A stretch of DNA of 64,000 nt from NCBI RefSeq assembly GCF_004307425.1, contig NZ_SEWZ01000002.1, positions 190,935 through 254,934 of the forward strand, in the 5' to 3' direction. Positions 1-64,000 of the stretch are shown here, piece by piece. The stretch comes from Aquirufa antheringensis. Its GTDB lineage: Bacteria; Bacteroidota; Bacteroidia; Cytophagales; Spirosomataceae. Under the pieces are notes generated by a model. It saw nothing but the letters and a program-made list of their open reading frames with translations. It made no database searches and was not told the DNA's origin. The position numbers and the translations under genes are program-made. Every line of letters begins with the position of its first letter. Position 1 is the stretch's first letter.

Positions 1-64
1 CATTTTAGGCTAGGCCTACCAGAATTTTAAATGAACGAGCTTGTGGAAACGCAGGCTTTTTTTA

Positions 65-167
65 CGTCGCTTCGCGACAGTCGTCCTACGGACTAAGTCA
101 GGACTGCGTCAGTCACTGCTTCGCAGCTTAGTCGACTCCGTCTTAGTCATCGCTTCGCGATTTAGTC
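65..167. repeat. Mini-hairpin array 1 (TTAGTC-linked)
   Basis: A run of tiny inverted repeats, each with a 3-5 bp stem and a 3-nt loop, joined by TTAGTC. Readable units include TCGC-TTC-GCGA, GTCC-TAC-GGAC, CTGC-TTC-GCAG, GAC-TCC-GTC and a second TCGC-TTC-GCGA. Stem sequences differ from unit to unit while loop type and linker stay constant. An open frame at 41-253 (+) is only read-through of this array and is not called as a gene. The four-helix-bundle gene on the minus strand ends at the array's right edge. The bases before the array (1-64) show no gene I can support. Confidence 0.8.
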
Positions 168-534
168 AATTCAATCGATGGCCGCTTTTATCAAGAATTC
201 GAATGAAACCTTTAATCAGTAGAGAAATTTCAACCAGATCTTTTTGCAATTGATTAGCCTGTTCATGTGTTATATAGTTTAACTGGCAAGCAATATAAAG
301 CATCGATTTTACCTCACTAGATGACCCTAATGCAATAAACAAAAAGCGTCGAAAATCCGCATCTGAACCTCTTTCAAAACCCTCCGCTATATTATTAGAA
401 ATGGAGATTGCAGCCCGCTGGATTTGGTTTTTAAATCCGTAATCTACATTTAACTGAAGTACTTTATAAATCTCAATTGCGACGATTTGAGACTTTTTCC
501 AAGCCTCAATTTCTTCAAAATGGTATATTCTCAT
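166..534 (-). CDS. Four helix bundle protein (S23/IVP-like)
   Basis: A 122-residue protein of the four-helix-bundle family (TIGR02436-like), first known from proteins encoded in 23S rRNA intervening sequences and related to Avd-type accessory proteins. The family hallmark is seen in the middle: NNIAEGFERGS followed by FRRFLFIALGSSSEV, with amphipathic helices on both sides. Length is typical (about 115-125). The ATG at 534 is the only sensible start. The molecular role of most stand-alone members is unknown; nucleic-acid binding has been suggested. The gene lies between two mini-hairpin arrays, and its stop codon touches the left one. No reverse transcriptase or rRNA gene is nearby, so neither a DGR nor an rRNA insertion explains it. 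Confidence 0.85.
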   Translation of the reverse strand: MRIYHFEEIEAWKKSQIVAIEIYKVLQLNVDYGFKNQIQRAAISISNNIAEGFERGSDADFRRFLFIALGSSSEVKSMLYIACQLNYITHEQANQLQKDLVEISLLIKGFIRILDKSGHRLN

Positions 535-587
535 AATTCATCAAGATTACACGATTTTTAATTATTATTGTAACAGCAACTTGATAA

Positions 588-716
588 ACGACTAAATCGC
601 GCAGCGATGACCAAACGACGCAGTCGTGACTAAATCGCGCAGCGATGACCAAACGACGCAGTCGTGACTAAATCGCGCAGCGATGACCCTTTGACTAAGC
701 TGCGAAGCAGCGACTA
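588..716. repeat. Mini-hairpin array 2, 38-bp tandem period
   Basis: The same hairpin family as at 65-167, seen in the opposite orientation (linker reads GACTAA). Two alternating units, TCGC-GCA-GCGA and ACGAC-GCA-GTCGT, form a 38-bp unit that starts at 590, 628 and 666, giving about 2.6 copies. A further unit, GCTGC-GAA-GCAGC, follows. The array ends directly at the start codon of pxpA, so the upstream control region of that gene is made of repeat. The whole 38-bp unit repeats without variable spacers, so this is not a CRISPR. Confidence 0.85.
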
Positions 717-719
717 AAT

Positions 720-1385
720 ATGACTCTAAACTGCGACCTCGGCGAAGGCATTGGAAATGATGCCGCACTCATGCCCTACATCAACGAAGCAAATATTGCC
801 TGCGGATTTCATGCCGGGGATGCGTTTACGATGCGCGAAACGGTAGCATTATGTATTCGCCACGGAGTGAAAATGGGGGCGCATCCGTCCTATTTAGATC
901 GAGAGAATTTTGGGCGAAAAGAAATCGAACTGAGCCCAGAGGAGATCTATTTGCTGGTGAAAAAGCAGATAGAGACGCTGAATCAAATCGTAAAAACTGC
1001 AGGTGGAACGCTAAATCACGTGAAGCCACACGGTGCTTTGTATAATACTTCGGCTAAAAATCCTGATGTCGCAAAGGCTATTGCGAAAGCGGTAAAGGAT
1101 GTGAGTGGAGACTTAATCTTATTCGGACTGAAAGGCAGCCAGTCGATCGAGGTCGCACAGGCAATGGGTCTACAAACAGCAGAAGAGGCTTTTGCCGATC
1201 GTCGCTATGAAAGTGATGGTTCCTTAACTCCACGCAGCCAACCAGGGGCTTGCTTTACAGAAATACAAGATGTGCTAGATCAGGTGGAAAAAATAAAGGC
1301 CGACACCTGGTGTATCCACGGTGACGGCCCACATGCGTTAGAGTTCGCGAAAGCACTGAAAGCGAAGCGCTATACAAAGTCTTAA
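720..1385 (+). CDS. pxpA: 5-oxoprolinase subunit PxpA (LamB/YcsF family)
   Basis: A 221-residue LamB/YcsF protein, a cytoplasmic TIM-barrel-like subunit of the ATP-dependent 5-oxoprolinase that opens pyroglutamate to glutamate together with PxpB and PxpC. Family motifs are seen: LNCDLGEG at residues 3-10, ANIACGFHAGD near 25-35, GAHPSYLDRENFGR near 52-65, and VKPHGALYN near 100-108. It is slightly shorter than the usual 240-255. The ATG abuts the hairpin array and leaves a nearly complete N-terminus. No pxpB or pxpC genes are next to it, unlike in many genomes, so the partners must lie elsewhere or be absent. It overlaps the convergent TonB receptor gene by 4 bp. Confidence 0.9.
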   Translation: MTLNCDLGEGIGNDAALMPYINEANIACGFHAGDAFTMRETVALCIRHGVKMGAHPSYLDRENFGRKEIELSPEEIYLLVKKQIETLNQIVKTAGGTLNHVKPHGALYNTSAKNPDVAKAIAKAVKDVSGDLILFGLKGSQSIEVAQAMGLQTAEEAFADRRYESDGSLTPRSQPGACFTEIQDVLDQVEKIKADTWCIHGDGPHALEFAKALKAKRYTKS

Positions 1386-3862
1386 AACTCCACAATAAAT
1401 CCAATCGTAGGTGTTACTTGCGCCCGATCATTTAAGAACTGGATCGGAATGGCGTTGCTCCCGTCTTTCGCAATAGGTAAACCATTCGTCGTCGCAAAGG
1501 CTGAATTATCCTCTAAACGTTTGAAAGTATACGTGGGAATTCCTGGATTCACGGCGATGTACCAGTTGGTCACGTCTAAGAACAAATCGATGGTCGTTTT
1601 CTTCAAATTGTATTTCTTGTCGATACGGACGTCACTCGAATGGAAGTTCGGTAGACGTTGTGTATTGAGACGCGAGTAATCAAAGGTTCCTTGGCCTAAA
1701 GTCAGGTAACTTGACTTAGATGTGGTTTCATCATAAGGTGTGTAGGGTGCGCCTCCTTGGTAACGAAAACGAAGACCTAACTCCCAGTTGCGCGGGAATT
1801 TATAGCCCCATGTCACACTTAACAAGTGTTGGTTATCCCAGCTGGAGGCGATTAAATTGCCATCAAAACCACTGTACATACTGCGGTAATAGGTGTAAGA
1901 CAAGATTCCGAACGATTTGTCGGTCAATTTCTTTTGGGCGAATAACTCAAAACCATAGGCACGACCTTTACCCGTAGTCGTGACATCTTCGTTACCTAGA
2001 ATGTTGAAGTCTCCCCCTAAATTTGCTAAAGATATCCCCTTAGCGTTTGAAATAGGCACATTCGCATATTCCTTCACGAAGGCTTCCGCCGTGAAACGCA
2101 AAGATTCATCGTGTAAGTATTCTAATCCAGTTACATAGTGTTCACTTTGCTGGTATTTCGCGTCTTGATTCACCAGGCTAGGCTGAAGAAGCGCAAAGCT
2201 AGAACTCATCAAGTAATAAGGGGGTCTGGTAGCATAACCTAAAACCGTATACGGCGCTAATTTAAAGTAGCGACCCACGGAAGCATTTGCGGTCCATTTT
2301 TCAGATAATACATAGCTAGCTGAAACACGAGGAGAGATCGTTTCCAAAGGGTCCATTCCCGTCGTTGTGAAGCTATTCATATCGGTACGAAGGCCAGCGC
2401 TTAGACCTAATTTGGCGTCAAAAAAGGTCTTCGAAACTTGTGCAAACGCACCGTATTTCCAGAGCGAATTCAACGGGCTTGTATATGAAATAGTGGTCGT
2501 AGGATAAGCTAAACGCACCGCAGGACTCGCCGTCGTATTATTCAAAACTTGGTAGGTACTATTCGCATATTCCACGAATTGCGCAGAAAGGCCATAGTTG
2601 ATCTTCCAGCCATTGGTATTTTTGTTCACATCCACGCGCAACTTATTTTCCGTTTCGCGTGAGGCATAATCAAAGTTTAATTGCGACGGATCTTTCTTTA
2701 AATTGTCCTCATAACGCAAGAAATTATTGTCAAACACATTTCTTGAAAGAGCGACATTCACATAGCCATTATCCAATAACTTCTTCAACGACATCCCCAG
2801 CGTATAATTCCATTGATTGATCAGCGGATTTGAATTATAAATATATAATTTCTCTGGCGTGGCTTTTTTTAGTGTCCCAAAAGAGAAGTCATCAATCGCC
2901 CCCAATCCCATCAACGACAAGGTGGTTGTTGAATTAATTTGCTTCGTGATTTTAAACTGTCCGTCCCAGAAATTTGGGCGAATGGGAATGTCTAAAGCTT
3001 GAAAAAGGAACTGCAAATACGAGCGGCGAACAGAGGCTAAAAACGTGGTTTTACCTGTTTTAGAAAGTGGCCCCTCTGTCGTTAAAGCGAATTCAGTCGC
3101 ACTTAGACGCGCATTTCCTTGGAATTTATTGGGGTTCCCCGTGCGTTGTTTGAACTGAAAAACAGAACTTAGGGTGTTGTCATAACGCGCATCAAAGGCC
3201 GAAGAACTCAACTTCACATCCTCAATGAAAGACACGTTTAGCATTCCCTGTGGGCCTCCACTGCTGCCTTGGGTTTGGAAGTGATTTAATACGGGAATTT
3301 CAATACCGTCTAGGTAATAGACGTTTTCGTTCGGGCCTCCGCCACGGATGATGATATCATTTCTGAAGCCTCCGCCTTGTGGGCCTCCGCCTACGCCGGG
3401 TAGGGTTTGAATTACTTTGCTGACGTCGAAGTTTCCGCCTGGGTTACTTTTGATTTCCTCTGCGGTTAAGCGCTGAACGCTGAGCGGGGATTCGAGGGTT
3501 GCGGCTTTAGCGGTGCGGCGGTTTTGGGTAACTACGACCTCCGTTAATTGTTGGTTTGATGGGAGTAATTCTATGTTCAAGAAATTTTCATTACCCGCAT
3601 TGACAATCACGTTAAAAGCGGTGTATTTCTCATAGCCTACTGCGGAAAAGGAAATATTATAGGTTTTTAATGCCAAACCTGTTAAACGAAACGTTCCCTT
3701 ATCATCTGCATTTACGCCTTTTGTTGAACCATCGAGCGATACAGAAACTCCAGCAATCGGTTTTTGGGTTAATTGATCAACGATTTTTCCAGAGATGCGT
3801 CCGTTGTTTTGGGCCAAAACCGAAAAAGAAAACAAAAACAATAAAAGGACATTTTTCATCAT
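1382..3862 (-). CDS. TonB-dependent receptor with carboxypeptidase-regulatory-like domain
   Basis: An 826-residue outer-membrane receptor. Residues 1-17 form a signal peptide ending LAQ. Residues about 21-105 form a CarboxypepD_reg-like beta-sandwich (GKIVDQLTQKPIAGVSVSL) typical of Bacteroidota receptors. A plug domain follows (about 115-235, with IIIRGGGPNENVYYLDGIEI), then a 22-strand-type barrel ending in an aromatic residue (IGFIVEF). Such proteins import large substrates using TonB energy. No SusD partner lies next to it, so it is not a standard SusCD pair, and the substrate cannot be told. Two adjacent ATGs (3862 and 3859) are possible starts. Confidence 0.92.
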   Translation of the reverse strand: MMKNVLLLFLFSFSVLAQNNGRISGKIVDQLTQKPIAGVSVSLDGSTKGVNADDKGTFRLTGLALKTYNISFSAVGYEKYTAFNVIVNAGNENFLNIELLPSNQQLTEVVVTQNRRTAKAATLESPLSVQRLTAEEIKSNPGGNFDVSKVIQTLPGVGGGPQGGGFRNDIIIRGGGPNENVYYLDGIEIPVLNHFQTQGSSGGPQGMLNVSFIEDVKLSSSAFDARYDNTLSSVFQFKQRTGNPNKFQGNARLSATEFALTTEGPLSKTGKTTFLASVRRSYLQFLFQALDIPIRPNFWDGQFKITKQINSTTTLSLMGLGAIDDFSFGTLKKATPEKLYIYNSNPLINQWNYTLGMSLKKLLDNGYVNVALSRNVFDNNFLRYEDNLKKDPSQLNFDYASRETENKLRVDVNKNTNGWKINYGLSAQFVEYANSTYQVLNNTTASPAVRLAYPTTTISYTSPLNSLWKYGAFAQVSKTFFDAKLGLSAGLRTDMNSFTTTGMDPLETISPRVSASYVLSEKWTANASVGRYFKLAPYTVLGYATRPPYYLMSSSFALLQPSLVNQDAKYQQSEHYVTGLEYLHDESLRFTAEAFVKEYANVPISNAKGISLANLGGDFNILGNEDVTTTGKGRAYGFELFAQKKLTDKSFGILSYTYYRSMYSGFDGNLIASSWDNQHLLSVTWGYKFPRNWELGLRFRYQGGAPYTPYDETTSKSSYLTLGQGTFDYSRLNTQRLPNFHSSDVRIDKKYNLKKTTIDLFLDVTNWYIAVNPGIPTYTFKRLEDNSAFATTNGLPIAKDGSNAIPIQFLNDRAQVTPTIGFIVEF

Positions 3863-3879
3863 AGGCAGGTAACCACTAA

Positions 3880-5214
3880 CTAGCTATAAATGTTTCGCTG
3901 CAAGAACGCATTTTTCCATTTACCTTGTGGATCCATTTTCTTCGCTAGGGCTAAGAAATCCTTGAATTTAGGGTAACGACTTTGCACTTCGGCAGCCGGC
4001 ATGGTGAAGATTTTACCCCAATGCGGCATCGCGCCCAATGGGCTTAATTTTGCCTCCACCTGTGGAATTACCTTCATCACTTTCTCCACTTCTTGCTTCC
4101 ACGTGAAGTGGATCGCGATCACCTCTTTTTTATATGCTGGACTTAACCACAACTCATCCGCCGCTATGCTGCGCACTTCTGTCACAAACAAAACGGGTGA
4201 AATGATCTCGTGCAAGCTTTCCACTGCCATTATAGCCTTGTATGCATTTTCGCGGGGTACAAAAAACTCAGTTTGTAATTCAGCTCCATTACTCGGCGTA
4301 AAACCCATTTTAAAGTGAGGTAAACGCTCGTACCAGGGCCCTGGAACGCCCATTTGATCCGTGCAATTCACTGGGGAGTTGACCTTAATGGGGTGTAAAT
4401 TTGTCGTCGCTGGGGTAGCACCGTAGAAATTCGTTTTAGGTACCACATCCCCTACTTTCTTCTTCACCCACACCTGGTTAATATTTTTATCGAGCCAGTG
4501 GGTGAACATACTCACACTATAGCCAGCAGCATAAATTTCGTCAAAATGATGCTCTAAAGCGCTCATAGGTAAATTTTCGTATACTTCTTGCGTCACTTGG
4601 AAAGTAGGCTGAATGGCTAGGGCTAGTTTTGTCACAATTCCTAGAGCTCCTATATTGACCACTGCCCCATAAAACTCCGGATTAGTTTGGTCAAATTGAA
4701 CCAACGTTCCATCCGACTTCATTAATTCAATTGCTCGAACAGCCGAAGAAAGATTCCCCGTCTTACCACCAGAGCCGTGAGTCGCTGTAGCACAAGCTCC
4801 TGCCACTGAAATATGAGGCAATGACGCTAAATTATGAATGGCATACCCCCGCTCATCAATGTATAATCCAAGTGTGCCGTATTTGATTCCTCCTTCCACC
4901 CAAACCCACATTTTATCCTTATCTATCGACAATACCTTGTTTAGCTTTGACGTTGAAATCAAGGTTTCTGTGGTGTCAGCTACGGTATTGAACGAGTGCT
5001 GTGATCCAAGCGCTTTTCCCCCTTTAATTTTCAATACTTTGGCTCTCAATTCTTCTATTGTGGTCGGATAAACGACATTTTTAGCGGAATAACGTAGGTT
5101 ACCAGCCCAGTTTGTGAGGCCTGTATCGGGAGTTTTAAATGAGCTACTAAAGGCTAAAATAGTGGACCCTAGCGCTAATAGGCTAGATTTCTGCAAGAAT
5201 TCTTGACGATTCAT
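3880..5214 (-). CDS. FAD-dependent alditol/sugar-lactone oxidase-like protein, exported
   Basis: An FAD-linked oxidase of the alditol oxidase/D-arabinono-1,4-lactone oxidase type. I take the ATG at 5214 (MNRQEFLQKSSLLALG), which gives 444 residues with a Tat/Sec-like leader; the frame opens further to 5250. The PP-loop FAD domain shows GSQHSFN, whose histidine (residue 73 from this start) matches the covalent flavin site of alditol oxidases. GACATATHGSGG follows. The C-terminal ALO domain carries PHWGK near the end. The exact substrate (alditol, aldonolactone or similar) cannot be read from sequence. The stop is one base from the start region of no other gene, and the T9SS cargo gene lies directly upstream on the same strand, so co-transcription is likely. 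Confidence 0.82.
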   Translation of the reverse strand: MNRQEFLQKSSLLALGSTILAFSSSFKTPDTGLTNWAGNLRYSAKNVVYPTTIEELRAKVLKIKGGKALGSQHSFNTVADTTETLISTSKLNKVLSIDKDKMWVWVEGGIKYGTLGLYIDERGYAIHNLASLPHISVAGACATATHGSGGKTGNLSSAVRAIELMKSDGTLVQFDQTNPEFYGAVVNIGALGIVTKLALAIQPTFQVTQEVYENLPMSALEHHFDEIYAAGYSVSMFTHWLDKNINQVWVKKKVGDVVPKTNFYGATPATTNLHPIKVNSPVNCTDQMGVPGPWYERLPHFKMGFTPSNGAELQTEFFVPRENAYKAIMAVESLHEIISPVLFVTEVRSIAADELWLSPAYKKEVIAIHFTWKQEVEKVMKVIPQVEAKLSPLGAMPHWGKIFTMPAAEVQSRYPKFKDFLALAKKMDPQGKWKNAFLQRNIYS

Positions 5215-5251
5215 CGAGTTTGATAGGTTTAGTTTTTTGAATTTAGCCAAA

Positions 5252-7180
5252 TTAAGGCAAAATCAAAACCGTCTGCGTCACGAAACCTTTGGCAGACTCA
5301 TATTTCAATAAATAATTTCCTGCCCCTGGCAACGGCGCAGGAATGCGCAAGGTTTCCCCTGCATCGACCGAAATCGCACCGCCTAAAACGCGTCCAGAAA
5401 TATCAAACCACTGTAAAGTTCCTGCATTTTTCACTCGAATATTAATGAGCGATGTGGAAGGGTTAGGCCACACATACAATTCCTCCGAGGGAACGATAAT
5501 GTCCGAGGTGTTTTGGAATAATTGTACTCCGCCAGAGGCTAATCCTACGACGATATCCACTTTACCATCGCGATTGAAATCGGCGGTGGTGATTTGCGCA
5601 TTTTGGCCTACCTGAAAAGGCAAGCGTTGCACTTCCAATCCCAAACCAGATACATATAGATAACCAGAAGAGTCCACGGTGATTCGCTCTGCGTTGCCGT
5701 CACCGGTGATGTCCGCATAGGCTATACCTCGGAAAGAGGTTTCTTGACGCTGATAAGGTTTGGCCAAATCCGACCAATCATACACCCGTGTGCCCCCTAA
5801 ATAATCCAAAACCACGAGTTCCAGCGATCCATCCTGGTTGATGTCATAAAGACGGGGCGTTTCGCGGAGACTCACCACATTCAAAGCCTTTTCTTCCCCC
5901 AGCTGACCCGCTGAATAGGCCCGATAATACACCGACGAACCCTTTACATAATACAGCATCAGGCGACCATTCACTACTTGTAATTGTACCGAGGAAGCTC
6001 CGGCAAGCGTTAAAAAATCCCTCGATTTAAACGACAGTACCCCATTCACATTTTCATAAAAAGTGACACTAGCGCTTCCAATCAACAAATCCAGATCGCC
6101 ATCATTATCCGCATCATAGAACACAGGCGAGGCATTATCTCCCACGTCGATCATTTCTTCTTGTAAAAAGGCCTTGGTTTTCAACACCAAAGCGCCATTT
6201 TCAGACCGATAGTAAGACACCGTTTCCAAAGCCGGATTCAAATCTGGCAAATGAGACGACGCGATTAAATCCAGAATGCCATCGCCATCTAAATCGATAG
6301 GTGATCCGCTGGCAAGAGATGGAACGCTATGAGGTGCCCCGGTAGGAAAATTGTAATCGGCCGAACGGAACTTAGGTTTTGCACGAGTCCCCTCGTTTTT
6401 CATCCATAGAAAGCTAGAACAGTTCACATGCCCTATGATCAGATCATAAATGCCATTTTTATCCGGATCCCAAAGGGCTAACGTACTTCCGGCATGTTGA
6501 ACCGCCGCTGTAGACTGAGTACTTAAAACAGATTCCGGAACCAGCCCGAACGTGATATCTTGGCAATCATTCAGATAGAAATTACCCCAATTCAAGGATT
6601 TGGTGACGTATTTCAAGTCTCCCGTATTCTCATAATACGTGATAAAATGCCCCGCAGATTCAAAGGCTAAAATATCCAAATCTCCATCCCCATCGATATC
6701 CGCAATGGCAGGAATATCCGTCGCACTGACGTAGATATTGATGAGGCCATTGAGGCCGGTTGATTTCAAAGTACCGAGTGATTTAGGGAAGTTATTACCT
6801 AGGTTCGGATATACCTGTATCCCACCCGGAGTGGAGGTAAACAGATCTTTGTCCCCATCTCCATCGTAATCCAACAAATTCATCCAGTTTTCGATGAGTG
6901 GAAAACGTTTTTGATAGCCGGGGGAATACGTAAAACCACCGGAGGAATTCCGTAAAAAAGTCTTCAGGTGTTGCGCACTGCGATCGAAAACCACGAGATC
7001 TTCCCGCGCGTCTCCATCGAGATCGAGGAGGAAAAACTGTACCGAATTCATTCCGCCAGCCCACGGATTCTTTAATCCGGTAACAGGGAGATTGGTGATT
7101 TGGTCAAAGGAGATTTGTTGCGCTTTCAAAGAAAGCGATAAAAGACACAGCAAGACGATCAGCCTTTTTCTCATCACCAT
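5252..7180 (-). CDS. FG-GAP/VCBS repeat protein with T9SS sorting domain
   Basis: A 642-residue secreted beta-propeller protein. A signal peptide is at the N-terminus (RLIVLLCLLSLSLKAQ). Repeated calcium-binding-like loops of FG-GAP/VCBS type run through the body: DLDGDAREDLVVFD, DYDGDGDKDLF, DIDGDGDLDIL, DLDGDGILDLI, DADNDGDLDLL and DFNRDGKVDIV. The last 75 residues form a type A T9SS sorting domain (VWPNPSTSLINI, then FDISGRVL, ending LLKYESAKGFVTQTVLILP). It is therefore probably exported through the type IX system and attached to the surface or released. Start is either 7180 or the ATG at 7174. Function beyond a surface propeller is unknown. Confidence 0.85.
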   Translation of the reverse strand: MVMRKRLIVLLCLLSLSLKAQQISFDQITNLPVTGLKNPWAGGMNSVQFFLLDLDGDAREDLVVFDRSAQHLKTFLRNSSGGFTYSPGYQKRFPLIENWMNLLDYDGDGDKDLFTSTPGGIQVYPNLGNNFPKSLGTLKSTGLNGLINIYVSATDIPAIADIDGDGDLDILAFESAGHFITYYENTGDLKYVTKSLNWGNFYLNDCQDITFGLVPESVLSTQSTAAVQHAGSTLALWDPDKNGIYDLIIGHVNCSSFLWMKNEGTRAKPKFRSADYNFPTGAPHSVPSLASGSPIDLDGDGILDLIASSHLPDLNPALETVSYYRSENGALVLKTKAFLQEEMIDVGDNASPVFYDADNDGDLDLLIGSASVTFYENVNGVLSFKSRDFLTLAGASSVQLQVVNGRLMLYYVKGSSVYYRAYSAGQLGEEKALNVVSLRETPRLYDINQDGSLELVVLDYLGGTRVYDWSDLAKPYQRQETSFRGIAYADITGDGNAERITVDSSGYLYVSGLGLEVQRLPFQVGQNAQITTADFNRDGKVDIVVGLASGGVQLFQNTSDIIVPSEELYVWPNPSTSLINIRVKNAGTLQWFDISGRVLGGAISVDAGETLRIPAPLPGAGNYLLKYESAKGFVTQTVLILP

Positions 7181-7238
7181 AAAGGTATTCAGATTTTGAA
7201 AATAAAATGGTAATTTACAGGGATTAACCTGTCAAACT

Positions 7239-8768
7239 ATGAAAAAAATAGCCTTCCTATGCTTGCTAGCCTTCGCGACACAAGCGCAAAATATCCCGAT
7301 GAGCAAAGCCGTTTTGAAAGATAAAATCAAGGGAGGCTGGGCTGGCCAAACGATCGGCGTGACTTTTGGCGGACCTGTCGAGTTTCGCTATAACGGAACA
7401 ATGATCAATTCCTACCACCCGATTCCGTGGTACGATGGCTATCTAAAAAATACGATGATTAATAATCCGGGATTGTACGATGATTTGTATATGGATTTGA
7501 CATTCGTGGAGGTTTTTGAGAAAGAGGGATTGAATGCGCCTATCGAATCACACGCGAAGGCCTATGCGAATGCGGGTTATGCGCTTTGGCATGCAAATCA
7601 GGCAGGTCGCTATAATATCTTGAAAGGGATGATGCCTCCAGCGTCTGGATACTGGGAAAATAATCCGCACGCGGATTGTATCGATTACCAAATAGAATGC
7701 GACTTTGCCGGTTTAATGTCGCCAGGTATGCCCAATGCGGCTTCGAAAATCTCCGATAAAATCGGGCACATCATGAACTATGGCGATGGCTATTATGGTG
7801 GGGTGTATTTAGGGGCCTGCTATACGTTAGCATTCATTAACAACGACATTAACAAGGTCGTTGCTGAAGCTTTGAAAACCATCCCAGCGAACAGCCAATA
7901 TTACAAATGCATCTCCGATGTCATCAAATGGCACAAACAATACCCGAACGACTGGACAAAAACCTGGTTAGAAGTCCAAAACAAATGGGCGAACGACATC
8001 GGTTGTCCGGACGGCGTTTTCGCTCCGTTTAACATCGACGCGACCGTGAATTCCGCGTATGTGGTGATAGGGCTATTGTATGGGAATGGAGATTTTGGCA
8101 AAACGATTGAAATCTCCACTCGCTGTGGACAAGATGCGGATTGCAATCCTTCATCTGCAGCTGGAATTTTAGGTGCGATGATTGGATACGATAAGATACC
8201 GGCTTACTGGAAATTAGGCTTACAAGAGGCGGAAGACATCGACTTCAAATACACCTCCACTTCGCTAAATGACGTCTATGAAATCGGGTTCAAGCACGCC
8301 TTGCAAAATATCAAAAATAACGGCGGAAGCGTTTCTGAAAACGCCGTAAGCATCCCATACTCTGCCCCTAAAGCGGTGGCTTTCGAACAAAGTTTCGACC
8401 ATTCATTCCCTACGGAGAAGATTAACATCGGTAAAAACTTAACCGACGAATATGACTTCGACTTCGAAGGAAATGGCTTCGTGGTGCGCGGCGAAACCGC
8501 GAAATGGGCGTCATTAGATGCAGGGACTTTTGACCTAGAAGTCTTTGTAGACGGCAAGCTTTTCGAAAAAGTAAAACTCCCTGTGGCCTTCACAACGAGA
8601 CGCCACGAGATCACCTGGAAGTATAAATTAGCGACCGGGAAACACCACGTGAAGCTGAAAGTGTTAAACAAGGTGGCGGGATATGACTGCAAATTATTCG
8701 ATGCCATCGTCTATGCAGAGAAGCCATTTTTAGCGACGAATCAAAAGTATTTCAGATTAGGAAATTAA
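7239..8768 (+). CDS. ADP-ribosylglycohydrolase family protein, exported
   Basis: A 509-residue protein with a signal peptide (MKKIAFLCLLAFATQAQ) and an ADP-ribosylglycohydrolase-like helical domain. The seen motifs are GGWAGQTIG near residue 32, YDDLYMDLTFVEV near 80, and GQDADCNPSSAAGILGAMIG near 295. These correspond to the dinuclear metal site of the family. The C-terminal 120 residues look like a beta-rich accessory domain. In Bacteroidota such exported members often sit with glycan-degrading genes, so the natural substrate may be a glycoside rather than ADP-ribosyl protein (inference). It is transcribed divergently from the T9SS cargo gene. The stop is 2 bp from the convergent 1260-residue repeat protein. 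Confidence 0.82.
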   Translation: MKKIAFLCLLAFATQAQNIPMSKAVLKDKIKGGWAGQTIGVTFGGPVEFRYNGTMINSYHPIPWYDGYLKNTMINNPGLYDDLYMDLTFVEVFEKEGLNAPIESHAKAYANAGYALWHANQAGRYNILKGMMPPASGYWENNPHADCIDYQIECDFAGLMSPGMPNAASKISDKIGHIMNYGDGYYGGVYLGACYTLAFINNDINKVVAEALKTIPANSQYYKCISDVIKWHKQYPNDWTKTWLEVQNKWANDIGCPDGVFAPFNIDATVNSAYVVIGLLYGNGDFGKTIEISTRCGQDADCNPSSAAGILGAMIGYDKIPAYWKLGLQEAEDIDFKYTSTSLNDVYEIGFKHALQNIKNNGGSVSENAVSIPYSAPKAVAFEQSFDHSFPTEKINIGKNLTDEYDFDFEGNGFVVRGETAKWASLDAGTFDLEVFVDGKLFEKVKLPVAFTTRRHEITWKYKLATGKHHVKLKVLNKVAGYDCKLFDAIVYAEKPFLATNQKYFRLGN

Positions 8769-8770
8769 TT

Positions 8771-11700
8771 TTATTTAGGGGCTAAAGGTAATAATTCCCA
8801 CGTATTGGCAGCATAGGGCTTTGTCGTGGCAGTATAATACTTCGCCAGGCTTGCATTATAGAATTGATACCGAGCTAATTTGTAACTATCTAAATCATAA
8901 CCCATAATCACGCGAACAGGATTAGCTACAGAGCCTAGTACCGTTGATAATACCGTACCAAAACGGTTTACTCCACCTATGAAAGCGCTCTGTTTTTTAC
9001 CAAACACATTGACAAATGCAGTTGAACTAGCCGTGTGAGCGCCATAAGCCGTAAGTCCTACATCTGCTACCGTACCATCACTCACCACAAACGTCAGCAA
9101 CGTTACGGAGGAAACATTACCCATATAAGAAAAGCGCATCGTATGAGCCGTATTGCCTAGGGTAATTGTTGCATTTTGTTCTGAGTTGAGTTTTTCAAAA
9201 GTTGTATTAAATCCCCCATCGTGTAAATTACCCCCCACTAAATAGAGATAACAGTAGGGAGGAAACGCTGAGGCTACACCTGCCCGCAAAGTGCCATCGT
9301 ATATATAAGCGGTATACATTTGATTCACAGCACCTAACAAAAGTGTTCCATTTCCTCGTTTATAGAAGTATCGTCCAGAAATTACCCCCATCACGCCATC
9401 ATTTGCTCCATGTCCTGACGTCACCACTGGATTATCTGCCGTCAAGTTCACCGTTCCCTCGCCTCCATATCGGCCGCCAGCCATTAATTTCCCATAAATA
9501 CTCATCCCGCCTTTGCCACTCAATGAGATCGTGCCTCCGGTTCCTGAATTTTGAGTTGGATTTAGTATGTTTATGGCTCCCCCCACATTGATATCCCCAT
9601 TTACATAAATAGACCCTGTATACGTGCTCATATTTACGTTACCTCCTTTAGTTAAATTAATCCCCGCAGCGTAATTTACCGGATTCGCATTCATGGAAAT
9701 ATCCGCATTTACATAGATATTTTCAGGCGTACCTATTACCAAAATTAGGGATCCTGCAATTCCAGCATACTCGCTAGGGTAACCCATAGAAATGGGCTGG
9801 TCGATATTTATGTCGCTAGCAGCGCTGATCTCCAGCGAATTAGTTCCATTGGGACCCCTATCATTATAGGTACTAAGAGGCGTATTCACATCGACTAACC
9901 CGGACTGCGTGCAGTCTGGACAGGTAGTTGCAATCTTAGGAGAAGTTTGCTTTATTCTCATAATCAAATCAATGTCTGCCACATTTATATTCGCGTTATC
10001 CGCTGTAGGGGTAAAATATACATATGGAACGCCGGAAAGAGTAGATATATTATCGCTCCATGTTCCCCCAGAGGTAGGGCTGGTCGTGAAACGAACATTG
10101 GAATTCCTGCCTACCGTAACTGCATTAATCACTAATTCGCCTGTGCTTAATTGTTGACAATTCTTAAGGCTGGTATAATAGGTAAATTTGACTTGTTCGT
10201 ACTCTGACCGTTTTAGCAGTGGACTGGGCTCTATGAAAATTCGGCCACCGGTTCCGGCGCTACCAGCTGTGCCGAGCCAGCCTTTTATGATCAGGTTTTT
10301 GTAGTCCAAATATTGTCTAGGGCCAAATCGCAGCGTATGGGCATTAGCCCCTAATTCGATGGTGGAGCCATTGGCCAAAACGGAAACAGTACCCACGGTT
10401 TCTGAAAAACCTCCCGTTTGCAAACTCCCCCCATTAAATAAAAATGCGGAGCTATTCACAATCACTTCGGATGCCCCTAATAGGACAAAACCGCCACTTA
10501 AAACCGTTGCTCCGGTATAGCTATTTACGCTATTTAATGTCAGCGATCCCGTGCCATCTTTAATCAAACTCGTGGCTATATAGAGTCCAATTGGACTCGT
10601 CCCCCACGTATTCACCAGACTCCCGCTTCCCGTCAAACTACCATTCAAAAGGACATTTCCAGCTCCCCCTATGGTTAGGCCGGCGGCTCCTGCGCTAAGG
10701 TTCGCATTTATGTTTAACTGGCTGTTTAGATCCGCATTCATACGTGCGTCAACCGTCAAAGTAATTGTACCGTTCACGGCATTTATCCCAGCCACGCTTT
10801 GGAGTGCACCAGTCCCGAGGGGGCCTCTGCCTTTCAAACTTAGGGTATTGGGTATAGCAATCCCCCCCTGCAACTGCAGGCTTCCTCCCAGCGCCACGGT
10901 GACCGCGCCTGAACCTAAGGATCCGCTATTTCGAATGTGTACAATGCCACTCGAGACGGTCGTTGCTCCGCTGTAAATACCGGCAGAGAAAAGGGAAAAA
11001 GTGCCCATATTGTTCGTAATGCCACCTGTCCCTAAAGTTAAGGTTCCGCTGATCGTCATAGCTCCAGCGCCCGTCGTGACTAGGGAAACATTGCTTCCTG
11101 TCATCGTCTGCGTTAAAGAGAGGGTACCGGCGGTGCTATTCAGGGTGGTGTTTTGGCCTAAGGAGACGGGGCCATCCCAGCTATTATTCCCACTTTCGTT
11201 CGATAAGGTGACACCGGAGGCATTCAGGGCTAAATCCTCCGCCCCCACCTGGATGTTGTTGTACAAGGCTAATTTTCCAGACCCTCTGACGATCGTCCCT
11301 CCACTCGTACTTCCTAAGGAACGGCTGTTATAAATCGCTAGGGTTCCCGCGTAGATCGTGGTCAAACCGGTGTAGGTGTTCGCTTGGCTGTGGGTGGCAT
11401 TTCCGAGGGAGAAAGATTCTCCGTATTTGGCCAAAGACAAAACGCCCAGCCCATCCTCTATCAAACCGGTATACACCGTATTCATATTACTCGAGCCCAC
11501 CGTTAACGTGATATTCCCCGCTACGCTGCTAGTCACTTTACCATATCCATTTACACTGGCAATCGAACCAATCGTTTCCGAAACTCCGTTTAAATCCAAG
11601 GTCGTGTTTGCCCCCGTAAAAGTCAGCGTATTATAGTCCGGTAAAGCCGTCCCTCCGGCTAATTGCAAGGTTCCATCCGCCAGCTCAGAAGAGGTTACGG

Positions 11701-12535
11701 CATTGTTTGTCGCGCTTAACTTCAGGATTCCAGAACCCAATTTCTTAAAAGCTCCCCCCTTTATGAGGCCGCTTATACCATCATTCGCCCCGCCCATCGT
11801 TACACTTGTGTTTCCATCTAAAATCGTGATGGTCCCCGCAGAATACATCCTGCCCGTCGAAAATAAGGTCCCAGAAACACTCACGCCAGCTGGACCTTTG
11901 ATGGTGATCGAGCCACCCGTTCCATTGTAGAGACCTGGATTTGTTAAATTAGTGCTCCCACTGCAATTGATATTCCCAGTCACTTTCACTGCCCCAGCCG
12001 TCGAATTGAGCGTAACAGAACCGCCCTCGTTTATAATTTCGGAAGCATAGGATTCCCTTACATTCGTCATCGAAATATCCGCTGTCACCGTTATGTTTCC
12101 AGATGAGTTGATCACTAAGCTTAGCGAACCTTTGTTTGTATTGCTAGAGGCGGTACTGCGCATCGAAATGGCATTAAGTATCGTTACGTCTGAGGCCGCG
12201 CTGAAAGTGAGCGTTTTGTTGTAGGTAGGGCTATTTTGGTTGTAGGAACTCAGCGTCGTATTAAAATCGATTTGGCCCAGCTGAGTACAGCCTGCACAAG
12301 CCGTATGAATGATGACGTTGCTAATTTTCACTCGCATTAAATCGTCTATTTCTGCCGTGCTGACAGTTGCATTGTCTGCATTAGGGGTGAAGGTATACGT
12401 CGTTTGGGTGGTGGCAGAGGATAATAGCGGCGACCAGGTTCCTCCACTCGTGGCACCGGCGATGATGGATAGGTTGCTATTTTGCGCTTGAAGGTTCAGT
12501 GCAAAAAACACGAATAGAATGAATAGCTTCTTCAT
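8771..12535 (-). CDS. Large secreted autotransporter-associated beta-strand repeat protein
   Basis: About 1254 residues from the ATG at 12535 (MKKLFILFVFFALNLQAQ), which lies one base after the stop of the upstream gene; the frame opens 18 bases further but inside that gene. The body is rich in G, T, S and N with repeats of the autotransporter-associated beta-strand type (for example GTGSLTLNSVNSYTGATVL, GGTIVRGSGKLALYN), predicting a long right-handed beta-helix. Residues near 25-120 and near 808-905 are clearly homologous (TSGGTWS, DNA.V..AEIDDLMRVK, CAGCTQ versus CPDCTQ), so the protein is built from two related modules. No T9SS tail and no autotransporter barrel is visible. A surface or adhesin role is inferred. 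Confidence 0.8.
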   Translation of the reverse strand: MKKLFILFVFFALNLQAQNSNLSIIAGATSGGTWSPLLSSATTQTTYTFTPNADNATVSTAEIDDLMRVKISNVIIHTACAGCTQLGQIDFNTTLSSYNQNSPTYNKTLTFSAASDVTILNAISMRSTASSNTNKGSLSLVINSSGNITVTADISMTNVRESYASEIINEGGSVTLNSTAGAVKVTGNINCSGSTNLTNPGLYNGTGGSITIKGPAGVSVSGTLFSTGRMYSAGTITILDGNTSVTMGGANDGISGLIKGGAFKKLGSGILKLSATNNAVTSSELADGTLQLAGGTALPDYNTLTFTGANTTLDLNGVSETIGSIASVNGYGKVTSSVAGNITLTVGSSNMNTVYTGLIEDGLGVLSLAKYGESFSLGNATHSQANTYTGLTTIYAGTLAIYNSRSLGSTSGGTIVRGSGKLALYNNIQVGAEDLALNASGVTLSNESGNNSWDGPVSLGQNTTLNSTAGTLSLTQTMTGSNVSLVTTGAGAMTISGTLTLGTGGITNNMGTFSLFSAGIYSGATTVSSGIVHIRNSGSLGSGAVTVALGGSLQLQGGIAIPNTLSLKGRGPLGTGALQSVAGINAVNGTITLTVDARMNADLNSQLNINANLSAGAAGLTIGGAGNVLLNGSLTGSGSLVNTWGTSPIGLYIATSLIKDGTGSLTLNSVNSYTGATVLSGGFVLLGASEVIVNSSAFLFNGGSLQTGGFSETVGTVSVLANGSTIELGANAHTLRFGPRQYLDYKNLIIKGWLGTAGSAGTGGRIFIEPSPLLKRSEYEQVKFTYYTSLKNCQQLSTGELVINAVTVGRNSNVRFTTSPTSGGTWSDNISTLSGVPYVYFTPTADNANINVADIDLIMRIKQTSPKIATTCPDCTQSGLVDVNTPLSTYNDRGPNGTNSLEISAASDINIDQPISMGYPSEYAGIAGSLILVIGTPENIYVNADISMNANPVNYAAGINLTKGGNVNMSTYTGSIYVNGDINVGGAINILNPTQNSGTGGTISLSGKGGMSIYGKLMAGGRYGGEGTVNLTADNPVVTSGHGANDGVMGVISGRYFYKRGNGTLLLGAVNQMYTAYIYDGTLRAGVASAFPPYCYLYLVGGNLHDGGFNTTFEKLNSEQNATITLGNTAHTMRFSYMGNVSSVTLLTFVVSDGTVADVGLTAYGAHTASSTAFVNVFGKKQSAFIGGVNRFGTVLSTVLGSVANPVRVIMGYDLDSYKLARYQFYNASLAKYYTATTKPYAANTWELLPLAPK

Positions 12536-12536
12536 C

Positions 12537-14570
12537 CTAGTACGAATAAACAAATTGAATGCGATCTCCTAGGGCAATCACATAGGAGCCATTGTTTGCG
12601 GTTACATAGGCCAAAAAAGGCGTAGGCGCCGTAGCCGTCGTCGTAAACGCACTCGTGGTCTTGTAGCTGTAAGCGTTTTGGCTGATCAAAATACCATTCA
12701 CATACATCTTCAGCTTAGTGGTCGCCGTAGGCGTTTGCGTCAAAGTAAAATTCGTTTGACCAGCTGTTACCGCGACTAAATTCCCCGTGGAACCGGTGGC
12801 GGTGGTCTCGTCAAAACCGTCTCTCAAAGCGCTTGTCCAGCTTGCCACTCCGGAGGAGGTTAAACTCAGGACTTGACCCATGGCACCCGGGCTGGATGGA
12901 AACGTCGTTCCTCCCAGCGTTAACGTGCCGGTTAAACTCGAATTCACAAAGGTCTTGTTCGTCAACGTTTCCGTGCCAGCTAGCGTGGCCATGGTACCCG
13001 AAGTGGGAAGCGTAATATTCGTGACGCCCGCAATGTTTATCGTCGTGGAATAATTCCCAGAAGTCACGAGGTCGCCCGCTAAACTGATCGTTTTGCTACC
13101 ATTGTTTATTCCAGTTCCTCCAAAGGCGGGGGAAATAATTCCTGTAATCGCGGCGCTTCCGTCGAAGGGGTAGCCGAAGATAGTTTGGGGGGAGGAAAGA
13201 GTGGTGGCGGTGTTTGCGGCAGTCGCGAAAGTGGCACTTGTCGCGGTCGATGCTGAGTTAGCTGTATTTGCGGTCAAGGCCGCTGTTGCGGTGCTCGCAT
13301 TTCCACTTAGGTCTCCTATGAAAGTCGTTGCGCTTAGGGAGCTGAATCCGGACATGCTGGAATAGGTTCCACCTAAAATAGCGCTCGTAGAACCTAGGGT
13401 AATTTGATTATTGGCTAATTGGCCATTCGTAATGCTGGCGGTGGCGGAAAGATTAGCTGTGGTTAAACCGGTGGCTTGGATGGTGTTTCCAGTGAGTGTA
13501 ATGCCTGAACCGGCGATTAAAGGGGTTTGGTAGTTTACTCCCGCCACTAATGGCACTTGATAGTCGACCCCAGAAACTAGGGGCACTTGCACATCAATTC
13601 CCGGCCGTAAGGGACTTTGATAATCCACCCCCGCTACTAATGGAGCCTGTACATCTAGTCCGATTCGAAGTCCTAAATTAGTTCGTGCCACAGCCGCGTT
13701 CGTAGCTCCTGTTCCGCCCTTTTCCAACGGAATAATTCCCGTTAACACCGCTGCATCCACCGGAATAGAAATATTAGACGACCCATCAAAAGCAACTCCA
13801 TTAATCGTACGGGCCGTTTCTAAGGCCGTGGCTTTCGTAGCTAAATTGGCAGAGCTCGCCTGATTTGCGACGCTCGAATTCGCCGAACGACTATCTACAT
13901 ACTCTTTCACCGCCTTTACGGATGGATATTTTACCTGAGAAGTAGAATCTAAAAGAATCGAAGTGGATTTGTTTAGGAGGGATTCTTTGTTGTTTAATTG
14001 GGCCAAAACCAAGCCAGACACCGGCTTGTCCACATCCGCCGTGTTGTCCACATTACCTAGTCCTAAATTCGCACGCGCTGTCACGGCTGTGGTCGCACCC
14101 GTTCCGCCAGAGGTAAGCGGCAACGTGCCACTCAACTTTCCAGCCTCCTCTGCAAAATGCGCATAGGGTAAGTAATTTAGGCCGCGATTGCTGACCTCGG
14201 TGTATTTGGCACCCAAATCAAAACTCACTTGCGTCACCAATTTCTTCACCGGACCGCCCCAATTTAAACTGGCAAAAGTCCCGGCTGCACTCGTATTATC
14301 CCCCGCCCCTATCTCCAAATTAATCAGCCCATACGCATCCGTCTTCGTCTTGTGCAACTCCTCAAACTGCAAAGTGCTCCCCGCATAAATCCCAAACTTC
14401 ACCCAAATATCCTTGTTCAAATACAGCTGCGCCTGAACCCCATTACCGGGTAATTCAATGGCGGCCGGATCAACAATCAAGGCCTGGTAATTAATCGACT
14501 TTAAAGGAGTTTGTGCCTGAGCACCATAGAAACAGCACAGCAAGGCTGCAAGTATGAAATAATTTTTCAT
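12537..14570 (-). CDS. Secreted protein with phage-tail-fibre-like repeats
   Basis: About 677 residues from the ATG at 14570; an in-frame TTG lies 6 bases upstream. The signal peptide is MKNYFILAALLCCFYGAQAQ. The N-terminal region (about 25-145) is shared with the proteins at 14791 and 18233 (SINYQALIVDPAAIELPG, LINLEIG, YLPYAHFAEEAGKLSG). It is followed by phage-tail-fibre-type modules: GGTGATTAVTARANLGLG near 158 and GGTGATNAAVARTNLGLR near 285. A short tandem repeat of the form GVDYQVPLVAGVNYQ lies near 310-345. No phage genes flank it. A fibrous surface protein or adhesin is likely. It is the first gene of a probable two-gene unit with the 1260-residue protein. Confidence 0.78.
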   Translation of the reverse strand: MKNYFILAALLCCFYGAQAQTPLKSINYQALIVDPAAIELPGNGVQAQLYLNKDIWVKFGIYAGSTLQFEELHKTKTDAYGLINLEIGAGDNTSAAGTFASLNWGGPVKKLVTQVSFDLGAKYTEVSNRGLNYLPYAHFAEEAGKLSGTLPLTSGGTGATTAVTARANLGLGNVDNTADVDKPVSGLVLAQLNNKESLLNKSTSILLDSTSQVKYPSVKAVKEYVDSRSANSSVANQASSANLATKATALETARTINGVAFDGSSNISIPVDAAVLTGIIPLEKGGTGATNAAVARTNLGLRIGLDVQAPLVAGVDYQSPLRPGIDVQVPLVSGVDYQVPLVAGVNYQTPLIAGSGITLTGNTIQATGLTTANLSATASITNGQLANNQITLGSTSAILGGTYSSMSGFSSLSATTFIGDLSGNASTATAALTANTANSASTATSATFATAANTATTLSSPQTIFGYPFDGSAAITGIISPAFGGTGINNGSKTISLAGDLVTSGNYSTTINIAGVTNITLPTSGTMATLAGTETLTNKTFVNSSLTGTLTLGGTTFPSSPGAMGQVLSLTSSGVASWTSALRDGFDETTATGSTGNLVAVTAGQTNFTLTQTPTATTKLKMYVNGILISQNAYSYKTTSAFTTTATAPTPFLAYVTANNGSYVIALGDRIQFVYSY

Positions 14571-14714
14571 AAGCAATCTAATAATAGAACAGTACAGATT
14601 GCTTATTAGTGGTTAAGAAGCAATACGAATATAAATTGATGGTATTGTGTTGAGAACAAAGGTACTAGGATTTTGCAGAGGGCAAAGGGGGAGAGGGGAT
14701 TTTTTAATTTAGAA

Positions 14715-14743
14715 CAAAAAAGAGAAGCCCGACTGGACTTCCC
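14715..14743 (-). terminator. Rho-independent terminator downstream of the 14791-17424 gene
   Basis: On the minus strand the sequence reads GGAAGTCC-AGTC-GGGCTTCT and then a run of six T. The stem is 8 bp with two G-U pairs and a 4-nt loop. It lies 48 bases after the stop of the 877-residue gene and is well placed to end its transcript. Confidence 0.65.
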
Positions 14744-14790
14744 TTAAAAATATCAGGTGAAATTACTTGAATTTTACCTACCGATTTACA

Positions 14791-17424
14791 TTAAAAAGTC
14801 CTTACTGAACGGACTAAAGCATGTGGTTGAGTATCTTTTGGTTTGTCAATCCAAGTTCCAGAATTGAAGTTCAAGACATTTAAAGCTCCACTATATGGCT
14901 CTGCAGCACTCCAATGGTCATCATTCGTCATTAGAAGAGCTACCTTAGCTTGATACATCAAATATAGCTCATACTTTGATGGCAATCGCCAATCCATAAA
15001 ATTCTTCCCGTTTGTACTATGGTTTGTAGGAACAGCTATAGCATTATTTGCACCGTACCACGATATGCCACCCACATTTTGATTAGTCATTTCTGCCACA
15101 ACTCCATGCTTCCCATCAGGAGTTACGTAAATTACATAACCTCCAAGGCTAGCATTAAGACCTACAGTATAAGTATCACCACCAGTTGAAGGTAAATTTG
15201 TCCAAGAAAGTACCCCACTTCCATCTGTTACCAATACCTGCCCAGCTGATCCATCCGAATTCGGATATGTAACGGCCCCGGCTGTTATTGTTCCACTGGT
15301 CTTCACATTCGTTACTGATGTATTTCCTAATTGAATACTATTACTTGCTGTCACTTGTGCTCCATATCCAAGAGCAGAGGCATTACTTAATGTAGCAGAA
15401 GAAACGTCAGCATCAGTTCCGATGATGGTATTTTGACCTCCGGATGTAATCGTCTGACCTGATCTCTTTCCTACACCCACATTATTATTTCCGGTAACAT
15501 TAATAAGTGATTGATTACCGATAGAGGTATTTTCTTGGCCAGTTACTAAGGACATCATTGACTCTGCCCCTACCGAAGTATTACCAGAACCGGAGGTCAT
15601 ACTAGGCAAGTTATTGTAACCAATACTGGTATTATTATCCCAAGCGGTACCATTATATCGCGCCATCGCGAAAGCTCCAACAGCCGTATTTCGTTTACCA
15701 TTTACATTAGAAGAACTCATTGCTCCTTGTCCAATAGCAACACTCTCATCATTGTTTCCAGTTCCGCGACCTACAGAAACACCATTGGCAGAAATATTTG
15801 AACTAAAGGTCTTTGACCCCGCTATGGTTTGATTTGTTGTCAAATCCACAAAGCCACCTGCTGCCGAAGTGACCTCTTTCGTTGTTGAATTATAATACAA
15901 AACATTCGACGTGGCTGTTGTGGAGCGAATTGGATTGACATAAAAACCCGCATTGGTTGGGTTTAAACTTGCCCCGGTTGCGTTCAATGCAATGCTATTA
16001 GCTACTTGAGCGTTGTTTCCGGCAAATGAACCAATGGCTACGGCATTTTGGCCTTGTCCATATTGACCTGCCGCAAAACCTAGCGCAACAGCTTGACTTG
16101 CTTGAGCTGATTGAGCTGTGTTACTACCAATGGAAACGCTATTAGCCCCTTGGTTTTGGTCCCCTGAAACATAACCAATAGCGACAGAACCTCCGCCTTG
16201 ATTCCCTCTTCCGGCACCACCTCCAATAGCAATCGTGTTTGCATTAACACCTTGATTAGGCGTTCCCGCTTGAGAACCGATGGCGACATTATTACTTGAA
16301 AGACCTAAAACACCTCTTACGTCTCCTACGGATCTTTGGCCCGTTCCTCCACTTTCTATTGGAACAACACCCGTAATTTTATTTCCGGCTACCGATGCGA
16401 TTTTGGCATCCGTCACTGCACTGTTCGCAATTTTAACTGTTGTAATTGAATTATCTGCAACACCAGATGAGGCTGTTGCGGCTGCTACAGCGGCATCAGC
16501 ATAAGCAGTCGTCGCAATTTGTGTTGAATTCGTCCTAGGACTTGCCGTCGCAGCTCTCGCGATGCCCGTAAACGTAGGCGAAGCAAGAGGTGCTTTCGTA
16601 CTTAAAGCTACTTGCGTAGCACTTGAAATAGGCTTTGACTCATCGGAGGTATTATCCACAGCACCTAATCCCACCATCGACTTCGTGATACCGGAAACGG
16701 TACCCGTAAACGTAGGGGAATTAATAGGCGCATAGTCATTTAAATCTGTCAAAGCCGCTTTCGTCGCTAGCATCGACGTATCAGCTGTAATGGCCATATG
16801 AGCTTCAAGCGCTGCTACCGTTGCTTTCAATGCCAAAGCTGAATTGACATCCACCGCATTTGCTTTTAAATCTAGCGCTGCTTGCGTAGCTGTTGAAATC
16901 GGTTTATCAACATCTGCCGTATTATCCACATTCCCTAAACCTAAATTAGCTCTTGCGCCCACGGCCGTTGTTGCACCAGTTCCGCCGCCAGTAATCCCTA
17001 AGGTCGTACTTAATTTCCCTGCTGTTTCTGCAAATAAAGCATAAGGCGAATAGCTTAATTTTTGGTCAGACACTTTAGTATAAGAGGCTCCGTTATCGAA
17101 GCTAACAAATACTTGCAAGGATTTTTGATTCGCGTCCCAGCTTACCGCATTGAATGCTGTGCTAGCTACCGAACCGATCGTTAGGTTCACTAAACCATAC
17201 GCATCCGTTTTAGTTTGTTGCACTTCTTCGAATTGGATATTCGTTCCGGAAATGATGACAAATTTCACAGAGACATTTCCATTGACTAAAGGCTGACCTG
17301 TAATGTCAGATCCGGGCAACTCGATGGAGGCCGGGTCTAAAACGACTGCTTGGTAGGATATTCCTTTTTGGGCATTTGCAACAACTGAAATAAATAATAG
17401 AACAAGGAGTAATAATTTTTTCAT
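14791..17424 (-). CDS. Fibrous surface protein with YadA-head-like repeats and Lcl/DUF1566-like C-terminus
   Basis: An 877-residue protein with a signal peptide (KLLLLVLLFISVVANAQ). The N-terminal region is shared with its paralogues, then come tail-fibre-like modules (GGTGATTAVGARANLGLG) near 150. Residues about 375-510 and 555-690 hold YadA/Hep_Hag-like head repeats (NTIAIGGGAG, GSVAIGYVSG, NAVAIGSFAG, NTSVGAES). The final 130 residues resemble the Lcl C-terminal/DUF1566 domain, with FMDWRLPSKYELYLMY as the key motif. There is no trimeric membrane anchor. A collagen-, glycan- or surface-binding fibre is plausible but unproven. The middle third is almost identical to the gene at 18233-21304. 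Confidence 0.82.
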   Translation of the reverse strand: MKKLLLLVLLFISVVANAQKGISYQAVVLDPASIELPGSDITGQPLVNGNVSVKFVIISGTNIQFEEVQQTKTDAYGLVNLTIGSVASTAFNAVSWDANQKSLQVFVSFDNGASYTKVSDQKLSYSPYALFAETAGKLSTTLGITGGGTGATTAVGARANLGLGNVDNTADVDKPISTATQAALDLKANAVDVNSALALKATVAALEAHMAITADTSMLATKAALTDLNDYAPINSPTFTGTVSGITKSMVGLGAVDNTSDESKPISSATQVALSTKAPLASPTFTGIARAATASPRTNSTQIATTAYADAAVAAATASSGVADNSITTVKIANSAVTDAKIASVAGNKITGVVPIESGGTGQRSVGDVRGVLGLSSNNVAIGSQAGTPNQGVNANTIAIGGGAGRGNQGGGSVAIGYVSGDQNQGANSVSIGSNTAQSAQASQAVALGFAAGQYGQGQNAVAIGSFAGNNAQVANSIALNATGASLNPTNAGFYVNPIRSTTATSNVLYYNSTTKEVTSAAGGFVDLTTNQTIAGSKTFSSNISANGVSVGRGTGNNDESVAIGQGAMSSSNVNGKRNTAVGAFAMARYNGTAWDNNTSIGYNNLPSMTSGSGNTSVGAESMMSLVTGQENTSIGNQSLINVTGNNNVGVGKRSGQTITSGGQNTIIGTDADVSSATLSNASALGYGAQVTASNSIQLGNTSVTNVKTSGTITAGAVTYPNSDGSAGQVLVTDGSGVLSWTNLPSTGGDTYTVGLNASLGGYVIYVTPDGKHGVVAEMTNQNVGGISWYGANNAIAVPTNHSTNGKNFMDWRLPSKYELYLMYQAKVALLMTNDDHWSAAEPYSGALNVLNFNSGTWIDKPKDTQPHALVRSVRTF
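15869..16567 (-). repeat. Near-identical duplicated block shared by two fibre genes (copy 1)
   Basis: About 700 bp encoding the middle of the 877-residue fibre protein recurs at 19887-20585 with an offset of 4018 bp and only scattered base differences. Sequence on both sides diverges strongly. This points to recent duplication or continuing gene conversion of the head-repeat block. Confidence 0.85.
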
Positions 17425-17449
17425 AGTAATAGAACAGATGATTGAGGGA

Positions 17450-18052
17450 TTATTTTGTGGCTATTTTAAGGCCAAAACTAAAAGTAGAGGGAACGAAATT
17501 CAGTGTCGATGAACCGAAAGTGTTCGTATCTAGGTGTTGAAAAGAAGTGTAAACCGAAATCTGATCGTTGACTTTTTTCGTGATCGATAAGGTAAAACCT
17601 ACCGAGAATTTCAGGCCGCTAAATTGATCGTCATCCGCTAAATCGAGGTAGCGGTTTTGTAGAAACTGAGTGCCGTTCATTAGGGTTTGGACGGCTGCTG
17701 AAGCTTTGGCAGAAACAGTCAAACCATGTAATCCCGTATAAGAGGGCCCGATGCCACCAGTCAAGCCCATAAAATCAGCTTGATAAGAAAAAGGGATGTT
17801 CTGTACATCGCCCACATTATTGTATTGATTGTAGGCCAAACCCACATCGTATACAAACGCCTTCGATAATTTATTCTCACGCGAGAGCGATAAATGAAGG
17901 CCAGAACTCGACTTCAAAAAATCAGGATTATTGCCTGAAGAATTCGTAAAAACGTATCGGGTGATGTTGTTTCCTGCTTCTAAATTCCAGGTTTGGGCCT
18001 GTAGCGAGGATACGAAAAATAAGGTGATGAGGAGGGTAAAAATGAATTTCAT
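17450..18052 (-). CDS. Small outer-membrane beta-barrel protein
   Basis: A 200-residue protein with a signal peptide (KFIFTLLITLFFVSSLQAQ). Alternating hydrophobic strands rich in aromatic and glycine residues run through it, and it ends in a strand of the form STFSFGLKIATK. It fits an 8-stranded outer-membrane barrel. I do not recognise a specific family. It lies 25 bp upstream of the 877-residue fibre gene on the same strand, so the two are probably co-transcribed. It could be a membrane partner of the fibre proteins, which lack their own anchors (inference). Confidence 0.7.
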   Translation of the reverse strand: MKFIFTLLITLFFVSSLQAQTWNLEAGNNITRYVFTNSSGNNPDFLKSSSGLHLSLSRENKLSKAFVYDVGLAYNQYNNVGDVQNIPFSYQADFMGLTGGIGPSYTGLHGLTVSAKASAAVQTLMNGTQFLQNRYLDLADDDQFSGLKFSVGFTLSITKKVNDQISVYTSFQHLDTNTFGSSTLNFVPSTFSFGLKIATK

Positions 18053-18173
18053 AGAACTTGATTTTAAATCTGTAAGAACAATATTAGTTCAATGAAGTAC
18101 GGAAAAGAATTTTTAGAACACAGGACTTGTCCTAATTCCCCGAATTGAAACAAATCGTATTTTTTGCTCTAGA

Positions 18174-18206
18174 CGCAAAAAATCCTCCGCCAAGGCAGAG
18201 GATTTC
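18174..18206 (-). terminator. Terminator downstream of the 18233-21304 gene
   Basis: On the minus strand AAATCCTC-TGCCTTGGCG-GAGGATTT is followed by a T-rich run. The outer stem is 8 bp, with an inner GCC/GGC stem. It lies 27 bases after the stop of the 1023-residue gene. Confidence 0.75.
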
Positions 18207-18232
18207 GCATGATTTGTAGATGAAGAATTATT

Positions 18233-21200
18233 TTAGTGTAAGTTATTCCAAGAACCAATTAAAGGGGTGTAAGCCATCGAAAACGGAAAACTATACGATG
18301 GGATATTCACGATAATTGAATTGTCATTTCGAAGAGCAGTAAAACCCTCATTTACCCCATCATTAAACTGGCCTAACCTAGGCATGTACATATATGCCGT
18401 ATTATCAGCACTTAATTTCCAGTAGCAACTTCCCTGAGGTACAGCAATAGGGGTACTAAAATTAAAGGCTATTTGTCCGCCGCTAAATGTAGACGTAGAC
18501 ACGGTTTGAGAACCTAATAAAGTTCCTGATCCAGGCAAACCACTGTAGAGTCCTAACGTTACATTTCCAGCCACAGTTACCCCTTGAACATCAAGCAAAA
18601 AACTACTGACATTCCAATTACTTGTAGGCGTAAACGATAAACAGAGATTATAATCATAACTAACATAAAACCCGGCTGGTGAAGATCCCACATTTGCAAG
18701 AGTAGCAGGCGTTCCCTCCGCCTCGGCATACGCTTGTACTTTACCTGCTGTAGAATTGTAAATCAATAATCCAGCTGCTAAAGGTGCAGCAATGGCATCG
18801 CGCTGTGTCGTAGTTAATCTAGGCAACAATAAACCTTGGGTAGTCGATTTAACTTCCAATGCCGCGGAAGTTCCTGTTCCTGAAGAGGCCCCCACTACCA
18901 CATTTCCTGAGAATGATTTAGTCCCCGCCACGGTTTGTGCAGAGGTTAAATCCACAAAATTCTTAGTTGAGGATCCGGTTCCACCATTAGCTAAAGGCAA
19001 CACATTCGTTACTTCAGTACTAAGGTTCGTCGTAGCTACATCATCCCGCAAGTTCACCCAACCATTTGTAGCTGGAACTACCACCGTAATTCTAGAAGCA
19101 GGATCGTAGGAATTTAAGGGATTGCCATAACCATAATTACTCACATTCCCTGTCGTCGTATCCTCTCCAGAGTTAGACCATCTTACGCCTAGACAGCGAT
19201 TAGCATCAGTCGAGGTAATAAAATACGTTGTATTAGCCACAACAGGTACTGGAGTAGCAAATGTCCAGGTATTCCATCCATCTACTGCTGTAAGAGAGTT
19301 AGACGTACCTAAAAGAACAGGCGAAGGTGATGCCCCTGAATAGTTTGAATTAATAACGAGAGAAGCCACTTCTCCAGCGCCAAATGCACTTAACTCAATT
19401 TGCGTGATGGTACCTGAAATAGTGGGACGAAACCAAAGTTCCCCGCTTCCACGTAGACAGGTGGCTCCATTACTGAGTGTCGTATTTCCAAAAACCGAGG
19501 ACGTACTCGCGTTAGATTCCTTATATACCTGCATCTTTTTAGAGCTGGTATTAAATTGTAACATAGAAGCAACAGGTGTTGCAATAGCATTAACCTGCGA
19601 CTGATCCATTTTAGGTAATATGAGGGGTAAAGCGGTCGCAATATCCACCGATGATTCTGCATTAGGGGTAGCAGTGCCTAGACCTAATTTACCACTAATA
19701 GAAAGATCTGAGCTAAAGGTTTTTGCCCCTGCAAAAGTTTGGGAGCCCGTCGTAACAACACCGCCGTTAGTAGCATTTGCGGGAGATAAATTCAAGACCC
19801 CGTCTGTAATACTTAGCCCATTGGGATTCGAAGTGGTTGAAATAGTTCCGGCGGTAATCGATGTGCCTGAGGGTGCTGTTCCTGAAGTCACTTCTTTCGT
19901 TGATGAATTATAGTACAAAACATTCGATGTGGCTGTTGTGGAGCGAATGGGATTGACATAAAACCCCGCATTGGTTGGGTTTAAACTTGTTCCGGTTGCG
20001 TTCAATGCAATACTATTAGCTACTTGAGCGTTGTTTCCGGCAAATGAACCAATGGCTACGGCATTTTGGCCTTGTCCATATTGACCTGCCGCAAAACCTA
20101 GCGCAACAGCTTGACTTGCTTGAGCTGATTGAGCTGTGTTACTTCCGATGGAAACGCTATTAGCCCCTTGGTTTTGGTCTCCTGAAACATAACCAATAGC
20201 GACAGAACCTCCGCCTTGATTTCCTCTACCTGCACCACCTCCAATAGCAATCGTATTTGCATTAACACCTTGATTAGGTGTTCCCGCTTGAGAGCCGATG
20301 GCGACATTATTACTTGAAAGACCTAAAACACCTCTTACGTCTCCTACGGATCTTTGGCCCGTTCCTCCACTTTCAATCGGAACAACACCTGTTATTTTAT
20401 TTCCGGCTACCGATGCGATTTTAGCATCCGTCACTGCACTGTTCGCAATTTTAACTGTTGTGATTGAATTATCTGCAACACCAGATGAGGCTGTTGCGGC
20501 TGCTACAGCGGCATCAGCGTAAGCAGTCGTCGCAATTTGTGTTGAGTTCGTTCTTGGGCTTGCCGTCACAGCTCTCGCGGTGCCCGTAAACGTCGGGGAA
20601 TTAATAAGCGCATAACTGTTTAAGTCCGTTAGCGCTGCCTTCGTCGCAAGCATACTCGTGTCTACAGTTATGGCCATGTGAGCCGCTAGCATCGCAGCAC
20701 TCGCTTTTAAGTCTAGTGCTGCATTCACATCAGCCACGTTCGCTTTCAAGTTCAAAGCCGCCTGAGTGGCTGTTGAAATCGGCTTATCAGCATCTGCGGT
20801 ATTATCCACATTCCCTAAACCTAAATTGGCTCTCGCTCCTACGGCCGTTGTTGCACCCGTTCCGCCGCCTGCAATAGCTAAGGTACTACCTAATTTGCCC
20901 GCCGTTTCAGCATAGAGCGAATAAGGAGTATACGTTAATTTTTGATCTGATACTTTTGTAAAGGAGGCTCCATCATTAAAGCTGACAAATACTTGTAAGG
21001 TTTTTTGATTCGCATCCCAAGACAAGGAATTGAAAATGGTACTTGCTACAGATCCAATAGTCAAATTGACTAAGCCGTAGGCATCCGTTTTAGTTTGTTG
21101 CACCTCTTCGAATTGGATATTCGTTCCGGAAATGATGACAAATTTTACAGAGACATTTCCATTCACTAGCGGTTGACCTGTAATGTCAGATCCGGGAACC

Positions 21201-21304
21201 TCGATATTTTCTGGTGCTAGGATGACGGCTTGGTAGGAGATTCCTTTTTGGGCATTCGCTACGACTGAAATAAATAATAGAACAAAGAATAAGCGTATTT
21301 TCAT
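18233..21304 (-). CDS. Fibrous surface protein with tail-fibre and YadA-head-like repeats (paralogue)
   Basis: A 1023-residue paralogue of the protein at 14791-17424. It has the same signal peptide type, the same N-terminal region (GISYQAVILAPENIEVPG), tail-fibre modules (GGTGATTAVGARANLGLG) and a near-identical head-repeat block (about residues 240-475). It then differs. Two copies of a segment of the type LVLPKMDQSQVNAIATPVAS / LLLPRLTTTQRDAIAAPLAA each precede a beta-sandwich-like region, and the protein ends ...PLIGSWNNLH. The DUF1566-like tail of its paralogue is absent. It is probably a surface fibre with exchanged tips. Its gene is followed by its own terminator. Confidence 0.8.
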   Translation of the reverse strand: MKIRLFFVLLFISVVANAQKGISYQAVILAPENIEVPGSDITGQPLVNGNVSVKFVIISGTNIQFEEVQQTKTDAYGLVNLTIGSVASTIFNSLSWDANQKTLQVFVSFNDGASFTKVSDQKLTYTPYSLYAETAGKLGSTLAIAGGGTGATTAVGARANLGLGNVDNTADADKPISTATQAALNLKANVADVNAALDLKASAAMLAAHMAITVDTSMLATKAALTDLNSYALINSPTFTGTARAVTASPRTNSTQIATTAYADAAVAAATASSGVADNSITTVKIANSAVTDAKIASVAGNKITGVVPIESGGTGQRSVGDVRGVLGLSSNNVAIGSQAGTPNQGVNANTIAIGGGAGRGNQGGGSVAIGYVSGDQNQGANSVSIGSNTAQSAQASQAVALGFAAGQYGQGQNAVAIGSFAGNNAQVANSIALNATGTSLNPTNAGFYVNPIRSTTATSNVLYYNSSTKEVTSGTAPSGTSITAGTISTTSNPNGLSITDGVLNLSPANATNGGVVTTGSQTFAGAKTFSSDLSISGKLGLGTATPNAESSVDIATALPLILPKMDQSQVNAIATPVASMLQFNTSSKKMQVYKESNASTSSVFGNTTLSNGATCLRGSGELWFRPTISGTITQIELSAFGAGEVASLVINSNYSGASPSPVLLGTSNSLTAVDGWNTWTFATPVPVVANTTYFITSTDANRCLGVRWSNSGEDTTTGNVSNYGYGNPLNSYDPASRITVVVPATNGWVNLRDDVATTNLSTEVTNVLPLANGGTGSSTKNFVDLTSAQTVAGTKSFSGNVVVGASSGTGTSAALEVKSTTQGLLLPRLTTTQRDAIAAPLAAGLLIYNSTAGKVQAYAEAEGTPATLANVGSSPAGFYVSYDYNLCLSFTPTSNWNVSSFLLDVQGVTVAGNVTLGLYSGLPGSGTLLGSQTVSTSTFSGGQIAFNFSTPIAVPQGSCYWKLSADNTAYMYMPRLGQFNDGVNEGFTALRNDNSIIVNIPSYSFPFSMAYTPLIGSWNNLH
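19887..20585 (-). repeat. Near-identical duplicated block shared by two fibre genes (copy 2)
   Basis: The second copy of the block at 15869-16567, inside the 1023-residue fibre gene. The encoded proteins differ at only a few residues in about 230, for example IARAA versus TARAV at the left edge and NATGAS versus NATGTS near the right edge. Confidence 0.85.
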
Positions 21305-21444
21305 AATAATCGATCAGATGGATGAAAGTAAAATAGCTCTCACAATTTAAGCTATGACAACTGACACAAAGTTGAACTTAAACCCATCAATAAACGATTA
21401 ATTAAAATTTGAGTTGTTTTGATACCCCGAAAAGAGTCAAATAT

Positions 21445-22605
21445 TTACAAAAGCTTTTTAAGATAAGCCGAAGGCGACTCGCCCGTTTGCGCTTTAAAAG
21501 CCTGAATGAAATTAGAGCGAGATTTATAGCCACAGGCCTTCCCCACACTTTCTAACGTATTCGTTTCTGCCTCGCCCGCCTTGAGTAGATTGACCGCCTC
21601 TTCAATCCGAAGCTGATTTTTCCACTTTAAAAACGTAATTCCTAAATAATTATTAAAGTAATACGTTAGTATATGCTCAGGCACACCTAAATCCTTCACC
21701 AAATCAGAAAGCGCAAAACCAGGTAATAGATATTTTTTAGACTGCAAAAACTCTACTAAGTATCCCTCCACTTGAAAAAGCCGTGCTTCCGATATCTCCA
21801 ATGACTTAGAGGCAGAAGCTATTTTTTCATTCCGCTCAAAGACATCTGTTAACTTTGAACCCGGTTGTGTATTCAATCCGTATAGAATTCGAGGAAAAAA
21901 ATAAATAGAAATAGTTAAGAATGACATAATAATCGTCACAAAACTCCTCCCTCGACCTTTCTCATCCAACAAAATCATAAAACCATTACTATAAAATGAG
22001 TATACACTCAAAAAGATGATACTCAAATTAAAAATCAAACCTAGCGTAAGATAAACCAGCAGCCATTTCCTGAGTACCTCAGCTGATTTCAACTTTCCCT
22101 GCCTTATGGACTTCATTAAAATACCTCCCGCCAGAATAAGATAAAATATGGAAATAATAGACCTTCCAATGAAATAAGATGAAAATGAAACTAAAGGAAA
22201 ATAAACTAGGTAAATATTCTTTGAATTTGCGTGAATTTTCTCTGCAAAACTTAGCTTATATTCCCATGAATTAATAGAATAGGGAATAATATTGATTATG
22301 ATCAACAGAATTGGCAAAAAATGAATGTAATCAAATCCCCTTATAAATTTCTTTTCTGTCAATACCGCCCGTACGTAAAAATACAAAAAGGGAGAATTCA
22401 ACAAATAAAGTGGAAAATAATGAATGGCAAAAAGAGCTCTCAGTTCGATTGAGTCTGAAACAACCGAAGCCCAGTGGGCTATGCCAAATAAGGAATTTAA
22501 AAAGAAATGATACGCTAAATAGCGGTTCGCGGGATTGACCTTATCTGCAAACTTCAAAAGAAGAATCGATCCTAAGAATCCGAGAAGACAAATCGCAGGA
22601 AGCAC
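21445..22605 (-). CDS. Membrane-bound AraC family transcriptional regulator
   Basis: A 386-residue protein with several hydrophobic helices in residues 1-250 (for example YIHFLPILLIIINIIP, LLVYLTLGLIFNLSIIFLSV) and a C-terminal AraC-type double helix-turn-helix (about 285-386: FALSDLVKDLGVPEHILTYY, then VGKACGYKSRSNFIQAFK). Such proteins sense a signal at the membrane and bind DNA from there. The only start that fits is GTG at 22605, since an in-frame stop lies two codons upstream; this puts the first membrane segment at the very N-terminus. It is transcribed toward the fibre genes and lies 141 bp from them, so it may control them (inference only). Confidence 0.85.
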   Translation of the reverse strand: MLPAICLLGFLGSILLLKFADKVNPANRYLAYHFFLNSLFGIAHWASVVSDSIELRALFAIHYFPLYLLNSPFLYFYVRAVLTEKKFIRGFDYIHFLPILLIIINIIPYSINSWEYKLSFAEKIHANSKNIYLVYFPLVSFSSYFIGRSIISIFYLILAGGILMKSIRQGKLKSAEVLRKWLLVYLTLGLIFNLSIIFLSVYSFYSNGFMILLDEKGRGRSFVTIIMSFLTISIYFFPRILYGLNTQPGSKLTDVFERNEKIASASKSLEISEARLFQVEGYLVEFLQSKKYLLPGFALSDLVKDLGVPEHILTYYFNNYLGITFLKWKNQLRIEEAVNLLKAGEAETNTLESVGKACGYKSRSNFIQAFKAQTGESPSAYLKKLL

Positions 22606-22692
22606 GCTTTATATTTATTAGAACAATTAGTTAGCGGAAAGGTAAGCAAATTTTTGAAATTTGTTATCCAGCTTAGTCCGGGCCAGAAAACA

Positions 22693-22722
22693 AAAAAGCC
22701 TTCCCGTTAAGGAAGGCTTTTT
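22693..22722 (-). terminator. Terminator of the tRNA unit
   Basis: A perfect 12-bp inverted repeat, AAAAAGCCTTCC-CGTTAA-GGAAGGCTTTTT. It reads as a terminator on both strands. On the minus strand it lies 15 bases after tRNA-Leu and would end the tRNA transcript. Confidence 0.85.
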
Positions 22723-22737
22723 CAGACGCTTGAATTG

Positions 22738-22823
22738 TACTTGGGATGGGAATCGAACCCACACGAGCGTTACGGCTCACGGGATTTTAAGTCCCGCGTG
22801 TCTACCAGTTCCACCACCCAAGC
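22738..22823 (-). tRNA. tRNA-Leu (UAA)
   Basis: An 86-nt class II tRNA on the minus strand. The acceptor GCTTGGG pairs with CCCAAGT. The anticodon arm is CGGGA-CTTAAAA-TCCCG with anticodon TAA. A variable arm of the form TGAGCCGTAACGCTCG and a T arm with GGTTCGATTCC follow. The 3' CCA is not encoded. Confidence 0.95.
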
Positions 22824-22837
22824 GTCCTGGTAAAACT

Positions 22838-22858
22838 AAAAGCACCGATGGTGCTTTT
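22838..22858 (-). terminator. Hairpin between the two tRNA genes
   Basis: AAAAGCACC-GAT-GGTGCTTTT is a 9-bp perfect stem in the 43-bp spacer between tRNA-Gly and tRNA-Leu, with T-rich flanks on the minus strand. It could end transcription after tRNA-Gly or mark a processing site. Confidence 0.55.
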
Positions 22859-22866
22859 TCGTTTTG

Positions 22867-22939
22867 AGCGAAAGACGGGGTTCGAACCCGCGACCTCGAC
22901 CTTGGCAAGGTCGCGCTCTACCAGCTGAGCTACTTTCGC
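22867..22939 (-). tRNA. tRNA-Gly (GCC)
   Basis: A 73-nt tRNA on the minus strand. The acceptor GCGAAAG pairs with CTTTCGC. The D arm reads GCTCAGCTGGTAGAGC, the anticodon loop TTGCCAA gives anticodon GCC, and the T arm contains GGTTCGAACCC. CCA is not encoded. It is upstream of tRNA-Leu in the same direction. Confidence 0.96.
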
Positions 22940-23037
22940 GTTTTGTGGATGCAAAAATACGGCCTCCTATTGAATTATGCAAGTCGAAATCAAATTTTAG
23001 TAAAAATATTCTCTAAATTTATACTTTAGAAAAAAAT

Positions 23038-23508
23038 ATGAGCATCAACAAACTCGACCAAACTGATCACAAATTACTGGAAATTCTTCAGCAAAATGCG
23101 AAGATTACAAACGCCCAATTATCGAAAGAGATTGGTCTTTCCCCGGCTCCTACTTTGGAACGTGTAAAGAAATTAGAAACTTTAGGGGTTATCCAAAGCT
23201 ATCACGCTCAGGTGGATAGAGAAAAAGTAGGCTTAGGAGTGAGCACGTTTGTGACGGTAACTTTGACGGGTCACAAGAAGCAAGTGACAGAGTCATTCGT
23301 GAAGCAAATCAACCAAATTCCAGAGGTAATCGAGTGCCATCACGTGACAGGTTCTGGCGATTTTATGTTGAAAATTATTTCGAAAGATATTTCAACTTAT
23401 CAGAAATTAATGCTCGAAAAAATCAATGAAATTGAAGAAGTGGCTGCCACTTCCACCATGGTGATCTTGTCTTCATTCAAAGAAAGTAAGGTATTACCTA
23501 TTCCGTGA
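23038..23508 (+). CDS. Lrp/AsnC family transcriptional regulator
   Basis: A 156-residue DNA-binding protein. Residues 5-60 form the AsnC-type winged helix-turn-helix (LDQTDHKLLEILQQNAKITNA, then SPAPTLERVKKLE). Residues about 68-150 form the RAM ligand-binding/oligomer domain (VEKVI-type pattern, here HHVTGSGDFMLKI). Members respond to amino acids and form octamers. The gene stands alone between the tRNAs and tgt, so its targets cannot be told from context. The ATG at 23038 is supported by the normal N-terminal length. Confidence 0.92.
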   Translation: MSINKLDQTDHKLLEILQQNAKITNAQLSKEIGLSPAPTLERVKKLETLGVIQSYHAQVDREKVGLGVSTFVTVTLTGHKKQVTESFVKQINQIPEVIECHHVTGSGDFMLKIISKDISTYQKLMLEKINEIEEVAATSTMVILSSFKESKVLPIP

Positions 23509-23514
23509 TCAAAC

Positions 23515-23533
23515 GTTTCGCGTATTGCGAAAC
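23515..23533. terminator. Hairpin between convergent lrp-type gene and tgt
   Basis: GTTTCGC-GTATT-GCGAAAC is a perfect 7-bp stem with a 5-nt loop in the 26-bp gap between two convergent genes. It lacks a clear T-run, so termination is likely but not certain. Confidence 0.4.
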
Positions 23534-23534
23534 C

Positions 23535-24668
23535 TTACAATCGGTGCATAAATTGCGGGATCATGCGGTTTTTCCAAGCCGTAAAAGTTCCCGCTTGAAT
23601 TTCCTTGCGTGCCTCGCCCACCATCCACAGATAGAAGCGCAAGTTACACACACTCGCAATCATGGCGCCTAACATTTCCTCACATCTAACCAAGTGTCGT
23701 AGGTAAGACTTCGTGTATTGACCGTGTACCTCATTCACGAAATGTGGATCGATGACCGAAAAGTCGGACTCCCATTTCTTATTCTTGATATTGATAATTC
23801 CCTGCGTCGTAAAAATCATCCCGTTGCGGGCATTTCTCGTAGGCATTACACAATCGAACATATCAATTCCGAGCGCAATTCCTTCCAAAATATTGGCCGG
23901 AGTTCCTACGCCCATTAAGTAGCGCGGTTTGTCTTTGGGCAAAATATCCGTCACCTCATCCGCCATCGCGTACATATCTTCGACTGGCTCGCCCACGGAT
24001 AAACCACCGATGGCGTTACCGAAAGCCCCTTTGGACGCAATATACTCCGCCGAGACCTTTCGCAAATCAGAGTAAACACTACCCTGAACAATGGGGAATA
24101 AAGTCTGATTATAGCCGTATTTGGGATCTGTTTCGTCAAAACGCTTGATGCAACGATCAAGCCAACGGTGAGTCATGTCCATCGATTTGCGCGCGTATTC
24201 GTAGGTACATGGGTACGGCGTGCATTCGTCGAAAGCCATCATAATATCCGCCCCGATCGTGCGCTGAATATCCATCACCCCTTCCGGCGTGAAATAGTGA
24301 ATACTACCGTCTATATGTGATTTGAATTTGACCCCTTCTTCCTGAATTTTTCGTCCTGTTCCTGCCAAAGAATACACTTGATATCCTCCCGAGTCCGTCA
24401 AAATAGGCCCCTGCCAGCCATTGAATTTATGCAATCCCCCTGCCTTTTCGATGACCTCTAAACCCGGACGCAAGTACAAATGGTAGGTATTCCCAAGAAT
24501 AATTTGGGCCTTAATGGGATCAGTTAATTCTGAAATATGAACGCCTTTAACGGTCCCTGCAGTGCCTACAGGCATAAAAATGGGCGTTTGAATCGTCCCG
24601 TGATCTGTCGTTATTTCACCTGCGCGCGCTTTCGAGCTAGGATCCGTGTGGCTTATTGAGAATTTCAT
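23535..24668 (-). CDS. tgt: Queuine tRNA-ribosyltransferase (TGT)
   Basis: About 377 residues from the ATG at 24668 (MKFSISHTDPSSKARAGEI). It exchanges guanine-34 for preQ1 in tRNAs with GUN anticodons. Motifs seen: GNTYHLYLRPG, LTDSGGYQVYSL (catalytic-site region), GGLSVGEP, YLMGVGTP and DMFDCVMPTRNARNG. In the C-terminal zinc region the usual cluster CxCxxC is replaced (FVNEVHGQYTKSYLRHL), and the later zinc histidine is a cysteine (SVCNLRF), so the structural zinc site appears missing. This may be a lineage trait. A long hairpin array lies upstream. Confidence 0.95.
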   Translation of the reverse strand: MKFSISHTDPSSKARAGEITTDHGTIQTPIFMPVGTAGTVKGVHISELTDPIKAQIILGNTYHLYLRPGLEVIEKAGGLHKFNGWQGPILTDSGGYQVYSLAGTGRKIQEEGVKFKSHIDGSIHYFTPEGVMDIQRTIGADIMMAFDECTPYPCTYEYARKSMDMTHRWLDRCIKRFDETDPKYGYNQTLFPIVQGSVYSDLRKVSAEYIASKGAFGNAIGGLSVGEPVEDMYAMADEVTDILPKDKPRYLMGVGTPANILEGIALGIDMFDCVMPTRNARNGMIFTTQGIINIKNKKWESDFSVIDPHFVNEVHGQYTKSYLRHLVRCEEMLGAMIASVCNLRFYLWMVGEARKEIQAGTFTAWKNRMIPQFMHRL

Positions 24669-24705
24669 AAGACAAAGGTACAAAAGAATTTTCTTGTGAG
24701 CAGCT

Positions 24706-25062
24706 GAAGTCGCTGCTGCGCAGCTTAGTCAACAGGTCGCCACTTCGTGGCTTAGTCGCCTGCGGCTTGGTCGCTGCTGCGCAGCTTAGTCAACAGGTCG
24801 CCACTTCGTGGCTTAGTCGCCTGCGGCTTAGTCGCTGCTGCGCAGCTTTGTCAAAAAACATTTAACGAATCGTTGCGAAGCAACAACCAACTTTGTGCTT
24901 TATTCTTTGTGCTTTGAACACAGCAGCTTAGTCACGACTACGTCGTTTAGTCGCGACGTTGTCGCTTAGTCGTCCTGCGGACTTAGTCAAAAACATTTCA
25001 CGAATCGTTGCGCAGCAACATCCAACTTTATACTTTGTGCTTTATACTTTGTGCTTTAAATT
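24706..25062. repeat. Mini-hairpin array 3 with 61-bp tandem repeat and composite tail
   Basis: Fills the 400-bp gap between tgt and the ThuA fusion gene. A 61-bp unit starts at 24710, 24771 and 24832 (about 2.3 copies). It contains GCTGC-TGC-GCAGC, GCCAC-TTC-GTGGC and GCC-TGC-GGC stems, each followed by TTAGTC or a close variant. Later units are CGAC-TAC-GTCG, GCGAC-GTT-GTCGC and GTCC-TGC-GGAC. Two tails of the form AAACATTTnACGAATC, then GTTGC-G(A/C)A-GCAAC, then an ACTTTGTGCTTTAT-type stretch, follow at about 24855 and 24990. No gene was seen in this stretch. Confidence 0.85.
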
Positions 25063-25069
25063 ATCTGCT

Positions 25070-28000
25070 TTAATTAACTTTCATAATGCCATTCATAATC
25101 CTCCAGTGCCCTGGGAACGTACACAAGAATGGATAATTGCCTGGAACACTTGGTGCTTTGAAGACCACTTTTACGCGGCCATCTGATTCCACTAATGGAG
25201 TGTAGGCTAACACTTCTGGCATGGCTGGGATGTAGTTTTTCGCTGCACCATCAGCAGCTGTGATCATCTTGTCCGCGGCTAAGCCGATTTTTTCTTGGCT
25301 ACCTAAAGCGCCTAACACCCAGTTGTGTTGCATCGCATCGACGTTTTCGAAGATCAACTCAACCGTCGCACCTGCAGGGACTGTGAATTCCGCTGGGCTG
25401 TATTTCATTGCTTCTTTGATCGTCATAATCGTGCGTTTCACGACCACACCTTTTACTTCAGCAGTTGGAATTTCTACTTTCCAAAGACCCGCTAAACGCT
25501 CATACGCGTCCACATCCTGCGGACGTAATTGCTTGCCTAAGCCTTTTAAGAAGTCCGTATTTTCAGTTGATAAATCTGCCACACGTTTCGCATTCCAAGT
25601 AGCTGAAGCGCCTTTCAAAGCCGCGCCCATGGTAGGACTAGCTGTTTGCTTGATCGAGCGTAATAAAGCGACGATATCATTGGCTGAATCATCTGAGGTC
25701 ATGCCGCGGAACGATTTCTCTACGATGTACGAGCCTAAATCTGCTGGTAAAGAAACCACAATGGGTTGTCTGAAGATATTATTGTTGCGATTCGATTCGC
25801 CTAATACGGCTTTCGTATCTAAGGCAATTTCCATCACGTAATTGCCTGCTTCGTCTGCCGTCCAGCCTAAGTTTCCTGTCCAAGGACCGTTGTTATTTTT
25901 CACAACAGAAACCGTTTCGCCTGGAGCTGCTCCATCTGTGAACGTGTAGGATTCCAAATCGGTACGACGACCCATACCTTCGATTTTGACGGTTAACGGA
26001 AGTGGGGTGCCTTTTGGCAAGGCCTTATCGCCTCTGTTTTTCACGCGGATCACAAAACTAGCGCCTTCACGTAAACGGAAGTTTCCGCCTTTGATTTGAA
26101 CTTCTTCCACGACTAGGTCTAGGCCTGATTCGGTCCCTGCTGTCGTTGGATTTTTCGCTTCTTTCGCTAATTTCTCTGCTACCACCGCGCTTGATTGAGC
26201 GCCTTGTTTCGCGATGAATGCGGCACGACGTGCAGGACCACCGGCCATTACATAGGCCGCTAAAGCGTCTGGAATCCAACGATCCGTTGTTTTAGCAGAG
26301 ACCGCGATTTTACGCGCCATCGCCGCTTCTACCGCTGGGGAAGACGGAGATTCGATTAAAGCTAAAATGGAATGTAATACGACTAAGGAGTCTTTGTCGT
26401 TCAGCATTTTTTGGTCCAAAATCAATTTCGCCGAAGCCGCCGTACGAGGCAATACCTGCACCGCTTGCTTGCGCACCGCTGCAGATGAATGCTTCATCGC
26501 ACGAGCTAGAGCGTCCATTGGTAAAACACCTAAACCTTCTAACGTTCTAAGCGCGTGGATGGCACCTGGAGCGAGACCGATTTCATCGGTTTTGGCAGAA
26601 CCTAAAAGCGCTACCAAAGCCGGAACCACGTCTTTATTTCCGCGTTCCACTAATAAACGCTGCGCCTGTAAACGCCAAAACAAGTTCGAATGACTCAAAG
26701 CCGCCACACATTCCGCCGGCGTTTTCAAGGAAACTGGCGTGTATTCTGGTGCTTTATTATACCCTACGCGGTAAATACGACCGTGGGTGAAATCACGTAA
26801 ATCCGTGTCGTAGGCATTACCTCCACCGTTTTTAAATCCTTGCGGAACCGGGTTGTGCTGAATGATGTACGAATACCAGTCCGCCACCCAAACAGCTCCA
26901 TCCGGACCCACCTGCGCAAACACTGGAGATACCCATTCGTCAGCACCGGCTAGGAAGTTGAATGCTTCTTTGTCGTTAAAATCAGAGCCCGTCGGCACCT
27001 GGCGATTCTGGTGAATCACGTGACCCGTTGGTTCTGAAACGAAAGCGATTTGGTTCCAATATTCTTTCGGGAACGAGCGTGCAGAATAGAAATTATGTCC
27101 AGCTGCTGCTGTAAATCCGCCAAAAACATCGACCTGACGCACTTTCTTCGTGATCGTCCGCATGTCCTTGTGCGTATCCGTATTTTTGGAACCATTCAAG
27201 GTCATAAGCGCATGCCAAATATTGCGGTGCGGAATGGCCATATACCAGCCATGCGCGTTATTTGCCGTCGAACCGAACACATCACCTGCCTCATTGAAGT
27301 CGAAGCCCCAGGTATTGTTCGAAGTCGTCGTCATGTGCTCCATCTTCGAGCCATCTGGCTTGAAGCGGAAGAATGCCTGCGCAAATTGTAGCGAATCCGC
27401 TCCCACTTTGCCCTTATAACCGGAATAACCCACACAACCCCAGATCCAGTTATCGAATCCATAATGCAAATTCGACGGTCCAGCGTGTGTATCCCCTGTT
27501 CCAAAACCGGTGAATAAGATTTTCTTTTCATCGGCTACATCATCGCCATTCGTGTCTTTCAACAAGATCATGTGAGGCGCCTGAGAAATAATCAAGCCTC
27601 CATTTGCGAACACCATCCCCGTAGGAATGCTTAGGCCTTCCGCCCATTTCGTGAATTTATCAGCCTTCCCATCTTTGTTCGTGTCTTCGCACAATAAGAT
27701 ATAATCGCTTCCACCCGTTTCTTTGCGTTCGTTAGGATAGTCTTTCGTGATCAACACATACAAACGACCTCGCTCATCCCAAGCCATCGCAATCGGGTGC
27801 ATCACGTTCGGTTCAGAAGCGAATACTTGCAAATTAAAGTCCACCGGAACCTGAATAAACTTCACTGATTCCTCTGGGCTTAAAGGTAATTGCTGTAGTT
27901 GAGCGCCTTCGCGTTTCTCGTAGTTAGGCAATTTCGCTTCGCGGTATTTCAAAACCGGGATGTTCAATGCCGTTAATAAGGCTCTTTTCTCTGCTCCTAC

Positions 28001-28675
28001 AGCATGCAAAATTCCTTGTGTCACTAGATCCTGAAATCCTTCCGTTTCCCAAGTACGCTCGTCGTGACCATAAGCTGTGTAAAACACATTTCCTTTTCCG
28101 TAGGTACGCGTCCAAGTATAAGGTTCGGTGGTGGCACCTGGCTTATCTTTGGCCTGCTCAGGTCCTAGAATTCTAGATTGCCAAATCTGGTTATCCGGCT
28201 GCAATTGGCTATGCAAATACGTCTCATCGACCGTCTTGATTTTCACGAAGGTGTTCGCCTCGTTTTTCACGCGAATCGAATCCATCCCATGACGCCAAAA
28301 CTGACCGCCCACCATCTTCACAAATTCCTTCGAATTCCGGAAGTTGAACGACGCACAATGAATCGCCACTAAACCGTGACCCGAAGCCACATAATTCAAG
28401 AGCGCTTTCTCCTGCGGTGCTGCGATCGAATCGTGGTTCGCATAGATCACCAAGGCATCGAATTTATTCAAATAAGCCTCATTCAAATCCTTCAAGGATT
28501 CCGTGTAGGTGATATTCATCCCCTTGATTCCCACTGCGGATTGCAATGCAGGATACCTGTCAAAGGGCTTGTGGTGGCCTTTATCGCCTAAAAACAATAA
28601 TTCGAGGCGTCTGCCAGGAGCAGCCGAAACCGAAAATTGAAACAAGAGTGCCGCAGCAAATAAGAGAAAACGCAT
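25070..28675 (-). CDS. ThuA / PVC-type dehydrogenase / CARDB / cupredoxin fusion protein
   Basis: A 1201-residue exported protein (signal RFLLFAAALLFQFSVSA). Residues about 25-225 are a ThuA-like glutamine-amidotransferase-fold domain. About 280-640 are the beta-propeller of PVC-type membrane-bound dehydrogenases (MAWDERGRLYVL, HAGPSNLHYGFDNWIWG, GPDGAVWVADWYSYIIQHN). About 660-850 are HEAT-like helices, and about 855-970 a CARDB-like sandwich. About 1080-1201 are a type 1 copper domain with ligand candidates in MQHNW and FLCTFPGHWRIM. The CxxCH heme site common in this family is absent. It probably oxidises a sugar or polyol in the periplasm, passing electrons to copper (inference). It is the last gene of a run with the next two oxidoreductase/isomerase genes. 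Confidence 0.85.
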   Translation of the reverse strand: MRFLLFAAALLFQFSVSAAPGRRLELLFLGDKGHHKPFDRYPALQSAVGIKGMNITYTESLKDLNEAYLNKFDALVIYANHDSIAAPQEKALLNYVASGHGLVAIHCASFNFRNSKEFVKMVGGQFWRHGMDSIRVKNEANTFVKIKTVDETYLHSQLQPDNQIWQSRILGPEQAKDKPGATTEPYTWTRTYGKGNVFYTAYGHDERTWETEGFQDLVTQGILHAVGAEKRALLTALNIPVLKYREAKLPNYEKREGAQLQQLPLSPEESVKFIQVPVDFNLQVFASEPNVMHPIAMAWDERGRLYVLITKDYPNERKETGGSDYILLCEDTNKDGKADKFTKWAEGLSIPTGMVFANGGLIISQAPHMILLKDTNGDDVADEKKILFTGFGTGDTHAGPSNLHYGFDNWIWGCVGYSGYKGKVGADSLQFAQAFFRFKPDGSKMEHMTTTSNNTWGFDFNEAGDVFGSTANNAHGWYMAIPHRNIWHALMTLNGSKNTDTHKDMRTITKKVRQVDVFGGFTAAAGHNFYSARSFPKEYWNQIAFVSEPTGHVIHQNRQVPTGSDFNDKEAFNFLAGADEWVSPVFAQVGPDGAVWVADWYSYIIQHNPVPQGFKNGGGNAYDTDLRDFTHGRIYRVGYNKAPEYTPVSLKTPAECVAALSHSNLFWRLQAQRLLVERGNKDVVPALVALLGSAKTDEIGLAPGAIHALRTLEGLGVLPMDALARAMKHSSAAVRKQAVQVLPRTAASAKLILDQKMLNDKDSLVVLHSILALIESPSSPAVEAAMARKIAVSAKTTDRWIPDALAAYVMAGGPARRAAFIAKQGAQSSAVVAEKLAKEAKNPTTAGTESGLDLVVEEVQIKGGNFRLREGASFVIRVKNRGDKALPKGTPLPLTVKIEGMGRRTDLESYTFTDGAAPGETVSVVKNNNGPWTGNLGWTADEAGNYVMEIALDTKAVLGESNRNNNIFRQPIVVSLPADLGSYIVEKSFRGMTSDDSANDIVALLRSIKQTASPTMGAALKGASATWNAKRVADLSTENTDFLKGLGKQLRPQDVDAYERLAGLWKVEIPTAEVKGVVVKRTIMTIKEAMKYSPAEFTVPAGATVELIFENVDAMQHNWVLGALGSQEKIGLAADKMITAADGAAKNYIPAMPEVLAYTPLVESDGRVKVVFKAPSVPGNYPFLCTFPGHWRIMNGIMKVN

Positions 28676-28678
28676 GGC

Positions 28679-29791
28679 TTAGAATTTAGGAATTTCAATG
28701 ATTTTTCCGCCTTGAAGAGCAGATTCGTGAGCTAATATACCTACCGAAGTCCAGTTAGCAGACTGCGGTGCATTCGGGAATGGATCGCGATCTGCGGCCA
28801 AAGCCTGCAAAAACTCGTTCACCAAATGGGGGTGTGATCCACCATGTCCGCCCCCTTGGGTAAACGAAAGGTGGGTATTATCCTCCTCGTCGTACACCCC
28901 TTTCGTAGTGAAACGTTGAATTTCTTCGGGTAAATAATGGGCAAAATCAGGCGTAGGCACTTTCGATGGAATCTCTGGCTCCGGTTTTTTCGCCGTATGC
29001 ACCACTAATTCTTCTCCCTCAATTAAAGGCCATTCTACCGATTTCTTCGACCCATAGACCTCAAAACTTTCGCGGTATTGACGCGCCACATCGAACAGCG
29101 AACGGTATACCATCGCGCTCAAATCCGAATCACGGAACTTAATGTGCGCTGATTCCACCGCAAATGGCGAGTTATAATGCTGAATTAATTCTTCGCGAAT
29201 CGTACCCGATCCGAAGCAAGAAACATATTCCGCTTCTAAACGTAACAATCCAGCCACCGGACCTACGCAGTGTGTCGCATAGTGCATCGGAGGCAAGCCT
29301 GGCCAATAATCCGGCCATCCGTCCATATCTTGTTGGTGCGATGCTTTCAAGAATTGAATCTTGCCTAGCTCACCCTTTTCGTATAATTCTTTGATGTACA
29401 AAAACTCGCGCGCATACACCACGGTCTCCATCATCATATATTTCTTACCCATACGATTGCTCGCCTCCACGATCGCTTTGCACTCCTCAACTGTCGTCGC
29501 CATAGGCACCGTACAAGCCACGTGTTTCCCTGCATTTAGCGCTTTTAGCGTCTGTTCCGCGTGCAAGTGAATAGGAGAATTGATGTGAACGACATCTACA
29601 TTCGGGTCTTGGATTAGCTTCTCAAAATCCGTGTAGCGCGTCTCGATCCCATAGGCATCCCCGATGGAGTTGAGTTTATCTTCATTTCTTTGGCAAATCG
29701 CATACATGTTCGCCAACGGATGCTTCAAATAAATAGGAATAAATTCTGCGCCGAAACCTAGTCCGACAATCGCAACGTTATATTTTTTCAT
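28679..29791 (-). CDS. Gfo/Idh/MocA family oxidoreductase
   Basis: A 370-residue cytoplasmic NAD(P)-dependent sugar oxidoreductase. The Rossmann start is VAIVGLGFGAEFIP (residues 5-18). The conserved HINSPIHLHAEQTLKAL and the GKHVACTVPMATTVEE block (the usual EKP is CTVP here) are followed by the C-terminal alpha/beta domain. The EKP lysine position reads T/V-P, so the catalytic lysine is not in its usual place. It is 3 bp upstream of the ThuA fusion gene, which strongly suggests co-transcription. The 120 bp before its start are repeats. The substrate is unknown; a sugar-modifying role with its neighbours is inferred. Confidence 0.88.
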   Translation of the reverse strand: MKKYNVAIVGLGFGAEFIPIYLKHPLANMYAICQRNEDKLNSIGDAYGIETRYTDFEKLIQDPNVDVVHINSPIHLHAEQTLKALNAGKHVACTVPMATTVEECKAIVEASNRMGKKYMMMETVVYAREFLYIKELYEKGELGKIQFLKASHQQDMDGWPDYWPGLPPMHYATHCVGPVAGLLRLEAEYVSCFGSGTIREELIQHYNSPFAVESAHIKFRDSDLSAMVYRSLFDVARQYRESFEVYGSKKSVEWPLIEGEELVVHTAKKPEPEIPSKVPTPDFAHYLPEEIQRFTTKGVYDEEDNTHLSFTQGGGHGGSHPHLVNEFLQALAADRDPFPNAPQSANWTSVGILAHESALQGGKIIEIPKF

Positions 29792-29810
29792 AGTTTAAAA
29801 GATTTCAACA

Positions 29811-29925
29811 TTCATTTACCATTCACCACTTACCATTTACCATTCGTTTACCATTCACCATTCATTTACCATTCACCACTTACCATTTATCATTCATTTA
29901 CCATTCACCACTTACCATTTATCAT
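29811..29925. repeat. Tandem CATTTACCATTCACC-type repeat
   Basis: Three copies of a unit of about 27 bp built from TTTACCATTCACCACTTACC start near 29813, 29863 and 29895, with shorter variants between. The repeat forms the whole spacer between two co-directional genes. The last copy encodes the end (residues MINGKW and stop TGA) of the sugar isomerase-like protein on the minus strand. Confidence 0.85.
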
Positions 29926-30732
29926 TTTAAAGGATTTTTCCACAAGCTCTCGCTCTGAATTAAACATTTTTCGCCAAATATGAGCCGCCGGCAATTTCTC
30001 GCTAAAGGCCTCCACCACGAGCCAGCCGGAATAATTTACGTCCTTAATCGCCTGCAAAACAGACGGCCAGTTCACCTGACCTTCTCCCAAAATCCCCCGC
30101 GTACTCTCCGACAACTGAATGTGCGGTGTCCGCTTCGCAATCCGTCGAATCGCATCTGCCGTACTCACTTCCTCGATATTCGCGTGGAACGTGTCAAACA
30201 TAATCTCTACATAGGGGTGATTAATCTGCTCGACTAAGGCATATAATTCATCTGCACACGAGACCAAATAACTCTCGAAACGGTTCAAATATTCTAAACA
30301 AAGGGTAATATTCTTCGTGGCCGCGTGATCTGCCACTTCACGGATGCCGGCGATGGACCAGTCGATTTCTTGCTGGGTGGCTTTGGCCCCTGTAAAAACA
30401 CCGAGCGCTGAATGAAAAGGCCCAGACAAATACGGCGCCCCTAAAAAAGCCGCCACATCTACCGCTCCTTTCAAATACGCAATACCCGCCGCTCTAACCG
30501 CTGGATCTGGCGAAATCAAATTCTCCGCAGGCCCTGCAATCGCACAGGCAAAAGGTTGTAAGCCCAGTCGATCGACCTCCTTTTTCCAAGCAGACCAATG
30601 CGCTAAATCAACATTAAATACCGGAATTTCAACGCCTTGATAACCCACCTCTTGAATAAAGGCAAGCTCTGATAATACAGAATCATTCATATCTGGCCCG
30701 TAAACGAGCAGATTCATGGCGATTGGGTTCAT
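29905..30732 (-). CDS. Sugar phosphate isomerase/epimerase-like TIM barrel protein
   Basis: About 275 residues from the ATG at 30732; another in-frame ATG at 30744 lies inside a hairpin-array linker (ATGACTAAA). It is an AP-endonuclease-2/xylose-isomerase-like TIM barrel. Metal-ligand type motifs seen: CLEYLNRFE (Glu), VEIMFDTFHANIEE (Asp, His), HIQLSESTRG and LVVEAFSE (Glu). The closest named relatives are D-tagatose/psicose 3-epimerases and similar enzymes. It is probably first in an operon with the Gfo/Idh/MocA and ThuA fusion genes, which together suggest oxidation/epimerisation of a sugar. The last six residues come from an intergenic-type repeat. Confidence 0.87.
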   Translation of the reverse strand: MNPIAMNLLVYGPDMNDSVLSELAFIQEVGYQGVEIPVFNVDLAHWSAWKKEVDRLGLQPFACAIAGPAENLISPDPAVRAAGIAYLKGAVDVAAFLGAPYLSGPFHSALGVFTGAKATQQEIDWSIAGIREVADHAATKNITLCLEYLNRFESYLVSCADELYALVEQINHPYVEIMFDTFHANIEEVSTADAIRRIAKRTPHIQLSESTRGILGEGQVNWPSVLQAIKDVNYSGWLVVEAFSEKLPAAHIWRKMFNSERELVEKSFKMINGKW

Positions 30733-30739
30733 AGGTTTA

Positions 30740-30893
30740 GTCATTAGTCGCTGCTTCGCAGCTTAGTCAAAAAGTCGACTTCGTCTTAGTCATCGCTGCG
30801 CGATTTAGTCATTTCGCGACGAAGTCGCGAGGTCATCGCTGCGCGATTTAGTCGCTGCTTCGCAGCTTAGTCGTGACTACGTCACTTAGTCAA
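30740..30893. repeat. Mini-hairpin array 4
   Basis: Units GCTGC-TTC-GCAGC, GAC-TTC-GTC, TCGC-TGC-GCGA (twice), GTGAC-TAC-GTCAC and a longer CGCGAC/GTCGCG pair, linked by TTAGTC. It lies upstream of the isomerase-like gene and overlaps its possible first ATG. With array 5 it fills most of the 320-bp gap to the EamA gene. The 65 bases between the arrays (30894-30959) show nothing I can name. Confidence 0.85.
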
Positions 30894-30959
30894 AACACTT
30901 TAACAGCTAAATATAAAAGAAATAATTGAAGATATCTACCCGGAAAGAACAACATAGAC

Positions 30960-31087
30960 TGAGCCGCAGGCGACTAAACGACACAGTCGTGACTAAATCG
31001 CGCAGCGATGACCAAGCTGCGAAGCAGCGACTAAGGCGAAGCCGACTAAATCGCGCAGCGATGACTTAGTCCGCAGGACGTCGCGAC
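30960..31087. repeat. Mini-hairpin array 5
   Basis: The same family in the opposite orientation (linker GACTAA). Units: GCC-GCA-GGC, CGAC-ACA-GTCG, TCGC-GCA-GCGA (twice), GCTGC-GAA-GCAGC, GGC-GAA-GCC and GTCC-GCA-GGAC. The right end encodes the last residues (RRPAD) and the TAA stop of the EamA transporter gene on the minus strand. Confidence 0.85.
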
Positions 31088-31947
31088 AAAAACGGATGCG
31101 CCATCACCGTCAGCACCAGCAGACTAGTTCCCCAGTAGAAGGCGGGTTGCATGACTTCTTTTTGGCCAAAAATAAAGACCGCCAGCAAAATCCCATACAC
31201 CGGCTCGAGTGTGATCACGAGATTGATCGAAAAAACGGAGAAAACCTTGTACAAATGGATGGTTTCGGTATAAGCGTAAACGGTGCAAACAACGGCCAAA
31301 ATCCCAATCCAAAGCCAATCCAGGCCGACGGGAACGAAACCTGGCGAACCGCCAAGAAGTCCGCTCAACCAGACGGCACCGGTGATAAATCCAGCCGCCA
31401 CCATCTCGTAAACAGTGATCAATTTAGGGTCGTGGGTGTGGGTATAATTTCCGTTAATCACAGAAAAAAGTGCGCCGAAAAATCCGGCTCCAATGCCCAT
31501 CACCAAACCAATCCATTGGCCGGGTTCGACCGAAAAAATAATACCTAGGGCAATCACGACTAGGATTCCGAGAAAGACTTCAATCTTCGCAATCGGTTTT
31601 TTCTTAGCGATGGGCTCTAAAATGGAGGTCCAAAAGGTTTGGGTAGAAAGACCGGCGAGGCACATGGCGACCGTAGAGACTTTGGCAGCCCCAAAAAACA
31701 GCAACCAGTGAAGCGCCACAAACGCACCATTCAACAGCCAAATCTTTACAACCGAAGCGGGGACCTGAAAGGACTTTTTAGAAGCTGCGAGCATCAGCCC
31801 TAATCCGGCCGCGGCAATCACGCATCGAAAGAACACAATCGTTAACGCATTCGCCTCTGTTGCGTTCCCCAAAATAGCGGTAAACGCATACAAAATGACG
31901 ATAAAATGTATCTTAAAATAGTCGAGAAGCTGAGGTGCCTGTCTCAT
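31066..31947 (-). CDS. EamA/DMT family transporter
   Basis: A 293-residue inner-membrane protein with about ten hydrophobic helices in two EamA halves (for example IVLYAFTAILGNATEANALTI near the start, and YTETIHLYKVFSVFSINLVI, LEPVYGILLAVFIFGQ in the second half). Members export or import small metabolites such as amino acids, nucleosides or sugars; the substrate cannot be predicted. It lies 2 bp after the LptF/LptG-type gene, so the two are co-transcribed. Its final five residues and stop lie inside hairpin array 5, suggesting that insertion of the repeat changed the C-terminus. Confidence 0.9.
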   Translation of the reverse strand: MRQAPQLLDYFKIHFIVILYAFTAILGNATEANALTIVFFRCVIAAAGLGLMLAASKKSFQVPASVVKIWLLNGAFVALHWLLFFGAAKVSTVAMCLAGLSTQTFWTSILEPIAKKKPIAKIEVFLGILVVIALGIIFSVEPGQWIGLVMGIGAGFFGALFSVINGNYTHTHDPKLITVYEMVAAGFITGAVWLSGLLGGSPGFVPVGLDWLWIGILAVVCTVYAYTETIHLYKVFSVFSINLVITLEPVYGILLAVFIFGQKEVMQPAFYWGTSLLVLTVMAHPFLSRRPAD

Positions 31948-31949
31948 CG

Positions 31950-33020
31950 TTAGCGCGGAATCGTATAATAAAGTCCCACACCCACGGCGGAGAACACGAT
32001 ATTAGGCAGCCAAACCGCTAACAACGGAGGCATTCCCCCACCTTCCGCAATTCCCTTGCTCATCATAAAGAAGAGGATATAGATGAAGGCCAAACTAAAG
32101 CCCAGCGCAATCTGGAATCCAACGCCACCTCGTGCTTTTCGAGCCGAAACCAAGAAACCAATAATAGTCAAAATCATCACTGAAAAGGGATTGGCGAAGC
32201 GGAGGTATTTCTCGATTTGGAAGACCTCGATTCCATCCGCACCGCGCGATTGCACTAAGTCAATGTGGCGATTTAGCTCTGGCAGGGTAAAGGTTTCGTG
32301 TAATAAGTGCTTGTTCTCGAAGTCTTTGGGAAACAAATTAAGCGTCGTATCAATCTTCGCGCCAAACTTCAACGAAGTCGCCCCAGCCGTCCGAATGCGG
32401 TAATCATGAATCGTCCATTTCTTCGAAGTCGAGTCCCAGGTGATGCGATCCGACATCAATTTCTGCTGAATTTCCGTCCCCACAATTCGCTCTAAACTGA
32501 AGCGATAGCCCGTATTCGTCGTATTATCGTAGGTCTCTAAATACGCATAGGTCTGCGGACCTATCTTAATATGGACGTCACGTTTGTCGAAATAATAGGT
32601 GTTATTGATGTACTTATGCTCGAAAGGAACACGAATCTTGTTCGCGTTTGGCACTACCCAACCGATCATAAAAAAGGTTCCCACCGCTAAGATCCCTGAA
32701 CCGATTAAATACGGGCGCATTAAGCGCGTAAAACTAACTCCAGAACTCAGAATGGCAATAATTTCCGTCTTTGCCGCGAGATTTGCAGTAAAGAAAACGG
32801 TCGCAATAAAGACCATCAATGGACTGATATACGAGGCCCAATAGGGAATGAAATTCAGGTAATAATCGAAGAGAATTTCCTTTAGAGGCGCCTCTTTGCG
32901 AATGAAATCATCGATTTTCTCCGTGTAGTCGATCACCATCACGATTAAAACGATGATGAAAACGGCGAAAACGTAGGTCTTCAGAAATTTCTTTAAAATG
33001 TAATAATCAAGAATTTTCAT
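31950..33020 (-). CDS. LptF/LptG family permease (YjgP/YjgQ)
   Basis: A 356-residue inner-membrane protein with N-terminal helices (YVFAVFIIVLIVMVIDYTEK), a periplasmic beta-jellyroll segment in the middle (about 120-260) and C-terminal helices (FSVMILTIIGFLVSARKARG). The family forms the membrane part of the LptB2FG ABC transporter that extracts lipopolysaccharide from the inner membrane. Whether this is F or G cannot be decided here. Its start overlaps the stop of the DUF983 gene by 14 bp, and the EamA gene follows directly. Confidence 0.92.
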   Translation of the reverse strand: MKILDYYILKKFLKTYVFAVFIIVLIVMVIDYTEKIDDFIRKEAPLKEILFDYYLNFIPYWASYISPLMVFIATVFFTANLAAKTEIIAILSSGVSFTRLMRPYLIGSGILAVGTFFMIGWVVPNANKIRVPFEHKYINNTYYFDKRDVHIKIGPQTYAYLETYDNTTNTGYRFSLERIVGTEIQQKLMSDRITWDSTSKKWTIHDYRIRTAGATSLKFGAKIDTTLNLFPKDFENKHLLHETFTLPELNRHIDLVQSRGADGIEVFQIEKYLRFANPFSVMILTIIGFLVSARKARGGVGFQIALGFSLAFIYILFFMMSKGIAEGGGMPPLLAVWLPNIVFSAVGVGLYYTIPR

Positions 33021-33405
33021 GCTTAGCAGCAGCGCTTGGGTCGTATTTTAAACCAGAGAACCAATGTATAAATAATACACGAGCAGTCCTAAAATTAGCC
33101 GGCACTAACAGCAGGGAAACGGTCGTGATAGGCACCACGTAGCCCTCTGCCGGAGGATCGTTTAGGAAATTAAAGACCAAAATTCCCCCTACTAACATGA
33201 TCCCCACCGTAAACGCATAGGAGATGTACATCGCACCATAGAAAAAACCAGGCTCCACTTCATAGCGAACGTCACACGATGGACAGTGTTCGTGCATTTG
33301 GGCGAAATTGAAGACATTCCACCACTTGTATTTGAACAAACGACCTTCGTGGCAGTGAGGACAGCGGGCGTTAATCATCGCCGTTAGTTTACTAGGATTT
33401 GACAT
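33007..33405 (-). CDS. DUF983 zinc-ribbon membrane protein
   Basis: 132 residues from the ATG at 33405 (MSNPSKLTAMINARCPHC); the frame opens to 33507 but that extension does not look like protein of this family. CPHC and CPSC form a zinc ribbon in residues 15-45, followed by two membrane helices (YISYAFTVGIMLVGGILVF and the VPITTVSLLLVPANF region). It matches DUF983, a family of unknown function in Bacteroidota and Alphaproteobacteria, sometimes near respiratory oxidase genes. It overlaps the permease start by 14 bp, so translational coupling is likely. Confidence 0.85.
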   Translation of the reverse strand: MSNPSKLTAMINARCPHCHEGRLFKYKWWNVFNFAQMHEHCPSCDVRYEVEPGFFYGAMYISYAFTVGIMLVGGILVFNFLNDPPAEGYVVPITTVSLLLVPANFRTARVLFIHWFSGLKYDPSAAAKHENS

Positions 33406-33485
33406 AGAATCGGGTAAAATATGGCCAAAGGTAAAGAAAATTAGACGATTAAACGTAACAAAGGTCACGTTACGGAGGCTTTTTG

Positions 33486-33493
33486 TATCTTTG
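33486..33493 (+). promoter_or_regulatory. Bacteroidota-type -7 box (TATCTTTG)
   Basis: TATCTTTG matches the TAnnTTTG consensus of the Bacteroidota primary sigma factor. It lies 20 bp before the ATG of the gene at 33514. No clear -33 TTTG is seen at the expected distance. Confidence 0.45.
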
Positions 33494-33513
33494 CTAAAAT
33501 TAAACACACTCTT

Positions 33514-33951
33514 ATGTATTCAACTTTCGTTACCATTCACTCGATCTTGTTTCTAGTGGTTTTAGCCCTAGGAATTTTATCTATTTTCAAAGGATTAACA
33601 GGCAAAACTTTCACAGAATCTGATCGCAAAGTAGGCTTGTTTTACATGATCTCCTTGCACACGCAATTATTGATCGGTTTAGTGCTTTATGTAGCGCTTA
33701 GTCCGGTTACGACGGCTGCCTTTGCTGATTTTGGAGCAGCTATGAAAGATTCAGCGACTCGCTTGATCCTAGTAGAGCACGTTACGGTTAATATTATCGC
33801 GATCGTCTTAGCGACGGTGGTGAATGCCAAAAATAAAAAAGCCATCACTGATGCCGCGAAGTTCAAAAACATGTGGTTGTTGAACGGCCTTGGTCTAGTT
33901 TTGATTTTAAGCCGTATCCCATGGAGCCGCTTAGCTGCTTTATTTGCCTAA
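33514..33951 (+). CDS. Small four-helix membrane protein of unknown function
   Basis: A 145-residue protein with four hydrophobic helices (VTIHSILFLVVLALGILSIF, LGLFYMISLHTQLLIGLVLY type, LVEHVTVNIIAIVLATVV, and MWLLNGLGLVLILSRIPW). Histidines lie in or near helices at about 8, 50 and 87, which could bind heme as in cytochrome-b-like proteins; this is speculative. It lies 10 bp upstream of the GmhB-like gene and is probably co-transcribed with it. A TAnnTTTG box precedes it. Confidence 0.75.
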   Translation: MYSTFVTIHSILFLVVLALGILSIFKGLTGKTFTESDRKVGLFYMISLHTQLLIGLVLYVALSPVTTAAFADFGAAMKDSATRLILVEHVTVNIIAIVLATVVNAKNKKAITDAAKFKNMWLLNGLGLVLILSRIPWSRLAALFA

Positions 33952-33961
33952 ATTGAATTGA

Positions 33962-34471
33962 ATGAATAAGTGTATTTTCTTAGATCGCGATGGCGTTCTA
34001 AATGTGGATCGCGTGGATTACGTGTACCATTTAGGCCACTTTGTGATCCCTCCCGGCGTGAAGGAAGGCTTACAGGCTTTGAAGGACGCGGGGTATTTGT
34101 TGATTATTATTACGAACCAAAGTGGTATCGCAAAAGGCGTTTACAAACGTGAAGACGTGTACTTAATTCACGATGCGATCCAAGAGGGAACGGGTGTGAA
34201 ATTAGATGACATCTACTTCTGCCCTTACCACGAGAATTTTGACAGTCATTCGCTGACGCGCAAACCCGGATCATTAATGATCGAGAAAGCCGCCGCGAAA
34301 TACGACATCGATATGGATGCCTCTTGGATGGTGGGCGACCATGAACGCGATATTACCGCTGGAACGCGCGCAGGTTTACGGACCATTCGCTTAGCGCCTG
34401 CGGGAACGGAGACCAAAGCCACCCATTTAGTGAATGATTTATTAGCCGCTTCTAAAATAATTGTAGGATGA
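33962..34471 (+). CDS. GmhB-like HAD phosphatase (D,D-heptose bisphosphate phosphatase family)
   Basis: A 169-residue HAD-IIIA protein. FLDRDGVLN (residues 6-14, nucleophile Asp), TNQSGIAKG (motif II), TRKPG (Lys) and MVGDHERDI (metal Asp) are all present. The closest known enzyme is GmhB, which removes the 7-phosphate of D-glycero-D-manno-heptose 1,7-bisphosphate in LPS inner-core synthesis; histidinol-phosphate phosphatase is related. The family's zinc loop is incomplete: CPYH is seen, but the downstream Cys-x-Cys is SHSLT. The stop overlaps the next gene's ATG in ATGA. Confidence 0.85.
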   Translation: MNKCIFLDRDGVLNVDRVDYVYHLGHFVIPPGVKEGLQALKDAGYLLIIITNQSGIAKGVYKREDVYLIHDAIQEGTGVKLDDIYFCPYHENFDSHSLTRKPGSLMIEKAAAKYDIDMDASWMVGDHERDITAGTRAGLRTIRLAPAGTETKATHLVNDLLAASKIIVG

Positions 34472-35361
34472 AAAAAGTATACTTAAGTGATGCAGGCCCC
34501 AAAGTTTCACCAGCCATCTACGGCTTTTGGCGTTGGGAAAAAGAAGACAAGAAAATGGACGAAATCGTACATTTCTGTCTCGACAAAGGCATCAATACTT
34601 TTGATCATTCGGATCGGTATGGCGAATACACGGCGGAGAAGACTTTTGGCGAGCTTTTGGCTAAAAAATCCATCCAGCGTTCTGACATCGTTTTGTTCTC
34701 CAAATGCGGAGTTAACATCCCATCCCCTGCCCGACCGGACATCCGTGTAGCACACGTAAATACATCTGCAGCCCACATCACGGCTTCCGTTGAAAACTCG
34801 CTTCGCAACTTGCAAACGGACTATTTGGACGTCTTTTTATTAGACCAATTAGATCCTTTGTCAGATATTGAAACGACGGCTTTGGCGCTCGAAAAATTAA
34901 AAAGCTCTGGAAAAGTGAAAAACATCGGTGTTTCGAACTTCTCCGTTTACCAACACCAATTGTTAGTTTCTTTCTTGAACATCCCCGTTGTTTCTAACCA
35001 CATCGACTTGAACTTGTTGAATACAAGCGCATTAGATAACGGAATCGTAGATTACATCAAGCAAAAATACATGCGCCCTTTAGCGGTTTCGCCATTAGCG
35101 GGTGGTCGTATCGAGCACGGCACTGATGAGCAAGCCTTGAAATTGCGCAAGAAATTGAACGAGATGGCTACGAAATACGATAGTAATATCGAATCCGTAG
35201 CTGTGGCCTGGTTAATCAAATTAGGCGCCTTGCCATTAATAGGCACCTTGGAAGAAAAGCGTATTCAAAACATCGTGGACGCATTCGACATTGAGATGGA
35301 TCACCAGGATTGGTATGAGTTGTATAATACGAGTAAACCGACGCAGTCGGTGTTGGACTAA
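34468..35361 (+). CDS. Aldo/keto reductase family protein
   Basis: A 297-residue TIM-barrel protein closest to the YdhF-type aldo/keto reductases. The Asp and Tyr of the catalytic tetrad are in NTFDHSDRYGEY, and the Lys is in LFSKCGV. The His normally found in LLIHRPDP is replaced here (FLLDQLDPL), so catalysis may be altered. The NADPH-binding end (SPLAGGRI, IGTLEEKRIQNIVDA) is conserved. The 4-bp ATGA overlap with the GmhB-like gene shows tight coupling. The natural substrate is unknown. Confidence 0.87.
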   Translation: MKKVYLSDAGPKVSPAIYGFWRWEKEDKKMDEIVHFCLDKGINTFDHSDRYGEYTAEKTFGELLAKKSIQRSDIVLFSKCGVNIPSPARPDIRVAHVNTSAAHITASVENSLRNLQTDYLDVFLLDQLDPLSDIETTALALEKLKSSGKVKNIGVSNFSVYQHQLLVSFLNIPVVSNHIDLNLLNTSALDNGIVDYIKQKYMRPLAVSPLAGGRIEHGTDEQALKLRKKLNEMATKYDSNIESVAVAWLIKLGALPLIGTLEEKRIQNIVDAFDIEMDHQDWYELYNTSKPTQSVLD

Positions 35362-35428
35362 GATTAGAGATAATAGAGTAGAGAGTAGAGATCTAAAGCA
35401 TAAAGCACAAAGAATAAAGATTGTTACG

Positions 35429-35456
35429 GAGGCTTCCGAAAGGGGGCCTCTTTTTT
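35429..35456 (+). terminator. Rho-independent terminator after the aldo/keto reductase gene
   Basis: GAGGCTTCC-GAAA-GGGGGCCTC followed by six T: a 9-bp stem (two G-U pairs) with a GAAA tetraloop. It lies 68 bp after the stop, and a word of the form AAAGCACAAAGAATAAAG sits between. It separates this operon from the restriction-modification operon. Confidence 0.88.
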
Positions 35457-35626
35457 AGTATCTAGGAAATACTAAAGTGATTCGAAACCTACAAAATATT
35501 TATTTAAAGGATTAACTACACTCTTGTCACAGAATTACTTGTTTTATTACTTTTAGGATTCTATTTCTTGTTGATTTTTTCGCTATTTTGTACTCAATTG
35601 TACCCAGAGAACCGAATTATTAATCA

Positions 35627-37345
35627 ATGAAAAACGTTAAAGAATCTGCCAACTTTATTTGGTCTATTGCCGATCTACTTCGTGGTGATTATAAGCAAAG
35701 TGACTACGGCAAAATCATACTGCCATTAACCGTTATTAGACGTTTGGATTGTGTTCTTCAAAGCACAAAGGAGGATGTATTGAAAAAATACGAACACCTC
35801 AAAACCACGAATGTTGAAAATGTTGATCCGATATTAAATAAAACTGCCGGATTGAAATTCCACAATAAAAGTCTTTTCGATTTTGATAAGCTAATTGCAG
35901 ACCCCAATAACATCGCCGCAAATCTTCGCAATTACATTAATGGATTTTCAGAAGACGCGCGGGAAATCATCGAACAGTTTGAATTTGAGAATCAAATAAA
36001 TAAAATGGATGAGGCTAATCTCTTGTTTATGGTTGTAAAACGATTCCAAGAAGTTGATCTTCATCCGGATCGGATTTCGAGCATGGAAATGGGGTACATG
36101 TTTGAAGAGCTTATTCGGAAATTTGCTGAAATATCGAATGAAACTGCCGGAGAGCACTTTACTCCTAGAGAGGTTATAAAATTGATGGTTAATATTTTGT
36201 TCCTAAATGACCGGGATATTTTAACCAAAAAGGGAATTACTAAAACTATCTATGATTGTTGTGCTGGCACAGGTGGTATGCTTTCTGTTGCAGAGGAATA
36301 TTTACACGAATTAAATCCAGACGCCCGCTTGGAAGTATTTGGTCAAGAATTAAATCCTGAGTCTTATGCCATTTGTAAATCAGATTTATTAATCAAGGGA
36401 CAAAATGCATCCAACATTAAGAAAGGCAATAGCATTTCAGAGGATCAGTTATCCCACGAGAAATTCGATTACTTGATTACAAATCCTCCATTCGGTGTGA
36501 AGTGGGAGAAGTTTGGTAAGAAAGTCAAAGATGAGCATGAATCCTTAGGCCATGGAGGTAGATTTGGAGCAGGATTGCCCTCCGTAAGTGATGGCTCCTT
36601 TTTATTTTTAATGCATTTAATGAGTAAGATGAAGCCAGAAGGCTCGCGTCTTGCTATTGTTTTTAATGGTTCTCCCCTCTTTTCAGGATCCCCAAGTAAA
36701 ACAAAGAATGAAAGCAGCATCCGTCAATGGATCATTGAAAATGATTTATTAGAAGCTGTGATTGCTTTGCCAAATCAGCTATTTTACAATACAGGCATTT
36801 CCACCTATATCTGGGTCATATCAAATCATAAGCCGGAGAATCGCAAAGGGAAAGTTCAGCTTATTAATGGCGTCGATTTCTTCAAGAAGATGAGTAAATC
36901 ATTAGGCGACAAGCGAAATGAATTGTCTGATGATCATATTGCAGAAATCACCCGAATCTATGGTGAATTTATCGAAGGAGAGTTCTCCAAAGTATTTGAG
37001 AACAAAGCGTTTGGCTATTCCAAAGTAACCGTAGAGAGACCTGAAAGAAATGAGAAAGGCGAGATTTTGAAAGACAAAAAAGGAGCCCCGAAGCCAGATT
37101 CATCCTTACGAGATACTGAGAATATTTCATTGCTAATGGATATCCAAGAATATATGAAAAAGGAGGTTTTACCTCATGTTCCGGATGCCTGGATTGACGA
37201 AAGCAAAACTGCAATAGGGTATGAAATTAACTTCACCAAATTCTTCTATCAGTATAAGCCTCTTCGTTCGTTGGAAGAAATTCGCGCTGATATTTTAGCA
37301 TTAGAGCAAGAGACAGATGGGTTGTTAAGACAAGTTATCGTATAA
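35627..37345 (+). CDS. hsdM: Type I restriction-modification DNA methyltransferase subunit (HsdM)
   Basis: A 572-residue N6-adenine methyltransferase. The N-terminal HsdM helical domain (residues 5-130) is followed by the SAM fold: FTPREVIKLMVNIL near 178, CCAGTGGM near 211-218 (motif I) and NPPFGVKW near 284 (motif IV). The C-terminal part binds HsdS. With HsdS it modifies adenines in a split recognition site, and with HsdR it forms the restriction complex. It is the first gene of a six-gene operon whose members are 18 bp apart or closer. The island is AT-richer than its surroundings, which suggests horizontal gain. The 170 bp before it are AT-rich and probably hold the promoter. Confidence 0.96.
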   Translation: MKNVKESANFIWSIADLLRGDYKQSDYGKIILPLTVIRRLDCVLQSTKEDVLKKYEHLKTTNVENVDPILNKTAGLKFHNKSLFDFDKLIADPNNIAANLRNYINGFSEDAREIIEQFEFENQINKMDEANLLFMVVKRFQEVDLHPDRISSMEMGYMFEELIRKFAEISNETAGEHFTPREVIKLMVNILFLNDRDILTKKGITKTIYDCCAGTGGMLSVAEEYLHELNPDARLEVFGQELNPESYAICKSDLLIKGQNASNIKKGNSISEDQLSHEKFDYLITNPPFGVKWEKFGKKVKDEHESLGHGGRFGAGLPSVSDGSFLFLMHLMSKMKPEGSRLAIVFNGSPLFSGSPSKTKNESSIRQWIIENDLLEAVIALPNQLFYNTGISTYIWVISNHKPENRKGKVQLINGVDFFKKMSKSLGDKRNELSDDHIAEITRIYGEFIEGEFSKVFENKAFGYSKVTVERPERNEKGEILKDKKGAPKPDSSLRDTENISLLMDIQEYMKKEVLPHVPDAWIDESKTAIGYEINFTKFFYQYKPLRSLEEIRADILALEQETDGLLRQVIV

Positions 37346-37348
37346 AAA

Positions 37349-38617
37349 ATGAAGAAATACGATAGCTATAAGGATTCAGGGATTGAGTGGATTGGGGAGA
37401 TTCCATTACATTGGCAAATTAAACGAGTTAAGCACACTACCTATGTAAAAGGCAGAATCGGTTGGCAGGGCATGCGTTCCGATGAATTTCTTCAATCTTC
37501 AGATAGTTATGTTGTTACAGGAACTGACTTTGAAAAAGGGCGAGTGAAATGGGAAACATGTTATCAAGTTCCGATGGAGCGTTATGAAGAAGACCCATTT
37601 ATACAACTACGAAATGGGGATTTATTAATCACTAAAGACGGTACAATAGGGAAAGTAGCTGTTGTTAAGGATATTCCAAAAATTGCAACATTAAATAGTG
37701 GGGTATTTCTTACTAGACCAATAGATGATTCTTATGTCCCAGAATTTATGTTTTGGATTCTTTATTCTGACGTTTTCAAAACTTTTTATGATTACAATAA
37801 ATCGGGTTCGACCATTCAACATTTATATCAAAATGTATTCAATGAATTTAAGTTCCCCTTACCAAGCATAAATGAACAAACTACCATCGCCAATTATCTC
37901 GATCAAAAAACCCGTCAAATTGACAACTTAATTGCCAAGAAAGAAGCTTTGACTCAATTGCTAGAAGAAGAACGAACTGTCGTTGTAAACAATGCGGTAA
38001 CCAAGGGTCTTGATACGAAAGTTCCAATGAAGGATTCGGGTATTGAATGGTTAGGAGATATCCCAGAGCATTGGAAGGTGAAGAAAATAAAGTTTATTGC
38101 AATATTGAAGAGTGGTGAAAATATTACATCAGAGAGCATCAAAGAAGTAGGTGATTATCCTGTTTATGGTGGAAATGGATTAAGAGGATTTTATTCTGAA
38201 TTTACAAATGATGGAGATTACATATTAATTGGCAGACAAGGTGCACTTTGCGGAAATATTAAATATGCCAGAAATCGATTTTGGGCTTCTGAACATGCTA
38301 TCGTATGCTATTTGGAGCCTGATAATAATTGGCTTTGGTTTGGTAAACTTCTAGAATCAATGAATTTGAATCAATACAATCAATCGGCTGCTCAGCCAGG
38401 ATTAGCAGTTGGTGTTATAAAAAATCTTTCTATTCCTTTCCCAAGTATTGAGTATCAGAATGAAATTGTAGAATTCATTATTGATTATGAGAAAAAAACA
38501 AATGAAATAGTTGAGAAGACTAAAAATGAAATTGGATTGTTAAAAGAATATAAAATCGCCTTAATCAGTGAGGTGGTTACAGGTAAGGTGAATGTAAGAG
38601 ATGAAAATTTGAATTGA
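37349..38617 (+). CDS. hsdS: Type I restriction-modification specificity subunit (HsdS)
   Basis: A 422-residue specificity subunit with two target-recognition domains. Each is introduced by the same phrase: DSGIEWIGEIPLHW at about residue 8 and DSGIEWLGDIPEHW at about 229. Conserved helical spacers follow (INEQTTIANYLDQKTRQIDNLI near 175, and the EYQNEIVEFI region near 370). The two domains recognise the two halves of a bipartite DNA site. No second hsdS, recombinase or inverted repeat for phase variation was seen. It lies 3 bp after hsdM and 1 bp before the next gene. Confidence 0.95.
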   Translation: MKKYDSYKDSGIEWIGEIPLHWQIKRVKHTTYVKGRIGWQGMRSDEFLQSSDSYVVTGTDFEKGRVKWETCYQVPMERYEEDPFIQLRNGDLLITKDGTIGKVAVVKDIPKIATLNSGVFLTRPIDDSYVPEFMFWILYSDVFKTFYDYNKSGSTIQHLYQNVFNEFKFPLPSINEQTTIANYLDQKTRQIDNLIAKKEALTQLLEEERTVVVNNAVTKGLDTKVPMKDSGIEWLGDIPEHWKVKKIKFIAILKSGENITSESIKEVGDYPVYGGNGLRGFYSEFTNDGDYILIGRQGALCGNIKYARNRFWASEHAIVCYLEPDNNWLWFGKLLESMNLNQYNQSAAQPGLAVGVIKNLSIPFPSIEYQNEIVEFIIDYEKKTNEIVEKTKNEIGLLKEYKIALISEVVTGKVNVRDENLN

Positions 38618-38618
38618 G

Positions 38619-39182
38619 ATGATTACAGCAAAAAATGCTATTGATACTCTACAAAAGAGATATAATGAATTAATAAATATCCATGATGCACAAAGGTTCA
38701 ATGAATGGAAAATTAAAACATTGCAAACCCTAGGCCATATTTATGGAGCAGATCATAACAGCTATTCAGCCCTAAAGAATATCAATAGTTTTTCCTATTC
38801 GGACAGAACTATAAACGCGATACGAGAAGCGACTGAATTAATTAAAGGTTTAATTGAGGACCTGGACAACCTTGGATTACCAATTATTTTTAACAATAAC
38901 ACGCCGAATGTAAACTTAAACATCAGCCAACAAAATACTCAACTTCAAACTACGAACATTTCAATAAATCTAGATATACTTATTGACATATTAAAAGATG
39001 AATTGAAGGGAAGTCAAATAAAAGAATTGAAAGCTATAATAGAATCAAATGAATCTCTGGAAGAAAAGAAAAAATCATTTTTTGATAAAATAAAATCCTT
39101 TGGTGCAGATATTGCATCTAACGTTTTAGCCAATTTATTAACCAACCCAAATATTTATGAGCAAATTTTGCTCCATCTGTAG
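38619..39182 (+). CDS. Unknown protein within the type I RM operon
   Basis: A 187-residue protein that I do not recognise. The N-terminal half is helical, with a phrase FNEWKIKTLQTLGHIYGADH at about 27-46; a W..KT...L..I(F/Y)G pattern is also seen at the start of some abortive-infection-type and effector-adaptor proteins (inference from memory). A Q/N/T-rich linker lies near 105-125. A C-terminal helix-rich tail ends in a hydrophobic stretch (IASNVLANLLTNPNIYEQILL). It starts 1 bp after hsdS. The tight spacing suggests a role linked to the RM system or to its GmrSD-like neighbour, but the function is not known. Confidence 0.75.
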   Translation: MITAKNAIDTLQKRYNELINIHDAQRFNEWKIKTLQTLGHIYGADHNSYSALKNINSFSYSDRTINAIREATELIKGLIEDLDNLGLPIIFNNNTPNVNLNISQQNTQLQTTNISINLDILIDILKDELKGSQIKELKAIIESNESLEEKKKSFFDKIKSFGADIASNVLANLLTNPNIYEQILLHL

Positions 39183-39199
39183 GATTAGAAAATTTTAAA

Positions 39200-41020
39200 A
39201 TGAAAAAAATACTCGGCGCACCTAAAAGTATAAGAGAGCTTTTTACTGGGGTTAAATACAGTATCCATTATTATCAAAGGGAATATCAATGGCAGCGAAA
39301 GCAAGTTGAAGAGCTGATTGAGGATTTAACTGGAGAATTTCTAGAATATTATTCTGAAACACATGAACGTAATGAAGTAGAGAAGTACGGGCATTACTTT
39401 ATGGGTTCAGTGGTTTTAACAGAAGATGAAAATGCAATTATAGATGGACAACAAAGACTTACATCTTTAAGCTTAGTTCTTCTTTTCATTACCAAACATC
39501 TTCAAGACACTAATGATAGGGCGGAAATATTAAACTTGATTTATTCACAAAAATATGGCAAAACAACTTTCAATATTAATGTTGAAGAACGGACAAAGTG
39601 CCTAGAAGCAATTATTAATGACGAAGTTTTTGAGCCAGAAGGTCATCCCGAAAGTGTTCAAAATATTTGGCATAGATATAATGACATAATTGAATTAATG
39701 ATTGATGCCATCCCAGAAGGAGCGTTACCATTTTTTAAAGATTGGCTTATAGATAATGTTCAATTTATAAAAATTGTTGCACAGACCGAACAAGACGCAC
39801 ACAAAATATTTGTCTCAATGAATGATCGCGGTCTTAGTCTTACCGCGACAGAGATGCTAAAGGGCTATTTATTGTCAGAAATTGCGGAAAATGAGGATCG
39901 ACAAAAGGCAAATGAATTGTGGAAAGCAAAAATGCTTGACCTGAAAGCATTAGGCAAAGAACAAGAAAGTGATTGCATCAAAACTTGGTTAAGGTCACAG
40001 TATGGGGAAACAATTCGGGAACGGAAAAAGAACGCAACACCTGGCGATTTTGATATTATAGGAACAGCTTTTCATAAATGGCTTCGGGAAAATGCTAATA
40101 CAATTGGATTAAAAAAATCTGTTGATTACAGTGACTTAGTTCAAAAAGAGTTCATCCTATTTTCCAATACATACATCAGAATATCTGAATATTCGACAAA
40201 GTTGACAGAAGGGTTTGAATACATTTTTTACAATGCTGACAGGAACTTCACATTACAACCCTTGTTGTTATTAGCCAGCTTAGATAAAAATGATACAAAA
40301 GAAATTATTGATGCTAAACTTAGAATAGTTTCCTGCTTTTTAGATCAATATATTTCAATTAGAATCTTCAATTTTAAAACATTAGATTACTCAGCGATGA
40401 CGTATACAATGTTTATGCTTGCAAAGAAAATAAGACGAAAAGATAGCACTCAATTAGTTTGGATTTTGACTGAGGAAATAGCAATTATGGAGTATAACTT
40501 AGGCGGTATTGAACAGTTTCATTTGAGTGGATGGACTAAACGATATATGCTTCATCAACTTGCTAGGATAACTCATTTTGTAGAATCTCAGAGCGGGAGA
40601 GATACTAAATTTGATGTTTATGTAAATCGGAACATTAAAAATCCTTATGATATAGAACATATTTGGGTAGACCACTACGAAAGGTATTCCGAAGAGTTTG
40701 AATCAGAAGAGGAATTCCAAAGAACCAGAAATATGCTAGGCGATTTAGTACTATTACCACAAGATATAAATAGGAGTCTAAATGATACGACATATGCGAA
40801 AAAGCTACCAAAGTATTTTGGACAAAATTTATTAGCGTCATCATTAAATGAAAATTGCTACGAAAACAATCCCAATTTTTTACGATTTGCAGCGAACTAT
40901 AAACTTAACTTTAAACCAAATACCGATTTTACTAAGGAATCAATCAAAGAACGGCAAAAGCTATATTTAGACATTTCCAAAGCAATTTGGAATGTTGAAA
41001 ACTTGAAAAGCTATTTATAA
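39200..41020 (+). CDS. DUF262 and DUF1524 (GmrSD-like) nuclease candidate
   Basis: A 606-residue protein. The N-terminal DUF262 domain (residues about 8-230) shows YQREYQW at 25-31 and the hallmark DGQQRLTSL at 82-90, which resembles a ParB-like nucleotide-handling site. The C-terminal DUF1524 domain has an HNH-type core: IEHIW near 483 and GDLVLLPQDINRSLND near 515. GmrS/GmrD fused proteins of this build are type IV restriction enzymes against modified phage DNA; others are parts of BREX/DISARM-like islands. It sits between hsdS and hsdR in one operon, 17 bp after the unknown gene, so it may extend defence to modified phage DNA (inference). Confidence 0.88.
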   Translation: MKKILGAPKSIRELFTGVKYSIHYYQREYQWQRKQVEELIEDLTGEFLEYYSETHERNEVEKYGHYFMGSVVLTEDENAIIDGQQRLTSLSLVLLFITKHLQDTNDRAEILNLIYSQKYGKTTFNINVEERTKCLEAIINDEVFEPEGHPESVQNIWHRYNDIIELMIDAIPEGALPFFKDWLIDNVQFIKIVAQTEQDAHKIFVSMNDRGLSLTATEMLKGYLLSEIAENEDRQKANELWKAKMLDLKALGKEQESDCIKTWLRSQYGETIRERKKNATPGDFDIIGTAFHKWLRENANTIGLKKSVDYSDLVQKEFILFSNTYIRISEYSTKLTEGFEYIFYNADRNFTLQPLLLLASLDKNDTKEIIDAKLRIVSCFLDQYISIRIFNFKTLDYSAMTYTMFMLAKKIRRKDSTQLVWILTEEIAIMEYNLGGIEQFHLSGWTKRYMLHQLARITHFVESQSGRDTKFDVYVNRNIKNPYDIEHIWVDHYERYSEEFESEEEFQRTRNMLGDLVLLPQDINRSLNDTTYAKKLPKYFGQNLLASSLNENCYENNPNFLRFAANYKLNFKPNTDFTKESIKERQKLYLDISKAIWNVENLKSYL

Positions 41021-41038
41021 CAGCATAATACAATAATA

Positions 41039-42817
41039 ATGAGCATCCCCATTAACATAGAATCTCTTCTTTCAGGTAAAATTGTTGAAGGCTCGCGCAT
41101 GGAATTCAAAAAAGGCTGGAACCCCAAACCTATTATGAGAACCATTTGCGCGTTTGCGAATGATTTTGATAATGAAGGAAGTGGCTATGTGATTGTTGGG
41201 GTAGATGAAGAAAATGGCATTCCAATACGGCCTGTTGACGGATTTGATCCTACTCATTTAGAAAAGGTGGAGCAGGATTTAGTGAAGTTTTGTAACCAAA
41301 TTCATCCATCCTATTTCCCTAGACCATCTCTTGAAGAAATTGATGGCAAAAATGTATTAGTATTGTGGGTCCCAGCTGGAGCAAATAGGCCATACAAAGT
41401 TCCAGATGATGTTCTTGCAACTCATAAAACACTGAATTACCGTATTCGATTTCGTTCAAGTTCTATTATCCCAAATAAAGAGCAAGAAGCAGAATTAATT
41501 CAGTTAACCGCGCAGATTCCATTCGATGATCGCGTGAATACTTCAGCTTCAATTGAGGATTTAAGCAAGCATCTTATGCGTACACATTTGGCAGAAATCA
41601 ATAGTAAGCTATATGCTGAAAGCGAAGAGATGTCATTATCGGAGCTGGCTAATGCAATGAATTTAGTCCAAGGTGCGGCAGAACATCTGTTCCCCAAAAA
41701 CATTGGATTATTAATGTTTGGCAAAAATCCTCAAAAATATTTTAAAGGGGCAATTATTGAAGTAGTTGAATTTCCCGAAGGTCTGACAAATCCGTTTACG
41801 GAAAAGATTTTTGAAGGTACGATTCAAAAGCAGCTAATTGACGTGCTTTCCTATATCAAATCAAATGTAATTAAAACAAGGGTCATCAAATATAAAGACC
41901 GCGAAAAATCAGATCGCTTTGAGAATTATCCTTATGCTGCCATTGAAGAAGCAATGGCAAATGCGGTCTATCATCGAAATTATGAGTTACTTGATTCCAT
42001 TGAAGTGCGAATTATGGCTCATTCTATTGAAATCATAAGTTATAACGGTGTTGATTCTTCTATTAAACAAGCTGAATTTGATGCAGGTCGCGTTAGAGCA
42101 AGGCGTTATCGAAATCGCCGAGTTGGAGAGTTTTTAAAAGAATTACAATTAACCGAGGGTCGAGGAACAGGGATCCCCACCATTGTTAAGGCATTAGATG
42201 AGAATGGTTCTCCCGCTGCAAAGTTTGACACGAATGAACCTGAACGAAGCCATTTTTTGATCGAAATTCCGATTCATTTTTCATTTATGGTAAATGAGGA
42301 AGGGGATGCTATCGACCAAGTCACCGACCAAGTCATAGCGGGCATTAACTATCAAATAATCAGCAAATTAAACGAATTTGAACCCATACAAATTTCAACT
42401 CCCGCTATGTCTACCGACCAAGTCTCCGACCAAGTTGATGAGACTAAAAAGATGTCGTTCATTATTCATACCGACGCCCTTCTAGATCGTATTAAAAAGC
42501 TTCAGGAATTTGGTTCCCCTAAACCTAGCCCAGAGGTGGTCAAAAAATATACAGAATCAGCCATTGCAATAACAGAAGAGCAATGGAAAATTTTACAGTT
42601 TAGCGTATTTCCTAAATCTAACAAAGAGATACAGGAGGAGGCGCTTAACCTAAAAAATCACACAGACAACTTCAGAAACCACGTAGAACCTCTTTTAAAT
42701 AAAGGCTATATAGCAAGAACAATCCCTAATAAACCTACAAGTAGCAGTCAAAAATATTTTACAACAGAGAAAGGTAAAATAGTAGCAAACATTCGAAATG
42801 AATTAATGAAAGAATAA
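41039..42817 (+). CDS. AlbA_2 / HATPase_c_4 (RecG-like) ATP-binding regulator
   Basis: A 592-residue protein. Residues about 8-140 are an AlbA_2 (Schlafen-like) nucleic-acid-binding domain (EGSRMEFKKGWNPKPIMRTI, GYVIVGVDEENG). About 270-410 hold a GHKL ATPase-like domain with EEAMANAVYHRNYE (N box) and GRGTGIPTIVKAL (G box). Two linker motifs, DQVTDQV near 427 and DQVSDQV near 461, are typical of this family. A winged-helix tail follows (about 500-592). Members occur in defence islands and are called RNA-binding or RecG-like regulators. The stop overlaps the hsdR start (TAATG), so the two are co-translated. Confidence 0.87.
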   Translation: MSIPINIESLLSGKIVEGSRMEFKKGWNPKPIMRTICAFANDFDNEGSGYVIVGVDEENGIPIRPVDGFDPTHLEKVEQDLVKFCNQIHPSYFPRPSLEEIDGKNVLVLWVPAGANRPYKVPDDVLATHKTLNYRIRFRSSSIIPNKEQEAELIQLTAQIPFDDRVNTSASIEDLSKHLMRTHLAEINSKLYAESEEMSLSELANAMNLVQGAAEHLFPKNIGLLMFGKNPQKYFKGAIIEVVEFPEGLTNPFTEKIFEGTIQKQLIDVLSYIKSNVIKTRVIKYKDREKSDRFENYPYAAIEEAMANAVYHRNYELLDSIEVRIMAHSIEIISYNGVDSSIKQAEFDAGRVRARRYRNRRVGEFLKELQLTEGRGTGIPTIVKALDENGSPAAKFDTNEPERSHFLIEIPIHFSFMVNEEGDAIDQVTDQVIAGINYQIISKLNEFEPIQISTPAMSTDQVSDQVDETKKMSFIIHTDALLDRIKKLQEFGSPKPSPEVVKKYTESAIAITEEQWKILQFSVFPKSNKEIQEEALNLKNHTDNFRNHVEPLLNKGYIARTIPNKPTSSSQKYFTTEKGKIVANIRNELMKE

Positions 42818-45800
42818 TGGCGAAAGGAATCCATACTGAATTAACTTTTGAACAAGCAATCGAGGCATTCTTACTGGAGCAAGGTGGCTACGTGAAAGGA
42901 AATTCTTCTGATTTTGATGTAAAACAAGGATTATTCCCTTTGTATATCACTGACTTTTTAAAGCTCTCTCAACCGAAAGCTTGGGCAAAAATTGAATCCA
43001 TTCATAAGGACGAAGCAGAGAAAAAAGTAATTCTTCGCCTTGTTAAAGAAATTGATTTACGAGGAGCACTTGATGTTATCCGCAAGGGCTTCACAGATTA
43101 TGGCGTGAAATTTCAGATGGCCTATTTTAAGCCTGAAAGTTCATTGAACCCGGAAGCCGAGGAACAATATAAGACGAATCACTTATCGGTCACAAGGCAG
43201 CTCTATTATGAACGTGATGGCAAGAACTCCTTAGATATGGTTCTTTCTTTAAATGGATTGCCCATCGCAACGATTGAACTCAAAAATCAGTTTTCTGGTC
43301 AAACGGTGGAAAATGCAAAAAAGCAATACGTATATGACCGAGAGCCTGGCGAGCCCATCTTCCAATTTAAGAAAAGAGCCCTTGTTCACTTTGCAGTAGA
43401 TACGGACGAAGCCTTTATGACGACGAAGTTAGATGGCAAAAAAACACGCTATTTACCTTTCAATTTAGGTTATCAAAATGGTGCAGGCAACCCTCCAAAT
43501 CCTACTGGATACCGAACCTCGTATTTGTGGGAACAGGTGTGGGCCCGAGATAGCTTTCTCGATATCATTGGTAAGTTTCTTCATTTAAGTGTCGAAGAAT
43601 TTGAATTAAATGGCGTAAAAAAGAAGAAAGAAGCTATTATTTTCCCCCGCTTCCATCAAATGCAAGTTGTCCGCAAAGTGACTTCTGACGCAAGACTGAA
43701 TGGTGCTGGCCATAATTACCTGATTCAACATTCCGCGGGTTCGGGGAAATCAAACTCGATTGCTTGGTTATCTTATCGACTTTCGAGCTTACACGACGAT
43801 TCCAATAATAGAATCTTCGATTCCGTAATTGTCATCACAGATCGAAAGGTTTTAGACTCTCAATTGCAACAGACCATTTTTCAGTTTGAACACAAAGATG
43901 GTGTCGTTCAAAAAATTGACAAGGATTCGACGCAACTAGCAACAGCTATTTCAACGGGTTCTAATATCATCATTACTACCCTTCAAAAGTTCCCTTTTAT
44001 TCTTGATAAGATTGGTGAAATTCCAGCAAGAAAATATGCCGTCATAATTGATGAAGCACATAGCTCACAAGGGGGTGAAGCCACTAAAAAAATGAAAGAG
44101 GTCTTGTCCGCAAAATCGTTAGAGGATGCAGAAAAGGACGAAGCTTATACTGGTTTAGAAGAAGATGCTGAGGATGAAATCAGAAAATCCATGTTAGCGA
44201 GAGGAAAGCAAACTAACTTGAGTTTTTTCGCTTTCACTGCGACGCCAAAGCCTAAAACGATTGAAGTTTTTGGAACAAAAAGCTCAAATGGGAAGCCTCA
44301 ACCATTCCATTTATACTCGATGAAACAAGCGATCGAAGAAGGCTTTATTCTCGATGTTTTGAAAAACTATACTACCTACAAAACGTACTTCAAGTTATCA
44401 AAGGAAATAGAAGAAGACCCTAAGGTTAACCGAAAAAAAGCGGCTCGAGCTATTGGTCGTTTTATGTCATTGCATCCACATAATTTAGCGCAGAAAACAG
44501 AAGTTATGGTGGAGCATTTTCGTCAAATCGTTGCGAAGAAAATTGGTGGAAAAGCAAAGGCAATGGTCGTTTCAAGTTCACGACTACACGCGGTAAGGTA
44601 TAAGGAAGAGTTTGATAAATATATAAAAGAAAAGGGGTACCAAGATGTAAAAACCATCGTCGCTTTTTCCGGAAAAGTAATTTATGCAAATGCTCCTGAA
44701 GGAGTCACAGAAGTAGAATTAAACGGATTTGCAGAAAAGGAACTCCCTAAGAAATTTGCTTCCGACGGGTATCAATTGCTTTTGGTAGCAGACAAATACC
44801 AAACCGGTTTTGACCAGCCTCTTTTACATACGATGTACGTGGATAAAAAATTATCAGGTGTAAAAGCGGTTCAGACTTTATCAAGATTAAATCGAATGTG
44901 TGCAGGAAAAAATGACACGTTTGTGTTAGACTTTGCAAATGAAACAGATGAAATTCTAGAGTCGTTTCAACCCTATTATGAACTGACTTCAATTCAAGAA
45001 AATTCAGATCCGAATTATTTGTATGACTTGAAAGCCGAGATCGAAAAAGCTCAAGTGATTTGGGAGTCAGAAGTGAATAACTTCTGCAACCTTTACTTTA
45101 AGTCAGCTAAGTCATTGACTGTTTCTGACCAAGGAAAATTAAATGCCTACATAGATCCAGCAGTTGAACGATTTAAGCAATTGCCAGAGGAGAATTCTGA
45201 TAAAAACACGGTAGGCACTGAAGTAACTCAAGAGGACTTTAAGAACACGCTGCAAAGTTTCAATCGGACCTATTCCTTTCTAACTCAGATCATGCCTTTT
45301 TCTGACGTTGACTTGGAGAAACTATTTACCTACACGAGATTTTTGTATAAAAAATTACCGCGGACTGCTCAAAATGATAAGTTTAAGCTTGGCGATGAAG
45401 TATCTTTAGAATATTACCGTTTGCAAAAAATCGCTGACCATAGTATCGTAATGGAAAGCCAAAATGTCTATGAATTAAGAGGAGGAGGAGATGCTGGTTT
45501 ACGATTATCCAAAGAAGATGAAGCAAATTTATCTGAAATCATCGAGGTACTAAACAAGAAATTCAAAACAGAGTTTAACACCGCGGATAAATTATTCTTT
45601 GATCAAATTGAAGAAGATATGGTCCTCGATCAAACGCTAATAGAACAGGCAAAAAACAATCCTATTGAGAACTTCAAATTCGGATTTGATGACGTGTTTA
45701 TGGATAAACTAATCAGCCGAATGGAGCAAAATCAAGATATCTTTGGAAAGATGATGGATGATAAAGATTTTGGAGGCTTAGTAAAAGGATATATGCTGAA

Positions 45801-45828
45801 AAAGGTTTACCAAAGATTAAATGCCTAA
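42817..45828 (+). CDS. hsdR: Type I restriction endonuclease subunit R (HsdR)
   Basis: A 1003-residue motor and nuclease subunit. The N-terminal PD-(D/E)xK nuclease is seen as LDMVLSLNG... then TIELKN near 151-156, followed by QTVENAKKQY. Helicase motifs: HSAGSGKSNSIAWL near 303 (Walker A), IIDEAHSSQGG near 411 (DEAH), FAFTATPKPKT near 470, and VADKYQTGFDQP with QTLSRLNR near 655-690. The C-terminal helical domain contacts HsdM. It cleaves unmodified DNA after translocation. Full length and all motifs look intact. It is the last gene of the operon, one base overlapping the AlbA_2 gene, with a terminator 50 bp after it. Confidence 0.96.
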   Translation: MAKGIHTELTFEQAIEAFLLEQGGYVKGNSSDFDVKQGLFPLYITDFLKLSQPKAWAKIESIHKDEAEKKVILRLVKEIDLRGALDVIRKGFTDYGVKFQMAYFKPESSLNPEAEEQYKTNHLSVTRQLYYERDGKNSLDMVLSLNGLPIATIELKNQFSGQTVENAKKQYVYDREPGEPIFQFKKRALVHFAVDTDEAFMTTKLDGKKTRYLPFNLGYQNGAGNPPNPTGYRTSYLWEQVWARDSFLDIIGKFLHLSVEEFELNGVKKKKEAIIFPRFHQMQVVRKVTSDARLNGAGHNYLIQHSAGSGKSNSIAWLSYRLSSLHDDSNNRIFDSVIVITDRKVLDSQLQQTIFQFEHKDGVVQKIDKDSTQLATAISTGSNIIITTLQKFPFILDKIGEIPARKYAVIIDEAHSSQGGEATKKMKEVLSAKSLEDAEKDEAYTGLEEDAEDEIRKSMLARGKQTNLSFFAFTATPKPKTIEVFGTKSSNGKPQPFHLYSMKQAIEEGFILDVLKNYTTYKTYFKLSKEIEEDPKVNRKKAARAIGRFMSLHPHNLAQKTEVMVEHFRQIVAKKIGGKAKAMVVSSSRLHAVRYKEEFDKYIKEKGYQDVKTIVAFSGKVIYANAPEGVTEVELNGFAEKELPKKFASDGYQLLLVADKYQTGFDQPLLHTMYVDKKLSGVKAVQTLSRLNRMCAGKNDTFVLDFANETDEILESFQPYYELTSIQENSDPNYLYDLKAEIEKAQVIWESEVNNFCNLYFKSAKSLTVSDQGKLNAYIDPAVERFKQLPEENSDKNTVGTEVTQEDFKNTLQSFNRTYSFLTQIMPFSDVDLEKLFTYTRFLYKKLPRTAQNDKFKLGDEVSLEYYRLQKIADHSIVMESQNVYELRGGGDAGLRLSKEDEANLSEIIEVLNKKFKTEFNTADKLFFDQIEEDMVLDQTLIEQAKNNPIENFKFGFDDVFMDKLISRMEQNQDIFGKMMDDKDFGGLVKGYMLKKVYQRLNA

Positions 45829-45877
45829 TATAACTTGAGGTCCCAAAATGGAACTTCAAGATTTTACTGAGTTCATC

Positions 45878-45907
45878 AAAAAAGGTTTCATTTCTGAAGC
45901 CTTTTTT
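45878..45907 (+). terminator. Terminator after hsdR
   Basis: AAAAAAGGTTTCA-TTTC-TGAAGCCTTTTTT: a 13-bp stem with one G-U pair and a T-run, 50 bp after the hsdR stop. Confidence 0.85.
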
Positions 45908-45966
45908 GATTCCTACTCTATGCTTTGTGCTTTATTCTTTATGCTTTAAAAAGAGAGAGAGAATTA

Positions 45967-46021
45967 TTTTGTATTCGGTCTATAATTTATTGCAAAGCAC
46001 AAATTGAGACCGAATACAAAA
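45967..46021 (-). terminator. 15-bp perfect inverted repeat after rnr
   Basis: TTTTGTATTCGGTCT and its exact complement AGACCGAATACAAAA are separated by 25 bases. The pair lies 2 bp after the rnr stop on the minus strand. It could end the rnr transcript or protect its 3' end, though the loop is long for a terminator. Confidence 0.5.
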
Positions 46022-46023
46022 AA

Positions 46024-48279
46024 TTATCTTCTACCACCAGTTCTCCTACCACGCTCCTTCCCCTTCGGAATCACTCTTCCACCCCTCGGCGCTTCTCTCT
46101 TACGAGAACGGTTATTCGCGAATTTGCCTACTAGGCCAGAGCGCATACCTATTAATTCGAGGTCGATCGTGCGTTTCGCTAGGTTCGTGTCACGGACTTT
46201 TACCTGAACCTTATCTCCAAAGGTGAAGACACGGCCATTCGATTTACCCACGATGCGGTAATTGTTTTTATCTAAATCGTAGAAATCATCATTCAAGTCG
46301 ACCATACGCACAAGGCCTTCGCATGAAGTTTCTCCGATCTCTACGAAAATTCCGAACTCGGTTACACCGGTGATGATACCGTCGAAAACTTGTGGTTCGT
46401 GCAAGCTCATGTATTCCACTTGCTTGTACTTGATGGAAGCGCGTTCTGCATCAGAAGCGAGTTTTTCGCGGTCTGAACTGTGCTTACATTGGATTTCTAA
46501 AGGGGCGCGCTCCGCTGGAGTGCCGCCGTCTAAATAATGTTGCAACAGGCGATGCGTCATGACGTCTGGGTAACGGCGAATCGGGCTGGTGAAGTGTGAA
46601 TAGAACGGGAACGCAAGGCCGAAGTGACCGACAGGATCGGTGCTATAACGGGCTTTGGACATCGTACGCACTGCTAAACTCTGCAATACGTGTTCTTCGC
46701 CTTTGCCCTCGATGTTTTCCATCAAGGCATTGAACGATTTGCTGACGTGCTGTGGATCAGTCGTTACTTGGTAGCCAAATTTCTTCGCAAACGACGAGAA
46801 TACCTGCAGTTTTTCTGGATCCGGTGCTTCGTGGATACGGTACACCATGGTATTGCGAGGCTCGTCTTTTTTCTTGTTGAAGACGAATTCAGCGACTCTT
46901 TTGTTAGCTAACAGCATAAATTCCTCAATCAACTTGTGCGCATCCTTCCGCTCACGTGGAAAAACGCCGGTAGGCTTGCCATCCGCGTCTAATTCAAAGC
47001 GGACTTCGGCTGTTTCGAAGTTCACGGAGCCGTGCTCGAAACGTCTACCGCGGTAACTTTTCGCAATGCGATTCAAATCCCGAATAACGGGCACATAGCT
47101 GTCATCGGAATCATTTTCGATTAATTCTTGCGCCTGCTCGTAAGCGAAACGGCGGTCCGAATGAATAACCGTGCGGCCAAACCACTCTTTCACAATCGTG
47201 TCGTTCGCGTCTAGTTCGAAAACGGCGGAGAAGGTTAATTTATCTTCGTTTGGACGAAGGGAACAAAGTCCGTTCGATAGTTTTTCTGGCAACATAGGAA
47301 CTACACGATCCACTAAGTAAACCGAAGTAGCACGCTTATAGGCCTCGATATCGAGTACACTCCCGGGTTTCACGTAGTGGGAAACGTCAGCGATGTGAAC
47401 ACCGATTTCGGTGTTGCCGTTCTTTAGTTTTTGGTAAGAGATGGCATCGTCAAAATCTTTCGCATCGATCGGGTCGATCGTGAAAGTTAAGACCTTGCGC
47501 ATGTCCTTGCGCTTCTTGATTTCAGTGGCAGGAATCTGCACTAAGATCGAAGCAGCGGCCTTTTCAACTTCTTCTGGGAAGTCGTATGGCAAGCCGTATT
47601 CCGCTAAAATCGAGTGCATTTCTGTATCGTTCTCTCCGGCTTTACCGAGCACTTTGATGACACGACCTTCGGCCTTTTTACCGTCTGTTCCCCAGCGAGT
47701 TACTTCTACGATCACTTTGTCTAGGTGCTTTGCGTCCTTGATTTCGAACTTAGGCAAATAGACATCTTCGTAAATTTTCTTCGAATCGGGGATTAAAAAC
47801 GAATAGTGCGGAGTCACTTGGATGACACCTACTAACTCAGCGGAACGACGTTCCAATATCTGTACGACCTCTCCTTCCGGACGGTCATTTTTTCTTTTTT
47901 CTGATGGGCGACGCGCTTGGACGATGACTTTATCCCCGTCTTTGGCATTATTTAAATCCGCTGTAGCCACCCAAATATCCTTCGCCCCATCTTCCGGAAT
48001 CACAAAGGCAAAACGCGCATTCACGTGATCCACGCGACCTGTCACCTGGAAAGATTCATTGTCAAAACGAATATTTCCCTCCTCATTCTTAATCAAGCGG
48101 TTTTCGGCAATCAACTTAGCGACAAGGTCAGAATAAATCTCCTTCGTCTTGCGATCGCGGATGGCAAAAGCCTTGTGTAATTGGTTCAAAGAATACGAAC
48201 GGTAGTCGTTCAATTCAAAAAACTCCAATATCTCAGCTTTTAAGCCGCTCAAAAATTTCAGTTCCTTAGGAGAAGGCAT
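46024..48279 (-). CDS. rnr: Ribonuclease R
   Basis: A 751-residue 3'-5' exoribonuclease of the RNase II/R family that degrades structured RNA. A helix-turn-helix-like N-terminus and cold-shock domains occupy about 1-230. The RNB catalytic domain (about 250-580) has DPIDAKDFDDAISY, and the acidic metal-binding Asp residues are present. An S1 domain (about 620-705) starts at VFDGIITGVTEFGIFVEI. The tail (last 40 residues) is strongly basic with Arg, Gly and Lys, which suits RNA binding. The ATG at 48279 gives the usual length. It is transcribed divergently from the M28 peptidase gene. Confidence 0.96.
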   Translation of the reverse strand: MPSPKELKFLSGLKAEILEFFELNDYRSYSLNQLHKAFAIRDRKTKEIYSDLVAKLIAENRLIKNEEGNIRFDNESFQVTGRVDHVNARFAFVIPEDGAKDIWVATADLNNAKDGDKVIVQARRPSEKRKNDRPEGEVVQILERRSAELVGVIQVTPHYSFLIPDSKKIYEDVYLPKFEIKDAKHLDKVIVEVTRWGTDGKKAEGRVIKVLGKAGENDTEMHSILAEYGLPYDFPEEVEKAAASILVQIPATEIKKRKDMRKVLTFTIDPIDAKDFDDAISYQKLKNGNTEIGVHIADVSHYVKPGSVLDIEAYKRATSVYLVDRVVPMLPEKLSNGLCSLRPNEDKLTFSAVFELDANDTIVKEWFGRTVIHSDRRFAYEQAQELIENDSDDSYVPVIRDLNRIAKSYRGRRFEHGSVNFETAEVRFELDADGKPTGVFPRERKDAHKLIEEFMLLANKRVAEFVFNKKKDEPRNTMVYRIHEAPDPEKLQVFSSFAKKFGYQVTTDPQHVSKSFNALMENIEGKGEEHVLQSLAVRTMSKARYSTDPVGHFGLAFPFYSHFTSPIRRYPDVMTHRLLQHYLDGGTPAERAPLEIQCKHSSDREKLASDAERASIKYKQVEYMSLHEPQVFDGIITGVTEFGIFVEIGETSCEGLVRMVDLNDDFYDLDKNNYRIVGKSNGRVFTFGDKVQVKVRDTNLAKRTIDLELIGMRSGLVGKFANNRSRKREAPRGGRVIPKGKERGRRTGGRR

Positions 48280-48352
48280 GGTATTTCAATTCAAATTATC
48301 CTGCAAGGTACACATTATTGATTTCTTAATTCCTAATTCGGCATTGTATTGC

Positions 48353-48360
48353 TATCTTTG
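48353..48360 (+). promoter_or_regulatory. Bacteroidota-type -7 box (TATCTTTG)
   Basis: TATCTTTG matches TAnnTTTG and lies 25 bp before the ATG of the M28 peptidase gene. A matching -33 element is not evident. Confidence 0.45.
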
Positions 48361-48384
48361 AGCTAGTTTTTCCGCTTTTCTTAG

Positions 48385-49380
48385 ATGAACCGTTCCCGCA
48401 TTGCCCTCTTTTTGCTGCTTGTTTTCGCCCTGACTGGCGCTTACTTCGTTTGGAAGCCTTCGGCGGAGGTGCCAGCTGCGGAAGTTAACCTTGTAGAAAC
48501 GCCTGATTTCAAGGCGGATTCTGCCTATCAATTTATTGCGCAGCAGGTGGCTTTTGGCCCGCGTGTTCCGGGTTCGGAGGCGAGTCAAAATACTCTGAAG
48601 TTTTTGGTTGCCAAATTAAAATCCTACGGCTGGACCGTGACGGAGCAGCCTTTTACGGCTTTCCGCTACGATGGCAAGAAATTACAAGGCACGAATATCA
48701 TCGCGCAATTCCAACCAGCCATTGCTAAACGTATTTTGTTATCGTCCCATTGGGATGCGCGCAGCATTGCGGACAAAGATTCAGTGCGTAAAAACGAACC
48801 GATCGATGCGGCAAATGATGGTGCGAGTGGTGTGGGGGTCTTGTTAGAAATCGCGCGCAATTTGCACGAGGCTAAGACGAAACCCGCGGTGGGGATTGAT
48901 ATCGTCCTTTTTGACTTAGAAGATCACGGGGAACCGGAAGATTATACGGGCGAACACAAGCCGAATAGCTGGGCTTTAGGGTCACAGCACTGGGCTGCGA
49001 ATTTGGTTCCAGCGAACTACCGCCCCTACTATGGTATCTTATTAGATATGGTGGGTGGAAAAGGCGCGATGTTCCCGCACGAGGGGACTTCGATGCAATA
49101 TGCGCCGGGAATTGTACGCTCGGTTTGGGCGACGGCGGCGGATTTAGGATACAGCCATCTGTTTGTTGATCAGGATGCCTTCGGGATTTCAGATGACCAT
49201 ACGGCTGTAAATGAAATTGCCAAAATTCAAATGATTGATTTAATCGATTTACGCGCGTCGAATGGCGGCTTCGAGTTTGGAAGCTTTCACCACACGCATG
49301 CAGATAATTTAGCTAACATCGACAAATCGACCCTGAAAGCGGTCGGCCAAACACTTTTACAGGTTCTATACCGAGAATAA
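48385..49380 (+). CDS. M28 family peptidase / glutaminyl cyclase-like protein
   Basis: A 331-residue exported or membrane-anchored zinc enzyme (N-terminal helix IALFLLLVFALTGAYFVW). The M28/glutaminyl cyclase core is seen: SSHWDARS (His, Asp), DAANDGASGVGVLLEIAR (Asp), DIVLFDLEDHG (Glu) and the C-terminal SFHHTHADNLANID (His). The HWDAR and FxDLED phrases fit glutaminyl-peptide cyclotransferases better than aminopeptidases, so N-terminal pyroglutamate formation on secreted proteins is plausible. It heads a unit with gcvT, comB and thrC, spaced 3 bp or less. Confidence 0.88.
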   Translation: MNRSRIALFLLLVFALTGAYFVWKPSAEVPAAEVNLVETPDFKADSAYQFIAQQVAFGPRVPGSEASQNTLKFLVAKLKSYGWTVTEQPFTAFRYDGKKLQGTNIIAQFQPAIAKRILLSSHWDARSIADKDSVRKNEPIDAANDGASGVGVLLEIARNLHEAKTKPAVGIDIVLFDLEDHGEPEDYTGEHKPNSWALGSQHWAANLVPANYRPYYGILLDMVGGKGAMFPHEGTSMQYAPGIVRSVWATAADLGYSHLFVDQDAFGISDDHTAVNEIAKIQMIDLIDLRASNGGFEFGSFHHTHADNLANIDKSTLKAVGQTLLQVLYRE

Positions 49381-49383
49381 TCC

Positions 49384-50469
49384 ATGGAAGAAACAAACTT
49401 GCAACAGGTTCATTTAAATGACCTTCACGTATCGCTAGGCGCTAAAATGGTGCCCTTTGCTGGCTTTAACATGCCCGTATTGTACACAAACCTGATCGAA
49501 GAGCACCTAGCTGTGCGCAATTCGGTAGGTGTTTTCGACGTGAGTCACATGGGTGAATTCTTCTTGAAAGGGGATCGCGTTTTGGACTTCCTTCAATACG
49601 TGACTTCGAACGACGTTTCTAAATTAGTGGACGGAAAAGTGCAGTACAGTTGTTTGCCGAACAATGAGGGAGGTATCGTCGATGACTTATTAGTCTACCG
49701 CGTGAACGAAACCGAGTACATCTTGGTCGTGAACGCATCCAACATTGAGAAAGATTGGAACTGGATTTCCTCACACAATACCTTCGGGGTAGAGATGGTG
49801 AATCGCAGCAACGAATATAGTTTATTAGCGGTGCAGGGGCCAAAGGCGATTTTGGCACTACAAAAATTAACAGCTGTTACTTTAGCGGACATGCCGTATT
49901 ATACCTTCAAAATAGGTGAAATGGCCGGTTTCTCTGACATCATCATCTCAAACACGGGTTATACCGGCGCAGGTGGATTCGAGATTTACGTGAAAAACGA
50001 AAACGCCTTAGCGATGTGGAACGCGATCTTCGAAGCAGGCGCAGAATTCGACATCAAACCGATCGGTTTAGGTGCGCGCGACACGCTGCGTACCGAAAAA
50101 GGCTATTGCTTGTATGGACACGACATCGATGACACGACGTCGCCGATCGAGGCTGGTTTAGGCTGGATTACTTCATTCAACAAAGAATTCATTATGAAAG
50201 ACCACCACGCCGCAATTAAAGCGAATGGTCCTTCGAAAAAATTAGTCGGTTTCGAAATGATTGAGCGCGGCATTCCTCGCCAACATTACCCGATTTTAAA
50301 CGCGGCAGGCGAGACGATTGGCGAAGTAACTTCAGGCACGCAATCACCCTCTCTTTCGAAAGGTATCGGGATGGGTTATGTGAGCACGAAACACACGGGA
50401 TCTGAAATCTTTATCTCGATCCGTGACAAAGCCATCAAAGCCGAAATCGTCAAATTACCGTTCTTATAA
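49384..50469 (+). CDS. gcvT: Aminomethyltransferase (glycine cleavage T protein)
   Basis: A 361-residue folate-dependent enzyme of the glycine cleavage system; it releases ammonia from the aminomethyl-lipoyl H protein and makes methylene-THF. Conserved features: LHVSLGAKMVPFAGFNMPV at the N-terminus, GVFDVSHMGEF, GYTGAGGFEIY and GLGARDTLRTEKGYCLYGHD. Length is normal. Its genes for P and H proteins are not in the window. It lies 3 bp after the M28 peptidase gene and 1 bp before comB. Confidence 0.97.
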   Translation: MEETNLQQVHLNDLHVSLGAKMVPFAGFNMPVLYTNLIEEHLAVRNSVGVFDVSHMGEFFLKGDRVLDFLQYVTSNDVSKLVDGKVQYSCLPNNEGGIVDDLLVYRVNETEYILVVNASNIEKDWNWISSHNTFGVEMVNRSNEYSLLAVQGPKAILALQKLTAVTLADMPYYTFKIGEMAGFSDIIISNTGYTGAGGFEIYVKNENALAMWNAIFEAGAEFDIKPIGLGARDTLRTEKGYCLYGHDIDDTTSPIEAGLGWITSFNKEFIMKDHHAAIKANGPSKKLVGFEMIERGIPRQHYPILNAAGETIGEVTSGTQSPSLSKGIGMGYVSTKHTGSEIFISIRDKAIKAEIVKLPFL

Positions 50470-50470
50470 A

Positions 50471-51175
50471 ATGAAGAAAATCGACGTCTGTTTATCGCCG
50501 GACTTGATCCATTTATATGATTTATCCTCCGTGGCGGTGGTTGTGGTGGATATTTTCCGCGCGACGTCCTGCATGGTGACTGCTTTTGCGAGCGGTGCGG
50601 CGGAGATTGTTCCAGTGGAAGAGGTCGAACTTTGCCAGCAATATGGTGCTAAAGGGTATTTGACGGCGGCGGAACGCAACGGGGTTACTCCTGCGGGTTT
50701 TGACTTTGACAATTCCCCTTTTTCGTATCAAGTAGAGAAGGTGAAAGGGGCCAAAATTTGCGTCACCACTACGAACGGTACCGTGGCAATTCGTCGGTCG
50801 AGCAGCGCACCTGCAGTCTATGTGGGGGCTTTCTTGAATATTTCCCGAGTGGTCTCAGCACTGAAAGATTGGAACGGAAACGCCTTAGTCGTTTGTGCTG
50901 GCTGGAAAGGGAAACCTAATTTAGAAGACACTTTGTTTGCGGGGGCCTTAATTGATGCCTTAACAGGTGAATACGAAGCGGCAGATGATGCTGCTTTGAT
51001 GGCCTGGAAACAATATAACCTAGCCTCGAATGATCTATTAACGGCGGTGAAGAATTCTTCCCACGTGAACCGCCTATTAGGTTTAGGCATTGAAAAAGAT
51101 ATCGCGTTTTGTTTAGAATTTGATCGGTATTCCGTACTTCCTAGATTGGAGGGAGATGCCCTAAGATTAGTATGA
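50471..51175 (+). CDS. comB: 2-phosphosulfolactate phosphatase (ComB)
   Basis: 234 residues from the ATG at 50471 (MKKIDVCLSPDLI), one base after gcvT; the frame is open further upstream inside gcvT. The ComB motifs VVVVDIFRATSCM, GFDFDNSPF, TTNGTVAI and VCAGWKG..NLEDTLFAG are present. The enzyme makes sulfolactate from phosphosulfolactate, a step of coenzyme M synthesis in archaea and of sulfonate metabolism in bacteria. In this phylum a link to sulfonate or sulfonolipid production is possible but inferred. The stop overlaps thrC (ATGA). Confidence 0.9.
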   Translation: MKKIDVCLSPDLIHLYDLSSVAVVVVDIFRATSCMVTAFASGAAEIVPVEEVELCQQYGAKGYLTAAERNGVTPAGFDFDNSPFSYQVEKVKGAKICVTTTNGTVAIRRSSSAPAVYVGAFLNISRVVSALKDWNGNALVVCAGWKGKPNLEDTLFAGALIDALTGEYEAADDAALMAWKQYNLASNDLLTAVKNSSHVNRLLGLGIEKDIAFCLEFDRYSVLPRLEGDALRLV

Positions 51176-52476
51176 TATTATATAGCACCGAACACAAAAG
51201 CCCTAATGTAAGCCTAGAGGAGGCTATTTTCCGTGGTCTTCCCCCGGACAATGGCTTGTATATGCCTACCTCCATCCAACCATTGCCGGCTTCGTTTTTC
51301 GAAACGATTCAGGACCGCAGCTTGCCAGAAATTGCAATCGCGGTGTGTGAAAATTTGCTCGGGGATAGCCTAACGTCTGCGGAGATCAAGAAGATCATCG
51401 ATCAATCGATGACTTTCGAGGCGCCTATCGTTTCCTTAGAGCCGGGCACGGAGGTTTTGGAATTATTCCACGGGCCATCGATGGCGTTTAAGGATTTTGG
51501 CGCGCGCTTCATGGCGGCGATCATGTCGCACTATTTGTTGAAATCGAAACGTGAAATCCGCATTTTGGTGGCCACTTCTGGTGACACGGGTGGTGCGGTA
51601 GCGCAGGGTTTTTTCAACACTCCAGGCATCTCGGTGACGATTTTATATCCTACTGGAAAGGTATCCGATATTCAGGAGAAACAACTAACGACGTTGGGCG
51701 GAAATGTGACCGCATTAGAAATTGATGGCACGTTTGATGATTGCCAAAGATTAGTCAAACAAGCCTTCCTCGACGAAGAACTTCGCTCCGCTTTCGATTT
51801 AGCGTCTGCTAATTCCATCAATATTTCTCGCTTAATTCCGCAGTCCTTCTACTACTTCGCGGCTTATGCGCAAGCGAAAAAGAAAGGTTTGAATGCCCCG
51901 GTGGTATTTAGTGTGCCATCTGGAAATTTTGGAAACCTAAGTGCTGGATTGATGGCCTACCGAATGGGTCTTCCGGTAAAAGCATTCGTGGCTTCTTGTA
52001 ATGAGAACCACCCGGTAGCCGATTACCTGCGTACCGGCGAATACAATCCAGTTGCCTCAGTGGAAACCTTATCGAACGCGATGGATGTGGGTAGCCCTTC
52101 TAACTTCATTCGGATGCGTTTACTGGCAGGTGACGAATGGTCTCAAGTGCGCGAGATTATTAAAGGTTACTATACAGACGATCAGAAAACACAGGAAATC
52201 ATGGCCGACGTATTTGCACGCACTGGCTATGTGATGTGTCCACACACGGCTGTTGCCTACGATGGTTTGCAACAATATGCGGCTGAATATCCGGGCGAAA
52301 TCACGGGAATTCTATTGTCTACCGCCCATTACGCGAAGTTCTTACCTACCGTGGAAGGGACATTAGGCGTTTCCGTTCCGGTGCCTGCTCGCTTAGCGGA
52401 GCTTTTGGATAAAACAAAAAAGTCCATCCCCATGGGGACGGACTTCGCTGAATTTAAGGCTTATTTATTACAATAA
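51172..52476 (+). CDS. thrC: Threonine synthase
   Basis: A 434-residue PLP enzyme that converts O-phosphohomoserine to threonine. PLP-lysine region: FHGPSMAFKDFGARFMA near 98-115. Phosphate loop: VATSGDTGGAV near 140. Other conserved parts: SVPSGNFGNLSAG and SPSNFIRM. Length fits the long (E. coli-type) form. It is the last gene of the M28-gcvT-comB-thrC unit, with a 4-bp overlap to comB. Its 3' end overlaps the convergent DoxX gene by 9 bp, and that gene's terminator lies inside thrC. Confidence 0.96.
   Translation: MILYSTEHKSPNVSLEEAIFRGLPPDNGLYMPTSIQPLPASFFETIQDRSLPEIAIAVCENLLGDSLTSAEIKKIIDQSMTFEAPIVSLEPGTEVLELFHGPSMAFKDFGARFMAAIMSHYLLKSKREIRILVATSGDTGGAVAQGFFNTPGISVTILYPTGKVSDIQEKQLTTLGGNVTALEIDGTFDDCQRLVKQAFLDEELRSAFDLASANSINISRLIPQSFYYFAAYAQAKKKGLNAPVVFSVPSGNFGNLSAGLMAYRMGLPVKAFVASCNENHPVADYLRTGEYNPVASVETLSNAMDVGSPSNFIRMRLLAGDEWSQVREIIKGYYTDDQKTQEIMADVFARTGYVMCPHTAVAYDGLQQYAAEYPGEITGILLSTAHYAKFLPTVEGTLGVSVPVPARLAELLDKTKKSIPMGTDFAEFKAYLLQ
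52413..52445 (-). terminator. Terminator of the DoxX gene, embedded in thrC
   Basis: On the minus strand AAGTCC-G-TCCCC-AT-GGGGA-T-GGACTT is followed by six T and TGTTTT. The stem is 11 bp with one mismatch. It lies 23 bp after the DoxX-like gene's stop but within the last 20 codons of thrC on the other strand. Confidence 0.75.
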
Positions 52477-52833
52477 AGCCTTGAATTTTTCTCTTTCTTG
52501 GTAAGCGATAATCGCTGATAATACCATTAAAGCCACGCCTACACTAGGTGCATGTGCTAAGAACAATTCGAATAACAAGATATTTACGGTGATTGGGGCT
52601 AAAATCGTTAGTCCTAAAGCACGCTTGCTCGGGAATAAGATCAAGGCTCCTCCGATTACTTCTAATACTTTGATAACCTTCAAAATTCCTGAAGAGAACA
52701 ATACACCCATGAATACACCTGGATCTCCAGTCATAGGTGGCTGTGCAACGAAGTTAAAGAAGAAATTCAATCCTCCGAACAAGAACAAGGCTCCCACGAG
52801 AACTGAAGGCAATAAGTCGAGTACTTTTTTCAT
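52468..52833 (-). CDS. DoxX-like family membrane protein
   Basis: A 121-residue inner-membrane protein with four helices (LLPSVLVGALFLFGGLNFFF, VLEVIGGALILFP, LTILAPITVNILLFELF, VALMVLSAIIAY). The pattern matches small DoxX-like/DUF-type members, which are redox-linked or of unknown function. It stands alone between thrC and recJ, convergent to thrC with a 9-bp overlap. An upstream AT-rich region (52834-52869) likely carries its promoter. Confidence 0.82.
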   Translation of the reverse strand: MKKVLDLLPSVLVGALFLFGGLNFFFNFVAQPPMTGDPGVFMGVLFSSGILKVIKVLEVIGGALILFPSKRALGLTILAPITVNILLFELFLAHAPSVGVALMVLSAIIAYQEREKFKALL

Positions 52834-52869
52834 ACGTATGTTTTTTGGTTATGAGTAAATTTATATTAT

Positions 52870-54606
52870 TTAATTGAATGATGCAAAATCTAGCGCGCGT
52901 AATTGCAAGGTTCGATTCCCTAGGTATTCATTTACTTCCAAATGATAGACCAGTTTAATGGGTAACCGCTGCTCATAAGCGGCACATAATCCGTCATAAA
53001 AATCCGCTTTCATTCCAAAGCCTACTACCTCAAGGCCCCGCTCATCTGGCGTAGAACCCACGTAAATTTTCAGATGCTCTTCCTTCATGACAAAAGGACT
53101 TTTCGTTACAAAAACAGGTCCTGAAACGAAATTAGGCAACATATTTCCTGGGCCGTATGGAGATAGACGAACTAAGAGTTTATCATAAAAGGACAGACTT
53201 AAGGCCTCTAAGGGAATCTGAATATCGACCGGCAAATCCGCTTTCAGCGAGATATTCGCCAAACCCTCCTGCGCAATTCGTTCGAATTTCTCGATGAAGG
53301 CCTGCAAATTATCCGGTTTCAAATGCAAACCTGCCGCGTGCGTGTGCCCTCCGAATTGCTCTAATAAATCCGCACATTCCTCTAATGCGTGGTGTACATC
53401 AAAACCTCGAACAGAACGCGCAGAACCCACTAATTGTCCGTGTGATTCCGTTAAAATAATCGTAGGTCTAAAATACTGGTCCTGGATCTTGCTGGCCACA
53501 ATACCCACCACGCCTTTATGCCAGGCCGGATTAAATAATACGGTGCTACGTGCTGAGAGTAGAAAATCATTCCCTTCAAACATCGCCAAAGCCTGCCCCA
53601 CAATCTCCTTCTCCACCACACGGCGATCCAGATTCTGTTGAATCACTGCCTCCGCCAGCGCCTCCGCCTCTTGATCATCCGCAGCTAACATTAATTTTAC
53701 CGCTCCATGGGCGTGGTCCATTCGACCGGCCGCGTTGATGATAGGTGAAATCGAAAAGACGATATCAGAGATTTGAATTGGCGCTTTCTTCTTCGCCTTT
53801 TTCAATAGATAGGCGAGTCCTGGACTTGGATTGGAACCTAATTTAGCCAGGCCAAAAAAGGCCAACACCCGGTTCTCCCCATTCATCGGCACAATGTCCG
53901 CTGCGATACTGCAGGCTAGCAGATCCACCGATTCCCATAAAGGATCCAATTCTAAGTCATTCGCTATCGCAAAAGCCATCATGAGTTTAAAGCCCACGCC
54001 AGCACCGGTTAATTCTTTGAAAGGATAAGGACAATCTTTTCTTTTAGGATCTAAAACCGCGACTGCATCTGGAATCGTGGCCTCTGGTAAGTGGTGATCA
54101 CAGATGATAAAATCGATTCCGTTTTCGTTGCACCAAGCCACACGTTCGTGGGCTTTGATACCACAATCGAGAGAGATGATTAACGTATAATCATTGTCTT
54201 TCGCATATTGAATACCGGCCTGCGAAACGCCATAGCCTTCCGCATAGCGATCCGGAATATAGTAGTCGCAATCCGCGCCTAAAATACCTGCGAGATAACT
54301 ATAGACTAACGTTACCGCCGTCGTACCGTCCACGTCATAATCACCGTAAATCAGGATTTTCTCTCCAGATTCTAGGGCAAGTCCAAGGCGCTCCACCGCT
54401 TTGTCCATATCCTTCATCAGGAAAGGGTCGTGCAGCTGGCTAATTTCTGGAACCATGAAGTCCTTTACTTCTTGGAAAGTCTTGATCCCTCGTGAAACGA
54501 GTAAGGACAAAAAATACGGATTCTTTAAGCCCAAAGCCTCCCCTAACGCTTCCACCTCCGCTGCCGGCGGTGCGGGCACGTATTTCCAATTCTTTTTTGG
54601 CTCCAT
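52870..54606 (-). CDS. recJ: Single-stranded-DNA-specific exonuclease RecJ
   Basis: A 578-residue DHH-family 5'-3' ssDNA exonuclease used in recombination and mismatch repair. GDYDVDGT near residue 83-90 (motif I), ISLDCGIKAHE, ICDHHLPE (DHH motif), INAAGRMDHAH and the DHHA1 motif (QFGGHTHAAGLHL near 434) are present, followed by the C-terminal OB-like domain. Length is normal. The ATG lies 1 bp after the OmpA/PD40 gene's stop region, so it belongs to the same minus-strand run. Confidence 0.96.
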   Translation of the reverse strand: MEPKKNWKYVPAPPAAEVEALGEALGLKNPYFLSLLVSRGIKTFQEVKDFMVPEISQLHDPFLMKDMDKAVERLGLALESGEKILIYGDYDVDGTTAVTLVYSYLAGILGADCDYYIPDRYAEGYGVSQAGIQYAKDNDYTLIISLDCGIKAHERVAWCNENGIDFIICDHHLPEATIPDAVAVLDPKRKDCPYPFKELTGAGVGFKLMMAFAIANDLELDPLWESVDLLACSIAADIVPMNGENRVLAFFGLAKLGSNPSPGLAYLLKKAKKKAPIQISDIVFSISPIINAAGRMDHAHGAVKLMLAADDQEAEALAEAVIQQNLDRRVVEKEIVGQALAMFEGNDFLLSARSTVLFNPAWHKGVVGIVASKIQDQYFRPTIILTESHGQLVGSARSVRGFDVHHALEECADLLEQFGGHTHAAGLHLKPDNLQAFIEKFERIAQEGLANISLKADLPVDIQIPLEALSLSFYDKLLVRLSPYGPGNMLPNFVSGPVFVTKSPFVMKEEHLKIYVGSTPDERGLEVVGFGMKADFYDGLCAAYEQRLPIKLVYHLEVNEYLGNRTLQLRALDFASFN

Positions 54607-54607
54607 C

Positions 54608-56281
54608 TTATAAAATTTCTATTTCTACGCGGCGGTTGATTTGGCGTCCTTCCTCGGTGGCATTATCCGCCTTGGGTTTCGACTTACCATAGCCTTTCGT
54701 TTTAATTCTTACTTGATCAATTCCCCCTTTCAGTAAATTTTCCTTCACCGCATTCGCCCGCTCTAATGACAATTTATTATTGATCTCGTCCGATCCCGTG
54801 TTATCCGTGTGTCCACTGATCTCGATGACCAAAGATGTATTCTCTTTCATTACTTGCAAAATACGCTTCAATTCTGGCTCCGATTCAGGCTTCAAAGTCG
54901 CCTTACCCAGGTCAAAGAATAAGTTATTAATCGTCGCCGTATTTCCTTTCATGAGCGGTACCATCGACAGGTCGCGGTCATCTAATTCCAAATAACGGCC
55001 TCGCATCGTAGTCAAATCGAGATTCGTGGAAGTGGGGATCAGGCCTTTAGCCTTCGCCGTAATTCCATAGTTCTTTCCATAAGGAAGGACCAATTTGTAT
55101 TTACCCGTGGTCGGATCCGGCTTAGCCTGACCTAATACTTTCCCGTTTGATAAATCTTCATACGTCACCGAAGCATCCTCTGGCACTTTACCTGTTTGCT
55201 GATTTAGCACCGTCCCGGATAATAAAACCACTGGATCTGACTCTTGGGAAGTCACGGAGCGGGTGGACCCATTGACTGGGCCGCGTTGCAGCGACTCTTT
55301 GACTGAGCCGGAGACATCCGGCGACCCTTTGACTAAGTCACTGGCGGCACCGCCGACCTGTGACGACTCATTGACTACGCCAGAGGCGTCAGGCGACTCG
55401 ACTGAAAGTCGAAATATATCCTTCTTCCCTAGCGACCCCTTACCAGACATAAAATAGGCATAATCGCCCTTTGCCGCGATGGAATAATAGGCATCGTATT
55501 CATCGGTGTTGATGGGGGAACCTAGGTTTTGAGGTTTGCGCCAGTGTTGCCACGTATCGTCTAAACGACGTGTCAGGTAGATATCTTGACTTCCTTGCCC
55601 TCCCGGACGATCGGATGAAAAATAGAGTGTCTTTCCATCGGCTGATAAAAAGGGGGTGGTCTCCGAGTATTTCGTATTAATTTCTTCGCCTAATTCGAGT
55701 GGTCGCGTCCAGCGGCCCTCCTCAAAAAAGCTAACATATAAATCGTCATCTTCGCTGTTCTTCTTACGAGCAAAAGCCAGTAAAATCGCCTTCCCATCCA
55801 TCGTCAAATACCCGTATTCATTCTTCCCTTTGCTCATTTGTTCGTAGCCCGGGATGTCGACTTTGACGGGAACGGTCCAGCCGGCGGTTGTTTTATTTGA
55901 GATGGAAAATCCGCGAGTTTCGTAGGCGCCATTGACATAGGCTCCTTTTAAAAGGATGGTTTGACCATCTGGTGAAATCGATAGAATGGTGTTGTATTGA
56001 TCTCGATTTAGGACCTCTGAAAGCCGTCTGGCTGAACTCCAGGTGTCCCCTACTTTTTCAGAGAACCAAATATCCTGGGAACCCGAAATCGTTTCGGAGC
56101 CTTTCACTCCATAGCGATTAGCTGGGTGGTTTTTACGTCCAAAATACAGCGTTCTTCCATCCGGCGAGATCACCGGATTTAGCTCTGAAAATTCTGAATT
56201 CACGGCAGAACCTAAGTTCTCCGGGGCTTTTTGGGCCATCAGAAATCCCGACATCAATAAGAAGAACAACAGCTTTCTCAT
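54608..56281 (-). CDS. OmpA family protein with PD40 beta-propeller
   Basis: 557 residues from the ATG at 56281 (MRKLLFFLLMSGFLMAQ), which overlaps the stop of the upstream LOG gene in ATGA; the frame opens 15 bases further. PD40/WD40-like propeller repeats fill about 25-290 (VISPDGRTLYFGRK, LSADGKTLYFSSDRPGG). A low-complexity linker follows (about 293-340), then a carboxypeptidase-like region, and the OmpA peptidoglycan-binding domain at the C-terminus (FFDLGKATLKPESE, ISGHTDNTGSDEINN, GYGKSKP, NRRVEIEIL). This is a common Bacteroidota cell-envelope protein. The linker DNA has the architecture of the intergenic hairpin arrays. Confidence 0.9.
   Translation of the reverse strand: MRKLLFFLLMSGFLMAQKAPENLGSAVNSEFSELNPVISPDGRTLYFGRKNHPANRYGVKGSETISGSQDIWFSEKVGDTWSSARRLSEVLNRDQYNTILSISPDGQTILLKGAYVNGAYETRGFSISNKTTAGWTVPVKVDIPGYEQMSKGKNEYGYLTMDGKAILLAFARKKNSEDDDLYVSFFEEGRWTRPLELGEEINTKYSETTPFLSADGKTLYFSSDRPGGQGSQDIYLTRRLDDTWQHWRKPQNLGSPINTDEYDAYYSIAAKGDYAYFMSGKGSLGKKDIFRLSVESPDASGVVNESSQVGGAASDLVKGSPDVSGSVKESLQRGPVNGSTRSVTSQESDPVVLLSGTVLNQQTGKVPEDASVTYEDLSNGKVLGQAKPDPTTGKYKLVLPYGKNYGITAKAKGLIPTSTNLDLTTMRGRYLELDDRDLSMVPLMKGNTATINNLFFDLGKATLKPESEPELKRILQVMKENTSLVIEISGHTDNTGSDEINNKLSLERANAVKENLLKGGIDQVRIKTKGYGKSKPKADNATEEGRQINRRVEIEIL
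55265..55399 (-). repeat. In-frame coding version of the hairpin array within the OmpA/PD40 gene
   Basis: On the coding strand four units follow the form G(A/G)GTC(G/C)-hairpin-NNAGTCAA(A/T). The linkers are GTAGTC, TTAGTC, TCAGTC and CCAGTC, and the stems include GCCGGA/TCCGGC and GGCGG/CCGCC. The linker is read as NNA-GTC, giving x-V-(N/K)-(E/G)-S, so the TAG inside TTAGTC is out of frame. At the protein level it appears as SPDASGVVNES and SPDVSGSVKES, 24 residues apart. Confidence 0.7.
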
Positions 56282-56859
56282 CCCACGTAAATCCACTTCT
56301 TCTCCATCTTCTCTGGCTCATACGCCATGATCCAATCCGCTAATTTTTCTGGATCTGATTCCACTTGCAGGGCATCCATATTCGGTTGCTTCAAGAATCC
56401 TTCGTCCACCATGTGTTGAATTTGCTTCAATTGGTGGTCAAAATAGCCATTGATATTAAATACCGAAACCGGCATCTCATGTAGGTCTAATTGCTTCCAG
56501 GTTAAGATTTCGAACAATTCGTCCAAAGTCCCAAAGCCTCCTGGCATCGCAATGACGCCATCCGCCATATCGGCCATCAAAGCTTTACGCGTGTGCATCG
56601 TATCCGTCACATGCAGTTCTGGCAAACCCTTGTGTTTCACTTCCCATGGTTCCATGAATTGAGGAATCACACCGATAGCGTGACCGCCTAAACGCAAGAA
56701 CTCATCGGCTAAAACGCCCATCAACCCCACGCTTCCAGCGCCAAAAATCACCTGGCAACCATGTGCATGTAAAGCCTGCGCTAACTTCACCACTTGCTCC
56801 GCGTAAACCGGATTATGGCCTTTCGAAGACCCACAATAAATCAATATTTTTTTAGACAT
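56278..56859 (-). CDS. LOG family protein (TIGR00730 Rossmann-fold nucleosidase)
   Basis: A 193-residue protein. The family signature PGGFGTLDELFEILTW lies near residues 101-116. YCGSSKGHNPVY at the N-terminus and VIFGAGSVGLMG near 37-48 form the nucleotide site. Characterised members cut cytokinin riboside 5'-monophosphate or other nucleoside monophosphates, releasing the base. It overlaps the OmpA gene by 4 bp and the TIGR01777 gene by 8 bp, so the three are translated as one unit. Confidence 0.92.
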   Translation of the reverse strand: MSKKILIYCGSSKGHNPVYAEQVVKLAQALHAHGCQVIFGAGSVGLMGVLADEFLRLGGHAIGVIPQFMEPWEVKHKGLPELHVTDTMHTRKALMADMADGVIAMPGGFGTLDELFEILTWKQLDLHEMPVSVFNINGYFDHQLKQIQHMVDEGFLKQPNMDALQVESDPEKLADWIMAYEPEKMEKKWIYVG

Positions 56860-57742
56860 GTACTAGTTCTTTTAATGCTTCCTCGAAGCGGACAAAGGTA
56901 AAGGAAAAGGCGGCGTCTTTTTCTATTTTGGCCGAAGACACACGGCTACCTCCCAGCACTAAACAGGCCATCTCGCCTAACACCAGGCGAAGTAAAAACC
57001 CTGGAATAGCAGGTAAGAAGAAGGGTCTGTGCAATGCTTTGGCAATTTGCTTATTCATTTCGCCCGCCCGAATCGGTTCTGGAGCTACGCCATTATAGAC
57101 TCCTGAAAGGCTGGAATTTATCAATAACTCGTTAAATATTCTCACAAGGTCGTTAATATGAATCCAGGATTGCCATTGCTTTCCCGAACCTAAATTAGCC
57201 CCCACGTAATACCTGATTGGCTTCGAAATAACGGGGAAAATGCCACCATTGGCTCCCATCACTAAGCCGATGCGGACTTTAGCCAGGCGAATACCTAGGG
57301 TGGCGATTTGGTCGACTGCCTCTTCCCATTGTTTCGTGCAATCCGCTAGAAAATCCAAGCCCGCAGGAGAGGTTTCCACGCATTCTTGCTCGCCCGTATC
57401 AGCCCCATAAAAACCGATGGCAGAAGCAGAAACGACGGTCTTAATGGAATGAGGAATCGTCGATAAAGCCTGGTATAAAACCGCGGTGCTCCGCACGCGG
57501 CTGTTAATTAATTCTCTTTTGCGCGCGGCAGACCAGCGTTCATCCGCGATGCCCGCCCCGGCTAAATGCACAATCGCATCTACGCCTTCGAAAGCCGCTG
57601 GGTCGATGTAGCCATAGGAAACATCCCATTGGAAGTCTCCACCAGATCGGGATAAAATCACCACCTCGTGGCCCTGAGTCAGCAAAAATTGCTTCAGAGC
57701 ACCACCCACAAAACCTGTACCCCCCGTGATGAGAATGCGCAT
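56852..57742 (-). CDS. TIGR01777 family NAD-dependent epimerase-like protein
   Basis: A 296-residue short-chain-dehydrogenase-type protein. The Rossmann start is ILITGGTGFVGGALKQFL (residues 3-20), then VDAIVHLAGAGIADERWS, SASAIGFYG, and the C-terminal DUF1731-like piece (LVLGEMACLVLGGSRVSSAKI). The family includes YfcH and the plant division factor SULA-like protein; its biochemical role is not established. It overlaps the LOG gene by 8 bp and follows the GH3 fusion gene by 1 bp. Confidence 0.92.
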   Translation of the reverse strand: MRILITGGTGFVGGALKQFLLTQGHEVVILSRSGGDFQWDVSYGYIDPAAFEGVDAIVHLAGAGIADERWSAARKRELINSRVRSTAVLYQALSTIPHSIKTVVSASAIGFYGADTGEQECVETSPAGLDFLADCTKQWEEAVDQIATLGIRLAKVRIGLVMGANGGIFPVISKPIRYYVGANLGSGKQWQSWIHINDLVRIFNELLINSSLSGVYNGVAPEPIRAGEMNKQIAKALHRPFFLPAIPGFLLRLVLGEMACLVLGGSRVSSAKIEKDAAFSFTFVRFEEALKELVHV

Positions 57743-57743
57743 A

Positions 57744-60700
57744 TTAGTTTCCTTTTTTAATCGCTTGGTAAATCACTTCATTGATTCCCGTGCGAATGTT
57801 CATATCCGAAATTTTGGAATTATTCCGCGTCGGATAAACCCTGTTCGATAAGAAGACGTAGACCAAATCCTGCGTAGGATCAATCCACGTGTACGTTCCC
57901 GTAAAACCTGAGTGGCCGAAGCTCTCCGGACTTGCCGACGCAGCCGCCGAAATACCCGCCTTATTGCGATCCACTTTGTCAAATCCTACCCCGCGACGCG
58001 CATTTTCAGCCGCACTAAATGGATACGAAGTCCACTGTTTGATGGTGGATTCTTGAATGAATTGCTGACCACCGTAATAGCCTTTTTGGAGGTACATCTG
58101 CATCAATTTCGCTAAGTCATTCGCATTCCCGAACAAGCCCGCGTGACCTGAAATCCCGTCTAATAAGGCAGCGCCCTCATCGTGCACCTTTCCGTGAATC
58201 AAGGTCTTGCGGAATAATGAATCATATTCCGATGGCACGATACGTGCTAATGGAAAATGCTTTTCAGCCTGATACACTAAAGTCGATGCACCTAAAGGTT
58301 TGTAAAACGAATCTGCTAAAAAGTCCGTCCAAGGCTTTCCGGTCATACGCGGCGATTCAGCTGGCAACAAATAATACGATAAATCCGAGTACACATATTC
58401 CTTCTTCTCGCGCAACGGACTTTCCTTAATCGCCGTCATAATCTGCTCTTTCAAGGTCTTGTGTGCCCATAAAGTAGGCGCCACCTGCGTAGGGTATTCC
58501 TCGGATTGCGCATAAGATAAGGTAAATGGCTTCCAACGTGTCACATCTTTCGTGATGTCTACGAATTCTTTCCACATGGCCTTCTGGTCTGTAATATTTT
58601 TCTTCAAACGCGCTTCCCCAGAGGCTGGGCTCAAGAATCGTTCGATGTATTTGTACTTCACATCGTCCTGCGTGTATTTAGCTTGGAATTTCTTGCTGTG
58701 AAAAATCATATCGGTACTATCGATATAGTCCATCCAGAACTGAATCCAAGCTTTCAAGCGAGCCTGATGCGTTAACACATCTTCGTATAAAAGTCCGGAT
58801 TTATTCGATTTAGCAAAAGAGGGAACGAGTTGTCCCATCGTCGTTTTCAAAGAGAATTTACCTTCATCCTGCCATCTCATCAAGGCCGGAACGGAAGTTG
58901 AAATCTTGGTAATAGAAGCTAAATCGAAGATATCAGAGGTCTTCAGTGGAACTGTCGTTTCGTATATCTGGTTGCCAAAAGCTTTGTGGTAAATAACCTT
59001 CCCTTCTTTGGCAATCAACACCACCACACCAGGAGCGCCCTTCACCGCGATCGCTAATTTCGCCATCGAATCCACTTTTGCATGTAAATAAGCAGACGAA
59101 ATGCCCACCGCTTCCGGAAGTAAATTGTATTGCAAACGCGCTAACGAAGTCGTCGTCAAACCCATTCCCTGCTTATAGCTCGCGTTCAAACTAACCGGTA
59201 ATTTCCCCGTCGCCGGAATCGCCCCAAAAACAATCTCCGCCGCCGCTTCCTGCTGCGTTATCCCATCCTGATAAGCTGTCATCAAGGCTCCTGCGTTCTT
59301 CAAACTGTCAAATTGTGTCAACGTATTCACGTTCGCAAAATGAATCGCCACCGTTTTAGGCGTGGCAAAACGGTTCACCAAAGCCTTGATTGCTGGCTTC
59401 AAACTGTAATTATTCGCCGGGCGAATCGAAATGCTGTGAATCCCCATCAACACCACATCGTAGTTTTTCAGGGTATTTTCGATGCGTGTAATCGTCGTAT
59501 CCGCACTCGTTTCGTCTACATAGAAATGAGGCATTTCGACGTAGTTGTTGGCCATTTTTTGGAATTCTGTAGGAAAAGCAGCACCGTAAGATGGCTTCCC
59601 GATCGCTAAAGTCGCGATACGTGTTTTGTCCAACGCTTTAATCGGAACTAGCTCGCCCGGATTCTTGATTAACGTAATCGACTTCTCTGCTAATTCGCGG
59701 TTCAACACTTCACTCTTAATCGGATTCAAATCCTTCAACAAGTTCTCCACGACGATGGGTTCGTAGTGGGCAAGTCCCGCCCAGGCTTTGGCATGTAAAA
59801 TACGTTTAACCCGCTGATCGATATCCTCTTGCGAGATTTCGCCGTCCGTTAACGCCTTCTTAATGGCATCAAAAGCCGCCGGAACATCCACAAATGTTTC
59901 TAAAATATCATTACCGGCAAGGATCGCCTTCACGTTCGCTGTGCCTTCTGGGAACATTTTGGTCGCCCCTTTCATATCCATCGCATCCGTAAACACGAGG
60001 CCTTGGAATTTCAATTCATCGCGCAATAAACCGGTCACAATCGGCTTAGAAAGCGTCGAAGCTAAAGACTTCGTTGTATCTAACGCCGGTAAATTCAGGT
60101 GAGCCACCATCACGCCCTGCAAGCCATTCGAGATCAATTCTCGATACGGGTATAATTCCAAACTATCCAAGCGCGCACGCGAGTGATTCAAGACCGGAAT
60201 ATCAAAATGAGAATCCACGCCTGTATCGCCGTGGCCTGGAAAATGTTTCGCTGAAGTAATGATCCCCGCTTTTTGGAGCCCTCTCATATAGGCCAAAGAC
60301 TTCGCCGTCACATCCTCCCGGTTCTCCCCAAACGAGCGGAAATTAATCACCGGGTTCAACGGATTATTGTTCACATCCACCACTGGCGCATAATTAATGT
60401 GCACGCCCATTCTCCTGCATTGCTCCCCTATTTGGACGCCCATTTTCTCGATCAAAGCCGTATTTCCTTGCATCGCACCTAAAGTCATTTGGTATGGAAA
60501 ACGGAACGTCGAATCCAAACGCATCGCCAATCCCCACTCTAAATCCATCCCGATAAACAGCGGAACCTTCGTTCTATTTTGTAATTCATTCACTAACAGC
60601 GCCTGCTTCACCGGATGTCCTTTAAACAGCACAAAGCCTCCCACGTGGTAGTCTTTCACAATGGAATACAAACGCGTCGTGTCGTAGGTATCCGCCACAT

Positions 60701-60857
60701 TTCCACGGGGCATCAATAGTTGACCGATTTTCTCGTCTACACTCAAGGAATTGAAAACGGAATCCACCCATTTTTGCTGGGTATGCGGGAATAAATCCTG
60801 TGAAAAGGCCTGGAAACTTAAAAGGAAAAGCAGTAATCCGGTGCTGATTTTTTTCAT
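57744..60857 (-). CDS. GH3 beta-N-acetylhexosaminidase-like / serine beta-lactamase-like fusion
   Basis: About 1037 residues from the ATG at 60857 (MKKISTGLLLFLLSFQAFSQ, signal peptide). The N-terminal half is glycoside hydrolase family 3: KHFPGHGDTGVDSHFDIPVL near 208 and FTDAMDMKGA near 294, whose Asp is the nucleophile of NagZ-type enzymes. The C-terminal half is a class C beta-lactamase/serine hydrolase domain with SITK near 650 (SxxK), YSDLSYYLL near 826 (YxN-like position) and GHSGFTG near 980 (HxG). Both point to cell-wall turnover: removal of GlcNAc and peptide processing. The fusion is known in Bacteroidota. It leads a minus-strand run through recJ. Confidence 0.93.
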   Translation of the reverse strand: MKKISTGLLLFLLSFQAFSQDLFPHTQQKWVDSVFNSLSVDEKIGQLLMPRGNVADTYDTTRLYSIVKDYHVGGFVLFKGHPVKQALLVNELQNRTKVPLFIGMDLEWGLAMRLDSTFRFPYQMTLGAMQGNTALIEKMGVQIGEQCRRMGVHINYAPVVDVNNNPLNPVINFRSFGENREDVTAKSLAYMRGLQKAGIITSAKHFPGHGDTGVDSHFDIPVLNHSRARLDSLELYPYRELISNGLQGVMVAHLNLPALDTTKSLASTLSKPIVTGLLRDELKFQGLVFTDAMDMKGATKMFPEGTANVKAILAGNDILETFVDVPAAFDAIKKALTDGEISQEDIDQRVKRILHAKAWAGLAHYEPIVVENLLKDLNPIKSEVLNRELAEKSITLIKNPGELVPIKALDKTRIATLAIGKPSYGAAFPTEFQKMANNYVEMPHFYVDETSADTTITRIENTLKNYDVVLMGIHSISIRPANNYSLKPAIKALVNRFATPKTVAIHFANVNTLTQFDSLKNAGALMTAYQDGITQQEAAAEIVFGAIPATGKLPVSLNASYKQGMGLTTTSLARLQYNLLPEAVGISSAYLHAKVDSMAKLAIAVKGAPGVVVLIAKEGKVIYHKAFGNQIYETTVPLKTSDIFDLASITKISTSVPALMRWQDEGKFSLKTTMGQLVPSFAKSNKSGLLYEDVLTHQARLKAWIQFWMDYIDSTDMIFHSKKFQAKYTQDDVKYKYIERFLSPASGEARLKKNITDQKAMWKEFVDITKDVTRWKPFTLSYAQSEEYPTQVAPTLWAHKTLKEQIMTAIKESPLREKKEYVYSDLSYYLLPAESPRMTGKPWTDFLADSFYKPLGASTLVYQAEKHFPLARIVPSEYDSLFRKTLIHGKVHDEGAALLDGISGHAGLFGNANDLAKLMQMYLQKGYYGGQQFIQESTIKQWTSYPFSAAENARRGVGFDKVDRNKAGISAAASASPESFGHSGFTGTYTWIDPTQDLVYVFLSNRVYPTRNNSKISDMNIRTGINEVIYQAIKKGN

Positions 60858-60992
60858 AGCAAGGTTAACATTCATATAAGGTGTGAAAATACGCTAAATG
60901 TGGGAATCTTCTGAAATATCCGGCCTAATTTTTCGTGCTAATTTTCATTCCACGGAAAGCATTCGTAATTTTAGAACTTAAATGATGAACGT

Positions 60993-61754
60993 ATGAGAAA
61001 AAAAATTGTTGCAGGTAACTGGAAAATGAACAAAACGGCGCAAGAAGCATTCGTTTTGGCTACTGAAGTAGCAGAATTAGTGAAGTCTAGCGTTTCCGCG
61101 GATGTTCAGGTGATTATGTCGACACCGGCTTTGTATTTAACAGGTGTAAATCAAGTCATTGAGGGCATTCCAAATTTAGCCGTTGCAGCCCAAAACTGCC
61201 ACGAAAAAGCCTCTGGCGCTTACACAGGAGAGATTTCTGCTCCCATGTTAGCTTCTGCTGGCGTACAATATGTCATCTTAGGACACTCTGAGCGTCGTCA
61301 ATACTTTGCAGAAACAAACGAGCAATTAGCGGCTAAAACAGACGCAGCTTTGGCAAACGGCTTAACGCCTTTATTCTGCTGCGGCGAAAGCTTAGAAACA
61401 CGCGAAGGCGCAGATTTCTTAGGCCACGTAGCACAACAATTAACAGAAAGCTTATTCCACCTTTCAGCGGAGGAATTCAGCAAAGTGGTCATCGCATACG
61501 AACCCATCTGGGCAATCGGAACCGGTTTAACCGCTTCTTCAGATCAAGCACAAGAAATGCACGCCTTTTTACGTGCACACATCGCTAAGAAATATGGCCA
61601 AAGCGTAGCCGACAGCATCTCTATCCTTTACGGCGGAAGCTGCAACGCGAAAAACGCGAAAGAATTATTCGCTTGCCCAGACGTAGACGGTGGTTTAATT
61701 GGTGGCGCTTCTTTGGTTGCGGCTGATTTTATTACGATTGCTACTTCTTATTAG
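60993..61754 (+). CDS. tpiA: Triosephosphate isomerase
   Basis: A 253-residue glycolytic enzyme that interconverts dihydroxyacetone phosphate and glyceraldehyde 3-phosphate. AGNWKMNKT near residue 7 (Lys, Asn), VILGHSERR near 95 (catalytic His), AYEPIWAIGTG near 168 (catalytic Glu) and LYGGSCNAKN near 213 are all present. Length is standard. It is single, divergent from the GH3 fusion. Its stop TAG overlaps the first base of a hairpin (GCAAAGC-CGA-GCTTTGC). Confidence 0.98.
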   Translation: MRKKIVAGNWKMNKTAQEAFVLATEVAELVKSSVSADVQVIMSTPALYLTGVNQVIEGIPNLAVAAQNCHEKASGAYTGEISAPMLASAGVQYVILGHSERRQYFAETNEQLAAKTDAALANGLTPLFCCGESLETREGADFLGHVAQQLTESLFHLSAEEFSKVVIAYEPIWAIGTGLTASSDQAQEMHAFLRAHIAKKYGQSVADSISILYGGSCNAKNAKELFACPDVDGGLIGGASLVAADFITIATSY

Positions 61755-61770
61755 CAAAGCCGAGCTTTGC
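61754..61770. terminator. Hairpin at the tpiA stop codon
   Basis: GCAAAGC-CGA-GCTTTGC is a perfect 7-bp stem that starts on the last base of the tpiA stop codon; CTTAT and ATAAG outside it extend the symmetry. No T-run follows, so it may be a 3'-end stabiliser rather than a terminator. Confidence 0.45.
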
Positions 61771-61779
61771 CCATAAGAA

Positions 61780-61940
61780 GCAAAGACCAAAGTTCAAAGA
61801 GCAAAGTTCAAATGTGGCATCACCTGTGGCGATAATAGTATTTGGGCTTTGCTCTTTGCTATTTGATATTTCTCTCTGAACTTTGATATTTGGTCTTTGA
61901 AATTTGCCTCTGAACTTTGCTCTTTGAACTTTGATATTTG
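61780..61940. repeat. Low-complexity CTTTGA(A/T)-type repeats before the HAD gene
   Basis: Words such as GAACTTTG, CTTTGATATTTG and GCTCTTTG, and their complements, recur about a dozen times, with a mini-hairpin (ATCACC-TGT-GGCGAT) inside at about 61817. They fill the gap between tpiA and the HAD gene and create a possible TTG start at 61931. Related CTTTATTCTTTGTGCTTTA words occur at 35388-35420, 45914-45951, 24894-25065 and 62640-62785. Confidence 0.7.
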
Positions 61941-61945
61941 AAAAG

Positions 61946-62626
61946 ATGGAACACGTAATCGCATTCGACGCAGACGATACCCTTTGGGTGAACGAACCCT
62001 ATTTTAGAGAGACAGAAGACAAATTCTGCGCGCTCTTAGAAGATTATTTACCCGTCCACACCACCGGTCAAGAGTTGTTTAAAGTCGAGATGAATAATCT
62101 TGCACTCTATGGTTATGGGGTCAAAGGTTTTATGCTTTCCATGGTCGAAACCGCGATTCAAGTTTCTGGCGGAACGATGGGGCTAGACGGAATCGAAAAG
62201 ATTCTGAACCTAGGCAAAGAATTACTCGAACGCGATATCGAAATTTTGCCCGGCGTCGTCGAAGTTCTACAATCCTTACAAGGCAAATACCGATTAGTCG
62301 TGGCCACCAAAGGCGACCTATTAGATCAACAGCGCAAACTAGCTAAATCCGGCTTAGAGCAATATTTCCACCACATCGAAATCATGTCGGATAAGCAGGA
62401 AAGCGATTATTTAAAACTGATCAAACACCTCGATGTCGATCCCGCTCATTTCACGATGATAGGAAATTCATTAAAATCAGATATCCTACCGGTACTCGCA
62501 GTAGGCGGACGCGGCATTCATGTACCTTACCATACAACTTGGGCTCACGAGGTGGTTTCGCACAAGGTGGAGCATGAGAATTTTAGAGAGGTGGAGGCTT
62601 TACGATTAATTTTAAATTTCATTTAA
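61946..62626 (+). CDS. HAD family phosphatase
   Basis: 226 residues from the ATG at 61946 (MEHVIAFDADDTLWVNE); an upstream in-frame TTG lies within repeat. HAD motifs: AFDADDTLW (nucleophile Asp), VVATKGDLLDQQ (motif II Thr), KLAKSGL..YF (Lys region) and MIGNSLKSDILPVL (metal Asp). A helical cap lies in residues about 18-95. The substrate is unknown. The final codons and stop lie in a 43-nt palindrome. Confidence 0.88.
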   Translation: MEHVIAFDADDTLWVNEPYFRETEDKFCALLEDYLPVHTTGQELFKVEMNNLALYGYGVKGFMLSMVETAIQVSGGTMGLDGIEKILNLGKELLERDIEILPGVVEVLQSLQGKYRLVVATKGDLLDQQRKLAKSGLEQYFHHIEIMSDKQESDYLKLIKHLDVDPAHFTMIGNSLKSDILPVLAVGGRGIHVPYHTTWAHEVVSHKVEHENFREVEALRLILNFI

Positions 62627-62640
62627 AATTAATCGTAAAG
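62598..62640. repeat. 43-nt perfect palindrome spanning the HAD gene stop
   Basis: Two perfectly complementary 20-nt arms, 62598-62617 and 62621-62640, are separated by the 3-nt loop TTC. The stop codon (TAA at 62624-62626) lies in the right arm. The left arm encodes the last residues LRLILN. Confidence 0.9.
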
Positions 62641-62731
62641 TAAAGCACAAAGAATAAAGAATAAAGGTGGCATCGCCTGCGGCGATAACCTTCGTGAAAT
62701 GTTTTAAAGCATTTCATAAAACATAAAAAAT

Positions 62732-62752
62732 GGGGCCTCGGCCCCGTTTTTT
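62732..62752. terminator. Bidirectional terminator
   Basis: AAAAAATGGGGCC-TC-GGCCCCGTTTTTT gives a GC-rich 6-bp stem with an A-run before and a T-run after, so it works on both strands. It lies between the HAD gene and the convergent small secreted protein gene. Confidence 0.88.
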
Positions 62753-62810
62753 ATTCCAACTTTATTCTTTGTACTTTCAGTTGATTAAACAGTCATTATT
62801 GTTTCAGAAG

Positions 62811-63323
62811 TCACATAAAACTTTCTTCCATCGACTTGTTAGTCAGACTTTTGTATGCGCGGATCAATACAACATGTCCAGGGTATTTCATCATAAAATC
62901 TCTTAATGCATTAAAATTGTGCTCTTGGGTTAGTATTGCCAATTCAAGTTCTTTAGGTTTATAATTCGGTTGAATTTGGCCAAATAACACTGGGAGTATA
63001 TACCACAAGTATTTATTTCTATTCTTTTTCAGCCAAGGAGCTTTTGCGTCATGAACATTCGCTTCTAAAATTTTCTTAAACTTATCCTCAAGTTCTCCTG
63101 CCAAATGAAGATTTGTGACTTTTCCTGTTTTTTCAACTTTAATTACAACCCAGGCTGATTGCAGTTTTATTGTAGAATCAATAATTAACCCTTTTGTCAA
63201 GAATGATCGTAATTTTTCTGATTCAACATGTTCATTGAAATTAGTAGAATTTATTTGTATTTTTTGAGAGAAGGCTCCCAAAGCAATGCTAATAAAATAG
63301 AGTGTAATTATATATTTTTTCAT
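62811..63323 (-). CDS. Small secreted protein, TonB-C-like (unknown)
   Basis: A 170-residue protein with a signal peptide (MKKYIITLYFISIALGAFSQ). The middle has a TonB-C-like strand pattern (AWVVIKVEKTGKVTNLHL, then a helix and a short Lys/Asn-rich strand), a fold often used in small Bacteroidota secreted proteins. No specific family is recognised. It lies 11 bp after the HExxH gene on the same strand, in the place where an immunity gene would sit if that gene encodes a toxin (inference). DNA here is AT-rich compared with tpiA. Confidence 0.72.
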   Translation of the reverse strand: MKKYIITLYFISIALGAFSQKIQINSTNFNEHVESEKLRSFLTKGLIIDSTIKLQSAWVVIKVEKTGKVTNLHLAGELEDKFKKILEANVHDAKAPWLKKNRNKYLWYILPVLFGQIQPNYKPKELELAILTQEHNFNALRDFMMKYPGHVVLIRAYKSLTNKSMEESFM

Positions 63324-63334
63324 TTTTTGTTTGG

Positions 63335-64000
63335 TTAGTTACAATAATGCCCAAGGGTAGATTTATTAAACCTATAAATATCAATTGCCAGGTCTATATC
63401 TGTATATCTTCTAGTAACGAAACCACCAGTTACTGTCACATAATTATTAGCATTTTTAAGACCTGCAATGAATAGATTTTCAGCAGAAGTTTTATCTATA
63501 TTATAAATTTTATTTAAATATTCCCCTGCTGGTTTTACATATTTTTCTAACATTGTTACGTGATCTAAATCTTCCGTCTTTCCAATATTAGCGTGCAAAA
63601 CTTCATGAATTAGTACGGATGCTATAAACTCTTGCGAAGAACTTGAGAGTAAACTTTCACTTAATTTTATAGTTTTTGTATTAGGGTCATATAGCCCCAA
63701 TAAAGGCTTCTGGGTTATTAAATCTTTCAGACTATTTTCCTGAGTAAAATTTAACTTAATTTTTGGATTAACTATAAATTTATTAATTATGTCTCCAATT
63801 TCCCCATAAAAATTGTGAGCTCTCAAATCTGCCAAAACCTTTGAAAAACATGGATTGGTAAACTTATCTTCAAATTCGGTAATATTATAATCGACAAAAC
63901 CATATTGTGAATTACCCCCACCATAATTTCCTGCATTAAAGTAGCCCGCTTCAAAATAATAATTAAAAGTATTCATGTCGAATCTGGTATTCCCAAAATA
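63335..64000 (-). CDS. HExxH metallopeptidase-domain protein, 5' end outside the window
   Basis: At least 221 residues. The frame stays open to the window edge (residues YFGNTRFD lie before the first ATG at 63976), and that ATG lacks a purine-rich leader, so the gene very probably starts outside. The key motif is VLIHEVLHANIG (HExxH zincin) near 124 of the ATG-based count, with a preceding DPNTKTIKLSESLL strand, as in SprT- or anthrax-type small zincin domains. A C-terminal enzymatic or toxin domain of a larger secreted protein (for example Rhs-like) is possible. The stop is 11 bp before the small secreted protein gene. Confidence 0.7.
   Translation of the reverse strand, partial: YFGNTRFDMNTFNYYFEAGYFNAGNYGGGNSQYGFVDYNITEFEDKFTNPCFSKVLADLRAHNFYGEIGDIINKFIVNPKIKLNFTQENSLKDLITQKPLLGLYDPNTKTIKLSESLLSSSSQEFIASVLIHEVLHANIGKTEDLDHVTMLEKYVKPAGEYLNKIYNIDKTSAENLFIAGLKNANNYVTVTGGFVTRRYTDIDLAIDIYRFNKSTLGHYCN

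Follow-up and report, generated by a model that had tools for sequence, protein, structure and literature searches.

Arrays of mini-hairpins with variable stems and a near-constant linker in Aquirufa antheringensis and close relatives

Mini-hairpin arrays in the window

The window, meaning the whole 64-kb stretch of DNA analysed here, contains short arrays of hairpin units on both strands. Units follow the pattern GTC-[R..C]-TNC-[G..Y]-TTRGTC, in which a stem of 3-5 bp, with a C-G closing pair and a purine-pyrimidine outer pair, encloses a loop of 3 nt and is flanked by GTC, with TTA or TTG before it where units stand in tandem, and by the linker TTRGTC. The arrays and an adjoining gene are listed below, with unit coordinates from a script that demanded a linker.

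65..167 (+): array 1; linker-bearing units at 83-167 (GTCC-TAC, ACTGC-TTC with one mismatch, GAC-TCC, ATCGC-TTC), preceded by the linker-less hairpin TCGC-TTC-GCGA
166..534 (-): 23S_rRNA_IVP gene (PF05635), flanked by arrays 1 and 2, which converge across it; given as context, its membership putative
588..716 (-): array 2; units at 590-711 (ATCGC and ACGAC alternating, plus GCTGC)
24706..24856 (+): array 3a; units at 24712-24852 (GCTGC, GCCAC, GCC)
24925..24988 (+): array 3b; units at 24934-24988 (ACGAC-TAC, GCGAC-GTT, GTCC-TGC)
30737..30893 (+): array 4; units at 30750-30891 (GCTGC, GAC, ATCGC, ATCGC, GCTGC, GTGAC)
30960..31087 (-): array 5; units at 30972-31079 (GTCC, ATCGC, GGC, GCTGC, ATCGC, ACGAC)

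Units were found in every one of the five intervals for which the original prediction had proposed arrays, and the strict pattern GTC-N4C-TNC-GN4-TTAGTC, with pairing not demanded, matches 18 times in the window versus a total of 0 in 100 block shuffles. The interval 24706-25062, described as one array, does hold units but consists of two arrays plus heptamer repeats and linker-less hairpins. Near array 1, further family units are found a little beyond the window edge (G000:C2:190722-190777, where G000 is this organism's own genome); array 2 contains an exact 38-bp repeat of 2.6 copies, and array 3a contains 61-bp repeats of 2.4 copies with 96% matches. Array 4 has its GTC end where the gene at 29905-30744 (-) is called to begin; array 5, which converges with array 4, overlaps the 3' end of an EamA gene whose TAA stop sits within a TAAGTC linker. 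An Rfam scan of window positions 1-32000 gave only two tRNAs over the gathering score and no match for the arrays.

The linker and the loop, both predicted to be constant, are nearly so: among units with a T[AT]NGTC linker, 337 of 371 have TTAGTC (the others TTGGTC, 23; TAAGTC, 8; TTTGTC, 3), and perfect 5-bp units carry a TNC loop in 341 cases out of 479, TNT in 66 and something else in 72. The same units have a closing C-G pair in 476 cases of 479 and an outer purine in all 479; inverted loops are rare in them (GAA, 12; GGA, 12; GCA and GTA, 0). Loops of 3 nt occur in 479 units, and loops of 2, 4, 5 and 6 nt in 6, 6, 1 and 1. Perfect stems number 238 at 5 bp, 42 at 4 bp and 86 at 3 bp, with none at 6 bp; units are 19, 17 or 15 nt long, with no 7-nt period such as heptamer repeats would have. 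Read on the opposite strand, the loop of a TNC unit is C-GNA-G, and the two strands of a unit differ little under the DNA parameters of ViennaRNA. The stem-length, loop, heptamer-polarity and covariation counts exclude eight loci (L044, L054, L055, L061, L073, L090, L097, L107) that are unpaired chance matches from outside the genus; three viral chance matches (L128-L130) are excluded from the last three of these counts, the stem-length count predating them.

Stem covariation, distribution and placement

Stems had been predicted always to pair, and pairing is near-perfect if not absolute. In 367 units picked without demanding pairing at the four free pairs, these pairs are complementary at 97.8%, and 338 of the units are wholly paired there. 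The predicted covariation stood up to comparison with chance: the 46 distinct arm combinations are 85.9% complementary, as against at most 52.7% across 1000 shuffles. Perfect 5-bp stems occur in 22 distinct forms, 21 of them linked through single-pair steps, and the middle loop base varies inside one stem type. In a set of strict units that still included the eight excluded loci, 221 of 251 were wholly paired, 19 had one mismatch and 11 had two to four, 8 of these 11 coming from the excluded loci. Stems that differ and yet pair almost without exception, next to a near-fixed loop and spacer, point to a repeat family that preserves structure and away from ordinary tandem copying.

The family extends genome-wide and into relatives, with 60 strict units in the organism's own genome (the backwards pattern has 0) and carriers in 10 of the 38 genomes of the genus, all of one clade; the search model was built solely from wholly paired units, and the carrier survey scored at most 150 candidates per genome. 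With these copies and the excess covariation, neither outcome named beforehand as refuting the original prediction was observed, namely units found only here or stems covarying no more than by chance. Nearly all 5-bp units (192 of 195) fall outside the bodies of ORFs of at least 150 aa. Array presence at orthologous sites varies among close species: in sister species the corresponding sites are either vacant or taken up by other repeats, and whole units are swapped or changed, as in ACGAC-TGT of G000 versus GCGAC-GGA of G007. A wide distribution was considered and rejected, since the 7 of 54 contig stretches that came from other lineages have mismatches at 2-4 of 5 pairs and are thus chance matches. 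Spread by phage was likewise rejected, the 3 IMG/VR matches being to one tandem pattern, with a paired unit in none.

Arrays follow orientation rules with respect to each other and to genes. Neighbouring arrays of opposite strand converge in 28 of 28 cases, and in 54 of 61 arrays the GTC end is closest to a gene edge; the GTC-side neighbour within 120 bp is a gene end for 38 arrays and a gene start for 16. Of these 38 stop-side arrays, 20 begin inside the stop codon, which belongs to the first linker, and 14 start at TAG|TC. Among array regions, convergent gene pairs are over-represented (23 of 45 versus 12 of 59; the two genomes give p = 0.026 and p = 0.030). PdhA ends in TAG at 5 of 5 occupied sites, those of G000, G007, G008, G013 and G021, and in TAA at three empty sites in carriers, those of G002, G023 and G030; RecF has TAG both with and without an array, and its entire spacer differs, leaving no clean insertion. 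Intrinsic termination was rejected as an explanation, the units running into TTRGTC with no direct T run and terminator-like sites past the array showing no enrichment. Copying of an array into its converging partner was also rejected, their unit orders, compared by eye, not being mirrored. For replication-strand bias, GC skew was uninformative in 19 stretches of G007.

Known repeat systems and candidate driver genes

REPs with GTAG or CGTC tags and their RAYT transposases, as characterized in PMC3733652, are similarly short intergenic palindromes in many copies, often with small loops, complementary stem changes, and dimers or groups in fixed relative orientation; REPINs (PMC3116915) are also among the closest known systems. 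The arrays described here differ in lacking either tag, in their head-to-tail order, in that no Y1 gene was found in carriers, and in stems of 3-5 bp, as opposed to 6-13 bp (GTAG) and 8-9 bp (CGTC) with one shorter exception in PMC3733652.

The intergenic heptamers TAACTGA (PMC4679880) and GGGAATC/GGGGAYT (PMC4692102) are likewise tandem, intergenic and oriented to genes, and similar heptamers adjoin some arrays here. TAACTGA repeats supply a stop codon in every frame and may run over the end of a gene; PMC4679880 gives them no predicted fold and places them mostly before start codons in the genome studied. The arrays, in contrast, have a period of 15, 17 or 19, and in each unit a paired stem of varying sequence makes up a hairpin. 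Blocks of TAGTC-type heptamers lie inside or adjoin 9 of 81 arrays, and 28 occur in 375,940 real bases versus 10 in 448,550 mononucleotide-shuffled bases, an excess of only about threefold; the heptamer polarity table omits 32 of 120 segments, those with 40-60% purine.

Organelle palindromes, such as the small inverted repeats of placozoans (e.g. GGVBCC-N3-GGVBCC; PMC7813641) and those of Volvox, read as selfish (PMC2670323), also combine short stems with dispersal through noncoding DNA, with loops of 3 nt and 3-5 nt, respectively. The 60 units and their position outside ORFs agree with that type; the bacterial chromosome, near-constant linker, head-to-tail and convergent order and overlap with stop codons do not. 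The GACTAA strand of a TNC unit has the exact loop and closing pair of the C-GNA-G DNA mini-hairpin (PMC4686876), which is a chemical motif and not a genomic family; folding of the units here is predicted, and in many stems the consecutive G-C pairs number fewer than the two that the motif calls for.

The original prediction had noted that no RAYT transposase is encoded in the window. A search of the full genome and of every other carrier likewise gave none (PF01797, E <= 0.001: 0 of 10 carriers versus 12 of 28 non-carriers); several carriers are incomplete, the range being 73-99.6% complete. A palindrome tried as a positive control for Y1, GTAGAGACGC, was useless, occurring in 6 of 38 genomes with a Y1 match in 2. 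The IVP gene, considered as cargo or driver, is present in 10 of 10 carriers but is not specific, because 18 of 28 non-carriers have it too; at L056 and L105 it lies between converging arrays, apparently also at the site of arrays 1 and 2. That the family is mobile or selected stays conjectural: arrays come and go between close species, yet neither candidate examined in carriers (PF01797, PF05635) proved to be a driver, and pairing is possible without selection as well.

Origin and maintenance of the arrays

A host-selected element at gene ends, with tandem UNC-loop RNA hairpins and UUAGUC linkers in 3' UTRs that serve as a protein-binding site, protect against 3'-5' decay or stall ribosomes past the stop, would suit the predominance of gene ends and convergent gene pairs, the stop codons in first linkers, the PdhA stops, and the TAG that each linker brings, which a 19-nt period places in all three frames. 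We consider it unlikely: about 30% of near-edge arrays (16 of 54) sit at gene starts, orthologous genes of close species manage without an array, and terminator-like sites come after 10 of the 38 arrays, much as at other genes (44 of 177). Single mismatches on the sense strand (A.C to G.T, 18:7, p = 0.043, a weak test) lean opposite to a sense-strand RNA role. Some host role at gene ends is nevertheless possible. Plain tandem duplication of a small set of palindromic units, covariation then being an accident of few founders, could explain the 38- and 61-bp repeats and the dominance of few stems (ATCGC makes up 120 of 338 wholly paired units) but is very improbable given 22 wholly paired 5-bp stems alongside 3- and 4-bp stems, the near-constant loop and linker, and the complementarity of the 46 arm combinations.

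It is quite unlikely that the units are non-autonomous mobile elements, recognised as hairpins by some recombinase such as a single-strand transposition system, inserted beside TTAG/TAG in the style of REP/REPIN or IS200/IS605 ends, their driver lost or unrecognised. A free stem with fixed loop and flank does resemble structure recognition, and the TAG|TC starts, the TAG at RecF sites and the varying occupancy agree with insertion, whereas PF01797, the one recombinase family searched, was matched only in non-carriers, PdhA empty sites have TAA rather than TAG, RecF shows no clean insertion, and the viral matches lack a paired unit.

The best reading is a minisatellite specific to one clade and of rapid turnover, and we tentatively favour, at less than even confidence, a self-propagating one whose mini-hairpins would stay paired through replication errors that the hairpin itself templates. 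In the best explanation, heritable identity resides in the C-TNC-G loop, which reads C-GNA-G on the complementary strand, and in the TTAGTC linker, with 1-3 inner pairs free. Units would be copied when replication slips or switches template on single-stranded DNA, as hairpins fold and identical linkers serve as short homologies; they would thereby be duplicated, swapped as modules and seeded at TAG(TC) sites such as TAG stop codons. A nascent strand folding back would copy a change in one arm into the other (quasipalindrome correction), so that stems would remain paired while changing; template switching can create and keep paired stems without selection, as described in PMC8794818. Arrays would survive where harmless, mainly in spacers adjoining gene ends, and the family may stem from TAGTC-core heptamer repeats in the same genomes.

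The replication reading is favoured by the 22 paired stems, the loop geometry, the exact 38-bp and 96% 61-bp copies, the unit-level swaps, the occupied and empty sites, the lack of a Y1 match in carriers, the adjacent TAGTC heptamers, the restriction to one clade, and the superstability of the C-GNA-G mini-hairpin (PMC4686876). Counted against it were the rarity of inverted loops, which some template switches predict, the near-equal ViennaRNA result for both strands, and the covariation, which is expected equally under selection; the modest heptamer excess counts against a heptamer origin, and the orientation rule is left unexplained. A bolder version, which we regard as rather doubtful, is a new sort of DNA replicator: a mini-hairpin of 15-19 bp, identified by its GNA loop and linker and not by its stem, that would multiply by folding, renew its stems and keep them paired via hairpin-templated synthesis, seed at TAG stops and, alongside strictly 7-bp repeats, fill intergenic regions as polar converging arms.

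Compensatory stem changes are usually read as the mark of selection for an RNA structure. This family is young, changes fast and offers dozens of paired stems in each genome across ten close species, a natural experiment with which selection could be told from hairpin-templated mutation. It bears on how bacterial repeats spread without a recognised transposase, on the evolution of gene ends, where PdhA stops at TAG if an array is present and at TAA if none is, and on the reason that bacterial spacers commonly hold heptamer repeats.

Hairpin unit and stem covariation

The arrays of the window are built from units of the form GTC-[R..C]-TNC-[G..Y]-TTRGTC, and the five intervals in which the original prediction placed at least five arrays hold six by our count. 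The strict pattern GTC-N4C-TNC-GN4-TTAGTC, which does not require pairing, matches 18 times in the window and never in 100 block shuffles taken together; in the whole genome (G000) it matches 60 times and, read backwards, not once, and a covariance model made from 37 distinct, fully paired units gives at least 104 matches there (150 of 1351 candidates scored). Once eleven chance loci are set aside, the loci read contain 479 perfect 5-bp hairpins with a 3-nt loop between GTC and TTRGTC; loops of 2, 4, 5 and 6 nt number 6, 6, 1 and 1. C-G closes the loop in 476 of the 479, and all of them have a purine as the outermost 5' base. The loop, expected to be constantly TNC, is so in 341; TNT accounts for 66 and other loops for 72. 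Stems of perfect TNC-loop units are of 5 bp (238), 4 bp (42) or 3 bp (86), never 6 bp.

Stem covariation was assessed in 367 units picked solely on their linker, loop and closing pair. At the four free pairs 97.8% of cells hold complementary bases, and pairing is complete in 338 units. For the 46 distinct arm combinations the paired share is 85.9%, against a maximum of 52.7% in 1000 shuffles, so the stems covary beyond chance, as predicted. The window's 18 units (10 distinct), a set drawn from units that had been detected as hairpins, pair at 98% of cells, compared with a mean of 73% in shuffles and no more than 54% in slid structures. Single-pair steps join 21 of the 22 fully paired stems, and common stems carry several loop middle bases, except GCCAC (16 units), which has T only. 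The analysis shows that stem pairing is kept; maintenance by selection and by hairpin-templated copying are equally compatible with this.

On the opposite (GACTAA) strand the TNC loop reads GNA, closed by C-G, which matches by sequence the motif of superstable DNA mini-hairpins described in PMC4686876. Predicted folding energies of the two strands differ little under the energy model used. Single mismatches on the TTAGTC strand (A.C 18, G.T 7; p=0.043, the units being related) lean weakly towards the GACTAA strand as the folding strand.

Distribution and likeness to known elements

A search of 59 genomes, mostly drafts (the genome itself, 36 of the same genus and 22 of the same order), found strict units in 10 genus genomes, each with 10-66; the sole order-level match (G045) is unpaired. 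The covariance model (E <= 0.1) has matches in 10 of 38 genus genomes, the carriers, and none in the other 28; together with the 60 strict units of G000, this places the predicted family well beyond the window. Carriers fall on one side of a branch in 30-row trees of TGT (nine carriers, support 99/98) and EamA (eight, 100/100). In genome_contigs (84,980 species) a tandem pattern occurs in 54 stretches: MAGs that carry the label Cytophagaceae or Spirosoma fluviale account for 47, and other lineages for seven, which are unpaired; a search of IMG/VR gave three matches, all unpaired. In the single-contig carrier G007, 62 of 66 strict units lie within 0.16-1.48 Mb of 2.5 Mb.

Over positions 1-32000 of the window, Rfam reports two tRNAs and nothing else, and literature searches, to which most subscription journals were closed, found no account of the family. 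It lacks three REP features (tag, stem length and Y1 gene). A heptamer repeat or a terminator was rejected as its identity. The closest likeness in how the family works is the proliferation of small palindromes in placozoan and Volvox organelles; unlike those, the mini-hairpins are bacterial, have a linker that hardly varies, are arranged head to tail in arrays and overlap stop codons.

Placement, orientation and proposed propagation

Features of the window noted besides the arrays are:
166-534, minus strand: 23S_rRNA_IVP gene (four-helix bundle), between converging arrays 1 and 2
29804-29927: intergenic heptamer tandem repeats
61781-61943: intergenic heptamer tandem repeats

To count positions, ORFs were called mechanically in the stretches that surround G007 and G000 arrays; p values are optimistic because units and sites are related by descent. 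Of the two array ends, GTC rather than TTAGTC is the one closer to its gene edge in 30/34 (G007) and 24/27 (G000) arrays; a minimum ORF length of 100 aa gives 28/34 and 24/27, and arrays that lack an opposite partner give 12/18 (p=0.24) and 16/19 (p=0.004). Wherever neighbouring arrays are oppositely oriented they converge (28 of 28 cases, orthologous ones among them); centres like the one between arrays 1 and 2, 422-443 bp long, occur at three further loci (L003, L056, L105). Convergent gene pairs flank 23/45 array regions versus 12/59 other regions, and 192 of 195 5-bp units lie outside the body of ORFs of at least 150 aa. Among fully paired units of the stretches, only two depart from the intergenic rule; both lie antisense within a called 1469-aa ORF (L198, 4046-4091).

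We favour a self-propagating structured minisatellite, the units of which would multiply by slippage and template switching at linkers, accompanied by arm-to-arm correction; PMC8794818 deals with the creation and upkeep of hairpins by template switching, and PMC7202029 with quasipalindrome mutation in E. coli. Counting against this model are the rarity of inverted loops (24 of 479 perfect 5-bp units) and the orientation rule, which it leaves unexplained. A role at 3' ends is possible: in 38 cases the GTC-side edge within 120 bp is a gene end (in 16 it is a gene start), the adjoining stop codon is TAG in 24/38 (30/165 in other genes of the stretches), and it lies inside the first linker in 20/38 (TAG|TC 14, TAA or TGA|GTC 6). 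Possible too is movement of arrays by a single-strand transposition system, so far undetected. The lack of a RAYT transposase, noted earlier for the window, extends to the carriers, PF01797 (Y1) being detected in 0/10 of them and in 12/28 non-carriers; PF05635, to which the 23S_rRNA_IVP gene of the window belongs, is present in 10/10 and 18/28.

Under the minisatellite model the units may have had a precursor in the same genomes. Among intergenic tandem segments of the G000 and G007 stretches (L184-L214) and the window, period 7 occurs in 40, periods 4-6 and 8-10 in none, and 11 and 12 in one each. Of the 120 heptamer segments in the full set of loci, 88 have a clear purine or pyrimidine bias: 35 purine-rich and 6 pyrimidine-rich ones lie in the left half of the spacer versus 12 and 35 in the right (p=1.3e-8), a polarity resembling that of the hairpin arrays. 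This resemblance, and TAGTC-type heptamers in or beside 9/81 arrays, mostly with a purine next as in hairpin units, hint that the units grew out of TAGTC heptamers.

Orthologous gene ends in close species

In five carriers, PdhA (97-99% identical among the carriers compared) has a TAG stop directly before an array, as TAG|TC in four and TAG|GC in G000; carriers G002, G023 and G030 lack the array there and show TAA with a terminator-like hairpin, and the 22 non-carriers read have TAA in 21 and TAG in one (G001). Occupied and empty carrier sites (L283-L290) do not share the sequence of the terminator-like hairpin beyond the array; the spacer from stop codon to T run therefore seems to have been replaced as a whole. 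RecF arrays begin at TAG|TC in G007, G013 and G021; G000, G002, G023 and G030 have TAG too, with different sequence after it that consists in part of heptamer repeats (G008 was unreadable). After EamA, arrays occur in G000, G007 and G021, and in G013 at the opposite end of the spacer; G002, G008, G015 and G023 have none, and other species have heptamers or other palindromes. One EamA unit of G000, ACGAC-TGT-GTCGT, has GCGAC-GGA-GTCGC as its G007 counterpart: both bases of the outer pair have changed together, and the loop is new. Palindromes downstream of EamA in sister species (L264, L266, L267) are GTAGAGACGCGATACTTCGCGTCT, AACCCCAGACTTTAGTCTGGGG and GGCAAACCTTGGAGGATTGCC; the one bearing GTAG resembles GTAG-tagged REP. 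The sites compared thus host various repeats, with occupancy by the mini-hairpin family shifting between close species.
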